From NCBI GenBank assembly GCA_021292105.1, contig CM037874.1:25532583-25596582 (forward strand): a stretch of 64,000 nt of DNA, in the 5' to 3' direction. Position numbers and translations under genes: made by a program. This document shows positions 1 to 64,000 of this stretch, one piece after another (positions within the stretch are counted from its first letter, which is position 1; each line of letters begins with the position of its first letter). This DNA comes from Anadara kagoshimensis (taxonomy: Eukaryota > Mollusca > Bivalvia > Arcoida > Arcidae). Under the pieces are notes generated by a model. That model searched no databases. It was not told the DNA's origin and was given only the letters and a program-made list of their open reading frames with translations.

Positions 1-60
1 CTTGATCAGCATTGTCAGGCTGAGGCTTACTGTGAACATCATAAAACAATATGCATGGTA
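1..60 (+). other. Possible truncated zinc-binding (B-box-like) coding fragment at the window edge
   Basis: In frame 1 the first 20 codons read LDQHCQAEAYCEHHKTICM followed by GTAAGG, a possible splice donor. The C-x5-YC-x-HH-x3-IC spacing resembles the second half of a TRIM-type B-box, where Cys and His bind zinc. Only this fragment is visible, the exon start lies outside the window, and the frame closes about 20 codons later. It could equally be chance or a degraded copy. The next 100 bases share a motif with 20,375-20,420 and look repetitive. Confidence 0.2.
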
Positions 61-520
61 AGGGATGCCTTGTTTTTGCGCTGTAGCAACTCCAAATGAA
101 GTCCAGCGCTTAATAAAGTCCAGACTTCATAACTTCATTAGGAGTTGTTACAATGTACAGAATATCAATGTTAAAGAAGATGTTTATAAAGCCAGTTGCA
201 TCCAACTTTCTATATAACTGTGAAACAAAGGAACATTTCTTAATGAGTGACAGGTGCTTAGAATTTCACATATATGGTGCATATATTGTAGAGGTTAGAG
301 CAAGAAACTATGTTCATTAAAAGACCAACTTTCCAAAAACTATTGCACTTGTAAATAGAACGTTGTCTGCATTATTTTATCTAATTATTACCAAACCCTG
401 CATAAAATTAGTACTTTTATTGGCATTTTTGGGGGTTCTGTTATTTAACGTCATAATAAGGACCCATTTTGGTTCTATTTTAGTTTCCGTTATTTAAGCA
501 TACGCGCAAAATAGGCATCA

Positions 521-552
<32 letters not shown>

Positions 553-592
553 GTAATTTGTTTTTAATTATAAGTATGAAGTGTTGGTTCTT

Positions 593-664
<72 letters not shown>

Positions 665-890
665 GCAGGAAAATGTGCAAGAGGTATACTGTTCAAAAAC
701 CCCTTGTGGACCTGGGCTGTCGTGCTATCTTTCTACACCTTGTCCACGTCATTATGCAACAAATTGCAGTAGTACGTAATACTTTTATTATTATTATCCT
801 TTCAACTATTATACATTTTAGAATTGAATTTAATTTTTTATGTAGTGTATAGTTTTCGGGGGTATTACAACGTCAGAATGATCACAAATC
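61..890. other. Gene-free stretch with microsatellites
   Basis: Apart from the candidate cysteine-rich segment at 666-769, no gene is supported here. The stretch holds a poly-T tract (about 523-552), a (TTC)n run (about 588-620) and a (TTA)n run (about 620-663). The long hydrophobic reading frame across 581-663 is a translation of these microsatellites. Confidence 0.6.
666..769 (+). other. Candidate small cysteine-rich exon (uncertain)
   Basis: Between an acceptor-like AG (after the TTA repeat, 'tatagcag') and a donor-like GTACGT, one frame stays open and reads about 35 residues with five cysteines, including SKTPCGPGLSC and a later TPCP. The frame would need phase 0 at its start and phase 1 at its end; phase 1 would match the downstream EGF exons. 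It could be an upstream exon of the EGF/VWA gene or a chance frame. No family was recognised. Confidence 0.2.
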
Positions 891-1720
891 GTGTACAACC
901 GCGTAGCGTAGCGAAGGTATTGTTGCGAAGATGATTATATAAAGGTCACGGGTTCAATGGTCAAGGTCACAAATGCAAAACAATACCGGGATGTTTAATT
1001 ATCTGGAAAAGTATAAAAATTTTGTATAGGCATGTATATAAAAATATTGTAAATATTGATGTAACGATGATTTTGATATATAGATGAAATGTACAATGAT
1101 TGGTTTAATGGTTAAGGTCACAGATGCGAAAGAATACTGTAACGGTTAATTGTCTCAAAAACTATAAATCTTTTTGTATGGATTAATGTAGGTATTGATA
1201 CAACGATCATTTTGATATAAAGATGAAGGTCAAGGTCACAGATAAGAAAGAATACCGAAATTGTAAAAATTTGGAAATTATTAACTTTTTGTATATGCTT
1301 GTATATTAGAATGTTGTAGGTTTTGATTCATTAATCATTTTGATGATATTGTGTAGTAAAAGGTCATTAGTTGAAAGGTCGAGGTCACAGATACAAAATA
1401 ATACCGGAATGTGAATTATCTGGAAAAGTATAAACTTTTTGTATAGGCATGTATATAAGAATATTGTTGGCATTGATGTAACGATCATTTTTTATATAGA
1501 CGAAAACCATGGATTCAAAGGTCAAAGTCATAGATGCAAAACAATAACAACGCTATTAATAATTTCCAAAACTATAAACTTTTTGTAGAGGCATGTATAT
1601 TAGAATATTGTGGGTTTTGACCGAACAATCATTTTTATATAGATGATGGTCATGAATTCATCGGTCAAGGTCACATACGTCCAGGTGCGAAAAAAATACT
1701 GTAACGGTTAACTAAAGTCT
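890..1720 (+). repeat. Tandem array of a ~140-bp repeat with AAGGTCA motifs
   Basis: About six diverged units repeat the order: 'AAGGTCACAGATGCAAAA' segment, 'ATTATCTGGAAAA-TATAAACTTTTTGTA', 'AGGCATGTATAT', 'ATTGATGTAACGATCATTTTGATATA'. Spacing between equivalent positions is roughly 130-150 bp. A second array of the same family lies at 8,490-9,215. Many units carry TCAAGGTCA, the sequence bound by monomeric nuclear receptors; whether this matters here is not known. Confidence 0.8.
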
Positions 1721-3651
1721 GTTTACAACCAATTAGTCTCTTGGTTTTTGTCCCTTTTCATGGGGTTAACGTGTGAATAAAAATCATAGCTTTTTGCATT
1801 GTGAAAACAAGCCTATGCCGTAATGTGGCCTGTTGTAACCGATGTCTAATCACTAGAAGGGGGTTTTACCGGAATAATTGCGAAATTCCGAAATAGTTAG
1901 ACACTTTCCGTAATCTTTGGAAAAATCCGGAATCTTAAGACAAAAATCCGGAATAATAAGTCAAAATCCGAAATATTGGGCAAAATCCGGAATAATCAGA
2001 CAAAATCCGAATATCGGTCAAAATCCGGAATAAGGCTATATTTTTTACGGTAAATTTTCCGGAATCTAAAGATTCCGGATTTTGTCTGATTATTCCGGAT
2101 TTTGTCTAATTATTTCGGATTTTGCCTAATTATTTCGGATTTTGACTTATTATTCCGGAAAATGTCCAATTATTACGGTAAAGTATTTTAAAAAATTTAA
2201 ATTTTCAATTCGCGCCATTTTGTCTTATTTCACCGACGTGCAAATAGCCACACTTTCAATGAACATGTGTAAGGGGAAAAAATACCTTACAAATACTTGT
2301 AATAAATGTTCCGCCCTCGATCAGCCGCCATTTTTAATTTGCCTGTATGGTGTTCACCGTGCCGATGTATTTATTTTATCAAGTTTTCTAAACTACGGTA
2401 AATAAAATATCAGAAATTTATTTATAAATTAATATGTCCTTTGTAAATAGGAAGAATTTATATGTTATTATACTTCCACGAACAAAAAATACAGTAGACT
2501 TATATCGAGTGTAGATGATTTAAATAATGTACATTGAATGGGAAACTGTAATGGTTTATTTTATCCAATGGAATATTTTCGTAGGATAATATTTTCTTTG
2601 ATCATGGCTAATATTTTACAGGTAAATATTGTTCATATACAATATTTTAAGGATAAGCCATGGCATTTATTCGCCGGATAGATTTTGCCATGAAAGTATA
2701 TCCTCCCGGACACATTTTCACCCGGATAAAATTATCGATTACATAACCACTTGGCTGATGTTTTTATTTTCTTATACCCTGTATGAACCTTGAACGCTTG
2801 ATTTACACTATCCCGCGGATACTCCAAACCCATAATTTCTGACTTGCTATGGTAGATATATGCTGTATAATTAAATATAGTTATTAATTTACCATGTTTC
2901 ACAGTTCAATTGTTATGCAATGTCGTTCACGTGTCCTCTTATATAATTAGTTAAGATACATAATTATGTAACTATATCTCATATAATAGGGATAACAATA
3001 AATGATTATGATGACATTAAAATACAGGTAAATTATAGGTAAAATTACAGGTAAAACACCCTTGAATAGGCCCCTTAATCCCCATCTCTCATGAGGTTAG
3101 GCATTTGGGGACCACACCATTTTCATACATGTGATTAATTATACTAATTACATTTGTTAAATTATCACAGATCATGCAGCAGGCGTGTTCATCGTTAAAT
3201 TTAGTATCTTGCTTTCCAGAACGGACGTCGGTTAGATCACCATTACTGGCACTAGTGGTTAACGTCATTACATAACCATCTACTACTTTCCCGGTAAAAA
3301 CGATAAATTACACATGTGTACTAATACAAATGTTGCTGCTAATATATAAACAAGGAATGCGCGTTGTCAAAAGATGAAAATATGGTAACATATAACACTG
3401 CACATCAGATGGGATCAACCTTGCTTTGAACGCCAATTAAAACCAACACTGTATTAAATGTCGTAGATGGAACCGATATGATAATTGTTTTTTTTCACAC
3501 GAAAATCCAAAAGAGCGACCGGTCATGAATTAATGATTGTAAAGTAACGCTCCGACATGTGTCATGATCATGGCCCTCTTCTACGATTATAAAATCTTGC
3601 AATATTGACAAATTTTATAAACGTTCGTTTGTGGAAAAAGTTTCGATTGAC

Positions 3652-3654
<3 letters not shown>

Positions 3655-3701
<47 letters not shown>

Positions 3702-3804
3702 TACTAAAATCAGGTCAGGAAATACATTTTTATTAGATCCAAGGATCTTCACATGAAGACGATAGTGCAGAAAGATTTACTAGTTTTACTTGATGAAATG
3801 GTGT

Positions 3805-3844
<40 letters not shown>

Positions 3845-4470
3845 ATACAAATTTATTAACCGCGAAGTCATAAAATAAAGAAATATTAAATCATGACAGT
3901 TTAAAACTGATGTGTGTAATTTAAAGATGCTGTAGTCTTCTCTCCATCACTAACCCCCTCCTCTCTCTATAATATTTATATTTATTTATTTATTTATTTA
4001 TTTATTTATTATTTATTTATTACTTGAATTCAAAGATACGGTAGTCTTCTCTCCGTCACTACCCCCTCTCCCTCTATTTATTTATTTATTTGAATACACA
4101 CGGGTATTTAATGGTAAAAGTTGTCATATCATGCATATTACTACTATTGGGAACAGAGATTGGGAAGAAGATTACCTCGGTAAGTTTCCATTCAAATAAA
4201 TCTAGGTAATTAATGAGATTAACACCATACCGGTAAATTTGTCACGTGGACTATACCATTCGTCTGCCACGGTTAAAGGGTTTTGAATTTGCTTCCGTTA
4301 TCAATAGTTACGTAAGTTGTTGGTGAAGTATGCCGATGGTAATTAATTAGTAACCGTGATATGTTTATTATACTTAATTTACACCTTCCTAATTTTAACG
4401 ACTAGTAGTCAAACTGCCACTATTGAAATAAATAAATTGTTTGAATCCCGGACCTGTGTTTGATTGATCA

Positions 4471-4502
<32 letters not shown>

Positions 4503-4504
4503 AT
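3655..4504. repeat. Microsatellite-rich interior of foldback copy 1
   Basis: This part of the element carries (CT)n at about 3,656-3,697, (ATTT)n at 3,799-3,842, 3,978-4,020 and 4,075-4,091, and (AAAT)n at about 4,472-4,504. The mirror-image runs in copy 2 (15,300-15,361, 15,810-15,910, 16,046-16,075 and the GA run near 16,183-16,212) differ in length, as expected from slippage after duplication. Confidence 0.8.
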
Positions 4505-5119
4505 ATGAGCCCTCTACTCAATATTTGTTTGTTGTCTGAAAATATTATAATGAAAGAATTTTCAATTTAAACATATCAGGGGCGGATCCAGAGTCTTGTT
4601 GAAAGGGGGGGGGCACAAGTTCGCGCCGAAAACGCGATGTCCTAGGAAGGTCTGGGGGCATGTTTCCCCTTAAAAATTTACTTTTTCATTACATATGATG
4701 CGATTTCCTGCATCTAGAACCCTGTCGTAACTCCTTACCTTACATTCAAGGTGGATGTAAGCGAGTTAAAGAACTAATCAGCCTTTTTCAAAAAATTAAC
4801 ATTGACGGCAGACTGACAGGAGTCTATTAGTGTCAATGAGTCAGAAACTGTACTGTCGAAATTCGTCGCCGTCGGTAACTTGTCGTGTCAGTCTCTTTAT
4901 CTGTCGAGGTGTAGTCGTGCAACGCATTTCCAGAAGAGAGGTTGTTGGCCCCTTGGAAATGGTAGATCGATACGTCGATCCTTCTGAGGGATACCAGTGT
5001 TTTGATTTAATTTGGTCGATAATGGATGGACGTGATCTGGTGGTCAGGGTGATTCAGTCGGTTGATAAACTTCACGCTCATGAGTGGAAAATATCTTTGT
5101 TTGAATCCCGGACCTGTGG

Positions 5120-5445
5120 CTGATTGATCATTAATTAAGGGGTTTAACGTCCAAGTCAGGAATATTTCACTTTTATCGAGACGTCACCAGCTACAGGTGT
5201 AGGTGCAGAATAATTTACCTGTGCTTTGCGCTGGTGGCATTATGAGTAAGGATTTTTCATCGTGCCATGTCTGCGGTGACAAGGGGCCTCGGTTTTTAAG
5301 GTTTGTCCGAAAGACCCGCTTTCATTTCTAATGCCGAGCGAACAGTCACTACCATTTTTCAAGTCTTGGGTCAGACCGAGGGACAAAACCTGCGACCTCA
5401 AATTTACAGAGCGAGCACTTACCAATTATGCTGGCTGCTACCGAA
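5120..5445 (-). mobile_element. tRNA-derived SINE (family A), within the nested element
   Basis: Read on the minus strand, a tRNA-like head with box-B-like GAGGTCGCAGGTTTTGTCC is followed by 'CAAGACTTGAAAAATGG' and a tail ending 'CTGGTGACGTCTCGATAAAAGTGAAATATT...GACGTTAAACCCC'. The same body and tail recur at 9,222, 18,925, 23,752 and 56,036. The matching insertion in foldback copy 2 is at 14,338-14,675 on the plus strand. Confidence 0.75.
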
Positions 5446-5561
5446 GTGGTAGGTCTCCTACCTCTCCTGTACTTTCAAGTGAATGTTATTATATTATTAG
5501 TTTTAAAATGACTAATTAGTCAGTTTCAGCATTGTGTATTAAAGGTGTGTCATGCGGATAC

Positions 5562-5700
5562 CATACTACTCATATACTATTTTTTGAATTTAATATAAAA
5601 AATACATTCAAAAAATGGTATATGACATGGACAATACCATTTTTTGAATGTAGTTTTTGATTAAATTTAAAAAATGGTATATCACAGGTGCGACACACAA
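5562..5700. repeat. Hairpin-forming TATACCATTTTTT repeat (pair)
   Basis: Two adjoining palindromes are built from ATACCATTTTTTGAATTTAAT-type arms facing ATTCAAAAAATGGTATATGACA-type arms. Related copies occur at 14,105-14,240, 22,374-22,495, 28,147-28,206 and 34,623-34,718. This is a short, non-coding, MITE-like inverted repeat. Confidence 0.75.
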
Positions 5701-7305
5701 GAATCCCGTCATCAGAAAAGAGCACTGATCATTTTAGATGGATTAGTTTCATATAGCCGATAAACGGACGAATAGAGACTGATTTTTGTCATTTAAACCA
5801 ATTAATTTTTTAATGCATAAAAAGTGGGGCTTTTATTCGCGCTATAAAAGTATACAAAAATGATAATCGTGTGCTAAAAAATGTAATATTCTGAATTAGC
5901 TCTCTCTCTCTCTCTCTCGACCATGTCCTTTGGTTTGAAAAGTCAAATTAAATAATTCACGTATGATTGATGAAATCACATTCTTTATGGAATCTTTCCT
6001 CGAAGAAGAATTACGCTTGGAGTATTGATAACGATCATGTTTAAAATTCAGTCTTTTTGACAAGACCGAAGTCTCTTAATTAGTATTCCTAATTAACGTC
6101 ATCTACTGATTTCTTTCATGCCTCAGCGATCAGGTAAATAACATTATCACTTAAGACTGGTCAGTACTACCTGAATTCTTTCATGCCTCAGCGAACTGGC
6201 ACATTACATCATCACCTGATAGCAATTTACTACCTGTACGCGGATAATTAACCAGTACCACTAATTAACTGGTCCACTGGTTGAGTGACAATTTGCGTGT
6301 GAGAGACAATCCCCCAACCCCCGCTGGATCCGCCACTGCATATTTGTTGAAATTAACTTTTTAAGTGATGCATGTGGATATAAATGGTAGGCAGTTTATT
6401 TTATTTTATCACATACCTGTATCAGTTTATCATGTCATATCACTCCGTCTATATATACAGTGAGTTTTTTACGTAAAAACCTGTTTTTTTTAATAAAAGT
6501 TAAGTAGCCCCAAAAGCTTATTAAATAATTTTTTTATATTACCCTCTTTATCTATATTGAAAGCTTAAAAATTTCAAACGTAAAAGTCCCAAAATCTCTA
6601 AAATTAATCAAAAACATCAAACTTATACTTTTTCATGATATGAGGAATAAATTAATGTTTTTAATATTTCAAAACTTTATTAAGAAATTAAAGTTAATCC
6701 TTCATAAATCTTTGTTAGCTTCAGCCAGAGACAATATATGTCTCTGCTTCAGCACGGTATCAACACGATACATCCGCGCATGCGCACATGCGTTCGTACG
6801 GAAAGCCTCTGTATGAAAGGATGTCGACTGCTGTCGAGCTTAGTGATAGATAGTTTTAGGTATTTTTTTCCCCTTACACAGTTTTCTTGAAAGTGCGACT
6901 ATTTGCACGTTGGTGAAAAACGACAAAATGGCGCGAATTGAAAATTTAAATTTTTTAAAATACTTTACCGTAATAATTGGACATTTTCCGGAATAATAAG
7001 TCAAAATCCGAAATAATTAGGCAAAATCCGAAATAATTAGACAAAATCCGGAATAATCAGACAAAACAAAATCCGGAATCTTTAGATTCCGGAAAATTTA
7101 CCGTAAAAAAATAGCCTTATTATTCCGGATTTTGACCGATTATTCCGGATTTTGTCTGATTATTCCGGATTTTGCCTAATTATTTCGGATTTTGACTTAT
7201 TATTCCGGATTTTTGTCTTAAGATTCCGGATTTTTCCAAAGATTACGGAAAGTGTCTAACTATTCCGGAATTTCGCAATTATTCCGGTAAAACCCCCTTC
7301 TAGTG

Positions 7306-7978
7306 TAATCTACTCTCTTTACTTCATATTAAAACTTTTTAATATCCCCTTCGATATCGCTATGTAAATTATTTTAGCGCCATTTTCCTAACCTTTGCGA
7401 CGATACCAAAAACAGGAGTGAGAGGCTTTTTCATATGCTAATCAGTTTCTGTTACGGGTCATTTACACGATTCTTCGATTCTACGAAGATAGTCACCCCC
7501 AACCACGTGTATATATTGATATCACAACCAGTTTTTCTGAAACTTTTTTGGGGTTAATGTCTCTAAAGATCTACACAGTTGTTGATTTATCCTTATCATT
7601 TAATTCATATTTCCTGCTACAACGATCAGAAATATTTGTAACATACGCCTCTAAGTATAACCCGGTTACCAAATTGCTAAAGGCAAAGTTGACCGACTTT
7701 TACAACACGTGTACACCTGATCATGAATACGGTAGTTCTTGCCAACCAACAAGTAGATTTGACAAAGTTCTTGCAGTCTTTCTAATCATCCGTACATGTA
7801 CACACGATTTATAAGTTTAATTAGTTACCATAATTTACCATTTAAAAATAATATAATGGTACAAAGAGAGAGAGAGAGAGAGCATTGTCTCAAATAATGA
7901 TTTGCATGTGAATTGTTTTAAGTTTGTCAAGGTTAAGTATCACCTTTCTTAAATGAATTTCAGTAAGAATTATGGTAC

Positions 7979-8034
<56 letters not shown>

Positions 8035-8490
8035 TTGTCTCAAATAATAATTTGGATGCAAATTGTGGCAAGAATGCTATTTCGTACAAAAATCTTGTAA
8101 ACAAAAATTCTTAGTACATGACATACTCGTACGTGCAGCATTATAACACCATATGTATATTGATAACTATTGATATATTTAAACAATTTTGAGTCATTTT
8201 ATAAACAAATTTATGAAAACAATATCCGTCCTTGTCAATCATGTGTAGTGTTGCGTATCAACATATTGTCGATAAGTATTTCTTATGCAAATTAGCTCAG
8301 CATTTCCCTGTCCGAAATGGTATCAACCGAAATGTAGGACTTAGACAAAATAGCCGTTGCTCAAAATTGACCAAAATTTACGGAGTATGGAGCAAAACTG
8401 AGAAAAGTTTAAGAATAGAAATATTAAAAATTAATTACGGCATGAATTGTATAATAAATGTACGATTTTACTTTTAAAATAAAAAGTTTC
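7306..8490. other. Gene-free spacer with duplicated (GA)n tracts
   Basis: No gene is supported. Two near-copies of a short block read 'TATGGTACAA-(GA)n-CGTTGTCTCAAATAAT' (about 7,853-7,910 and 7,972-8,052), a local duplication with expansion of the GA tract. Short open frames at 7,548-7,814 and 8,232-8,477 have no recognisable domain and no splice context. Confidence 0.5.
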
Positions 8491-9215
8491 GTTTTAGAGA
8501 ATTTTACGAAAAACCAAGAGACTAAAGGATCGTAAATGGACTTTATATCCAAAACTATAAACGTTTTGTATAGCTTGCATATTGGAAACTTGTAAGTATT
8601 CATACAACGATCATTTTGATATAAAGGTGCACAGATGCAAAACAATAACAAAATGGTTTATCATCTCGAAAACTATAAACTTTTTATATAGGTATGTACA
8701 TTGAAATGAATGTTGTGGGTATTGATACAACGATCATTTTGATGTATGAGAAAAGTCATAGGTTCAAAAGGTCAAGACCAAAGACGCAAAACAATACCAA
8801 AATGATTAATAATTTTAAAAACTATAAACTATTCGTTTAGGCATGTATATTAGAATATTGCAAATATTAATTGATACACCGATAATTTAGATATAGTGAC
8901 GAAGGTCATGGTTTCAAAGTTCAGGATCACATATGCGAAACAACACAGAAAAGGTTAAATATCTTGAAAAATATAAACGTTTTGTATAGGCATGTATTTT
9001 AGAGTATTTTAGGGCTTTATACAAGGATCATTTTAATATATAGATGAAGGCCATTGATTCAAAGATCAAGGTCTCGGGTGCAAAAGAACAATCAAATAGT
9101 TTCTATATGGAATATTTTGACATTGGGCTTTCACTATTTATGTTTTCTTGAAATCTATCCGCTAGCCATATTTTATCAGGTGAACGTATCAGGCCCATTG
9201 GGCCTCTTATTTTAA
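8490..9215 (+). repeat. Second array of the ~140-bp AAGGTCA repeat
   Basis: About five diverged units of the family seen at 890-1,720, with 'AAACTATAAACTTTTTGTATAGG', 'CATGTATATTAGAATATTG' and 'GATACAACGATCATTTTGAT'. The array ends with AGGCCCATTGGGCCT (9,190-9,204), a small perfect palindrome that could mark the end of a larger repeat. Confidence 0.75.
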
Positions 9216-9221
9216 CATTAC

Positions 9222-9904
9222 GGTTAACGTAGCTCAGTTTGTAGAGTGTTCAGTCTGTATGTGGGAGGTCGGGTGGAACCACATTCTGGTCTTAACAAGA
9301 CTTGAAAATAGCAAGTCAATGATCTATCAAAAATCACTCGTCTTTTTGAAATGAATGTCATGGGATCTTTCTGAAACAACCTTAAAATCCGATGCAGTAG
9401 ATGTGCCACACTTCAAATTTCCCTTAAATTGACTCTTGAGGCCGCGGTGGCCTAATGGATAAGACGTCAGTCTTCAAATCCAGGGTCTCTCACCGCTGTG
9501 AGTTCGAGTCCCGCTCGGACCACATGTGGGAAAGTGAATTTTCCTTGTAAAAGTGAATTTTCCTTGCCGTTGGCCTTTACTGATTCACCTGGTATCAGTA
9601 TAATGGACTGGGGGAGTGGTACGCTTGTCTGCGGCGTACTGACTCTGTGAGCTAGCACGTTAAAGTCGCCCTGAGTGCGCGCTAGTACAAGGCAGACCAT
9701 ACAACACACTCGCACTTCACATGCATATACAAAATAGTTCATAGATTAATCCATAGAGATTAATAAAATAGTTCTCGTCGCGAATAGCTGAAAAATTGCT
9801 GATGTGACGTTAAGCAACATTCAACCAACCAACCAACCTTAAATTGACTCTTCACTTATAGCTAGTGACGTCTTAATATAAGTGAAATATTCTTGACTGG
9901 GATG
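9222..9904 (+). mobile_element. SINE family A, interrupted by a SINE family B insertion
   Basis: The head GGTTAACGTAGCTCAGTTTG resembles a tRNA 5' half (box A), followed by a box-B-like stretch and 'AAGACTTGAAAAT'. The body runs to 9,437. It resumes at 9,853 with the family tail 'CTTATAGCTAGTGACGTC...ATAAGTGAAATATTCTTGACTGG'. The interruption is exactly the SINE B at 9,438-9,836 plus its second target copy. Confidence 0.85.
9438..9836 (+). mobile_element. tRNA-derived SINE (family B) with 16-bp target-site duplication
   Basis: The head GAGGCCGCGGTGGCCTAATG contains a box A match (TGGCCTAATGGA) and GAGTTCGAGTCCCGC matches box B, so an internal RNA polymerase III promoter is present. The 3' end is 'TTAAGCAACATTCAACCAACC' with an (AACC)n tail. 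CCTTAAATTGACTCTT occurs directly before (9,422-9,437) and after (9,837-9,852) the insert. The perfect duplication suggests a fairly recent insertion into the older SINE A. A reading frame on the opposite strand is a by-product. Confidence 0.9.
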
Positions 9905-10225
9905 TAAAACGTAAATCTGAATATAGGCTTACATCAGAACAAAGTAAGTAAATACGTATACTATATAAACATGTATGTATATACATGTATTATAATATTA
10001 TACATAACAAAATGTATATGAGGTAACATCTCTACTAATTAATGAAACTAAATAAAATGAAAAAAATATATTAGTTTTCACTTGAAAGAAATGTAACTGA
10101 AATTTCACGTAGTTTAATATCCATTGTGCAAACAGTCCATATTGTTTGACTTTAATCGCCTGCCAAAAGTTTTTTTTTCAAAATCAAAGTAGATATTCCG
10201 ACAAGCTGAATATTATATCTTTCAG

Positions 10226-10336
10226 ATGACCATTGTAAATCACTACCATGCAGAAACGGAGGAACGTGTACCCTAACAAGTAATTACTTCACCTGTTTCT
10301 GTTGGCCAGGCTACGCCGGACGCACGTGTGAAATAG
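10226..10336 (+). CDS. EGF-like exon 1
   Basis: 111 bp between TTTCAG and GTATGT, phase 1-1. It has six cysteines ([24 protein letters not shown]). It lacks the DINEC/DIDEC start and the Asp/Asn of the hydroxylation motif, so it is probably a non-calcium-binding module, unlike exons 2-8. CKSLPC fits the O-glucose consensus. Confidence 0.9.
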
Positions 10337-13300
10337 GTATGTCTAATAGATTTGGTTGTTTCTGCTGGAGTCCCGCTATCCATGAATTAATCGCCTAGAT
10401 ATAAGTGAAAGAATCTTGATTGGGGTGTAAAACACCATAACTGCAGTCCACTTCATCATTTAGAACTGCCCCATTTATTTGTCAGTTCAATAATCGGCAG
10501 CTTTATTCGATTACATTCTCAAGTAAACTTTACGTAGGAAGGTAATTGACTTAAGAAATGACATTCTGATCATGGTATTTCAAGGGGTAATGCAAGATAG
10601 TGTGGCGCTTGCCAAATTCGATGAAGGTCGAAGCCCTTCATTTTGAATTTGGCATGCGCCACACTATCTTGCATTACCCCTTGAAATACGATGAGCAGAA
10701 ATGTCATTTCTTATATTTACAATTCTTTCTTTTGATTTGTTTTAACCCTTGACGCTATTTCTTCCATACCAGTTCATGTGAGATAGGATGATAACGTGAC
10801 CCCCTTTGTAGGACATGACGTAAAATTGCGGGAAACTTGATACACATCAAGGGTCATGACCCCAATTGTCTTTCATGGGAATTGCAATACAATTGCTTCT
10901 GTATGTTGAATCAAAGACGGGTACAGTCATATTGCAAATAAAGGTGCATAAGAAAGCCTCAATATTTTCATGATAGAAACTAGTTTAACTTGTTTATTAA
11001 CAGACACAAAATGTCTACAGGTACCCTAGATAAGACATAAAGTTTTATTCTTAGGCACTAAACACATTATTTATAATTTGTTTCAGATATCAACGAATGT
11101 CAAAGTGTCCCCTGTCAGAATGGAGGACAATGTAAAGACCACATAAACCGTTATAGTTGCATCTGTCGACCAGGATTTTTAGGCATAAATTGCCAAATAG
11201 GTACTGCATTCAATATATTCTATTTTTGCTTGTTCGATAATTTGAAATAGTTTACCTTATTATTATAATTTTATTATTGTTGTTGTAATTGTTGTTACTT
11301 TTTGTGTTCCTTTTGGTAGTGGTACCATATTCTAGGCATCTGGACTTAGTTTTAAAAACTGATATTGTTAAATATTCTAGCAGCGCCTATTTTTTTATTT
11401 TGCTCTTCCTTTTAATTAAACATACTACAATGTACAATCATGTTTTTTTCGATTTTTAGTCTAAAATTTGCAAATCAGCTTTTTTTTACCATACTGTAAA
11501 ATGATAAATTTTCGTAGTATTCAAATATATGTTATTTTCATGAACATATTGAGCGATGAATACACATTTTAAAAAAATAGTGTATATAAAAATTCTTCCT
11601 TTACATTAACTCTAAACAAGGAAACGGCCAGCCAACGTCATGATGTCGTATTTTTCTAAAAATCACGAAAATTGGACACCACAAAAATTGTTTCACCTTA
11701 TATAATGAAGGTTGAACCTATAAACTTTAATTTATTGACAATAGAACTTTTTTAAAACATTTCAGACATCAATGAATGCCAAAGTGACCCATGTCAGAAT
11801 CAAGCTACCTGTATAAACGAGATTAACAGATACACCTGTAGATGTAAACCGGGATATACTGGAACCAATTGTCAGACAGGTACATTATATGAACAAATAT
11901 AACTGATACAATTGTAGAAATAAATTAATTTTAAAAAGCTACCGTTGTAATAAACAAAATCAAACAAACACATCCATGTCCAAATCAGATTCCCAAAGCA
12001 AAGTTAAAACTTTTAAACTGGTACATTAATTGGAACACGTGTATCCCATGAAGTTGCAAGACGCTCTTCCTATAGGGTATAAATTCCACAACAAATACAT
12101 AATAAACAGCTGAAGCAGGTGTATTGCTGCATATAAAAGGAAAAGTTGACAATAGAAAAACTGAAGTCATTGCGATTGTCATGGACAACTAATTATTGAC
12201 AACTCAAACATATTAAATAAAATGTAAATAAGATTTTTATTGTGTGGTTTTAAGTATAGATAATAAAGAAGATTTTAATTGAACTCATTTTTGTTTACAG
12301 AAATTAACGAATGTCAAAGTAATCCATGTCAAAATGGCGGTTCTTGTCACGACTTAATAAACATGTACGCGTGTGCATGTGTACCAGGATATACAGGGAC
12401 CAACTGTGAAACAGGTATGTACGTGCATACAATAACATATTTGAACCTACTGTCACACTGGTCTACTAATATCACTAGAAGGGGGTTTTACCGGAATAAT
12501 TGCGAAATTCCGGAATAGTTAGACACTTTCCGTAATCTTTGGAAAAATCCGGAATCTTAAGACAAAAATCCGGATAATAAGTCAAAATCCGAAATAATTA
12601 GGCAAAATCCGGAATAATCAGACAAAATCCGGAATAATCGGTCAAAATCCGGAATAATAAGGCTATTTTGTTTACGGTAAATTTTCCGGAATCTAAAGAT
12701 TCCGGATTTAGATTCCGGATTTTGTCTGATTATTCCGGATTTTGTCTAATTATTTCGGATTTTGCCTAATTATTTCGGATTTTGACTTATTATTCCGGAA
12801 AATGTCCAATTATTACGGTAAAGTATTTTAAAAAATTTAAATTTTCAATTCGCGCCATTTTGTAGTTTTTCACCAACGTGCAAATAGTCGCACTTTCAAG
12901 AAAACTGTGTAAGGGGAAAAAAATACCTAAAACTATCTATCACTAAGCTCGACAGCAGTCGACATCCTTTCATACAGAGGCTTTCCGTACGAACGCATGT
13001 GCGCATGCGCGGATGTATCGTGTTGATACCGTGCTGAAGCAGAGACATATATATGTCTCTGGCTGAAGCTAACAAAGATTTATGAAGGATTAACTTTTAT
13101 TTCTTAATAAAGTTTTGAAATATTAAAAACATTAATTTATTCCTCATATCATGAAAAAGTATAACTTTGATGATTTTGATTAATTTTAGAGATTTTGGGA
13201 CTTTTTACGTTTGAAATTTTTAAGCTTTCAATAATAGATAAAGAGGGTAATATAAAAAAATTATTTAATACGCTTTTTGGGGCTACTTAACTTTTATTAA

Positions 13301-15326
13301 AAAAAACAGGTTTTTACGTAAAAAAAACTCACTGTATATATAGACGGAGTGATATGACATGATAAACTGATACAGGTATGTGGATAAAATAAAATAAACT
13401 GCCTACCATTTATATCCACATGCATCACTTAAAAAGTTAATTTCAACAAATATGCAGTGGCGGATCCAGCGGGGGTTGGGGGATTGTCTCTCACACCGCA
13501 AACTGTCACTCAACCAGTAGCCCAGTTAATTAGTGGTACTGGTTAATTATCCGCGTACAGGTAGTAAATTGCTATCAGGTGATGATGTAATGTGCCAGTT
13601 CGCTGAGGCATGAAAGAATTCAGGTAGTACTGACCAGTCTTAAGTGATAATGTTGTTTACCTGGTCGCTGAGGCATGAAAGAAATCAGTAGATGACGTTA
13701 ATTAGGAATACTAATTAAGAGACTTCGGTCTTGTAAAAAAGACTGAATTTTAAACATGATCGTTATCAATACTCCAAGCGTAATTCTTCTTCGAGGAAAG
13801 ATTCCATAAAGAATGTGATTTCATCAATCATATGTGAATTATTTAAGTTGACTTTTCAAACCAAAGGACATGGTCGAGAGAGAGAGAGAGAGAGCTAATT
13901 CAGAATATTACATTTCTTAGCACACGATTATCATTTTTGTATACTTTTATAGCGCGAATAAAAGCCCCACTTTTTATGCATTAAAAAATTTAATTGGTTT
14001 AAATGACAAAAATCAGTCTCTATTCGTCCGTTTATCGGCTATATGAAACTAATCCATCTAAAATGATCAGTGCTCTTTTCTGATGACGGGATTCTTGTGT
14101 GTCGCACCTGTGATATACCATTTTTTAAATTTAATCAAAAACTACATTCAAAAAATGGTATTGTCCATGTCATATACCATTTTTTGAATGTATTTTTTAT
14201 ATTAAATTCAAAAAATAGTATATGAGTAGTATGGTATCCGCATGACATACCTTTAATACACAATGCTGAAACTGACTAATTAGTCATTTTAAAACTAATG
14301 ATATAATAACATTCACTTGAAAGTACGGGAGAGGTAGGAGACCTACCACTTCGGTAGCAGTCAGCATAATTGGTAAAGTGCTCGCTCTGTAAATTTGAGG
14401 TCGCAGGTTTTGTCCCTCGGTCTGACCCAAGACTTAAAAAAATGGTATTGACTGTTCGCTCGGCATTAGAAATGAAAGCGGGTCTTTCGGACAAACCTTA
14501 AAAACCGAGGCCCCTTGTCACCGCAGACATGGCACGATGAAAAATCCTTACTCATAATGCCACCAGCGCAAAGCACAGGTAAATTATTCTGCACCTACAC
14601 CTGTAGCTGGTGACGTCTCGATAAAAGTGAAATATTCCTGACTTGGGCGTTAAACCCCCTTAATTAATGATCAATCAGCCACAGGTCCGGGATTCAAACA
14701 AAGATATTTTCCACTTATGAGCGTGAAGTTTATCAACCCGACTGAATCACCCTGACCCCCAGATCACGTCCATCCATTATCGACCAAATTAAATCAAAAC
14801 ACTGGTATCCCTCAGAAGGATCGACGTATCGATCTACCATTTCCAAGGGGCCAACAACCTCTCTTCTGGAAATGCGTTGCACGACTACACCTCGACAGAT
14901 AAAGAGACTGACACGACAAGTTACCGACGGCGACGAATTTCGACAGTACAGTTTCTGACTCATTGACACTAATAGACTCCTGTCAGTCTGCCGTCAATGT
15001 TAATTTTTTTGAAAAAGCCTGATTAGTTCTTTAACTCGCTTACATCCACCTTGAATGTAAGGTAAGAAGGAGTTACGACAGGGTTCTAGATGCAGGAAAT
15101 CGCATCATATGTAATGAAAAAGTAAATTTTTAAGGGGAAACATGCCCCCAGACCTTCCTAGGACATCGCGTTTTCGGCGCGAACTTGTGCCCCCCCCCCT
15201 TTCAACAAGACTCTGGATCCGCCCCTAATATGTTTAAATTGAAAATTCTTTCATTATAATATTTTCAGACAGCAAACAAATATTGAGTAGAGGGCTCATA
15301 TTTATTTATTTATTTATTATTTATTT

Positions 15327-15363
<37 letters not shown>

Positions 15364-15873
15364 TGATCAATCAAACACAGGTCCGGGATTCAAACAATTT
15401 ATTTATTTCAATAGTGGCAGTTTGACTACTAGTCGTTAAAATTAGGAAGGTGTAAATTAAGTATAATAAACATATCACGGTTACTAATTAATTACCATCG
15501 GTATACTTCACCAACAACTTACGTAACTATTGATAACGGAAGCAAATTCAAAACCCTTTAACCTTGGCAGACGAATGGTATAGTCCACGTGACAAATTTA
15601 CCGGTATGGTGTTAATCTCATTAATTACCTAGATTTATTTGAATGGAAACTTACCGAGGTAATCTTCTTCCCAATCTCTGTTCCCAATAGTAGTAATATG
15701 CATAATATGACAACTTTTACCATTAAATACCCGTGTGTATTCAAATAAATAAATAGAGAGGGAGAGGGGGTTAGTGACGGAGAGAAGACTACCGTATCTT
15801 TGAATTCAAGTAAATAAATAAATAAATAATAAATAAATAAATAAATAAAAATAATAAAAAAATAAATAAATAA

Positions 15874-15908
<35 letters not shown>

Positions 15909-16042
15909 ATATTATAGAGAGAGGGAGAGGGGGTTAGTGATGGAGAGAAGACTACAGCATCTTTAAATTACACACATCAGTTTTAAACTGTCATGAGTTA
16001 ATATTTTATTATTTTATGACTTCGCGGTTAATAAATTTGTAT

Positions 16043-16079
<37 letters not shown>

Positions 16080-16178
16080 CATTTCATCAAGTAAAACTAG
16101 TAAATCTTTCTGCACTATCGTCTTCATGTGAAGATCCTTGGATCTAATAAAAATGTATTTCCTGACCTGATTTTAGTA

Positions 16179-16214
<36 letters not shown>

Positions 16215-19200
16215 TTTTGTCAATCGAAACCTTTTCCACAAACGAACGTTTATAAAATTTGTCAATATTGCAAGATTTTATAATCGTAGATGAGGGCCAT
16301 GATCATGACACATGGAGCGTTACTTTACAATCATTAATTCATGACCGGTCGCTCTTTTGGATTTTCGTGTGAAAAAAAAACAATTATCATATCGGTTCCA
16401 TCTACGACATTTAATACAGTGTTGGTTTTACATTGGCGTTCAAGGCAAGGTTGATCCCATCTGCAATGTGCAGTGTTATATGTTACCATATTTTCATCTT
16501 TTGACATCGCGCATTCCTTGTTTATATATTAGCAGCAACATTTGTATTAATTAGTACATGTGTAATTTATCGTTTTTACCGGGAAAGTAGTAGATGGTTA
16601 TGTAATGACGTCAACCACTAGTGCCAGTAATGGTGATCTAACCGACATCCGTTCTGGAAAGCAAGATACTAAATTTAACGATGAACACGCCTGCTGCATG
16701 ATCTGTGATAATTAAACAAATGTAATTAGTATAGTGAATAACATGTATGAAAATGGTGTGGTCCCCAAATGCCTAACCCCATGAGAGATGGGGATTAAGG
16801 GGCCTATTCAAGGGTGTTTTACCTGTAATTTTACCTATAATTTACCTGTATTTAAATGTCATCATAATCATTTGTTGTTATCCCTATTATATGAGATATA
16901 GTTACATAATTATGTATCTTAATTAATTATATAAGAGGACACGTGAACGACCATTGCATAACAATTGAACTGTGAAACATGGTAAATTAATAACTATATT
17001 TATAATTATACAACATATATATCTACCATAGCAAGTCAGAAATTATGGGGTTTGGAGTATCCGCGGGATAGTGTAAATCAAGCGTTCAAGGTTCATACAG
17101 GGTATTAAGAAAATAAAAACCATCACAGCCAAGTGGTTATGTCATCGATAATTTTATCTGGGTGAAAATGTGTCCGGGAGGATATACTTTCATGGTAAAA
17201 TCTATCCGGTGGAATAAATGCCATGTCTTATCCTTAAAATATTGTATATGAACAATATTTACCTGTAAAAATTAGCCGTGGATCAAAGAAAATATTATCC
17301 TACGAAAATATTCCATGTGAATAAAATAAACCATTTCAGTTTCCCATTCAATGTACATTATTTTAAAATCATCTACACTCGATATAAGTCTACTGTATTT
17401 TTTGTTCGTGGAAGTATAATAAACATTTATATTTTAACATATAAATTCTTCCTATTTACAAAGGACATATTAATTTATAAATAAATTTCTGATATTTTAT
17501 TTACCGTAGTTTAGAAAACTTGATAAAATAAATACATCGGCACGGTGAACACCATACAGGCAAATTAAAAATGGCGGCTGATCGAGGGCGGAACATTTAT
17601 TACAAGTATTTGTAAGGTATTTTTTCCCCTTACACATGTTCATTGAAAGTGCGACTATTTGCACGTCGGTGAAATAAGACAAAATGGCGCGAATTGAAAA
17701 TTTAAATTTTTTAAAATACTTTACCGTAATAATTTGACATTTTCCGGAATAATAAGTCAAAATCCGAAATAATTAGGCAAAATCCGAAATAATTAGACAA
17801 AATCCGGAATAATCAGACAAAATCCGGAATCTTTAGATTCCGGAAAATTTACCGTAAAAAATATAGCCTTATTATTCCGGATTTTGACCGATTATTCCGG
17901 ATTTTGTCTGATTATTCCGGATTTTGCCTAATTATTTCGGATTTTGACTTATTATTCCGGATTTTTGTCTTAAGATTCCGGATTTTTCCAAAGATTACGG
18001 AAAGTGTCTAACTATTTCGGAATTTCGCAATTATTCCGGTAAAACCCCCTTCTAGTGTATATGTCAAGATGTACTGGAACCATATGTAAAACAGGGTATA
18101 TAAGTCTATACCGCAGCATACTGGGGCAACTGTCAAATGGATATACCAGGGTATACGGGAACCAGCTTTTAAAATACCTAGCTTCGTTTAATGCATACAA
18201 ATAAAACGTTATTGCAGCATAGAACATGAACGTTGAGGACAAAAGATTGAAAATTGTCATCGAGTTTGTCATAAACTTTCAAATGTAGCCTTTCATAGGT
18301 ATCATATATAAATGATGTAGTATGAACCAGGACTGGACAAATCAGTTGAGTCTCTTATTTCAAGTTTACTAGGATAAATCCCATTCTCCAACTTCATGAT
18401 TATTAAGAGATAAGATGCCATCCAAAGATCTGTATTTGGTGTTGAATGATTTCGCGACTACCCAGAATTAACAAGGTTCTGCATTTGCATAAATTCTGCC
18501 TCATATAAAAATAAACAAAAAAATAATCAATAGTATTTTTCAGGCTTTTTGTTCATTTGACTGTTTCCAAGTGTATATTTTTGGTTGCAAATTAAAAATG
18601 TAAAATCAATTAGACTTTTTCATCTAAAATAATTCAATATTGTTTGGTATTGGATACATTTCAGAAATAAATGAATGCCAAAGCAACCCATGTTTGAACG
18701 GAGGACAATGTGTAGACCTACTCAATAAATACAACTGTTTATGTGTACCAGGATACAGGGGAATTAATTGTCAAATAGGTAGGTATTAAAAGGCCAGTAT
18801 AATAATGTTTCTATCAAGTTCTAAATACTCATATTGTTATATATGTTTTAACGGATAGCGAACCTGTTTTTGTACTGCGGCTTGAAAACGCCAAGTAGCC
18901 AAATTGAGGACGATTTGTTAATTCGTTATGAGTATTTACGACGAGTCTTTAAAACCCAAGGTACCTTGTCACAATAGAACGCTCACTAAACAATGCCATT
19001 AGAACATAGAGCAGTATATAATTGTTGCACCTTAACCTGTAGTCTTTAGCTGGTTACGTTTCGATATAAGTTATATATTATTGACTTAGACGTGATACGT
19101 CGAGCGCCAGTTCTGAGGAATGAGATAAATCCTCTAGACAGATTGGCTAATCAATCGAACAAATCAGTGGTTCCTTAAATTAGCTAAAGCTTTCGGACGA

Positions 19201-22200
19201 ACTACATGTAGTTAACCCGTTCCACGCTGCCATGCTTTTTATATTTTAATACAATTGTTGTTTCCTTTGCAGATATTGATGAATGTCAAAGTAACCCTTG
19301 TCAAAATGGAGGACGTTGTAATGATTTGATAAATATGTATACCTGTACATGTATACCTGGGTATACAGGAACCAACTGTGAGGCAGGTATGTATTTGTAC
19401 AGCTTTATATGCATAAAATGTTAGATCTTTATGAAACACCTGTTAACCTAACCTGCTGGAATGTGTGGTCTTATTTTATTATCAGTATCACAGTACACCC
19501 TTAACTAACAATAACTTATATTTTGAAAAAAAATAGTCCTAGACCATTAATGGTAAAATAAGTTTTAGTTTTTTGTTTGGAATGTGAAAGTGTTGTCCAT
19601 GCCTTTTTTTACAAGCGTATATAAAGAATGCAAGAGTTTGTGCTCCCATTTTCTTTATTCATTATTCGAAGTATTATCAATGTACATTGTACTTTTATAT
19701 TATTTTTTGGTTTTTTCTTTTTTGCATTTTACAGTAAAAATGCCTTAGACCAATAATTTCAGTTGATGTGTATTTGTATAACTTTAAATTGTACTCAAAG
19801 TGATTATTTATAAGTGTCCGTTGTAGAGCACGAGTTAAGACATTTTATGAATTAAACATGCACTATACTAATTTGTTCTCATTTTTCTTTTAGTATCAAC
19901 GTAATCCAGTGTTGTTTATATGTATTACCTTTGTTTTTTAGAAACAAACGAGTGTCTGAGTAATCCTTGTCAAAATGGTGGTTCGTGTGATGATTTATTC
20001 AATAGATATAGATGCAACTGTATACCAGGGTACACAGGAACAAACTGTCAAACCGGTATGTCTAAAAAAATTATGACAAACACCTAAAATAGAATAAATG
20101 AATTGATTGTTGAAAAAAAACGTATGTACAGTTGTACTCGAATTAAAGCAAGAACATGGACGAATACGGCAAGAAAAATTTAAACACATTGCTGTCATTT
20201 TTTGTTGAGCAGTATTGTAACCAAAACACCAATGGAAATAAGTAAAGAAATACATTACGGGTCTGTTGAAAGTTAAACACTAAGCTAGCGAATACGTGCA
20301 GAATTGAGAGCGCATATCGGTCCGTAATTTGTGCCATCTTTTCAGCAGCTCCTGTATAACCCTTGGCAGCCTTGTAACAACTCCTAATGAAGTCTGACGC
20401 CTAATGAAGTCTTTGATCACTCGCTATACATAACATACTTTGGCCACTCAACAGACAATCTTTGACTCCTTTTTGTTACCTCGATGTTAAACTTTCGAAA
20501 GGTCTGTACTGACACATACATCAAATAATAAAAATAAATATTTAATAAATAATTATGAATAAATGTATTGAGACTTTTCTGTACACATTGATTAATCAAA
20601 TACAAGACCGGTAAGCTAACAACTAGAGCGTATTTGAACCAAATAAATTTGATACTGTTTAAGAACAGTTTTTGGATAAATTATGTATATTTTCAGATAT
20701 TGATGAATGTGCTAGTTCTCCATGTCAACACCAAAACACTTGTAATAATTTGATAAATGAGTATACATGTGATTGTTCTGCCAGATACAATGGAACAAAC
20801 TGTGAAAAAGGTAAATCAATAGTATACAAATTGCATAATATACCAGTTTTAATTTTTACAGCACCAGACGACCGGTTCGGAATACAATTCATCATCAATA
20901 GTGTTTGTACTAAAAGTGTGAGACCAAAATTTATTTCCAGATAACGATGTCAAGTTTATTCAATAGCGATAGGTACTTTACCTTCAGAAAGTGCGATAGT
21001 ATTCATTAACGGAAAAACGACATCCCCCGTTACATTGGTGATATTCATATAAATGTACAACGTCGAAATTCATACTCTATCTCCACATATCAGGGTATAC
21101 CGGGTATGTATATGTTCCTAGATATAACAGTATTTCCCTTTTCAAATCTGAATGACTTAAAAAGCATATCTAACAAATTGTTTAGTTTTTATGAATACTA
21201 TATACTTAGTTGTATGTAAATGTTCCTATTTATTCTCGAATTCCAATTCATGTTGAGAGCAATTCCTTCATATAAGAATATTATTCAAACTTAACAGGTA
21301 TTTGCACACCTTGTTGTTTATTAAATAACACCATCTTAGAGGAAAAAGCTTCGTTGGCCAAGTTGTCTAAAGCGAATGCTGACAATTCACATCGCCTCCC
21401 ATCAACTAGGTTTGAATTCCACTTGTGCAGATCCTAGTGTGAAAACGTTTGTCAGTTCGATTGCCGAAATTTTGTTGTTTTCTCTGGGTACTCCGGTTTT
21501 CTCCACAATTCCATAAACGCTTCGATATAACTGAAAAAAATTATTAGAGCGTAAAACAGCATTACTCGATTTCACTCTTGGTAGACAATAAGATAAGATG
21601 CATTAAAATGCATGATTATTAAGCTGCATGCGTCCTTTTTATAAACTATAGATTTAAATATGTGTTTTATTTAGTTTCAAAACATTTTTGTTTATGTATT
21701 TATTTTGTAGACTGTCGTCCGGGCCCTGCAGATATTTTATTTATTATTGACACATCGTACAGCACAAAAGTTGTATTCAACAAGACTTTAAATTTTATCG
21801 ACACTTTTTTGAGTAAGCTTCCAATCGGTCCGGATGATTTCCAAATGGCTGCCATTACTTTTGCAAATAATGCAACATTGGAATTTAATTTTGATGCTTA
21901 TACAGACAATTCATCATTATGGACAGCATTTCATTCCATTATTCCATCATCGTTAGGTTCACACACTGATAAAGCATTGGAGTTGGCACGAAATGTTCTC
22001 CTAGATCGGTCAACAGGATGGCGACAAAACGTGGCCAAGTACATTATACTGCTGTATGATGGGTTGTCTACCAACAGGGGGCAAACACTGGTCTCCAGAC
22101 AAAGGATTGTCTATGGGTTAAAGGGTGTTTCTATGCTTACAGTTGGAATTGGCGAGCAAGTGGATAAAACAGAATTGTCTGGTGTAGCATCTTCATATAG

Positions 22201-24826
22201 ACATGTCTTTGCCAGTTTAAATAATGACGCACTCAACACAATTCTGAGAGAAACCTCCCATTTTGATTGTGATGGTAAGTGCAAATACGTAATCTTGAAT
22301 TTTAATCATTATTCAATATATAATTGCATGTACGTATCTATCATTCATCAACAGTTGATTTCATTTTAATGCCGCTGTCATATACCGTTTTTTGAATTTA
22401 ATCATCAAATACATTTTTTAAAAATGGTAAATGACAATATAATATACCATTTTTTAATGCATTTTATGATTTAATTTTAAAAAAAGGTATATGACACTGC
22501 CCACATAGCCTGTTCGATATACCATATTTTGCCTTGATTTCATCTTCTCACATTTGTCTTTTATACGTAACAGTTCCCAAAATGCCGGTTTATTGAACAT
22601 ACACTTCTTAGTTATTTTGGTTTTGAGTGTTTGTGACTTTATGACTAAAGAAGAAACCCTTAACTTCTCCTAGATAACTGATTTATATTATTCATAAACT
22701 AAACACATGTATAGTACAGGCCTGTTGAAAATTTAACACCAAGCTAACGAATTAGTTTCAGCTCATCCCGGTCAATCGTTAGCTATTATCTCGACAAGGT
22801 TTCGGTGCCCGATATCTATCTTTTGGAAGTCTTTCAGTAACTTGCTTCCTATGTTTCGACCACTCGACAGCCAAGAGACGTCTTATTCTCGATAGTCCAG
22901 TGTTAAACTTTCGACAGGTCTGCACTGTATTTATATAGCTGGTATTTGTCAGTTTTTAAAATACTGTATGTGAAAAAACAAACAAATTTTACTGAAATGG
23001 TCACACACAGTTAGCCCACAATTCATTCTAGGCCATTAGCATACGGAGACTTAATCAAGTTAGCTGTTAACCATCTTCAACGACTTCATAACATTTTCGA
23101 CATTATTTTCTAGAAATTGCAACTAACAAAGTATTTATGTGTATAACCTAAACATAGGCTATTTACAGGTCCCGCCCTTAATTATAGTTTAGAGGCCCTT
23201 TAAAGACTACGTAAAACAGTAGACTCTCAATCATAAAACGACTTTTATATATATGGGGGTTTTTTAACTTTAATATTCACTTATAAGTGAAAAACAAGTA
23301 TATCTAGCATATTCAAATGTTGCCGCTCAACAATTGATAAAAACACAATTATTTCAGACTCCGAACTCAAAACATGCATATTGAATGCTTCAGGCTAGAT
23401 CATTTATATTTATCGGTATTACCTTCATGTCTTGCTCCGATATTTGTTTTAATGTAGCATTTTAAAGAAGATATTGAATATATACATTGTTCTCAGTCTG
23501 TCTAAAAACGTTTTATACGATGTAAGCGTTTGCATTGTATAAAGGGAGCTAACTGTCTAACAACTGTAAAGTTGCAAACAAATTTAACATATACATTGTG
23601 TATAAATATGTTATTTGAATGCAAATATTTAACTCGGATGGATTCATTTAAAATATTTTGGAAAGCATATCAACATTAATTTTTATATATTAAAATTGTG
23701 ATGTTGAGTTGAAAGGAAAATGTATATTGGAACTCTCCAAACTTTCGTTATGGTTGATTGATTGAACGTGGTTTCACGTCCAAGTCATAAATATTTCACT
23801 TTTATTGAGACGTTACCAGCTACAAGTGAAGTGGCAGCGATTTTGACCTTTGGATTGCGCTCATGGCAATGTGCAATGACACGGGACCACGTTTATTTTA
23901 AGTTCTCATCCGAAAAAAACGCGACTTTCATTTTGTAATACAGAGTGCTTGTCGAAAGAACAGTCACTTCCCAATTTCAAGTCTAGGGTCAGACACGGTT
24001 GGGGATCCAACCAATGAACCTTCCACGGAGATAGCACTCTACCAACTAAGCCACGGCAGTGGTTAAAAGGTACACTAAAAGAAACCTCCCAACCTTCGGG
24101 ATAAAACCGTAAATGAAAGGTACATTACGTATGTACACGCAGAACTTTACAACACAAATGTTGATATTGATTTGAATTCGTATTTAAGGAATATCACATT
24201 TTATATTATATTTTTTTCTGTAAATTTCAGATTGCATTGAAAATTCGGAAACAGATTTTCTGTTAATGTTGGATACATCTAACAGCCAGAGCATTACGGA
24301 ACTACAGGATTTAAAATCCTTAGCGGAAGTGCTGATAAACTATTTAGATATCAACACGAATAAAAACATACAAATTAGTATTGCCGGGTTTGCCGAAAAT
24401 ATAAATGCATTTTCCCCGTTTTCCAAAACTTCTAATAACAATGACTTGAAATTATTAATTCAAAAAATGGCTCCGGTGTCTGAAAAGTCTAACTTAGCTA
24501 TGACATTACAACATCCAAAACTTGCTTCATTCGCATCAAATAACAGTGCAAATGGAAAAAGGAAATTAGTTATTATTTTCTCAAATGGTTATTGGATTAA
24601 TCATGACTCAGCTAAAGACGAAGCGAATAAGCTGAAGACACAAGGTGTAACATTGATTAATATTGGTGTTGGTTTTGATGCAGATCTGGATAAACTTATT
24701 GATATAGCCTTGGATCCATATTATGTGTATCTTATATTGGACCATCAGACAAAACAGTTAAAAGTGCTTGCTTCAGAGGCAATGCCCACTGTGTGTAACA
24801 AAGATATATTTCAAATACGTGTGTAA
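10226..24826 (+). CDS. Multi-EGF, two-VWA extracellular protein gene (5'-partial, ten exons)
   Basis: Ten exons give a continuous frame of about 689 residues ending in TAA at 24,824-24,826: 10226-10336, 11087-11200, 11766-11879, 12301-12414, 18665-18778, 19273-19386, 19942-20055, 20697-20810, 21711-22274 and 24231-24826. Every internal junction is AG/GT and phase 1, so exons can be lost or duplicated without shifting frame. Eight six-cysteine EGF modules are followed by two VWA domains. The product is expected to be secreted or cell-surface, with EGF repeats as a stalk and VWA domains for ligand or matrix binding; similar mixtures occur in matrix proteins of animals. No signal peptide, transmembrane segment or canonical AATAAA signal was found, and more 5' exons must exist upstream or be unrecognised. 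Introns are rich in transposons, including the second foldback element between EGF 4 and 5. The exact orthologue was not recognised. Confidence 0.88.
10384..10428 (+). repeat. SINE A tail fragment
   Basis: 'GATATAAGTGAAAGAATCTTGATTGGGGTGTAAAAC' matches only the 3' tail of SINE family A. No tRNA-like head is attached. Confidence 0.5.
10552..10945 (+). repeat. Palindrome-ended repeat with ~65-bp hairpin arms
   Basis: At 10,552-10,712 a near-perfect inverted repeat has arms of about 65 bp (TAAGAAATGACATT... against ...AATGTCATTTCTTA) around a loop of about 20 bp. The following block to about 10,945, with 'TTGATACACATCAAGGGTCATGACC', belongs to the same repeat, because it occurs in reverse orientation next to one hairpin arm at 25,945-26,275. 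Confidence 0.8.
11087..11200 (+). CDS. Calcium-binding EGF-like exon 2
   Basis: 114 bp, phase 1-1. It begins DINEC and contains [10 protein letters not shown], which fits the Asp/Asn hydroxylation consensus C-x-[DN]-x4-[FY]-x-C of calcium-binding EGF modules. CQSVPC fits the O-glucosylation consensus C-x-S-x-P-C. Confidence 0.93.
11766..11879 (+). CDS. Calcium-binding EGF-like exon 3
   Basis: 114 bp, phase 1-1. DINEC start, [16 protein letters not shown] and GYTGTNC are visible. CQNQATC fits the O-fucose consensus C-x4-[ST]-C. Confidence 0.93.
11958..12185 (+). repeat. R1-related dispersed repeat in the intron between EGF exons 3 and 4
   Basis: 'CATCCATGTCCAAATCAGATTCCCAAAGCAAAGTTAAAAC' matches the start of repeat family R1. 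The later block 'GCAGGTGTATTGCTGCATA' with 'TGACAATAGAAAAACTGAAGTCAT' recurs at about 56,830-56,895 and, weaker, at 18,200-18,270. The frame on the opposite strand is not considered a gene. Confidence 0.6.
12301..12414 (+). CDS. Calcium-binding EGF-like exon 4
   Basis: 114 bp, phase 1-1. The start codon split gives (E/K)INEC, followed by [23 protein letters not shown] and GYTGTNC. The next intron contains the 5.6-kb foldback element, which begins only 58 bp after the donor site. Confidence 0.93.
13455..15227. mobile_element. Nested element with GGCGGATCCAG termini, inside copy 2
   Basis: The reverse-oriented counterpart of 4,577-6,338, with CAGTGGCGGATCCAG at the left and CTGGATCCGCCCC at the right. 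It carries the same SINE (14,338-14,675, plus strand) and hairpin repeat (14,105-14,240). Confidence 0.75.
14338..14675 (+). mobile_element. tRNA-derived SINE (family A), copy within foldback copy 2
   Basis: Counterpart of 5,120-5,445. GGTAGCAGTCAGCATAATTG, GAGGTCGCAGGTTTTGTCC and the tail 'AGCTGGTGACGTCTCGATAAAAGTGAAATATT' are visible. It has no independent target duplication because it was copied with its host. Confidence 0.75.
18058..18175 (+). pseudogene. Relics of EGF exon 3' halves
   Basis: Three short stretches match the last third of an EGF exon. 'AGATGTACTGGAACCATATG' with AAAACAGG lies at about 18,067-18,094, 'CATACTGGGGCAACTGTCAAA' at 18,117-18,137, and 'ATACCAGGGTATACGGGAACC' at 18,140-18,163. 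Cysteine codons, frame and the GT donor are damaged. They lie directly against the right end of foldback copy 2 and suggest that the tandem EGF exons were once more numerous. Confidence 0.6.
18665..18778 (+). CDS. Calcium-binding EGF-like exon 5
   Basis: 114 bp, phase 1-1. EINEC start, [23 protein letters not shown] and GYRGINC. First intact EGF exon after the foldback element. Confidence 0.93.
18925..19112 (+). mobile_element. Degenerate SINE A
   Basis: 'GACGAGTCTTTAAAACCCAAGGTACCTTGTC' and 'GTAGTCTTTAGCTGGTTACGTTTCGATATAAGT' match the body and tail of SINE A with many changes. The tRNA-like head is missing. Confidence 0.55.
19273..19386 (+). CDS. Calcium-binding EGF-like exon 6
   Basis: 114 bp, phase 1-1. 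DIDEC start, [23 protein letters not shown] and GYTGTNC. It is the closest relative of exon 4 (shared DLINMY), which suggests recent exon duplication or conversion. Confidence 0.93.
19942..20055 (+). CDS. Calcium-binding EGF-like exon 7
   Basis: 114 bp, phase 1-1. ETNEC start, [23 protein letters not shown] and GYTGTNC. The N-terminal calcium ligand Asp is replaced by Glu. Confidence 0.92.
20255..20511. mobile_element. MITE with GACCTGTCGAAAGTTTAAC inverted ends, copy a
   Basis: The left end GGGTCTGTTGAAAGTTAAAC pairs with the right end 'GTTAAACTTTCGAAAGGTCTG'. Other copies lie at 22,714-22,928, 30,804-31,291 and 31,769-31,985. It is non-coding. Confidence 0.65.
20697..20810 (+). CDS. Calcium-binding EGF-like exon 8
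   Basis: 114 bp, phase 1-1. DIDEC start, [23 protein letters not shown] and a final YNGTNC in place of GYTGTNC. The most divergent of the calcium-binding set, and the last before the VWA domains. Confidence 0.92.
20835..20943 (+). repeat. R3 dispersed repeat
   Basis: About 108 bp with 'ACAGCACCAGACGACCGGTTCGGAATACAATTC' and 'AAAAGTGTGAGACC'. A second copy with about 80% visible identity lies at 52,205-52,315. The open frame running from EGF exon 8 into this stretch is intronic. Confidence 0.65.
21338..21575 (+). mobile_element. tRNA-derived SINE (family C)
   Basis: GTTGGCCAAGTTGTCTAAAG resembles a tRNA box A and GGTTTGAATTCCAC a box B. The body continues with 'CTCTGGGTACTCCGGTTTTCTCCAC' and ends 'AACGCTTCGATATAACTGAAAAA...GTAAAAC'. 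Confidence 0.6.
21711..22274 (+). CDS. VWA domain exon 1
   Basis: 564 bp, 188 codons, phase 1-1, from TTTTGTAG/ACTGTCGT to GATG/GTAAGT. A complete von Willebrand factor A fold is recognisable: a hydrophobic first strand [43 protein letters not shown] and [10 protein letters not shown]. All metal-ion-dependent adhesion site (MIDAS) positions are present: DTSYS (residues 13-17), Thr84 and Asp115. It should therefore bind a divalent cation and ligand. It ends FDCDG, leading into the next domain. The in-frame Met at 21,662 is intronic. Confidence 0.93.
22374..22495. repeat. Hairpin-forming TATACCATTTTTT repeat
   Basis: 'GTCATATACCGTTTTTTGAATTTAATCATC' faces 'AAAAATGGTAAATGACA', and a second pair follows. 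Same family as 5,562-5,700. Confidence 0.75.
22714..22928. mobile_element. MITE with GACCTGTCGAAAGTTTAAC inverted ends, copy b
   Basis: 'TACAGGCCTGTTGAAAATTTAACACC' at the left and 'AGTGTTAAACTTTCGACAGGTCTGCACTGTA' at the right. It lies in the intron between the two VWA exons. Confidence 0.7.
22929..23750. other. Intron sequence, nothing recognised
   Basis: AT-rich intron between the VWA exons with no supported gene, RNA or named repeat. Confidence 0.5.
23752..24062 (-). mobile_element. SINE A, minus strand
   Basis: Read on the minus strand it runs from 'CTTAGTTGGTAGAGTGCTATCTC' (box A) through GGTTGGATCCCCAACC (box B), a GACCCTAGACTTGAAATTGG body and a tail 'AGCTGGTAACGTCTCAATAAAAGTGAAATATTTATGACTTGGACG'. 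A fairly complete copy, in the intron before the last exon. Confidence 0.8.
24231..24826 (+). CDS. VWA domain exon 2 and C-terminus
   Basis: 596 bp, opening in phase 1 after TTTCAG and ending in TAA. The first strand [14 protein letters not shown] keeps the DxSxS motif. The rest of the VWA fold is visible ([40 protein letters not shown]), but the second and third MIDAS positions are changed: the usual T region reads EKSNLAM and the usual TDG reads SNG. Metal binding is likely weakened or lost. The chain ends 17 residues after a final [11 protein letters not shown] segment, with CNKDIF near the C-terminus and no membrane anchor. Confidence 0.9.
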
Positions 24827-24969
24827 TATGTATTAGATACAACAACTATTTTAAAATTGATAGTTTTTCTTTGTATGTCATATTGATGTCATGCTGCATG
24901 CATACCAATTTATGCTCAAAACACAATGCCAAAACAAATTTATCAAAATCAAACGTATCGATTATTGTT

Positions 24970-25294
24970 CAAATCACAATCCCAAAGTAAAGTAAAGACT
25001 AAAATACCAATACATACTCAAATTACAATCCCAAAGTAAAGTAAAGACAAAAATACCAATACATACTCAAATCACAATCCCAAAGTAAAGTAAAGACAAA
25101 AATACCAATACATACTCAAATCACAATCCCAAAGTAAAGTAAAGACAAAAATACCAATACATACTCAAATCACAATCCCAAAGTAAAGTAAAGACAAAAA
25201 TACCAATACATACTCAAATCACAATCCCAAAGTAAAGTAAAGACAAAAATACCAATACATACTCAAATCACAATCCCAAAGTAAAGTAAAGACA
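24970..25294 (+). repeat. Tandem array, 49-bp unit, about 6.6 copies
   Basis: Units start at 24970, 25019, 25068, 25117, 25166, 25215 and 25264, each beginning CAAATCACAATCCCAAAG and ending AATACCAATACATACT. Units are almost identical. The unit is the beginning of repeat family R1 (compare CCATGTCCGAATCACAATCC), so the array grew from an R1 end. It lies just downstream of the EGF/VWA stop codon. Confidence 0.95.
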
Positions 25295-25552
25295 ACTAGC
25301 AAAACTGTGAGCCACAAGCTCACAAAAAATACCCCCATCGCTCCCAAAAATCCATCGGATCAAATTTTTAAATAGGAGGTGCACATCTACATTATATCAC
25401 AAAGATTGTGTTAAAGTTTCATGAAAATCCATGGAAGGCTTTAGGAGGAGTTGCGGATAAGAGATAGGTACCCCAAGGTGTAACGGAAGGACGGACGGAC
25501 ACCCCTATCACTATATACCCCCACTTTTTAAGCGGGGGGGGGGGTATATAAA
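25295..25552. mobile_element. MITE-like insertion within the R1 array
   Basis: Between the array and the remaining R1 body lies a block with 'GTGAGCCACAAGCTCAC', GGACGGACGGACACCCC and a terminal hairpin 'TATACCCCCACTTTTTAAGCGGGGGGG...TATA'. R1 sequence resumes immediately afterwards at 25,553. No coding capacity. Confidence 0.6.
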
Positions 25553-25810
25553 AATACCAATACATACTCAAATCACAATCCCAAAGCAAAGCAAAAACCT
25601 TAAAACTTCTCGACTGGCAAATTAAATCAAACACGTGAACTTCCACAAGGGAAGTGAGAATGAGTACTCCGGATGGGTAATCTCCTCTTGTTCAGCTAGT
25701 CACGCCCGCCACATGTGTAATCAAACTTGAGAATTGAGGAACATGCATGGAACTATGGGACGTCAAATATATCCTGGATAATTTTGGAGACATTATACAC
25801 TCTACATTTT
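25553..25810 (+). repeat. R1 dispersed repeat, body adjoining the 49-bp array
   Basis: Runs through 'CACGTGAACTTCCACAAGGG', 'AGCTAGTCACGCCCGCCACATGTG', and 'GGAACTATGGGACGTCAAAT'. It shows the typical R1 order described at 46,150-46,400. Confidence 0.75.
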
Positions 25811-25944
25811 TTGTCCGTATTATGTTTGCATATGATTTACATTTTTAAGTATTATAGATATAAACCATGCATAACATATAAGGAAATACAGGGATTTCAG
25901 GTTTTTCACTGTGATATTATTATATTTACAATATAAATGTACCT

Positions 25945-26275
25945 GCCTTCGATGAAACATACAGAAGCAATTGTATTGCAATTCCCAATGAAAGACAATG
26001 GAGGTCATGACCCTTGATGTGTATCAATTTTCCCGCAATATTACGTTATGTCCTACGCAGGGGGTCGCGTGGTCATGTGAAACAGGCCGATCTCGCATGG
26101 CTAAAAACCCTATATCACACGAGCAAATATGGAAAAAATAGCCCCAAGGTACAAAATTTTAATTAAAAGAAAGAATTGTAAATATAAGAAATGACATTTC
26201 TGATCATGGTATTTCAAGGGGTAATGAAAGATAGTGTGGCGCGTGCCAAATTCAAAATGAAGGGCGAAATGTTTC
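25945..26275 (-). repeat. Reverse copy of the palindrome-ended repeat
   Basis: Contains 'GAAGCAATTGTATTGCAATTCCCA', 'GTCATGACCCTTGATGTGTATCA' and one hairpin arm GAAATGACATTTCTGATCATGG. It matches 10,552-10,945 in reverse, but the second arm is missing. Confidence 0.7.
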
Positions 26276-27381
26276 GACATGATATCGATTAAACGCGTAG
26301 ATTCAATAAACGGCTTGTATTCGGGATTCTATAAGCCGTCAACGTTCTGACAGCAAACTACACAGCGAGTCTATTTTAAAACGAGAGCAATTGTAACGAA
26401 AAAAGCGAGATCCGGCGTGATTGTATAGACATGATAGATGCGGCGATACGCTACTTACACCTCCGTGTTTATAAACAATTTAGAGACTAATTATCAAGTG
26501 ACTTAAATTGAATTCTGTATTGAATCAGATAAAAGAATTCATGTTTAAAATCTTAATTTTATTTATTTGTTTTTTCAATAGTTCATGTTTGAATTTATTT
26601 CTTTTTTATAAAAAAGGACGGATTGTAGTGTATGTGGAGAATGTGCTTGTATGCAAGTGTATGGTCTAAGGGAGATAATTAGGATGTCATACTGTAAAGG
26701 TTGTGTCCCTTGATTAGATTGCCATGAATGGTTGAATAATCTACTGATATTACAAAACTGCCCGGTCAAACTTGATGCATTATATGTTTGTTTTCGATTA
26801 CATTAAACCTTGAATAAGTTGCTTCATTCACAACTATCACGTTAAAGAGAAAATAAGTAATGTTGTCAATCGCAAAGGTAATAAACCATTATGCAGCAAC
26901 ATGAAATGTAAAAAAAATTCTTGTTGTACCGTCACCAAATACCTAATGCAACACTATACACGACATCGTTCGAACAAATACGTTGAATGATCTCTTCTGA
27001 AATTAATTCATGTAACATATGAACCATGGAAGGCTTTCGGATTATGATTTGGACATGGATCGGAATGTTTGTTTTGATTTAACATTAGACACAGTAGTAG
27101 ACAAAATAGTTTATATTAATTAATTTTTTCGTTATCTGCTAATGTTAAAAACTGCTTTTTAAAATACCACTGGGCTTGAATAAAATTTTGATGTGGTTTA
27201 ACTTAACAATTTGCTGTTAAATGCAATTTTTTCAAAAACATTTTAAATGTATATACTTATTGAAAGTTTTTAGTTTTGTTAAATTTTTCAAAATTTAATA
27301 TGACTCATTTTTTTGTCATTGTTATTATTATCTTCGTACGCTATTTTGTTTCTTCAAAAATAACAAATTTGAATTCAAATT
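26276..27381. other. Gene-free intergenic stretch
   Basis: AT-rich, with no supported exon, RNA or named repeat. Short frames are not conserved or spliced in any recognisable way. Confidence 0.5.
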
Positions 27382-27650
27382 CAAACTTGGCACAAATGTA
27401 AACCAACATGAGACAATGTGTCGCATAACAAATTTATGTGCATAGGTTAAAGGTCAAGATCAAGAGGTAAAATCTTAAAATCCGTCATTATACCATGTCC
27501 ACTCCATACCTTCCATGTCTATTAATGGATTGTGATCAAACTTGGAACAAATGTAAATCAACTTGAGACCATGTGTCGCGTACCAAATTTATGTGCATAG
27601 GTCTAAGGTCAAGATCACGTGGTCAAATCTTAGTTTTTTCCGTTACAATT
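27382..27650 (+). repeat. Two-unit tandem repeat, period about 155 bp
   Basis: Units begin at 27,382 and 27,537 with CAAACTTGG(C/A)ACAAATGTAAA, followed by GTGTCGC and 'TTTATGTGCATAGGT(T/C)(A/T)AAGGTCAAGATCA'. Overlapping open frames here on both strands are repeat translations. Confidence 0.75.
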
Positions 27651-29515
27651 TCGTGTCCGCTGAAATCTTTTTTATTCTTAAATGTAAGAGTCATTGCTCT
27701 GAAAAACAGTGGCTTGTATTTATGGAATTTGTTTGTCATAAAATCCAGATGGTGGGTCTGTTGATGGCAAGCCTCTCCTTTAGAGACAGCTCTAGTTATA
27801 TTTGCGGACGTACGTATACGTCTACAGACTGATGATTGTAATGTCACGTATTCGATTTTCAACCTGTTTCCAATGCCCGTAAACAACGTAAGGACATTAA
27901 CATTAATTTTAAACTATTTATCACCATATCATCCTAGGGGTATGGAATGCTGTATCCGAGGGGTCGTAACTCATCAATCAATCATAAACCTACGGTGGGT
28001 ATTTAGTCATAATTGCCCTGACAAATGGACAAAAATACGGTTAATAGTCCGCTACAGGAATATGTAAATGGCGAATTAAAATTATACAACTGTCTCGTAA
28101 TGTTCTTGGCAACACTTGTACAAAAATATTGATTTTATTTGATATTTACATATACCATTTTTTGAATATATTGAATTATTCATTTATTTTTAAATGGTAT
28201 ATGACAGTACCATAATGAGTGCGCCTGTTATTTTAGAATTTACTATGATTTCAAAGTTTTTTCTAATTTTCAAAATTCAAAAGCTTCTAGGTAACACTTA
28301 ATGTAGATTAAGACGATTTCCGGAAATTAAGAAAGCGTGCAAATAACCATTCATTACTGTAAACATCTAGGAACCAATATCAAGCCTTTCCGAAGAAAAC
28401 AATGGTTTCAAGCGCTATCGACCATGACAAACGAATTCCTAATTTGCTAGATACACTGTATGAAATCTTGCACATCTCTTAAAAATGTACTTTACCTTTT
28501 AAACTAGAACCTATTGTTCGAAGCTCCGCTAGTGGTTAGTGAAAATTTAACATGCTATTATTCGAGTTCCTTTTTTCAAAAGTTCTTTTTCCGTTTCTTA
28601 AGATATCACATTTTACCCAAATTTTAAAGATCAACCAAGAGCCAAGTAAACAAGACCATTAAATATAATTACACAGATTACAGTTAAAACTTGAACGTAA
28701 ATATAAATTAATTCAATTAAAAGACAATAAATTATGATATCCACATTATTAAATGTTATTTAGAATAATTATTCATCTATAAGGGGGTTATTGACCACTA
28801 GACATATGGCAGATTATCCAATCTTTTTACATGAACTCAGATTTCTCATATTTTGAAATTATCCATTTGTTTATTTAACCCAAAAATCCATATGTACACA
28901 TAGTCCCAAATTTGTTTCCATAATGAGAGAGAGAGAGAGAAATAGGGGGAGGGGTATTGGTTGCACTATCTATTGCCAAATGATTCAACTTTATATTCCC
29001 CTATGTTTTAAATGATTTAGTTCAAGTTCTAGTATTAGGTGCAAAGATTTCGCATGGTTTTATAGTTCAATAAGTACTTCGTGTGGCCCGGTGGGAAGGT
29101 AGACGACGTTCAAAACAACATATATTATTTATATTTATGTGCAAATAAGAAACAGGGCATTTTATATTTCATGATGTTATACATGTATATGTGTACACAA
29201 CTAGCAAGCCTTGCTCAAGTGTATACACGGTTTTGTATTTTAAATCATACACCCTTTATATATATTAAAATGTATGGAAAAATTGAAGATTTTAATACAA
29301 TGTATAAATAATAAAAAATTAATTTCATTTGAGATAGATCTAGAGTTTATTAAAACTAAGTAGGTATGTATATTTAAGTTATGAATTCAATATTAATTTG
29401 CATATTGAGTCAAGTAATTCAAAAATATTAATTTTTATCGCTACACTTTTGTCGAATGTTGCACTTGCATTAAGTAATGATTACTTGAATAACGTTTTTT
29501 TGTTTTTGATTTCAT
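27651..29515. other. Gene-free intergenic stretch with one hairpin repeat
   Basis: No gene is supported. A single TATACCATTTTTT hairpin lies at 28,147-28,206, and a (GA)n tract at 28,925-28,940. The rest is AT-rich and unremarkable. Confidence 0.5.
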
Positions 29516-29518
29516 CAA

Positions 29519-30150
29519 GAACAAACATACCAATCCATGTCCAAATCAGAATCCCAAAGCAATACAAAAATCTTTAAACTGGCAAATTAAGTAAAACACG
29601 TTAACTTCGATCCACCAGCGAAGTGAGACCGTGTGCTCCGGACGCCCCTTTGCGTGAGAAAATCGCGTGCATGCAAATATGGGCGGAGTCACGCTTCGTG
29701 TATTTGTATACATATAATTTAACAATTGAACTGTTTTGAAATGGCGTTCGTAGTCAATATGAATGCCAAACATTTGCACGACAAACTGAATGATGCGCGA
29801 TAGCTAAAAATACATTTTTCTAAATGAAAATATAGATATTATAACCGCATACTGATTATAATACGAGTATCGCCATGGTAATTAATTCATTAAAACTTAC
29901 TATTTTATTATTAAAGTATTTAGTATACATATTATTATTATCTTTCATGAATTTAACTGAAAGACGAATAGTCTCAACCTTTGCTATCTACAATGTGCAT
30001 TTACAATAAAAAACAAATTTACTAATCCATGTCCGAATCACAATCCAGAAGCATAGTAAAAACTTTGAAACTGACAATTCAGGTTAGACACGTGAACTTC
30101 AACCAGGGAAGTGAGGCCGGGTGCTCCGGAAGGGTAAGCTACAACGATGG
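29519..30150 (+). repeat. Two R1 copies upstream of K1
   Basis: Copies at about 29,519-29,690 and 30,006-30,150, both plus strand, each starting near CATGTCC(A/G)AATCA and reaching 'GGGTGCTCCGGAAGGG' or a variant. Confidence 0.7.
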
Positions 30151-30407
30151 CATTTGCATGCATTTCTCATCGAGTTATAAGGTATGATTATTGTACAATT
30201 ATATTAGTTTCACCATATTATATGCATACGACCGGTGTCCAATGGATAAAAAAAACATCGCTTAATTTTCAATAGCCTAGTAGACTATGTTAAATATTGT
30301 ACCATCAGCATCCAGAATAATAATGAAACAAATAAATTGATGAATTTATTTTTATATTAATCTTGTCACCGCCACTGATATTTTTGGAATGAAAGCCACC
30401 CGTTTGT

Positions 30408-30409
30408 GT

Positions 30410-30464
<55 letters not shown>
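30408..30464 (+). repeat. (TG)n(GA)n microsatellite
   Basis: A short TG run passes into an interrupted GA run, about 200 bp upstream of the K1 promoter. Confidence 0.9.
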
Positions 30465-30686
30465 CGCAAACGTTTAATATAATTTTCTTGGATTCACTAT
30501 AATCTCTTGAATTCCCCCCCCCCCAATTTTGCTTTAATGTTCTGATAATCGATAATAATTTGATTGGTGTTAGAAATTGAGGTCATTACAGACACTAATG
30601 TTGATGGTCAACAATTAAAATCGGACATGTGTCATAAATCGCACATGTGTACAGCTGTGAAGCTTAATTATCTGTAGTTAATTAAT

Positions 30687-30768
30687 TATAAAAGTGCAGG
30701 TATAAAAGTACCACGATTTTCTCAGTACTTCATACTTTGTCATAAGCATCGATACGACATAAGTACAT
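30687..30768 (+). promoter_or_regulatory. K1 core promoter and non-coding first exon
   Basis: Two TATA boxes, TATAAAAG at 30,687-30,694 and TATAAAAG at 30,701-30,708, precede an initiator-like TCAGTA at about 30,722. The transcript would start near 30,730 and the exon ends at 30,768 with ACAT/GTAAGTA. The layout matches the promoters of K2, K3, K4 and K5. The start site is inferred from spacing. Confidence 0.65.
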
Positions 30769-30803
30769 GTAAGTATATTTTTAGATATAATATACACTTC
30801 TTG

Positions 30804-31130
30804 TACAGACCCGTCAAAAGTTTATCACTGATCATGAGCGCACAGACCCGTCGAAAGTTTATCACTGATCATGAGCGCACAGACCCGTCGAAAGTTTATC
30901 ACTGATCATGAGCGCACAGACCCGTCGAAAGTTTATCACTGATCATGAGCGCACAGACCCGTCGAAAGTTTATCACTGATCATGAGCGCACAGACCCGTC
31001 GAAAGTGTATCACTGATCATGAGCGCACAGACCCGTCGAAAGTTTATTACTGATCATGAGCGCACAGACCTGTCGAAAGTTTATCACTGATCATGAGCGT
31101 ACAGACCCGGAGAAAGTCTATCACTGAACT
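30804..31130 (+). repeat. Tandem array, 37-bp unit, about nine copies
   Basis: Units of 'CACAGACCCGTCGAAAGTTT' plus ATCACTGATCATGAGCG start every 37 bp from 30,804 to 31,100. The first and last units are the most diverged. The unit is the terminal sequence of the GACCTGTCGAAAG MITE, whose body follows directly. The array begins 36 bp after the K1 first-exon donor, so it sits in K1 intron 1. Confidence 0.95.
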
Positions 31131-31291
31131 AACGAATCGATGCCAAATCGGCAGTTCATCTCACGATCGGACCTCGTTAGTTAAATCTCGTCAGGTTGAC
31201 GGACACTTGCGATCCATATTTTAGGAAATCGACGGCTGTGCATCGGGTCACTATCTTCAGTTCGTGTTAAACTTTCGATAGGTCTGTACTG
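30804..31291. mobile_element. MITE with GACCTGTCGAAAGTTTAAC inverted ends, copy c (expanded left end)
   Basis: The right end reads 'GTTAAACTTTCGATAGGTCTG'. The left end has been amplified into the 37-bp array. Internal parts (ACTAACGAATCGATGCC) match copies a, b and d. Confidence 0.7.
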
Positions 31292-31669
31292 TTTAGTTAA
31301 TGAAAAAATATTTGAGGAAAAGACTTCCATTTGTAGCCACTACCTATATATTAATACATGTTTTAGTCGGGAAAAATTCCTTGAAAACTTCAGAACTGAG
31401 TTATTTTAAACATTTCAATATAAAAAATCAAAACTTATACGCGGTAGGGTACATGTACAAAAGACAATAATTTATTGTACATTCCTAATATTTAAAGGAA
31501 TTGAATAATTTCCTTTGTTTTATACTTTGTAGTAAATACGTATTTTTGCATGCTTGGATACCGATAAAATCACGTAATCCATATAACCAACCGCAAGTGT
31601 TTAAGATCTGAAAATGGATAGGATTCGAAAAAAGTTAGTACTGATTTTTGCTAAATTCATATTTTGATA

Positions 31670-31735
31670 GACAAATCACAATCCCAAAGGAAAGTAAAAA
31701 CACTGACACTGACAAATTAGGTTAAACATGCGCCG
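31670..31735 (+). repeat. R1 fragment in K1 intron 1
   Basis: 'CAAATCACAATCCCAAAGGAAAGTAAAAAC' and 'GACAAATTAGGTTAAACA' match the first part of R1. Confidence 0.65.
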
Positions 31736-31768
31736 GTGCTTTAGAATAAACACAACCATGCATTGTAC

Positions 31769-31985
31769 AGCGTAAGTTGAGCGACTGTTCTATCGAACGT
31801 TTAACACTGAGCTAACAAGTTGGTGCCAAGTCAACAACTCGTTTTGTCCTCTCCTTAGCAATATCTCGATAGCTTTTCTAAAACAGCTATATATCTCTAG
31901 GTACTTTTTTGGCTACCACTGATCCCTTTTTTGGGCCATTCGACAGTGTTTTTTTTAAACTTTCGACATTTCATATCAGTACTGA
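31769..31985. mobile_element. MITE with GACCTGTCGAAAGTTTAAC inverted ends, copy d
   Basis: Left end 'CTGTTCTATCGAACGTTTAACACTG', right end 'TTTAAACTTTCGACATTTC'. It sits just before the acceptor of K1 exon 2. Confidence 0.6.
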
Positions 31986-32048
31986 TTATTGTCATCGTCA
32001 AAGTGATTATCTGTTTGTTTTCACCTATGTCTTGTTTCAGATTTCAAA

Positions 32049-33840
32049 ATGAAGGCTGTTATCTTAGTATTTGTACTGTTGGTTACTGTCAACATGTCTG
32101 CCGCTGTATCGCCACCAAAACCACTGTGCGCATGCGCAATGATCCACAAACCCGTATGTGCCGTAAAGACTTATCCAAATGCTTGTAGTGCCAAGTGCGA
32201 GTAAGTTTTGTAATTACATACTATTTAACTTAAAAACAAATACAAATAATATATACACATTTTTCAAAGAGATGAACTAGTGAGATAGATATACAGTTCA
32301 ACCTGCCTCGAAGATCACCTCTATATAAGGATCACCAGCTTATAAAGGCCAGTAAAATTGTGTTCCAATTGTTCTTTATTCATATTTTTAACCTGTATAT
32401 AAGGACCACCTGGCCATAAAGACCGCTTCTACTGGTTCCCTTAGGTGGCCTCTATAGACAGGTTTGACTGTATTATGTGTCGCTTCCTAATATTAGTTAC
32501 ATAATATAATTTTAAGCATTTATAGTACAAAAAAATTATCAACGGTTAAATTATTATATTTTATATTCACAATTATATTGATCCTAAATCAGATGATCGC
32601 GATTATTTAAAATAAAGTACCACCCAAACAACGGAACAAAGTATGTGACGTTACTTTCAACGCCAGTGTCTGAATAATGTTTTTACGTTACACTCATTGC
32701 TATTATTTGACATGGCATGAATTTTTTCATGCCTCTCTGTCCTGGACTGTACTGGATATATCTAACGTCCCATAGTTCCATGTTCCTTTCACATAATTTT
32801 AATTACACACATGGCGGGTATAGCTAGCTAAACAGGAGGAACTTACCCTTCCTGAACACCCGGCTTCACTTCCCTGGTGGGTGTTCACGTGTCTAACCTA
32901 ACTTGTCAGTTTCAAAGTTACTTCGCTCCTGGATTTTGATTCGGACATTATTAAGTATGGTTTTTTATGTCATTTCTCGCAATCGCAGTAAAATATTTCG
33001 TAGAGTTAAAGAATTATATGTGGTAGCTGTAGCATGCTTATATTGATTTCAGGTTCTTTATTCAAATGTCAAATGTGTTAAGATATTAAATATGTAAATT
33101 ACATTTTATTTTCAGAGGAGCACGAGTTGTTGAGAACAAACCATGCAAACAACCAAGATCTTTGATTGATGACGAGGTACTTGTGTTAATGTTTGATTTA
33201 TTTGTTTGGTAATGTAGCTAGTTAAGCAGTAGGTGCTTAACCTTCTAGAACACACGGTCTTACTTCAATGGTGGAAGTTTACCTTAAATGCCAGTTTTAA
33301 GTTTCATTTTGGTTTTGGACTGTGATAAGGACCTGAAATGTTATCTGTGGTTTTGATTGGTTGTATTTTAAAGTATAAATATGATACGACTTTTGTATAT
33401 ACAATGACCGATTAGGTACCATCTCCATTTAAACCCGAGATGTAACGATTTTTAACGATCGCTACTCGAACCATTTTCGAAGCATTTTTGAGATTTTTAT
33501 GGTTTTATCTTTAAGTATTTTACAATTGTCACTTAGTTTTACCACGCTATTTTACATTAAATGAACACACAGATCGCCCAGAACGTATTTACAACAATTG
33601 CAATAATTTTTTTTTTAATAGTGTCTTCTCATAATATATGGGCTGGGCTAAATTATGATAATCTATAGTATCGAAGTTTATCACGATTATTTTTTGTTTT
33701 GGCTGCTCTGTTCATTACCAAGTAGATGCTTTTGATCTAGTCTACTTGAACTGTTTCTGATTCGGAAGTTCCATGCTTTACAAATACTAACAGTATCATT
33801 ATTTGTTTATTTACAGGATGTTGAAAAAGATGACGAATGA
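32049..33840 (+). CDS. K1: secreted Kazal-like cysteine-rich peptide
   Basis: Coding exons 32,049-32,200, 33,116-33,176 and 33,817-33,840 join to 78 residues. The ATG lies 8 bp into exon 2 (TTTCAG/ATTTCAAAATG). Residues 1-19 form a signal peptide (MKAVILVFVLLVTVNMSAA). After a VSPPKP linker comes CACAMIHKPVCAVKTYPNAC, then SAKC, and the sixth Cys in exon 3 (ENKPC). The PVC...TYxNxC...C order is the Kazal signature, but the C3-TY gap is two residues shorter than usual and C1-x-C2 is very tight. By the standard Kazal rule the reactive-site P1 residue is Met31. The tail is strongly acidic (LIDDEDVEKDDE). Introns hold MITEs and R1 copies. AATAAA lies at 33,935. It is transcribed away from the other five family members. 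Inhibitory activity is inferred, not shown. Confidence 0.85.
32294..32470. mobile_element. Mariner-like MITE with TA target duplication, in K1 intron 2
   Basis: Starts CAGTTCAACCTGCCTCGAAG and ends 'ATAGACAGGTTTGACTG', with TA on both sides (32,292-32,293 and 32,471-32,472). Internal 'ATAAAGGCC' and 'GGTGGCCTCTATA' blocks match the second copy at 43,583-43,756. TA duplication suggests mobilisation by a Tc1/mariner-type transposase (inference). Confidence 0.75.
32705..32960 (-). repeat. R1 copy in K1 intron 2
   Basis: Read on the minus strand it begins at 'CCATACTTAATAATGTCCGAATC' and ends near 'GTTAGATATATCCAGTACAG'. It carries CACGTG at 32,888-32,893 but not the second one. A further fragment lies at 33,205-33,350. 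Confidence 0.75.
33205..33350 (-). repeat. R1 fragment in K1 intron 3
   Basis: 'GTAGCTAGTTAAGCAGTAGGTGCTTAACC' and 'TTCAATGGTGGAAG' match the central part of R1 in reverse orientation. Starts 29 bp after the exon 3 donor. Confidence 0.6.
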
Positions 33841-33934
33841 AATTTTCGGTTCCTCGATTTTATTATATCTTGAAATAGAAAAAAAATATAACAAATACAT
33901 TTCCTTGTTTTCTCTTTTATATACATATACAACT

Positions 33935-33940
33935 AATAAA
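33935..33940 (+). terminator. K1 polyadenylation signal
   Basis: AATAAA about 95 bp after the K1 stop codon. Confidence 0.65.
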
Positions 33941-34980
33941 TATATAAACAAGGCTGTAAACCGCTACTAACATATTGCAACGTCGACAGTGATGATTTTG
34001 GTGTTCTGCAAGTTTACATACATGTATTGACATCAAATGGCTGTTATAAAAAGCAAAATAACACGGCAACTGATGTATTAAATGAAAAAAGAAAAGAGAA
34101 ATTTTCCCCCATAATATTTCAATTTACACTCGTGAATGGTGTAGGAAGGTAAACGAGTTTGGAGGTGATTACCCCTCGGGAGCAACAACTATTGTATCCA
34201 TAACCAGTAATAATTCTTTTCATATCGTCAGCGGCGGTTGTTTTGACTTTATAACATCGGTCCATGACTTAGATTTTCCTTAAATATTTTGGACATTTTT
34301 GATGTATTTTAACTTTAAATTAAATTCGACAAAGCAGGGATATAGCTGTCTAAATCTATATAAGGATTTGCATTCCTTAGTATCTTTACTACGAATTTTA
34401 ATTCGCCAGAATATCGGCTTAGAACAATCTTAGTTAAAAATGATTGCGATATTTGAACCATCGAATTTGCGTTTCTTAAAAGCATTTACAATGTCATTAA
34501 AATACAAAAGTTAAGATTGTCTGGATCATTCATTATTCATCATCTTTTTAGTAAAACCTTCAGAAATGACAACCTGCACTGAAAATAGTCGATCGAAACT
34601 GACATTTGATTGAATGCTTCAGATTGCAGATGTCATGTACCATTTTTTTTAAAAAATTAATCATAAAATACATTATTATATTGAAATGGTATATGACAAA
34701 AAAAATAGGTATATGACACAGCCATAGGACATATAAGAGTAACAACCAGCAACATCAAACTCACTTTAATGACATCAATGGGAGCATTATGCGTTTGATA
34801 GTTTGCTTGAGTAGGTAATATTCGTAAGTTCCCAGTTATCAATTAGTCAAAGAACCCGACCTCACTTTCCTGGTGGAAGTTCACGTGTTTATTAATTAGA
34901 TTTTGTTAGTTTCAAAGATTTTACTTTGATTTTTGATCGTGATTTGGACATGGATTAGTATGTTTGTTTTTGATTATATC
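33941..34980. other. Intergenic stretch between the convergent K1 and K2 genes
   Basis: No gene seen. It holds a TATACCATTTTTT hairpin at 34,623-34,718 and a reverse R1 copy at about 34,850-34,975. Frames on the minus strand at 34,560-34,842 are not supported. Confidence 0.55.
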
Positions 34981-35349
34981 AATTTCAATTGTACTTTCCA
35001 GTGAATTATTTTTACTTATATTGAGACATCACCAGTAATAATGTACTAATATACAGTCGTCGGAAGTATCTTGTGACTATCATTTTCTAAATAGAACATA
35101 AAACTGCTTTTAAGCAATGAGTCTATCATTTCTAAATGTTGTGCGGCAAATCAATAATCATTTACTAATGTTAAGTCTTTGGGCAGACAGTTTGGATCGA
35201 TTACCAAGCCAAGAACAAAGTGATCATTGAGGCAACAGGGTTAACCTATTCGTATAAAAAACGGGTGGATTTAACCATCCAGATAGTGCAATAGTGGATG
35301 AAATGTAAACAAGATAAACGATAATAACGCTATTTATAGTATGTAGTGT

Positions 35350-35355
35350 TTTATT
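35350..35355 (-). terminator. K2 polyadenylation signal
   Basis: TTTATT on the plus strand, AATAAA on the transcribed strand, about 50 bp after the K2 stop codon. The flanking sequence 'TTTTATTTCAATTTG' is shared with K3 and, in part, K4. Confidence 0.7.
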
Positions 35356-35404
35356 TCAATTTGAAATAATACTTTACAGAAATACAATACTGTAGCTTTG
35401 AATC

Positions 35405-36712
35405 TTAACCTGTAAAAGAAAAGAAAAAGTTTAAAAATGGGATAAATACATAGGGATAATTTTCGATACTTAATGAAAACTCAATCAATTAATATATGAA
35501 AAAAACATTTACTTAGATTTTCTTGCAAAAATATTTACTAGTATTAGAAAGTTTATTATGCATCTCAGCTTATTTAAATTGTACAATACCTACGGAAGGA
35601 GGTGGTAGATTCATACTGACACTTAAAAGTTAACAATCAATAACACAATAATACTGTATGATCCAAACCAATATCTACACGGTCCTAACAAGTGCATAAT
35701 TAGGGCAAAAAAAGCCAATTACTTTATTTAGTTTATCAAAACCACAACTTTTCAAACAAAAGTAATCGCTGATATTTTGTAAATTTTGAACACGATTGTT
35801 TTACTACTTATATCTGGGCATTGCTTAATTAATCACATATGCAGTTATGTTTTGTTTTGTAAAAATATGGTTAAGTGGTCATAAATACACTAATATCCCC
35901 CGAACGAGTAAATATGTATTGAATATGTTCAGCATGTATAAAACCTCAGTAGTAAAGCTTAATATATATATAAATACAAGTTGTACTCACCTCGATGTTT
36001 ACAGCCACGTTTGTCATCAGTTATACGAGCATTCCTAAATATAAATTTTAGTATAAATGAAAATATTCTATAAAATAGAGAAATGTGCCTGTATTGGAAC
36101 TAGGCTTCACACTTGGCTGTTTTACCAAGTATATCTACCATTGATTTGGATAACGGTCGGGTCGGTATATTCCTGTTTGGTAATTAAATTACAAAATTAC
36201 TTTTTCAAAAATCAAAATAATCAAACTATGAAACCAATGATAATTTTTACATGGCACGATATATCTTTTGTTGAGAACAAATAAAGATCTCAAATATCAA
36301 AAACACTTTGAAATATAGTTAATTTGATTTTTCAGGGGTTTTTTCTTGCAAAACACCGGTTAACGTGTTGGAGCCATAATTTTGAGTCTGTACAGAATGA
36401 CATCATCATAGACAGCACAACCATCATCACTGCCCTTGTGGCCGTTATGGTCGTTGAAATGATATGCTCATATAAAGATATATTGTTTCAGATCTATAGT
36501 CATATTTTTCCATACTTATCTGGTTAGCTATATGTATATGTATTATTATTTAAAAGTCAAATAGCATGCACTTACTTGCATCTAGCCTCACATGCATTAC
36601 TGAATGTTGCCATAGCACAAACTGGTCGATAGATCCTAGGGCATGCGCATAGTTTGGCTGTAGTCACGCTAACAGCCAATAACAGAACGAAAATCAAAAC
36701 TACACCTTTCAT
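35405..36712 (-). CDS. K2: secreted Kazal-like peptide with basic tail
   Basis: Coding exons 36,712-36,576, 36,034-35,991 and 35,409-35,405 give 61 residues. The signal peptide is MKGVVLIFVLLLAVSVTTA. The mature peptide is about 42 residues with six cysteines: LCACPRIYRPVCAMATFSNAC, EARC and RGC. It keeps the Kazal PVC...TFxNxC...C order with a shortened C3-T gap. The inferred P1 residue is Arg26, which would suit trypsin-like proteases and is unique in this cluster. The 44-bp exon 3 encodes a Lys/Arg-rich tail ending RGCKHRG. The last coding exon holds only one split codon and the stop. A hairpin repeat lies in intron 1. Its mature charge is clearly positive, so an antimicrobial role is also conceivable. 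Confidence 0.85.
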
Positions 36713-36776
36713 CTTGAATGCTGAAAATATAAATCATAAATATATTATATTAGTTGTTTTAGAATTTCAATTTAGG

Positions 36777-36880
36777 AGGGTTGTCAAGTTAATCTGATTT
36801 TAAAACTAGCAAACCTAATGTGAAGACCTTCACTTACTTTGCTAGTTCTAAAACCGGGTTCATTGCTTGATAACCCCGAA
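36777..36880. repeat. Inverted repeat with ~50-bp arms in K2 intron 1
   Basis: 'GGGTTGTCAAGTTAATCTGATTTTAAAACTAGCAAAC' faces 'TTTGCTAGTTCTAAAACCGGGTTCATTGCTTGATAACCC'. It starts about 55 bp upstream of the exon 2 acceptor. Confidence 0.7.
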
Positions 36881-37364
36881 AAATTTAAAATCAAATATTC
36901 TTTTTAAAATCGACTATTTTGGTTAAAACGTCCGACACTCCGACGAACCTACATGCATCATAATTTCCAAACAAGAAAGTTAAATAACGACGAATTCATT
37001 ATAAAATATATCTTAATAAACCTTTTCAAACATTTTCTAAATAACGAATAACAGTATCTCAATACAATTGTAATTATAACACTTTTTTACAATTTTGGTC
37101 CAAGCATTACTGATGTGGAATTAATTTTCGAAACGGTTGTCTAGTGCTGTAAATTAAAACTAGTGAAATATGTAATAACCAAAGTATAGTTTCATCTTTT
37201 TCAGCGAAAGAATTATAAAAGCGAAATAATAAAAGCCAAATGACTTTATTATTTATAAAATAAAATGTTGATATTTAATATGGTTATCAAAGACTTGTCT
37301 AAATTGCTGTTTTGTCCAGCATTTTTTTTTAATTTGTAAAACCGCTTTAGACAATATTACTTAC

Positions 37365-37420
37365 CTGTCGCTGTGAATCTGATAAAACACTGAAATGTTG
37401 CATGACTTTGTCATTTTATA
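37365..37420 (-). promoter_or_regulatory. K2 core promoter and non-coding first exon
   Basis: On the minus strand a TATA box (TATAAAA, 37,420-37,414) within ATAAGTATAAAATG precedes a short exon ending 'AGATTCACAGCGACAG/GTAAGT' at 37,365. The start of transcription is inferred at about 37,390. Confidence 0.65.
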
Positions 37421-40400
37421 CTTATAGGAAATTTTTAGATAAATTATCTAACGGCAAAATATAAGAGAAAAAATATTTATTATTTTAAGTTTTTTAACAT
37501 TCACTGCATTTTATTCCCGTTTAGGTAAAATTGATTAATCAAATTGCACCATCTGTTTATAAATTATTGTATCAAGTGACATCGTTATTATATTATCATA
37601 TTGCCTCATTTACGAATGCCCTGACCACTGTTAATAAAAACATGTTTCACATACACATGCAGGTCATTTTAGAAGTAAATTCAGATTGGTTTTGATTAAT
37701 ATATTACATTGCAAATTAATGTATTGATATAAATCGTTCAAAGTATTGTCCTAGATGGAATTGGTGAAATAATAATTGACTTTTCTGTTTTTAGTATATA
37801 GGCATCTAAAAAATATTTGAAATTCCACAATTTTGGTTCGAGCACTACTAACAAAAAATTTTATTCCGAAACTGCCTTGTCTAGTCTAGTACTACAAAAG
37901 GAAAACGGTATTAGTAATAATCAACACAGATATACTAATTCATGTCCAAATCACAATCCAGAAGCAAAGTAAAATTTGGAACTGGCAAGTTAGGTTAGAC
38001 AAGTGAACTTGCACAAGGGAAGTGAGGTCGGGTGCTTCGGAAGGGTAAGCACCTCCTGTTTAGCTAGTTACACATTTACAATTTTAATAAATTCAATTGA
38101 AAATAACTCAGAAATTCGAAAACTTTTAAAAACAGAAAAGTTTCTAGTTTCTAACCAAAGAGTTCATTGACTATTGCTTCAGCAGAACAGAATAGATAAT
38201 ACCAGCGTTTTGAAAAAATAGCCTGACTCATATTATTGAAATTCTTTTACATAAGCCTTCTTATATTTGTAATCAAATTTTACAAGAACATTTTATGTTT
38301 AACAGAAATGACAAATCATTCCCCAAACGAGACAAAATTGGAATCCATGTTTGTTTTTTTTTTTTAGTCTGAATGGTGCTTATTATTATGAATATAGGCA
38401 CTTGAAAATGTCCTTTTGATAAACATGCCTTAGAAAATGAAAATAAAAACAGACAATTATAAAATAAACTTTATCGTTTATCTTGAAAGTATTCTTTTGA
38501 TGTATAAAGATGTGTAAAATTTAATTATATCCATCCGTATCTGAATCACAATTTTAAAGCAAAGTAAAAACTTTAAAAACTTGAAAATTAAGTTAAACAC
38601 GCGAATTTTCCGCGTTTTGATGCTGTTGGACTTGTAATTCCCATAATAAGTAATACTCGTGATTCAATGTCTATTTAGGGTAACACAAAAATATGGAACT
38701 TTAATGTCGTAGTAAAAATATGAAAAACATGACGACCATAAAACGTTTTAGAGCCTTGATAAACCTAGACATGCTTTATCCTTGAGTCAAATTTATTTGT
38801 TATCGGATAGTTGGTAGTAGATTGCTTCGTTGTATAAATGTTCCCGTGTTTGAATAACGCTCTACCATACGTTTTAACTTTGCAGCAGATTTACTATGAG
38901 CAGCAGAGGAAAGATGCATGTTCCTGCTAAGAAAGAAAACTTTTCAATAACAAATTGAAATCATTACGTTTGTCACATACTTCGACTTGGGGATAGTCTT
39001 ACCTTTTATTTCAAGCTCACGTTAATTTATATATTTCAAATATTCTGCATTTAGTATTAATAGAAATAGAAGCTCAACTATATATTTGTATGAGTGATTT
39101 GGCGACAGTTTTCTCTCCAGAATTAACTAGGTTACTCATTCATTGAAGGATTTTTTTCTGAACAACATAATTTGCCAGCTTGAAAGAGTTTAAATTGCTT
39201 TGGGATTGCGGTTTGGTCATGGGTTACTATCACTGTATTTGTTTTTATTCTTAATTACATCTTCTGCATTCAAATAACGAGACAAATGAACAGCGTTGCA
39301 AAATCTGGGTCCATTGTTAAACTGATTTTTATTGGAAGATTAGGTCGCAAAACATAACAAATATGTTGCCCATCACAATCTCTTAATTTTTTACGAAAAT
39401 TGTTAAGTGCATATTGGCCTAGATACTAATATCTAGTGCTGTTAAACAAGGATTTTACTTATTTTGTCAAGCATGCATTATTCGGATTCTAAACAATAAT
39501 ATACTGAAGATATCAGCAAGAATTGTTTTTGATAGACAACATATTTGTTGTTTTTGGTGATGTAATTTTCCATTAAGCAATCGGTATACCAATGTGCACA
39601 AACATTGCACTATTACTTGCGTATTTATTCGTCTGAATAAGTATTTATGCATAACTTTCTGAAGAGAAGACTGTCGTAAAACCGTTCAATGCCACATACA
39701 GACATATATGACGTTTATCTTTAAATAATCATTAATCCTACATTTTGACAATATTTCAACAATCCTTAAACTAACCTCTTATATTTATTTATTTATTTTT
39801 GTCATGTTTGTTTTTCCACAGTATATTCTATTGCATTTGAAAAAATGCGACATATTCTGTTAGTTCTGCTTCTGGATTTAGAAATCACGACGACGAAAAG
39901 CAACATTTGACAAACATGGTGACTCTAATTTCTCTATTGTCAAATTTTCTCTTTTCCACATAAATATACATGCTTAAACTTGGTGTATTTATTTCACAAT
40001 TAACACACTTGATACAGCTTGTTTGTTATACAACGAAGCAATTTACTTACAAATAAACTATTGGTACAGGGATAATGCAAGCTATGGATTATTATGACGT
40101 TAAACAAGTGTTATGACCGTCAGCACAATATCGTTGATATGTATGATGTCTCTATATTCAAAATTACGCTGAAAATTCCATGTTCTTTTCGTTCTCAATT
40201 TTTAATACACACGTGACGGGTGTAAGTAACTAAATAGGAGATGTTTTACCTAATGAAACTTGGCGGCTGTTTACATACTTAACATAAATAACCAAGTCTT
40301 TTTACTTTGCCTCTGGGTCGTGATTTGGACATAGATAAATATGTTTTCAATATAGTCACACGTATATGGTTTTCGGTAAATGCCGTTTCAATTTTTATTG

Positions 40401-41760
40401 TCACATGCTCGATATTAAACGCATAATTAGCATAATGTTGAATTACTTAGATGCATATTAGTGCATGCATATAGTCAGTGCACATGTTCATTATCTTGCA
40501 CATCAGTGAGATCTTGATAGAACAAAAATGTTCCAAAACCTGTTGCCAAATAAAGTGCTATTGGCTGCAGCCAAGGTCATCATTGAGCCATCATAATACA
40601 GTTAATCGCATCGACAAATTTATATAATCACCTTAATATAATAACAAGATGCTATTCTATCTGTACAATATGTAAATTTCAAAAGATGATTGTAACTCTA
40701 TAACACCGTCCCTAACTTGATATCACAACTCCCAGTTTAGCAACATTTTATTGACTGAGAGATCTTCTATAACTTTTTGTAACACAAGTCAAATTTTTCG
40801 ATAATACACTTATTTAAGATTTTTAATTTACTAAAGCCAAGTAAGGGAAAGCTTAGTTAGAGAATCATTGTGAAACTTTGTTTTTACATCATTGTCATTA
40901 TCATCCTCTATCCAAGACTAATTTCTGAATGATTTATTTTCATCAATTATATTTCACTAGTCATTATCTTTATCATCTGCATACATATGGAGTATCAGAA
41001 ATACTTTATTTTACTTGATTACAACAATAGCCGTAATTAGGTTTATTATTTTTAGATTTCAGCCACATATAACTTGTGTAACGTCAAGCAACTTCTCACA
41101 TACTTTATTAATATGGATGCAATGCAGATCGACTAAATGCAAACGTCCAAATCATTGATTTTGCTTCCATCGATATGTTGCAAACTAAGTCATTTTACCT
41201 TCCAGTGAAAAATATTTACTTATATTGAGATGCTACCCGCTATAATGTACCCTTGTATTATAATATAGCACCGTAGCGTCTTCTAACTGCATTTCTATTA
41301 CAAGGCTTCTTTCCCCTAAAACGTATGATAATCGCCATTTACAATCATGTTTAATGTTTTCTCTGTATCCAAAATGGATGTATATGTCGTTTCATACTTC
41401 CATGTTCCGTTCATTCTAAATTTAGATTACGCATGTGTCGGGCGTAGCTAGTTAAAGAGAAGGTATTGACCTATCTGAAGTACCCGTCCTCAATTCCCTG
41501 TTAGAAGTGTTTTCATCTTAATTTTCCAGTTTCAAAGTTTTTACCTTTCTTTTGGATTGTATTGTGGGCAAGAGTTGCTATCTTTATGTTTGATTTAAAA
41601 GAAAAATCCTAACTTAATATCAAGTATATTGTCTGACGGTACGATTCCCAAGGTTCGGTGTGAAAACGGTGTTTCAAAGCGAAATTGAAGTATTTTCCAC
41701 CGGCTATCGCAATATTGCATACAATGTAAACAAGATAACAATATTATCAGTATGTATTAT
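37421..41760. other. Gene-poor stretch between K2 and K3, mainly R1 repeats
   Basis: R1 copies lie at about 37,921-38,075 (+), 38,520-38,850 (+), 39,185-39,250 (-), 40,030-40,360 (-) and 41,385-41,600 (-). A block at 41,215-41,260 recalls the reversed SINE A tail and recurs at 35,000-35,060 and 45,695-45,740, downstream of K3, K2 and K4 respectively. It marks the downstream part of the gene-duplication unit. Other parts are featureless apart from the signal-peptide-like frame at 39,845. Confidence 0.55.
39845..39910 (+). other. Signal-peptide-like short frame, possibly a decayed paralogue exon
   Basis: After an acceptor-like CCACAG, an ATG opens 21 codons reading MRHILLVLLLDLEITTTK. This recalls the leader plan of K2/K3 (MRGIVLIFVLLLAVNVTTA). 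No cysteine-rich core follows, and the frame stops at once. It could be a decayed plus-strand paralogue or chance. Confidence 0.2.
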
Positions 41761-41766
41761 TTTATT
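41761..41766 (-). terminator. K3 polyadenylation signal
   Basis: TTTATT on the plus strand (AATAAA in the transcript), 55 bp after the K3 stop codon. Confidence 0.7.
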
Positions 41767-41820
41767 TCAATTTGTAATAACACTTCATGGAAATACAATA
41801 CTGTATCTTTTTTGACATCT

Positions 41821-43526
41821 TCAACCTGTAAATGAAAATAGAAGAAAATAAAAGTGACAAATTTAAAATAACAACGGACAATCCTCGTTATTACTGAAAG
41901 AAAAAAATGATGATATTAATTTTTACTAAAAGTACTTAAAACAAATTAAAAAATTGCTTAATGTTCATCATGTTCATATGGCATATTGAAAAAAGGAACA
42001 GTTTCATAAACAAATATAAAGCAGAAAGATTGTATTTATGTATTTTTTTATTAGGCATTGTCTCAATATATATTAGGCGCGCTTTCAAGTACACATTTAT
42101 TTTTAATACTTTTATTATTTTGGCATCCAACATATATACAATTATAGTGGCATTTCATCTAAGCAAATAGTATAACAATAAATATAATACAATGTTAATT
42201 AATATTGTTGAATTGTTTATATGTGTGTGAGAGAGAGAGAGAGAGGGAGAGAGAGAGAGAGAACACATACTTATTCCTTTTTAACGATGTTACAAATATT
42301 AAAAAATTGTCACGAAAACCTAAATTTGGACTAAAAGAGACAAAACGTATTCACCATCGATAAAACATCAATAATAAAGTTTTATAACAGAAGCATAAGA
42401 TGTACCAACCTCTATGTCTGCAGCCACGACGTCTGTTAATAATACGAGCATTTCTAAAATATAAAACATTATAGTATAAACAAAATAAAATATAAAATTT
42501 GGATAAACAATCAGTATTTTAAAATCATATTATTTTCTGACCATAGATGATGCTTACTTAAACTCTATATCTGCTGATGTTAATTAATGTTTTGTGAAAG
42601 CCCGATTGCTATGAATCAGATAAATAAATATATTTTAACAATTTAAAAAATGTGAAACATTCTTATATAAGATAAGTGAAATTTGAGGTGTCATTCTTCT
42701 TCGAAACTCACGCTTCATGACCAATTTCCATTGCAGACATTTATAACGGCTTTTTGTATTTCTACAATTTGGTATTAAGTTGTGGGAAGAAATAAAGTAA
42801 GTATCGCTTAGTACACATTATACGTAACACCATTATATTATTACTGCATTCGACGTTGTTGAATTAATACTCCGAGTAAATGGTTGTTTTTGCTTTACAT
42901 GTGTATATCGATTATTGTGCCTCAACACAACGTTACATGTTACCTTACAATGATAAGTCATACGTATATGTATTGATATTTGGTTGCAGTACTTTAAAAT
43001 CATTTTTGAAAAGCATTATTTCTTATTATAAATGTGCATATGGAAACATCATAATAATATAGCATATGTGCATAAAAATAACGATTTTCAAAAGTTTTTA
43101 CACTTTTATCTTTAAATACATCTATCATTGCTACTACTACTTATACTATCAATTCTTTCTACCAGCATTGGGATTGACTTACCTAGTGATTGAGCCCTGC
43201 TCAAACTCAATGTCTAGTCCATCAGTATTATGTACTAGAATTACAGCGTTTTATGGAATTGCCTAGCTTATAGAAGTTTTTTAGCGATCTACTAATGTTA
43301 CAAACTGCACATAAAAATACAATTGAAATTAATTCATATACACATGATATATGTTGGTTTTTTTTAAATTCAGACTATTTACTTACTGACATCTAGCCGC
43401 ACATGCATTGCTGAATGTTGACACTGCACAGACTGGTTGGTAGTTCATGGGGCATGCGCATGGTTGTTGAGCTGTAGTCACGTTAACAGCCAACAACAGA
43501 ACAAAAATCAAAACTATTCCTCTCAT
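41821..43526 (-). CDS. K3: secreted Kazal-like peptide with arginine-rich tail
   Basis: Coding exons 43,526-43,387, 42,453-42,410 and 41,825-41,821 give 62 residues. Leader MRGIVLIFVLLLAVNVTTA, then QQPCACPMNYQPVCAVSTF, SNACAARC, and a tail RIINRRRGCRHRG from the 44-bp exon 3. It has six cysteines in the Kazal-like order. The inferred P1 residue is Met27. The exon 3 donor is GTTGGT, weaker than the GTGAGT of K2. The tail is the most arginine-rich of the family. Closest paralogue of K2, by leader and exon sizes, and clearly from the same duplication. Function as protease inhibitor, antimicrobial peptide or both is open. Confidence 0.85.
42226..42262 (+). repeat. (GA)n microsatellite in K3 intron 3
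   Basis: TGTGTGA followed by an interrupted GA run, similar in layout to 30,408-30,464. Confidence 0.9.
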
Positions 43527-43582
43527 TTTGAATGCTAATTGAAAATCACATAAGTAGTGTCAGTTATTTCATCTTAAAATTA

Positions 43583-43756
43583 CAGTCAAACTTATCTATA
43601 AAGGCCACCCATGGGGACCAGTAAATTTGGCCTTAAAGACAGGTGGCCTTTATAAACAGGCTGAAATGATATAAAGAGTAATTGGGAAACAATTCTACTA
43701 GCCTTTATGAGCAGGTGACCCTTACATAAAGGTGGTATTTAAGGCAGGCTGGACTG
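43583..43756. mobile_element. Mariner-like MITE with TA target duplication, in K3 intron 1
   Basis: Starts CAGTCAAACTTATCTATAAA and ends 'AGGCAGGCTGGACTG', flanked by TA. Same family as 32,294-32,470. Confidence 0.75.
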
Positions 43757-44056
43757 TACTTTCACTTTTTCGGGTATATTAAGCAAATCCAAATATAATG
43801 AGGTTTATTGCTTGACTGCGCCAAAAACAAATGAGTGTCAATTGTAATGTACACAATTTAATCGACAAATATTTGGTAAAATAATATCTTTTACATTTAA
43901 ACTGTTGTCAATACTCAAAATAGCCAATCTAACGAAACATGATTTTAAATTTTCAAAACCATTAAATGTTATTCAACTTGTTTTAATTTTGCAAATAAAA
44001 ATGTTATGATTTTATATGACACTTCTGTAATTATGTTTAAATAACACATTACTTAC

Positions 44057-44115
44057 CGGTTGTTGTGAGTCTGATTAAACCTTAAAAAATCTTCATAATG
44101 TTTTGTTCTTTTATA
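44057..44115 (-). promoter_or_regulatory. K3 core promoter and non-coding first exon
   Basis: TATAAAA at 44,115-44,109 on the minus strand, in ATAAGTATAAAAG. The exon ends 'CAGACTCACAACAACCG/GTAAGT' at 44,057. Same layout as K2, K4 and K5. Confidence 0.65.
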
Positions 44116-45100
44116 CTTATTGTAAAATTCGACCTAAAGGCTCAATGTTGGAGAAAAATTATTAATTATTTTAATTTTTTAACATTTATTGTGATTTATA
44201 CTCGATTCAGTAAGATTAATATATCAAACTGCGGCATCTGTTGATAATTATCAAGAAGAATTATCATATTGCCTGATCTAGTAACCCCCCTTTTGATAAC
44301 ATTATTAACAAAAACCTTTTCACATATACATGTAGGTCACATCGGTAGTTAACTCCGCCATTGGTCATGGAGTCAAAGGTCAAAATTACAAATGTATTAG
44401 AGTTCTTAAATGATTATCAATCTTTTCATTATGTTTTACTATCTGTTTTGTTGGGATTTCAGCCATTTTACAATACAATGTTCAAAGACTTTATCATTTT
44501 TGATGTAATATTCTGGTGACAAATTGATCTGAAATCTTGAAAGTTGGCCTAAAACTATCAAACAGAAACTGAAATCGCACTGATTATTTGTTGATAGAAC
44601 GAAAAATCGTATCAGATGTTCACCATTCAGAGGAACTATACCTCTAATGACGGTACCATCATCTGCACCTAATACATTTTGAATATTAGATATAGTGTAA
44701 AAACGTTAAAGCTGGAGTTGCTGCATTTATAATATTGTCTGGTTTTTTTTAGTATCTGTACGTATGTCTCAAACATTTGTTTTAACGCAGTTGTCAATAC
44801 AGTCACTATCCTTGACGAATTTGCATTACGTACGCCAAATATATATTTAATGGTTGCATAGAAACGTAATCAAAAACAAACATACTAATCCATGTCCGAA
44901 TCACAATCTAGAAGCTGAGTAAGTTATAAAATGCAAAAGAAGTGGTCAAAAAGTGGCACCATTAAATCTGTCATTCTGCACACCGCATAATAAGGTATGA
45001 CGAAATAATACATATCTGTCATGATAAAATCACGTCATGAATATATTCTTTTCATAATCTTTAATCCTTAATTTAGAGATTATGCGTATATTATTAAGAG
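44116..45100. other. Intergenic stretch upstream of K3
   Basis: No gene seen. An R1 5' fragment lies at about 44,865-44,935 ('CATACTAATCCATGTCCGAATC'). Confidence 0.5.
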
Positions 45101-45103
45101 AGC

Positions 45104-45645
45104 TTGAAAAAAGATACGGCCGATTTTTCAAGCTCTATTCCATATTCAGACTCATACCTCAAATATGACACCAACGAAATGGTCTGTTTGGCAATTACAC
45201 AGAATACAAGTGCCAACTTTACAGCGCAGAAACATATAAAGACGGGATTATATTATTTTTCTATTGTCTATTTTGCTTTCTTTGGCGCCATGTTAAAGAT
45301 GCTAGCTATAGCTTTTTACAAAATTCATACATTTTGGACGCGGGGCTATTGCAAGCTTATCAAAGAACTCATAATGTTTATGGCCGTCTCAGCATTATTA
45401 TTTATAAGTATGATGCATATGCATCAAAATTACTAAATATATTTGGCGCCCTATTGCTCCATGCCTATTTCATTCTCAATATTGAGAACACATGTGGCGC
45501 GTGCAGTTAGCTATTCAGCAAGTGCTTACTCTTTCGGTCTTATTTCCTTGGTAGATGTTCTTTAACTTCATTTGCCAGTTTCAAAGCTTCTTTTTAGTTT
45601 TAGGATTGGTATTTGTACTTGAATTGATATGTTGGTATTTCATTA
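45104..45645 (-). repeat. Long R1 copy (extended form)
   Basis: The minus-strand R1 body at 45,440-45,645 continues into a ~330-bp extension whose plus strand happens to stay open for 110 codons. The extension ('AAGATACGGCCGATTTTTCAAG', 'TATGACACCAACGAAAT') recurs at 51,690-51,900 and 62,430-62,495 with stops and indels, so it is repeat sequence and not a gene. Confidence 0.7.
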
Positions 45646-46049
45646 CGGTAATATCAGTATTTTGCAACTTGTATAGCGACTTTACGTCTTAGTCGTTATT
45701 ATTTTACTTATATTAAGGCATCACCAGCTATAATAAACTTTTATATTAAAAGGCGACCGAAATAACTGGTGACTGTGTAAATTTGAACTGTCAAACGAAT
45801 TATTATTAGATAATATCCAGTCTAGATCTGACTGACTATCCGAAAAGATTCCAAAACCATAAGCATAGTGAATACTTTAACATAATGTGCTTAGAATTAC
45901 GAAAAATGTTAGTGGAACCATCGAAAAAGAAAAACCACAATGTTACAACAGATATAAACAAGACAAGATAATTTATCAGCATTAATAGCATAATGTTTTA
46001 TTTCAAATAACACTTCACGAAAATACAATGCTTTAGCTTTGAAGAAACC

Positions 46050-47813
46050 TTAACCTGTAAAAGAAAATAAAAGGTCTCATGTAATAAATGTATAAACAAG
46101 CAAGTATAAATGTAATTACTTTATATATTTTAATCCATTTTAATTATAATAAAAACAAACGTACTAATCCATGTCCGAATCACAATCCAGAAGCAAAGTA
46201 AAAACTTTGGAACTGACAAGTTAGGTTAGACACGTGAACTTCCACCAGGGAAGTGAGTCCGGGTGCTCCGGAAGGATAAGCACCTCCTGTTTAACTAGCT
46301 ACACCCGCCACGTGTGTAATCAAAATTGTGTGAAAGGAACATGGAAATATGAGACGTCAAATATATCCAGGGCAATCCTGGAAACAGAGACATACATTTA
46401 GATAATAAAGTTACGATATCAATTTCAAATACAGAAAAAACGTCAATATTTCAATTCTATGAAAAAATTAGATGTGATGATTATAATTTAAACCCATGAC
46501 AATATAAATTTGTAAATTTATTTTTGGAGGGCAAAGTATACTATTTCACAAGCACAGGTCAAAGTTTCCGGATTCTTAACTCTAATCTGGCAACTTTTGA
46601 CAAGTTTTTATAGCAGAGCAAATGAAAAGTTTTAACTTAATTGAAATGTAGATGTAATAAGCTTAGAATGATTCTCATAATGCTAATCATTAATATCTTA
46701 ACGAAACAAAATTATTCAGCTTTCAAATTTACCAGATGTAATTTAATGAAAATCTATGCTGAGGAATAAATACGAAACCAGGGTCTGATGATTGTTCAAA
46801 CCTTAAGTTGTTTATTACATTTATATACATGTTCATTTATGCGTACCTTAGCCAGGGTAGTAATTATATCTATGTCTACAGTCACGTGTGCTGTCGACAA
46901 TAAGACCATTTCTAAAACAAAACAACTCTTATAGAAGGTATTCTAAAAATAATTTATAAACATAAATAACTAATTGTAAATACAATGTAAATGAAATGTA
47001 TTGGGACTTCCAACATAACTATGAACGCATCTAGATAGTGTGTTTCCATTAAACCCTATGCCTGCTGTTGTAGAAAATTTATGTCTTGTTTGCTTTTTCA
47101 GCGTGCTCTTTATTGCACGAGTTGATACATGATTAACTACAAACGTGTTTCATTGTAAATATCATGTTCAATAACATGTATGTGCATAGTAAATTTGATT
47201 TAAATTACAATAAAATATCTTGTCTTTAATTTTTATACCTTTTTCTGAAATCTGTTTGTTTATGGCTATTTTTTCTTACTTCTTACCTGCAGTAAAAGTC
47301 ATGTAATGGCGTATGTCATACAACAAAATTACATATAACACTCGTGATTTCGTATTGCAGTATTATGCTTACTAACATTTAAATCATCTTAACTTTTAAA
47401 ATGCATCCAATAAAGTGATTTCAGTGCATCATAAATATTTTACAATCAATGAACGCAAGATGAACAAGGCAATTCTTTACATTGTATATAAAACTTATAT
47501 GTGCATTTCTCATATTATGAAACAAGAGACACGTATTAATTGAGATCGCTTTGCCTTGGCAAATAATTATAATTATTATTACTATTGAATGCCTTACATG
47601 AGTAAATAAAACAAGACTATATTTTGAATGTGGTTAAAAAACAATAAATAAATAATGCATTCACTGACATCTAGCCATGCATGCATTACTGAATGTAGCT
47701 TGTGCACTTACCGACTGGTAGTTCATAGGGCAAATGCAATGTCTATTTCCTGTGGTCATGGAAACAGCAACCAACAAACCAAAAACTAAAAAATGATTCC
47801 TTCATATAAAATA
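46050..47813 (-). pseudogene. K4: broken Kazal-like peptide gene of the K2/K3 type
   Basis: All exons are recognisable (47,813-47,665; about 46,911-46,868; 46,054 down to the final stop at 46,050) but several are damaged. A one-base insertion near codon 7-9 shifts the leader frame and leads to a stop after about 20 codons. In the original frame the third cysteine is replaced (PVC became SVS). The exon 2 donor has weakened to GTGAAT, and the exon 3 donor GT is gone (CATAGA/TATA). The Kazal core remains readable (HCICPMNYQ, TFSNACMARC), and exon 3 still encodes DCRHR. Its TATA box and first exon (49,009-49,066) look intact, so a non-coding transcript is possible. AATAAA is at 46,002-45,997. Confidence 0.85.
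46150..46400 (+). repeat. R1 dispersed repeat, representative copy (in the K4 locus)
   Basis: Order of blocks: AATCCATGTCCGAATCACAA, AAAGTAAAAACTTTGGAACT, GGTTAGACACGTGAACTTCC, GGTGCTCCGGAAGG, AGCACCTCCTGTTTAACTAG, CGCCACGTGTGTAATC, GGAACATGGAA, GACGTCAAATATATCCAGGG. About 250 bp, non-coding, with two CACGTG hexamers. Some copies extend to 500-800 bp. More than 25 copies occur on both strands in this window. Confidence 0.85.
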
Positions 47814-48004
47814 CTGAAAATAGAGAACGATATACGATTAAGGTGCTTATCGAAACGCAGAACTACCAACGTCATTTGATGATAACTTGATAAAAGTGTC
47901 GTTTTCATTTAAATAAAATGTTGTTTGCTATTCTGGAGAGAGAAACTCCCTCTCTTCTCGTGAACAATATTAAATATATTCTTTAGAGGGCAATATCAAT
48001 TCAT

Positions 48005-48260
48005 TGACAATAAAAAAACAACAACATACCAATCCATGTCCGAATCACAATCCAGAAGCAAAGTCAAACCACTGGAACTGACAAGTCAGGTTAGACACGT
48101 AAACTTCCACCAGGGAAGTAAGGGTAAGCACTCCTGTTTAGCTAGCTGCACCCGTCACGTTTGTGATCAAAATTGTATGAAAGGAACATGGAACTATTGG
48201 ACGCCAAATATATCCAAAGCAATCCTGGACACAGAGTTATCAAACCTACAAACGAGACCC
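48005..48260 (+). repeat. R1 copy in K4 intron 1
   Basis: Runs from 'CATACCAATCCATGTCCGAATC' to 'ATCCAAAGCAATCCTGGACACAG'. The 75-codon frame across it is a repeat translation. A shorter fragment lies at 48,710-48,770. Confidence 0.8.
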
Positions 48261-49008
48261 TGACTATCGTCCGTCGTAAAGCGTGATACTGCCTACATGT
48301 TGGTTAGTAATTGATTTGTACTACCAACTTTTTTAGAGTGGTGAGACGTCTTAGGTTTGATAGCTAACGCTTTGACCACTGAAACTACAAAAGCTTTATT
48401 TATGAACATATTGTAAATATAAATATCTTAATAATTTTCCAAGTTATACCATTAGACTTAATTTGCTAACAAGCACTGATTCCACAAATGCATAAATCGT
48501 ATGACTTAATAGACAGAGAAAGTCAGATCATTGCAAAATATATATAAATATATCAAATTAATAATTGTATAAAACTCTGATGATAAACGGCATCGAATAT
48601 TAATGGTAGTATTTCCAATTGAGCCTAAATTGGTTCTTTAACTTTTGTATAACTATACCAGAACACATGTCATCTAATTATAGTGCACGATTCTTCTATA
48701 TTAAATCAAAAACAAAAATACCAATCCATGTCCGAATCACAATCCATAATCAAAGTAAAAATTTGAAACTTATTATGACAAACTCAGTAGGCAATAATTG
48801 TGTATTATTGTCAGAAATATACTGTTGTATTAATTTGCTGCCAATTAAAATCTAAATTTCCTCAAAAATTAAGGTATACTCTCACATGCAAAGTATTTCA
48901 TAAGCTTTATTTGATATTAGTCTACTGATGTGTATATGTGTTCCTCTGCAATTTATAGTCAAGTAAAATTTATGTAAATCTGCAGAGGGTATATGTAAAT
49001 GTACTTAC

Positions 49009-49066
49009 CAGTTGCTTCGAGTCTCATGAAACATGTTCATATTTCATAACGCACCTATCTTTTATA
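49009..49066 (-). promoter_or_regulatory. K4 core promoter and non-coding first exon
   Basis: TATAAAA at 49,066-49,060 on the minus strand (GGGTATAAAAGATAGG). The exon ends 'GAGACTCGAAGCAACTG/GTAAGT' at 49,009. It appears intact although the gene body is broken. Confidence 0.6.
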
Positions 49067-49294
49067 CCCATGGTAAAACAATTTCATTTCGTTAATTGAA
49101 AATCTGTTATTATATGAAATATTTGTTATCACTTTCGGCGTTTTGAAAAAATGATGCATCAAATGGCAATATATGCTTGTAAGTATGACATAACGATGCA
49201 TCAAGTTAATTGATTATATTGTCTATATAAATATCATGCACCGATTTAATCATTTTGTATTGTATAGATACTTTTTAATAGTTATGATTATTTA

Positions 49295-49740
49295 TTATGA
49301 TGCCTCTGTGTCCAGAATTGCTCTGAATATAATTAACGTCTCATATCTCGATGTTCCTTTAACAAAATTTTGATTACACATGTGGCGAGTGTAGCTAGCT
49401 AAACAGGAGGTGCTTACCCTTCCACAAAACCCGGCCTCACTTTCCTGTTGGAAGTTCACGTGTCTAACCTGACTTGTCAGTTTCAAGGCTTTTACTTTGC
49501 TTCTGGATTGTGATTCGGACATGGATTGGTATGTTTGTTTTCTATTAATATAATAAGCGTCTAAGTACTCGTTATCAAATAAGATTGTTTCAATTTGATG
49601 TCACAGTCAAGAATATTTAACTGATTTCGAGACGTGACTAGATTTATGTGTCTAACCTAACTTGTCAGTTCCAAAGTTTTTACTTTGTTTCTTGATTGTG
49701 AATCGGACATGGATTAGTATGTTTGTTTTTTGTTATAATA
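49295..49740 (-). repeat. Two reverse R1 copies
   Basis: Copies at about 49,295-49,540 and 49,640-49,740. Between them lies a short SINE-A-tail-like block ('CAGTCAAGAATATTTAACTGATTTCGAGACGTGAC'). Confidence 0.75.
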
Positions 49741-50780
49741 GTTATTATCATTTACAACATCCTGTCATTCAGTTTAGACAACAAGCGACTGTTTCAGTAA
49801 TGTTGGGACAAAACTTAATAAAAGTGTCATGAGGTATCAATATATTCGAAAATTTGAATTTGTAATGGAATATTAAAATAAAAAAAATTGCTGCTCACAA
49901 AATAATTGTTGACTCAATTGTACAGCAAGCCTACACTTATCAAGACGTCAAAGAAACCCTCAAACTCGTAACAGTTTTGTTGAAGAATGAGACGTCTTTG
50001 TCAAAAATAATCTATGATATAATTGGCCCCTTCAATCTTCATTTCTGACTTTCGTCAGTGTATGAATAACGGAATTTGCCAGTTTTCATATTTTTACTTT
50101 GCTGCTTAGACAGGGAATCTGGAAAATTTGTTTTTGATATACAATTTAATAAAAGCTCAAAGTAAGAGATATAAGGACAATGTCTAATATGATTATTTAT
50201 AATGTTTACGTAACTAAGCCTGGTCTTAAACATTTTACTGATTTTACATGTATTAAGTAAACGAGCAATTGGGAATATGAACATAATAAGCAAATACTCA
50301 CAGAAGAAGGTAAAATTGAAATGTAAGACTTTGAACTCTAGATTAAATCGCTTGGGACAATAACAAAAAAGGTTTATGCCTTTAAATAACTTTTATGGCA
50401 TTAGATTCATTAAATACAAAATTTTATATGAAATGTAAAGGGGGCATTGTTGAAACGAATGTACAAGGCTATTTATTATATACATAAATATTAACAGAAT
50501 TTTTCATTTTCGAAGTGTTAGTTATTAATGGTAATTCCAAAATATAATACCTTCTTGGAGTTCCTAATATTTTTTTTTCTTTAACTTTTATTGTTTCTTT
50601 CGGCTATTGTTTAATAAATGTTCTCAAATTAAAATTCTCTTGTGCCTAGTTTAGTATCCACGCCTGTTTTTTATATATGTTAGTGTTTAATATTGATAAA
50701 ATAAATGATATTGTTTTTAAAAGCCGTAAATTGTCAATTATAACGATGTACATGTTTGTAGTCGGTAAATATATTTAAAA
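49741..50780. other. Gene-free stretch
   Basis: AT-rich with no supported gene, RNA or clear repeat apart from a weak R1-like motif near 50,080-50,125. Confidence 0.5.
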
Positions 50781-50781
50781 A

Positions 50782-51395
50782 AACATACTAATCCATGTCC
50801 GAATCAAAATCCAGAAGCAAAGTAAAAACTTTGGAACTGACAAGTTAGGTTAGACACGTGAACTTCTACCACGGTAGTGATGCTGGGTGCTCCGGAAGGG
50901 TTAGTACCTCCTATTTAGCTAGCTACATCCGCCACGTATGCAATGAAAATTGTATTAAATGAACATGGAGATATGGGATGTCAAATTTACCCAGGGCAGT
51001 CCTGGATACAAAGACATCAAACTTATCAACAATACTGTGATGACGAAACGGCCGAAACTTTTTCAGGGTCTTGATAAGCCTAGGCGTGCAATATCCCTGA
51101 GTTAACAATTTAATTACAAGCGGATTATATATATAAAATTTCATAAAACCTTTAATCATTGTATCCTCTTCCAATATACACTGATTGACAACGCCGGTTC
51201 AACCTTAGAGCTCTACGAAGGTGTAGGATAGAATAAATTAAAACTTATTAAATAGGAGTATAAAACTTCTCTACAGTACATTATCAAACTTTGGTGGTTC
51301 TTTACGAGATTAACCTAATATGTCAGATCTAAGTTTTTATTTGGCTTTGGAATTATGATTCGAACATGGATTATTATGTTTTTTATAATTTGTTT
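50782..51395. repeat. R1 copies between K4 and K5
   Basis: A long plus-strand copy at 50,782-51,140 includes the extension 'CAAACTTATCAACAATACTGTGATGACG' and 'AATATCCCTGAGTTAACAATTTA'. A short reverse fragment lies at 51,310-51,395. Confidence 0.75.
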
Positions 51396-51689
51396 GTTTC
51401 TAAATATAATAAAATATACATACTATATTCATTCTTTATTTTATTAAGAATGTTATATAAACCTTTTTGGTTCACTGTCTGGCAAAACAAGGTTATGTTA
51501 TGTTTGAATGTACATATTTATGAACTAGTGGTTGTAAAAGGTTTCATAATTGAGACAATATAATTGTTTTATACCAAACAAAAATTCAAATCTCTGACCA
51601 AATTATATACAAAACATTTTAGTTCAGAAGTATAGATGACATTTTGTCTCTTAAAAAATTTTAAATTGGACACTATGTGAATCAAATCT
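51396..51689. other. Gene-free AT-rich spacer
   Basis: Nothing recognised. Confidence 0.5.
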
Positions 51690-52200
51690 ATTCTAGTGAG
51701 CTTAAAATAAAAAATTCGACTGATTCTTTAAGTTCTGCTTCATACTTAAGCCTTTACTTCAATTATGACGCCCACGAAATTCTACATTTACAACTGTTCG
51801 ACAAAAGTGACTACTTTAATTTTTGTAATGTCAGTTTTTTTCGATATACCTGCTTCTCTTGCTTATGGTGTATTTGTTTACCAAATAATACGCTATAGTA
51901 GAGCTTTTTCCAACTATTGGAACTTATAGAACGAAGCATGGTATTTACAAATAAATTGTTGATTCAGGGATATTGCATCCCTCGGCTTATTAAGGCCCTC
52001 AAAAAGTTTAATGGTCGTCATCACAGTATTGTTCATAAGTTTGATGTCTTTGTTAAGGATTGCCCTAAGTATATTTGACGTCCCATAGTTCTATGTTCCT
52101 TTTACCAGGGAATTGAGGTCGAGTGTTTAGGAAGGGTAAGCGTCTCCTTTGAGACCATGTTATTGTTTTGTGATCAAAAACAAATATACAAATCTATGTC
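51690..52200 (-). repeat. Long reverse R1 copy (extended form)
   Basis: Contains the same extension as 45,104-45,430 ('TTCGACTGATTCTTTAAGTTCTGC', 'TATGACGCCCACGAAAT') followed by 'TGATTCAGGGATATTGCATCCC' and 'GACGTCCCATAGTTCTATGTTCC'. A frame of 73 codons here is not a gene. Confidence 0.7.
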
Positions 52201-52204
52201 CAAA

Positions 52205-52315
52205 TTACATATTATACCGGTTTTATATTTACAGCACTAGACGGCCGTTTCGGAATACAATTCCTCATCAGTAGTGCTTGGACCAAAAGTATGAAGCCAA
52301 AATTATTTTGAAGAT
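52205..52315 (+). repeat. R3 dispersed repeat, second copy
   Basis: 'ACAGCACTAGACGGCCGTTTCGGAATACAATTCCTCATC' matches 20,860-20,900, and AAAAGTATGAAGCC follows. It lies downstream of K5. Confidence 0.65.
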
Positions 52316-52450
52316 GTTTAAAAGCTCCATTATTCAAAAGCAAAGAAACAAAAAAACCTTAAAATTAGAAAATTAATTTAATCTGTTACTGATGCAACTA
52401 TGTTTGAAAACAGAAAACAAAGTAATTTTATTTTATTTTAATGGATATTG

Positions 52451-52456
52451 TTTATT
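52451..52456 (-). terminator. K5 polyadenylation signal
   Basis: TTTATT on the plus strand (AATAAA in the transcript), 14 bp beyond the K5 stop codon. Confidence 0.65.
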
Positions 52457-52469
52457 TCAATTCCATAAA

Positions 52470-53941
52470 TTATCCATCTTCCACAAAATCCTGAAAATAA
52501 AGAAAATAATAATAGGGTTAACCTGATTTTATTTTCTATACATTTAATAGCATTTGAGAGAATTTTAATTTAAAACATTGATTTGATGAAGGACATGTAT
52601 GGTAAATCACTGTTTTTGCTTCAATGCATTAAATACTTCAGGAAAATTCTGGCTAATCCATGCCTATTTGCTATTTTTCAAAGAGATTTAGGTGTATTGT
52701 CCTATTAATAGACAATCAATCAATATAATATGCAATTTATCACTTTAATTAATTAATAAATAAATATATAACATCTCCAATGTTCAGCAATGCTACATTG
52801 AAAAGTGTAAAATTTCTCATGTTTGTATGTAAAGCAAATCCTTAATGATCCTTAAAGTCGCCTTAAAATTTCAGTTCAATTAAGGATCTTTTAAGATGTC
52901 CTTAAATACACCATCTAATGAGGCTTTAAGATCCATAAAGGTGACTTTTTTTCTTATGTACCAAACCCATGATTGGCACCATTAGGCCGATACTTTATAT
53001 TTACAACATTTACTTCATTTGATTAAAACTTATTTATTTATATTGCCTATTTTATATTTTAAGGATCTTAAGTATATTATTAATACCTTGCCATCTTTGA
53101 TGTTTCATGGTTAAGCTGGTACTATGCATGGATGTTTGCCGGTCACGCGAGCTCCACTAAAACATTGAAAAAGTTAATTAGTTTTTGCAAAAACGTTTGA
53201 CATCATTTTCGACATCGTTTTTCGCCACATAATACACTTTATACATAATGAAAAACAAACTTTATACTTAAATTATAACCCTGTTTATTAAAAAATAGAA
53301 CGGACTGCCGACTTGTCCGGGACCACCGTGTATGCGTGCATGAAGCAAAACATTTCGCAAAAAATACGTTCGGGCGGGCAACGGGCAAGTTGATGTACCT
53401 GATAAATTTCGGTGAGAAATATTGACCTACAATATATATATAATACATAAATTGATGACAAGCGTCTGAAGATGGTGTGAAAGCGCTAATGCTTTACAAA
53501 ATCGCGTTAAATAATTTCTATACATATATATAGTAACAATGTACAATTTAAATTGCTACTATGTTATTATTTCAATAGGTATTTTGATTTTGCAGAACAA
53601 GACAACCGTGTTAAAATAAAATCAATCAGTAGTGTAATTTCAATAATTAATCATATAATAGTTTTAGGAATTCGTTTGCATTAACCAATGTTCAGGGACA
53701 AACTGTCAATTGTAAAAACAAAAATAAACTAAATAACATCTCAAGGTAAAACATTACTAATGAATACTTACAGAATACAAATTTATACTTACTCGCATTT
53801 GGCAGAACAAGCGTTGGAATAGGTTTTGGCACCACAAACTGGCCTGTAGTCCATAGTGCATTTGCAGTTAGGTGGAGGTACTGCAACAGACATGTTGACA
53901 GTAACAAGAAGGACAGTGAAAACCAAAAGAACAGTCTTCAT
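52470..53941 (-). CDS. K5: secreted Kazal-like peptide, clearest Kazal signature
   Basis: Coding exons 53,941-53,793, 53,156-53,123 and 52,490-52,470 give 67 residues. Leader MKTVLLVFTVLLVTVNMSVA, proline linker VPPP, then CKCTMDYRPVCGAKTYSNAC, SAKC, and a short exon with GARVTGKHPC. CT-x-[DE]-YRPVCG...TY-x-N-x-C is the textbook Kazal reactive-site loop. Met30 is the inferred P1 residue. Between C3 and TY there are three residues (GAK) where classic Kazal domains have five. Exon 3 is 34 bp, against 61 bp in K1, because its donor (ATA/GTACCA) lies earlier; if this donor is skipped the frame ends after VPA. The last exon DFVEDG is short and acidic. Closest to K1. Confidence 0.85.
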
Positions 53942-54639
53942 TTTTAATCTGAAAATGAGATAATTGAAAACAATGTTATAATGTATTGTTTACTCTTCTG
54001 CATTGTATGTAAATATGTATTTTCTGAAATACAAATCAATTAAACTGTTATGGGTAAAGAGACAATAATTAAAGTTCCAAATTCCTGTCAAGGTCAGACG
54101 TTTTTGAATCTGGGTCAAATATGTTTTAGTTTATTTTCTTTTGATAATAAGTTATGTTATCTATTGGAATATCCGTTTAACGTAATGATTTGCAAAACAT
54201 GTACGTTATGCAATCCTATGATGTCCTGTCCGGTTACCAATTATTGAGACAACTGTGTAAAACCCTCATTAACGAGGGCATATTATTAAATTATCATACA
54301 ACTATGGTAAATGAAATCTCTTGAATTAGAAATAATATCAGTCGGGCTGTTCTCTCCAAACTTCCCATTTCCTTATCCTTTAACAATGTCATTTAAATTC
54401 TGTATAGTTATTTTTGAAAAAAGTGAAACTTGAATTGAAAAAATCCACCATTTGTTACTGAATTAGTTATTTGTTTAAAGTACATTACTGTAATTTTATT
54501 TTATTTATTTATTTACACATTTTATGTTTGTATTTTGGACATCGATTGTCTTAAAGTATTACTTCAGCAACAACATGATCCTGCTTATTTATGAAAAATA
54601 AGTTTTTGGTCGATTTCTTAAAACCATAACACCAAAAAC

Positions 54640-54685
54640 ATTAATCAAAAACAAACATACTAATCCATGTCCGAATCACAATTTA
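54640..54685 (+). repeat. R1 5' fragment in K5 intron 1
   Basis: 'AAAAACAAACATACTAATCC' followed by ATGTCCGAATCACAAT. Confidence 0.7.
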
Positions 54686-54826
54686 TAGACACTGATTTAA
54701 ATTTTAGATTGCATTACGTTAGGTGATGCAAGATTATTCTTTTTTAAAACAAAAACCCATGCTTTTTGCAAATTTAGCATTGATGTTAAGGTATACAATG
54801 AAATAAAAATTGCAAACAGTACTTAC

Positions 54827-54883
54827 CTGATGTTGCGAGTCTGATGAAACACGTAACTGTTGCATAATGTTTCGTTTTTTATA
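54827..54883 (-). promoter_or_regulatory. K5 core promoter and non-coding first exon
   Basis: TATAAAA at 54,883-54,877 on the minus strand (AAAGTATAAAAAACG). The exon ends 'CATCAGACTCGCAACATCAG/GTAAGT' at 54,827. TTTCAT(C/G)AGACTCG is shared with K4. Confidence 0.65.
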
Positions 54884-56035
54884 CTTTTAGTGGAATTCTG
54901 ATTTATTATCAAAATGCATAATTTATTAAGATTAAATCATACATTTGAATTTTGTTCCACTTAAGGCATTTGAAGCAATGAATAAAATAGAAACACCCGT
55001 TGTAAATTATGGCGTACCGATTTATCAAATAGATTGATTATATAGCCTGGCGTAATAGACATGTCCGAGAGATAATAATGATCACCATAAGCTTTGCATT
55101 TTTTTTTCAAAAACACACTCTGTCTTACCCTTCATTTACTGTATTCATTTTATTCAGTAAAGACATGTCAGAAAGTTGGTACTCGGTTATAATGGATATT
55201 AACGGATAATATAATAAAAAGAATATCAGGTAACCTCACATGTAGGAAAAATAATCGGACTGCACTATTAATTATTGATAATTAAAGCTGTTTTAATTCA
55301 TCAATATACGAGTTTCCTCATCATACGAGCTAAAACGAGCTAAAACTACAATTGAGAAATTACTTGTTCATATCAGAATGTAATTTTGTCTACTTAAAAT
55401 CTCTTAAACAACCAGAAAGCCATTAATTTAAAACTAAAATTTGCTTTAATTTTTCAAGTTCTCATTTATTAATGCCATCAAACGAAACAAAATTGTTAAC
55501 ACCTGCTCCTTTATTAACGTAATACTGACATGACTGTTATATTGAATTTGTTGTGATACTGATCTAACCAACGATTTTTTTAAAGAAGGTGAATTTTTCG
55601 AAATGTTTATAATTGAAAATTGTGTATGATGCAACAGTCAACGCATGATGAAACAAATGGTGCTTGCAAAGACAAAAACAATCACATCAGCCAAAATACA
55701 CATATTAAGATCAAATATTATACAACTCTCTATTATGGACAGCCATACAATGTTGTGGTTTTAGGGCTATTTGAGTCTCCAGTCACCCAACAATATTAGA
55801 AAGAGTGTCCCGGGAACATGCATATTACAAAATTAAAAAAGAATCTTATCTCGTCCAGTTCCCCCTCGCTTTCTTATTATAAATCAGTGATTGCTTTTGT
55901 TTAAGACGTCTACACTACCTACCAGTATATTTTAGACAGAACAGTTTTAAATATAACTAGAAAAATATGTATATTAAACAGTCATTTTTTTTACAATATT
56001 TGAGTTTTGTTTTATCATCAAATACAATGAAAGTT
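54884..56035. other. Gene-free stretch upstream of K5
   Basis: No supported gene, RNA or repeat. Confidence 0.5.
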
Positions 56036-56341
56036 GACTCATATGTGGAAGGTCGTGGGTTAGAACCCCGGCTTGATTTTTACAAGACTTGAAAATTGGA
56101 AGCGACTTTTCTTTCACTAAGCACTCAGCATTTAGAAATGCAAGTCACAGGGTCCTTCGGTAGAGATCGTTAAAACCGACGCACCGTCCCGCCGTATGCT
56201 TGGCACTTTGAAGAATCCTCCTTGTACATTACTCTTACTCCACTGTTTGGACAAAATTTTTATCACTTTACCTATAGCTGGTGAAGTCTCTATATGAGTC
56301 GAATACATTTGACTGGAACGTAAAACATCATTCAATCAATC
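56036..56341 (+). mobile_element. SINE A, plus strand (5' truncated)
   Basis: Starts inside the tRNA-like head with a box B match GGTCGTGGGTTAGAACCCC, then 'ACAAGACTTGAAAATTGG', 'CACAGGGTCCTTCGGTAGAG' and the tail 'TAGCTGGTGAAGTCTCTATATGAG'. It ends with (AATC)n near 56,341. Confidence 0.8.
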
Positions 56342-56439
56342 ATTCTCACACATTAAATTGTGTACCATTTATAATTGTCTAGTTTCTTCTTATCAATATT
56401 TTTGAAAAGTAAAACGTTTCTCTATCCAAAATTACCATG

Positions 56440-57100
56440 GATATATAAAAAATCCAAACATACTAATCCATGTCCGAATCAAAATCCATAAGCAAAGTAA
56501 AAACTTTGGAACTGACAAGTTAGGTTAGACACGTGTGAAGTGAGCCCGGGTGCGCCAGAAGGGTTAACACCTCCTGTTTAGCTAGCTACATCCGTCACGT
56601 GTGAATTTAAAATTATGTGAAAGGAACATGGAACTATGGGACGTCAAATATATCCAGGTCAATCCTGGACACAGAGACATCAAACTTATCAACAATGCTG
56701 GTTGCAATATCCCTGATTCAACAATTTATTTGAAAGCAGCCTACTTCGTTGTACAAAGTCCCTGTAGTGGGAACAAGGTCTAAAATAGCGTATTAATTGA
56801 AATACAAATACACCAAAAGCAGGAGAAGCAGGTATATTGCTGCATAGAAAAGGAAAGCTAACAATTGAAAAATTCAAGTCATCACGTTTGTCATAAAGTT
56901 AATTATCTAATGTTCCATAGTTTCATGTTTCTTTGAATATTTTTTTTAATTTTATACACATAGCGATAGACGGTGATTAGCCTTCCAGAGCACACGGCCT
57001 CAGTTCCTTGGTGAAAGTTCACGTGTTTAACATTAATTGAGTTTCAAAGTGTTTACCTCGATATAGGAATTTGATTTTTATATGGATTAGTACTTTAATT
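56440..57100. repeat. R1 copies, plus and minus strand
   Basis: A plus-strand copy at 56,440-56,780 is followed by the block GCAGGTATATTGCTGCATAG (also seen near 12,120) and a reverse copy at about 56,900-57,095. Together they form a loose inverted pair. Confidence 0.75.
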
Positions 57101-57220
57101 CTGACTGACTACGTTATGTAGTCACATGCATTTTATATTACATATTATACTACATGATTCATGAAACAAAATAAAACAGAGCAGATTATTAATATACATG
57201 TTTTTTTTTTAATACAGATT

Positions 57221-57367
57221 ACGACTGAGATTATGAGATTGCATATTTGGACGCTTCTGGTTCAAATGACGACCATATGGAAGATTTTCTTTGTTTTGTT
57301 AATACAAAACAATGCAAGTGTTGGCCGTGTTAAGGAACCGGAAAAATTTCTTCAAGAAAAACCTTAA
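57221..57367 (+). other. Unassigned short frame after a good splice acceptor
   Basis: A polypyrimidine run and ACAG at about 57,199-57,219 precede an ATG at 57,233 whose frame has a hydrophobic stretch (IWKIFFVLLI) and ends QEKP. It looks a little like a leader peptide, but it has no cysteines and no relation to the K genes. May be chance. Confidence 0.2.
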
Positions 57368-58740
57368 TTTAAGTAGATAATCGGATTAACCACAATGATA
57401 CATTTTTAAATATATTTGACGTTTGCAAAAGAAAGTAGTTGTTATGGTTTCAATAGAGGAGTTTAACATTGTTTATTACGCATGCGCAAGGCCCGTGACC
57501 TTACGAGATTGGACGCGATTGAACGTGATTTGCAATCGAGGGGGCAGTCGTAATAAAGGTCTAAGGCTGGTAACGCTTTTAAATGGTTAAACATTGCCGT
57601 AAATGGGATATATTTACATTCATTCATGAATAAATATATATTTTATGTGACAAAACTTTTTTTTACTAATAAATTTATATTTTCTTTAAGTCAAATATGT
57701 TAATTTTTTAATATTTTAGAAATTAAAACTATCAAGAATTTAAAAAAAAACAGTTAAAATTAAAAGATGATAAAAATGAATAAACCAAATTAAAGAAGTA
57801 TAATTAATATATTTTGTTTAGCATTTTAAACTTTAAAAATAAAATAAAATGGTTATGTTTGCTATAAGGACAAAATATGATACTAAAAATAGGCAGTCTA
57901 TAGCTAGATACATACAAGTTTGTGGAAGAACTTCATCAGTTGTTCTTTTCTTGAAATAGTATCAAAACTTATAAAGTTTACGCCGATGTGGGAGAAAATT
58001 AAATCGATATATTCTGTATACATGTATATAATTGCCTTTGACAGAATTACATTTAACTAATTTTAATTAATTAAACGAACCCAAAATTATGATGTACGTA
58101 TGGCGATTACAATTACATTTTATTCTTTCCCTTACCCAATATTTGCTCCAAGAAATATGATGTTCCTCATATCTACATGTTACATTACTGATTATTAATA
58201 AGTTTCTCATTGATGAATTGTTTATCCCGTAATGTATTACTAAGATGATGGTGTTGAAGTCTTAATCTGTTAATTAGTATCCGTAATTCACATACCTCCG
58301 CACACCTGTCAACGTTACCGGATGACTCAATACATGACACGTACCGACAAACGACAAATGAACCCTTTTATGGTCAGCATCCATCGATAACATTAAGAAT
58401 GTAAAAGTATCGTTTTTATTAATTACACAAACTTCATCAAACTTATTCAATATACAAGATAATATCAAACTTATAAACTGATAAATGAAATGTATGAATG
58501 TTAGATAATATTGTAAAAGTATTTAGAGTGTGAATAAAAAAAAATTAAAATAAACTTTAACATTAAATATCTGTATGGTTTCAATAATTGTATCCGTTTT
58601 TTTGGCTGTCATATTTTTTTATTTTGATTTCATAAAAAATGGCATATGGAATGGTAAACGATTCATTACTTTTTAGAAATAATCCCTATTTATTTCAAAC
58701 GTTTTAACTAAAGTAACCAACCATTCCCTTATGAAGTTAC
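57368..58740. other. Gene-free stretch
   Basis: A slightly GC-richer patch near 57,480-57,570 contains ATGCGCAAGG and ACGCGATTGAACGTGA. Otherwise AT-rich. No gene supported. Confidence 0.5.
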
Positions 58741-58744
58741 TTTC

Positions 58745-58787
58745 CAAAATAAAATTAAAAATAAATAAATAAATAAAAAAAAAAAAA

Positions 58788-58842
<55 letters not shown>

Positions 58843-59004
58843 ATTGATAGACATGACATGATTTTTTTCACTGTGTGTCAATGAAAAAAAAGAAAAAAAA
58901 AAGTAAAAAAAATTGAATAAATAAAAATAAAAATAAAAATAAAATAAAGATTTAAAATATTTAAAGTGTGTATTGATGCGGCATTCAAGGTCATGTTTCA
59001 AAAT

Positions 59005-59052
<48 letters not shown>

Positions 59053-59130
59053 ATACTATAATGCAACCTTGCATCAATCATTATTCAATTACATTGTTGG
59101 TACTTATTGGGTCAAGATTACTTTTCAGTC

Positions 59131-59165
<35 letters not shown>

Positions 59166-59170
59166 TTTTC
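58745..59170. repeat. Opposed AAAT and ATTT microsatellite arrays
   Basis: (AAAT)n at about 58,760-58,845 faces (ATTT)n at 58,998-59,050 and 59,131-59,167. Translations of these arrays give spurious frames rich in LFIY. Opposed arrays could pair to form a hairpin. Confidence 0.9.
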
Positions 59171-60542
59171 AGACGAAACACTTTAAGAAAATAAAATATA
59201 ATGTAGATACATTTATATGTATTACATATACTAAGTTTCATACTAGCACATGTATACATGTAGGTAATAGGGGAATGCCCCCTGGCTTGCAGACGGTACA
59301 CTTTCTTACCTCTAACCATAGAGAGTAATCAAGGGAGATAAAATTGTTAAACTCCCGTATTAAAAAAAAACAACATATCAACCCATGTCAAAACGATAAT
59401 AAGACAAGAAAACTAAAAAGACGTTCAACGAAATGCCAAATTGTATTTTATTCAATATTGTTAACGCTTTTACAATCCAGTTTTAGATTTAAAATAGAAT
59501 GGCGGTTCAGGGAACTATATCAATTAAACTGTTTTAAAATGGCGTTCAAGATCAATATATTTGTCAAACATTTGCATGACTATGCGCTATGCGCATTATT
59601 ATTTAGTTTGTCGTGAAAAGGTTTAGTATTCATATTGACTATGAACGTCATTTCAAAACAGTTAAGTTGTTATGTTTGATTTAAAATATTTTTAAAAGAA
59701 AATCTGGAGTTCATTTTGGGGGTTTATTTGCGTTCAATTCTGGGATTATATTTTCAAGGTTTTCGACAACGAAATTTAACGTGCAAGAGTCACACAAATG
59801 TTTACGGCATAATACGTACACTACGTGACGTAGTTTTACATTATGACATCTATATGTTGTAATTAGATACTTGTATTTAAAAAGAGAAACAGGCAAGGGA
59901 ATACAAGGCGAGTTAGCCGATGTTTATGGGTCTCATGTACTATCAAAGGCTAAGGTTGTAATTCAAACGCCCACTGGCGTGTTCAGGTACTAAGAATAGC
60001 ACAGATATTAGGCATTTCACATGGTAGTTTTATAAAATAAAATCTTACAAAATCGTTTTGGAATGCGCAAGCTAACACAACTATGGGGTTACTCATTCTC
60101 TTAGCGATGACATTCAACCAGAGTATCAGTATGCAACACCTTGTTGAATCGTTTCGGTTCAAAAGATAGTTTCATTTGCGGCTGGTGACTGTAGATGAGA
60201 TTTTGGCACGTTATTATGAGCCAGAAAACAAAGCTCGAAATTGTCAGCGGATAAATGCTATAATTTAAATAAGAAATTCATTATAGAATCGGGTAAAATA
60301 AAGTTGGGAATAATCATACTTCTAATACTACTTATACATTTTTCATAGCAAAACTTGTTGAATGTATATTATCTGGTCGCAATATATATGACTATGAAAT
60401 ATAAAGTGACTGTTAACCGTATCACAAACATATAGTTCCTTATTTAAGTACATTTTAATTAGCAACGTATCGATGTGTCACTATGACAAAATATGGTTAA
60501 AAACGTTGTCAGCAAGACTAAGGTGTGTTTCTTTTTATAAAT
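59171..60542. other. Gene-free stretch
   Basis: No supported gene or clear repeat. The short frames seen on both strands have no domain or splice context. Confidence 0.5.
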
Positions 60543-60551
60543 GGTACTGCG

Positions 60552-61029
60552 AGGCCGCGGTAGACAAAATAAGACGCCAGTCTACAATTCCCGTGTCTCT
60601 CACCGCTAAGTTGGAGTCCCGCTTAGACTACATGTGGGAAAGTTAATTTTCCTTGCAGTTGCAAGTAGCCTTTACTGGTTTACTCGGTGTCAGTATTATG
60701 TGACTGGGGGTGGTACCTTGTCTGCGACGTACTGACACCGTGAGCTAGCACCTTAAAGTCGATCTAAGTGCACGTCAGTACAAGACAGACCATAAAACAC
60801 TCGCACGTCACATGCATAGATGAAAAATTGCTGATGCGACATTAAGCAACATTCAACCAACCATCTAATCAAAGGTACTGCGTGCCATTTCTCTCTGAGA
60901 CCGTGAGCTAGCACTTTAGAGTCGCCCTGAGTGCACAATGGTACAAGACAGATCATAAAACACACTTGCACGTCACATGCAAACTTGAAAAATTGCTGAT
61001 GCGATGTTAAGCAACATTCAACCAACTAA
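60552..61029 (+). mobile_element. SINE B with duplicated 3' half
   Basis: The head GAGGCCGCGGTAGACAAAAT and GTTGGAGTCCCGC match SINE B of 9,438-9,836. The first tail ends 'GCAACATTCAACCAACC' near 60,866. After a copy of GGTACTGCG (60,874-60,882), a second tail from 'GACCGTGAGCTAGCAC' runs to 61,024 and is again followed by GGTACTGCG (61,030). The same 9-mer precedes the head at 60,543. The minus-strand frame is not a gene. Confidence 0.8.
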
Positions 61030-61099
61030 GGTACTGCGTGTCATTTCTTTTATTTGAAAAAAAGAAAACACTTTTAAATGTAATTGATTTTATTTATTT

Positions 61100-61131
61100 G
61101 AGATCATCAACTACTTAATCCATCAACCATC
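61100..61131 (-). other. Likely remnant of the last exon of K6 (untranslated)
   Basis: On the minus strand, TTTACAG/GATGGTTGATGG mirrors the last exons of K1 (GATGTTGAA) and K5 (GATTTTGTG). It would add only Asp-Gly before a stop. AATAAA follows at about 61,098-61,090. Because K6 exon 3 already has a stop, this would now be 3' untranslated sequence. Confidence 0.4.
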
Positions 61132-61559
61132 CTGTAAATAAATAAATAAACAAATAAATAAATAAAAAATATTAAAACTATTAAAATATTTTTCTTAGAA
61201 ATATTTGATTAGCACTTAATGTTAGTTAATACATTGTATTTAGTAGTAATCCATGCATAGATACATATAAATGTATCTACGAGTTTTTTCTTATTATCTT
61301 GTTGATTCGGTTTTACTTCATTTAAATCTTTTCTTTTAAAAAAAACATTAGGGTAAAACAATGACATTTGTCGATTTTAAAAACCCATTATAGCTTTTAA
61401 GTCTATATATTTTAAACAATAAATATAACAATATACACATTTCATAGCTTTATCTGAAAAAATCCAATGCTTTAAGACAATAATTACAATAATGTACCTG
61501 ATTCGCAATACTTACACCACATAAATGTATTTTAAAACACTTAGTTATACACATTTTTA

Positions 61560-61760
61560 TTGACGGATCGCCGGCTACGCCACAATGTTCCGACATGGTT
61601 GTTTACACGCAAAAGAATGAAAACTCGGCCCGAACTGTGCCGTTTTATGACGTCACTGAGACTAGTATGTCATCATAGAATTAGTTGCCGTGATGCTGCC
61701 ATTTGTACCGTAGTGGATGTCAGTGTCGGAACATATTATGTATGACTGGCGATACGTCAA
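61560..61760. mobile_element. MITE with TTGACG(G/T)ATCGCC inverted ends
   Basis: The left end TTGACGGATCGCCGGCTACG pairs with the right end 'ATACATAATA...GGCGATACGTCAA' over about 38 bp (also GTTCCGACA near each inner end). TTA flanks it on both sides. GC-rich compared with its surroundings. The open frame inside is not a gene. Confidence 0.75.
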
Positions 61761-62177
61761 TTATATATATTTAGTATATGCACTGCCCTCCATAAATAAC
61801 TTAACAATTTATATTTGTCATATACATTATATTTACATTTACATTATAACGATCTTACTAATTTTGTTCATACAATTATATTGTTGATTTTTTTCCTTTT
61901 ATTTCAAAGCGATATCTAAACTGAACTTTATGATCTAAATGTATGTAATAATATTATTTTTCTTTATACAAATTTTCTGAAATTTTGGGGGAAATGTAAA
62001 ACATTGGAAAAATTTTATTTTTTATGAGAACAAAACTATTATTATAGGTGTAAAGCACTTACCACTACCATAATGATGTTTTCAACAAAGAACTTTTGTG
62101 AAGATTTTGAGTCTGTTATGATAGGATCAGTTTTAAACGTGAATGATAACTTGTGTATGTATTGCAAAAATACATAC

Positions 62178-63841
62178 CTAACTTTCAGTGATGCTTCTTG
62201 GTTCTCTGCATGGGCGATCCTCCGCTACACGAGGTCCACTGAAAATAATTGAAATTAATTTGAAATAAATAATTTTTCAACAAGTATTGACATCATGCTT
62301 AAATAGATTGATTCTCATTAAATACCATAAAAAACAATTTTTAAAAATTGTAAAACCTAGAGATAAGACAGTCTTCAAATCACGCAGCTCTACATACAAA
62401 TGACGTTTTCTCTCTGTCGAATAGAAATAAAAGATACGACTGATTTCTCAAGTTTATATTTAGACTTATACTTCTATTATGAAGCCAACGAAAGGCTAAT
62501 TTGAAGTTGCATGACAAACTTAGTAAACTTAATTTGCTATTATACGCCCAAAATCCATTCACTCTCACTTTTTATTACACACGTAGCGGATGTAGCTAGC
62601 TTAACAGGAGATGCTCACTTCTTTAACCTTATATGTGAGTTTCAAAGTTTGCTTTTGAATTATCAAATGAATGGTAGAGAACATCCCCTTCGATAAATTA
62701 AATGTTATTGTAATCAAAAACAAACATACTAATCCATGTCCGAATCACAATCCAGAGGCAAAGTAAAAACTTTGGAACTAACAAGTTAGGTTAGACACGT
62801 GAACTTCCATCAGGGAAGTAAGGCAGGTTGCTCCGGAGGGGTAAGCACCTCCTGTTTAAATCATTCGAATTACCGAATGTTTTATCACCTGTTATCCGTA
62901 TTACCGTATTATCCGTAATAATATCTAGACAATTATTGTAGTTGTCGACTGTTTGTTTTTGGTTTTTCTTGACTAATTGCAAGATAAAACGCCATATAAA
63001 GACATAACATCATAATAAGTTGTGATCGAAAAGTACATAATTGAAAAAAAAAATGTTTGTAAAATAATCAAGACATTTTATATATTTATTCTCATATTAC
63101 TTACCCGTTGTATTTAAGTTCTAATTATAAATTCATGCCTATAAGTTAAACCTAAGCGTTTAAAACAAAAGAGCAATAATTGTAAGCCATCAAATTTTGT
63201 ATTTTTCGTCTTTTGAAAACTTTGAAAACGCGTATCGTCGAACATTATTTTTGGTTTTCCGAAGTAAAAGCAGATTAAGCAGTTTTATTCCGCAAATATC
63301 ACGTACATTTAAGGCTGAACGTGAACAAAATGCATGACTATAATGAAGCCAATCAATTTTAATTATCTTAAACTCTCCAATAGCAATTGTTTCAACAATT
63401 ATATATTTGTATATTTAAGAAGTAGAATCTCTCTATATATAGACGAAAAAATAATTGCTACATTATAGGAGAAACAGTTCTCAAATTTATGTCGCCAGTA
63501 TTGTAATGCTTATGGTTGATGCTCAATCTTGCGGTGAATATGATGTTATGATATGATAATGAAAAACACACATAAAACACATTATAACTTATTCACATAC
63601 AACGGCAATAGCTTCTTTAATATAAAGATATGTGAAGATGATATCCTGTCGACATTTCCCTATAGAATATTTTATGATTTTATACTTACTTGCACCGGGC
63701 GACGCAAGCAATAGAATAAGTTTTTACACCACACACTAGTCTTTGCTCCATTGTGCAGGCAACACAATTTTTTGGTGGAGCTATTGCAGCAGACATGTTG
63801 ACAGCAACACGTAAAACCAAAACTTTGATGACACTCGTCAT
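62178..63841 (-). CDS. K6: divergent Kazal-like peptide
   Basis: Coding exons 63,841-63,690 and 62,238-62,178 give 70 residues. The leader MTSVIKVLVLRVAVNMSAA has an Arg in its hydrophobic core, so secretion may be weaker. Then APPKNC, CTMEQRLVCGVKTYSIAC, VARC and, from exon 3, DRPCREPRSITES followed by TAG. C1 and C2 are separated by two residues, not one. PVCG is changed to LVCG and the conserved Asn of TY-x-N to Ile (TYSIAC). The inferred P1 residue is Met31. Compared with K1, an in-frame stop in exon 3 removes the acidic last exon. The first exon and promoter would lie beyond the window. It may be functional but is drifting. Confidence 0.75.
62400..62860. repeat. R1 copies in the K6 intron
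   Basis: A reverse, degraded extended copy at about 62,430-62,655 is followed by a plus-strand copy at 62,710-62,860 ('CATACTAATCCATGTCCGAATC', 'GACACGTGAACTTCCATCAGGG'). Confidence 0.75.
63104..63150 (-). other. First-exon-like remnant within the K6 intron
   Basis: On the plus strand 'ACTTACCCGTTGTATTTAAGTTCTAATTATAAA' resembles the donor side of the K2 and K3 first exons (ACTTACC(T/G)GT(C/T)G...GA(A/G)TCTGAT). No clear TATA box is present. It may be a relic of another gene copy. Confidence 0.25.
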
Positions 63842-63954
63842 TTTTTATCTGACAAACTAAAGAAATAAATTGTGCTTTAATACATTTGAAAACAATTTTA
63901 TAGCCGGCACCAATTTTATTATTAGGTAAAATGTCTCTAATTTGAATTACCCTG

Positions 63955-64000
63955 GATTTATTTGACGTCCCATAGTTCCACGTTTCCTTTTACTCTCAAT
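63955..64000 (-). repeat. R1 copy at the right window edge
   Basis: 'TTATTTGACGTCCCATAGTTCCACGTTTCC' is the R1 end in reverse orientation, cut off by the window. Confidence 0.7.

Follow-up and report, generated by a model that had tools for sequence, protein, structure and literature searches.

The genes in this stretch of DNA most probably belong to a locally expanded tandem set of single-domain, secreted serine-protease inhibitors of the LDTI-like, non-classical Kazal type, as judged from their sequences. The sequence-only reading of the stretch had proposed an undescribed peptide family, which was too strong: the peptides follow the non-classical LDTI-type Kazal pattern, and the spacing C3-x8-C4, a real trait common to the whole array, is their only unusual feature.

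Extent and structure of the array

Copies A, B, C and E were used to build a profile, which was run over all six frames of the 64-kb window (the whole stretch of DNA analysed). These four copies scored 109.8-113.2 with their own profile by construction, and two additional copies, D (84.5) and F (72.2), were found. D and F, which were outside the training set, scored far above three shuffled windows (at most 28.25), and the next-best match in the window reached 24.2. The expectation of six related genes, one of them dead, was thus borne out, as the window holds six copies, of which D is dead and the other five are intact. D was regarded as dead because its signal peptide has no in-frame start before it and C3 is lost (PVC to SVS). 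Across about 168 kb of the source genome, the array has 23 coding exons, of which 20 are intact. Left out of the array counts were two places in the array region, 25711786 and 25551926, where the cysteine pattern matches by chance; the second is an EGF domain. The window contains only the left end of the array; the cluster runs another 136 kb rightward.

In the copy unit, a non-coding leader is followed by one exon that encodes the signal peptide and C1-C5 and a further one that encodes C6 (Table 1). The exon plan had been described as common to the genes, and we found C5 followed by a phase-2 GTAAGT donor in every one of the five intact window copies and a phase-2 GT donor in 20/20 intact array exons. 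The identical phase-2 donor after C5 was present in 19/19 LDTI-type Kazal exons on contig C9. The promoters had also been described as common. This held for B, C, D and E, which have a TATA, a similar leader and a GTAAGT donor, but not for gene A, in which a TATA and a plausible donor are present and the leader, unlike the others, has no match to the shared leader motif. The leader of F lies just outside the window, and F is absent from the blastn comparison of copies because its upstream region is beyond the window edge. A C6 exon was found for 19 of the 20 intact exons; for two of these 19 it is a single common C6 exon with a weak score. The start of exon 4 in B and C is a block conserved among B, C and D. 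Peptide lengths of 61-78 residues had been given; the lower bound of 61 stood, but the models reach 82 residues at the upper end. The 82-residue model belongs to gene A, whose frame was followed to its first stop; a GTACTT donor within exon 3 could make it shorter.

Table 1. Positions of the array features in the window
Gene	Feature	Position	Strand	Remarks
A-F	cores	32127+, 36649-, 43460-, 47738-, 53866-, 63763-		profile search
A-F	C6 exons	33116+, 36034-, 42453-, 46911-, 53156-, 62238-		each downstream of its own core
A	TATA and putative non-coding leader	30701..30768 (TATA 30701-30707)	+	GTAAGTA donor; tentative
A	exon 2	32041..32200	+	ATG 32049, signal peptide, C1-C5, phase-2 donor, P1 Met
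A	exon 3	33116..33212	+	C6 (GARVVENKPC); modelled to first stop
B	TATA and non-coding leader	37365..37420	-	GTAAGT donor
B	exon 2	36576..36720	-	signal peptide, C1-C5, P1 Arg
B	exon 3	35991..36034	-	C6 (NARITDDKRGCKHR), donor GTGAGT
B	exon 4 start	35405..35409	-	rest of a Gly codon and TAA stop, preceded by a long pyrimidine tract and CAG
C	TATA and leader	44057..44115	-	GTAAGT donor
C	exon 2	43387..43534	-	signal peptide, C1-C5, P1 Met
C	exon 3	42410..42453	-	C6 (NARIINRRRGCRHR), weak donor GTTGGT
C	exon 4 start	41821..41825	-	completes Gly and stop TGA
D (dead)	TATA and leader	49008..49066	-	still recognisable
D (dead)	exon 2	47665..47813	-	no in-frame start, C3 lost, donor GTGAAT
D (dead)	exon 3 remnant	46850..46911	-	NGLIVDSTRDCRHR
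E	TATA and leader	54827..54883	-	GTAAGT donor
E	exon 2	53793..53948	-	signal peptide, C1-C5, loop CTMDYRPVC, P1 Met; Pfam Kazal_1 over cut-off
E	exon 3	53111..53156	-	C6 (GARVTGKHPCIVPA) and stop
F	exon 2	63690..63848	-	open frame, C1-xx-C2, charged residues in signal peptide
F	exon 3	62178..62238	-	C6 (GPRVAEDRPCREPRSITES) and stop

Kazal membership and the shortened turn

The assignment to the Kazal family was supported. With Pfam Kazal_1 (cut-off 21 bits), E scored 24.4 and was over the cut-off, A, B and C stayed below it at 17.2-19.9, and F gave no match. A profile of the five copies searched against the PDB matched LDTI-C (5.3e-7) and LDTI (6.2e-7) best, followed by the Anemonia elastase inhibitor chain 1y1c (2.6e-6) and the chain 1iy6 of silver pheasant ovomucoid domain 3 (OMSVP3; 6.9e-6). 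Matches to EGF modules in the PDB were much weaker (E 0.02), and an EGF-like domain was rejected. A genome-wide Kazal_1 search (E 0.001) listed 115 exons, none from the array; since the array exons are missing from this list, the array is a divergent member of the family. NCBIfam gave no match for any of the five members. Beyond the animal's genome, relatives were confirmed for none of 63 candidate stretches in viral contigs and for 1 of 23 candidates in bacterial and archaeal genomes, a frame of a Bacteroidia MAG whose Kazal domain has C3-x10-C4.

The pattern C2-x7-C3-x8-C4-x3-C5 was found in 20/20 intact array exons, all of which keep C1-C5, the C2-x7-C3 spacing and the Cys-x-x-x-Cys motif of C4-x3-C5. 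The usual C3-x10-C4 spacing is absent from these exons, and it was found in all 23 other Kazal exons read in the genome (19/19 on contig C9 by the same pattern search and 4/4 nearby on C18). The two-residue shortfall between C3 and T-Y/F, as the sequence-only reading had it, was seen in all five intact window copies and in 20/20 array-wide. In the T-Y/F-x-N-x-C4 motif of the intact exons, T is present in 18/20, Y or F in 20/20 and N in 19/20. C1-x-C2 had been assigned to all copies, and four of the five intact window copies have it, but F has C1-xx-C2; array-wide, C1-x-C2 is found in 15/20 intact exons and C1-xx-C2 in the five F-type copies. C5-C6 is x10 in the GARV-type copies and in the pair 25732061/25732264, and x11 in the NARI-type copies. 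Neither C1-x-C2 nor the short C5-C6 distance is atypical, as had been supposed, since both are the normal LDTI pattern.

In the five PDB alignments shown, of 38 matches, the two-residue gap fell in the same place within one residue (5/5). The strand positions of GmSPI-2, as given in an excerpt of PMC4169406, put the two-residue loss of the array in a hairpin turn. By alignment, the loss would sit in the turn that joins strands one and two, and the fold and the reactive loop would therefore probably be kept despite the shorter turn.

Relation to known inhibitors

LDTI, the leech tryptase inhibitor of non-classical Kazal group II (LDTI-C, 2kmo), is like the array in C1-x-C2-x7-C3, C4-x3-C5, C5-x10-C6, the T-Y motif and a small single domain, whereas its C3-C4 spacing is x10 and that of the array is x8. 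P1 of LDTI is Lys, unlike most array copies, in which it is Met. A Met at P1 is found in OMSVP3, whose loop CTMEYRPLC resembles CTMDYRPVC in E; unlike the array, OMSVP3 is a classical Kazal domain with x10 between C3 and C4, and 1iy6 is a variant with an added disulfide. The chain 1y1c, which may be the native or a changed form of the Anemonia elastase inhibitor, has C1-x-C2 and the loop CTMQYDPVC. This inhibitor differs from the array in its x10 C3-C4 spacing and is placed in group I in a passage of PMC3082530, where the non-classical group II is defined by the Cys-x-x-x-Cys helix motif.

Other small inhibitors resemble the array in part. GmSPI-2 (PDB 4hgu/2m5x), an inhibitor of subtilisin and proteinase K, is likewise a very short single Kazal domain and superposes on LDTI, but it has only four cysteines and keeps x10 (Cys13 to Cys24), according to the excerpt of PMC4169406. 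ShSPI, a 34-residue centipede inhibitor, is also a trimmed Kazal domain and is reported to be active on elastase; it was trimmed by loss of C3 and C6, whereas the array peptides have a shorter turn (part of PMC6950245). The mollusc family I84 (cvSI-1, scSI-1 to -14) shares with the array small secreted inhibitors, tandem duplication in a bivalve and three exons (part of PMC9198434). It was rejected as the family of the array peptides, which have six cysteines; I84 proteins have twelve in another pattern and are not Kazal.

Reactive loop, constraint and alternative explanations

P1 dictates inhibitor specificity, as stated in a passage of PMC3082530. P1 is Met in 14 intact copies, 11 of which are recent E- or F-type duplicates, and Arg, Lys, Ala or Asp in the others. 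Since the P1 Met loops resemble those of OMSVP3 and the Anemonia elastase inhibitor, elastase-, subtilisin- or chymotrypsin-like targets are suggested, and the Arg and Lys copies would act on trypsin-like targets. It is unlikely that the Kazal scaffold was kept while inhibition was lost in favour of a new role, for example as an antimicrobial, channel-binding or mineral-matrix peptide, and that this new role let the shorter turn be tolerated. Such a role would fit P1 Asp or Ala in 3/20 copies, and Kazal-domain genes in hard-clam extrapallial haemocytes have been given a possible role in biomineralization (part of PMC8902148). Also in keeping with it, word matching in the open-access literature recognised no C3-x8-C4 Kazal domain with known or measured activity, or without one, although this is a weak negative. 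Against it, the P3-P6' loop is kept, with C2, C3 and P5' Val invariant and P4' Pro in 16/20. Moreover, the contact positions P2-P3' are on average more variable (1.62 bits) than the remaining non-Cys sites (0.96 bits), a modest excess with a permutation p of 0.027 over 17 distinct cores, relatedness being ignored. The most variable single site is in the turn, not in the loop.

The diverged copies are under coding constraint. In codons C2-C5 of 12 hand-picked diverged copies, pooled pN/pS was 0.34, with pN below pS in 66/66 pairs, and it was 0.27 in the E group. These values, an open frame with all five exon-2 cysteines in 20/23 exons, and a TATA with a similar leader upstream of 17/23 exons (the motif was trained on four of these) make it quite improbable that the array is mostly non-functional, made up of weakly transcribed, decaying tandem duplicates. 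In favour of decay, 3/23 exons are plainly broken, the intact copy 25677964 has no C6 exon within about 5 kb, and the F-type copies are near neutral (pN/pS 0.74, few changes) with charged residues in the signal peptide. Gene F is probably relaxed. That the exons are parts of longer multi-domain Kazal proteins, misread as single-domain genes, is hardly credible. Contig C9 does have exons of identical C1-C5 layout and donor phase that open with the C6 belonging to the domain before, but all 20 intact array exons have their own ATG and a signal-like N terminus, and in most C6 exons a stop follows soon after C6.

We therefore prefer tandem single-domain inhibitors. The peptides are probably secreted, given their signal-like N termini, and we infer their folding, inhibition, targets and role, which may be to protect tissue or mucus from digestive proteases or those of microbes. 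Through its canonical loop (P3 Cys2 to P6' Cys3), a mature peptide of about 40 residues would block a serine protease by tight, substrate-like inhibition. The common two-residue loss would shorten the beta-hairpin turn between C3 and the T-Y/F motif; because an even-numbered loss can keep the strand register, the C4-x3-C5 helix, the loop and the Kazal disulfides C1-C5, C2-C4 and C3-C6 could all stay in place. Specificity may have widened as duplicated copies changed at their contact positions.

If these peptides fold and inhibit, Kazal domains would be able to do without the full GSDG-type turn, and the array would offer a six-cysteine scaffold that is smaller and comes with natural variants of the loop. 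In bivalves, it would be a second tandem-expanded protease-inhibitor set, beside family I84. More tentatively, C3-x8-C4 could mark an undescribed Kazal subtype in which a tight two-residue hairpin still carries a canonical inhibitor loop, and which this lineage uses as about 20 diversifying 'warheads', including one gene with two loop exons (C18:25732061/25732264). The loop exons of this gene, with P1 Met or P1 Asp, would then be interchangeable, since splicing in both leads to a stop.

Gene copies and their anatomy

A C1-C5 exon profile (C1-C6 being the six Kazal cysteines) was trained on copies A, B, C and E and scanned against the window in six frames. The training copies scored 109.8-113.2 by construction, and the profile also picked up the non-training copies D (84.5) and F (72.2). 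The next-best window match scored 24.2, and three shuffled windows gave at most 28.25. With D and F recovered in this way, the tandem cluster of six genes, one of them dead, described in the sequence-only reading was confirmed. The dead copy, D, has lost C3 and lacks an in-frame start codon ahead of its signal peptide.

In every window copy, an AG acceptor precedes the C1-C5 exon, which carries a start codon (in D not in frame), a hydrophobic signal-like stretch and, apart from the lost C3 of D, C1-C5. Its final two bases form a partial codon, followed by a GT donor. C6 lies on the following exon, which was located for all six copies. B and C appear to have an extra splice contributing just a glycine and a stop; the sequence around it is conserved as a block in B, C and D, and its donor in C is weak. 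B, C, D and E have a common upstream TATA box and then a short leader ending in GTAAGT. A also has a TATA box, with a leader unlike that of B-E, and the F leader lies just beyond the window edge. A 37-bp minisatellite (8.7 copies, 96% matches) lies in what would be intron 1 of gene A.

Features of the window (window positions)
Feature	Position	Strand	Basis
A core	32127	+	C1-C5 profile
B core	36649	-	C1-C5 profile
C core	43460	-	C1-C5 profile
D core	47738	-	C1-C5 profile
E core	53866	-	C1-C5 profile
F core	63763	-	C1-C5 profile
37-bp minisatellite	30805-31127		
~250-bp dispersed repeat	30011-30251, 46153-46393, 50777-51017, 56440-56680, 62718-62958, plus inverted copies		
Inverted repeat arms	2029-7066 and 12710-17873		
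EGF-like and VWA exons	19300-24826	+	Pfam VWA

Extent and organization of the array

The genome (1.115 Gb, 36 contigs) was searched with the E exon. Of 23 matches, 21 fell on the window's own contig, C18, where the window occupies 25532583-25596582. These 21 lie between 25,564,631 and 25,732,338; the other two matches, both weak, are on contig C9. When the most divergent copy was the query, the sole additions were D on C18 and a weak, broken match on C9. Up to C18 25,756,500, the end of the sequence examined, the array comprises 23 coding exons, of which 20 are intact and three (D, 25600111 and 25635382) broken. The cluster first described is real, and its extent, which runs beyond the window, had been understated.

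An exon tree with midpoint rooting, based on 164 bases per row, showed a single deep split, with support 97/93; support was weak at 9 of its 19 inner branches. One side holds B, C, D, 25701493, 25714429, 25732061 and 25732264, whose C6 exons are NARI-like or odd; the other holds A, 25724266, 25692967, the E group and the F group, with C6 exons of the GARV type. Copies resembling E (n=7) and F (n=6) alternate strictly over C18:25586448-25683946, like copies lying 12-20 kb apart. This pattern suggests tandem duplication of a unit of two genes.

Two loci outside the window were also observed. An unpaired C6-type exon (NARMTGQHRLCKHKG) lies at C18:25711610 (L020), and no matching C1-C5 exon was found for it. 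At C18:25731992-25733520 (L022), a 54-bp gap resembling an intron lies between two signal-plus-loop exons, one with P1 Met and the other with P1 Asp; the pair would share a single putative TATA upstream and a single candidate C6 exon downstream. These loop exons may be mutually exclusive, because splicing in both would create a stop.

Spacing between C3 and C4

A loose cysteine pattern permitting 6-12 residues between C3 and C4 gave eight residues in all 20 intact array exons and ten in 19/19 C9 exons (two 10-kb pieces). Ten were also found in four further C18 Kazal exons, 50-90 kb right of the array, which were read individually because their C4-C5 spacing falls outside the pattern. The core had been described as two residues short after C3, and this held in 20/20 intact exons against 23 comparison exons, a subset of the Kazal exons in this genome. 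The eight-residue spacing is a real trait common to the array.

The C9 exons, the closest ordinary relatives seen, share the array's C1-x-C2 and C4-x3-C5 layout. In all 19 of them, and in all 20 intact array exons, C5 is followed by a phase-2 GT donor. They appear to be part of multi-domain genes, since each opens with an apparent C6 of a preceding domain, whereas each array exon has its own signal-like start. Dense clusters of ordinary Kazal exons were observed on C9 at 43.37-43.47 Mb and 74.05-74.28 Mb.

Relation to LDTI-like Kazal inhibitors

Against Pfam Kazal_1, E scored above the cut-off, A, B and C below it, and F had no match. Genome-wide, with 150 of 265 candidates scored, at least 115 matches passed the cut-off; none of those listed was an array exon. 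That the majority of copies fall below the cut-off counts against reading the array as LDTI-like Kazal inhibitors. A five-peptide profile against PDB had LDTI-C (5.3e-7) and LDTI (6.2e-7) as top matches, followed by one chain each of AEI and OMSVP3. PMC3082530 defines non-classical group II Kazal inhibitors by a Cys-x3-Cys helix motif, and all 20 intact exons carry this C4-x3-C5 spacing. Given this spacing and the LDTI match, C1-x-C2, C4-x3-C5 and the short C5-C6 distance are ordinary for an LDTI-type domain. The Kazal assignment of the first reading stands; its claim of novelty was overstated.

The two-residue gap fell at one place (+/- one residue) in all five PDB alignments shown, of 38 matches. 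The first two strands of GmSPI-2 comprise residues 12-14 and 19-20, according to PMC4169406. By our own matching, Cys13 would correspond to C3 and Thr19-Tyr20 to the T-Y motif, so that by alignment the lost pair would sit inside the four-residue turn 15-18. The shortened turn may be compatible with kept inhibition. The array is best read as a subtype of LDTI-like Kazal inhibitors, single-domain and expanded in tandem, in which one structural trait is uncommon.

A reading frame with an LDTI-like Kazal domain, ten-residue spacing, an extra cysteine and a possible lipoprotein signal was also seen in a Bacteroidia MAG (JAGYKL010000012.1, L031:911-1150).

Reactive loop and selection

Kazal inhibitors bind the protease through the C2-C3 loop. 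The loop CTMDYRPVC of E resembles CTMEYRPLC of the OMSVP3 chain 1iy6 and CTMQYDPVC of the AEI chain 1y1c. Across the 20 intact copies, P1 is Met in 14 (11 of them E- or F-type duplicates), Arg in two, Ala in two, Lys in one and Asp in one. P1 Met is preferred by elastase-, subtilisin- or chymotrypsin-like enzymes, and P1 Arg or Lys by trypsin-like enzymes. Because P1 sets specificity, as PMC3082530 states, the former group would be the predicted targets of the Met copies and the latter those of the Arg/Lys copies.

Over codons C2-C5 of 12 diverged copies chosen by hand, pN/pS was 0.34, with pS (0.77) near saturation, and pN was below pS in 66/66 pairs. Variability at P2-P3' was 1.62 bits compared to 0.96 at other non-cysteine positions (p 0.027; 17 distinct cores, relatedness uncorrected). 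At 2.23 bits, the site that varies most lies outside the loop, in the shortened turn; this would be explained if the turn is exposed.

The F group, which comprises window 63690-63848 and five further array copies, one of them broken, does not appear well constrained, which counts against the inhibitor reading; its copies look relaxed or decaying. Its pN/pS of 0.74 (five copies, few changes) is near-neutral. F-type copies have C1-xx-C2 and a signal peptide containing lysine and arginine, P4' Pro is replaced by Leu in four of five, and no C6 exon was found near the F copy 25677964.

Other elements in the window

The ~250-bp repeat is dispersed between the Kazal genes in either orientation. The inverted repeat has arms of ~5 kb, with blocks mostly 97-100% complementary, and is perhaps a recent mobile element pair. 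Left of the array are exons that encode EGF-like domains and a pair of VWA domains (6e-29 and 3.7e-16 against Pfam VWA); together they perhaps form one gene.
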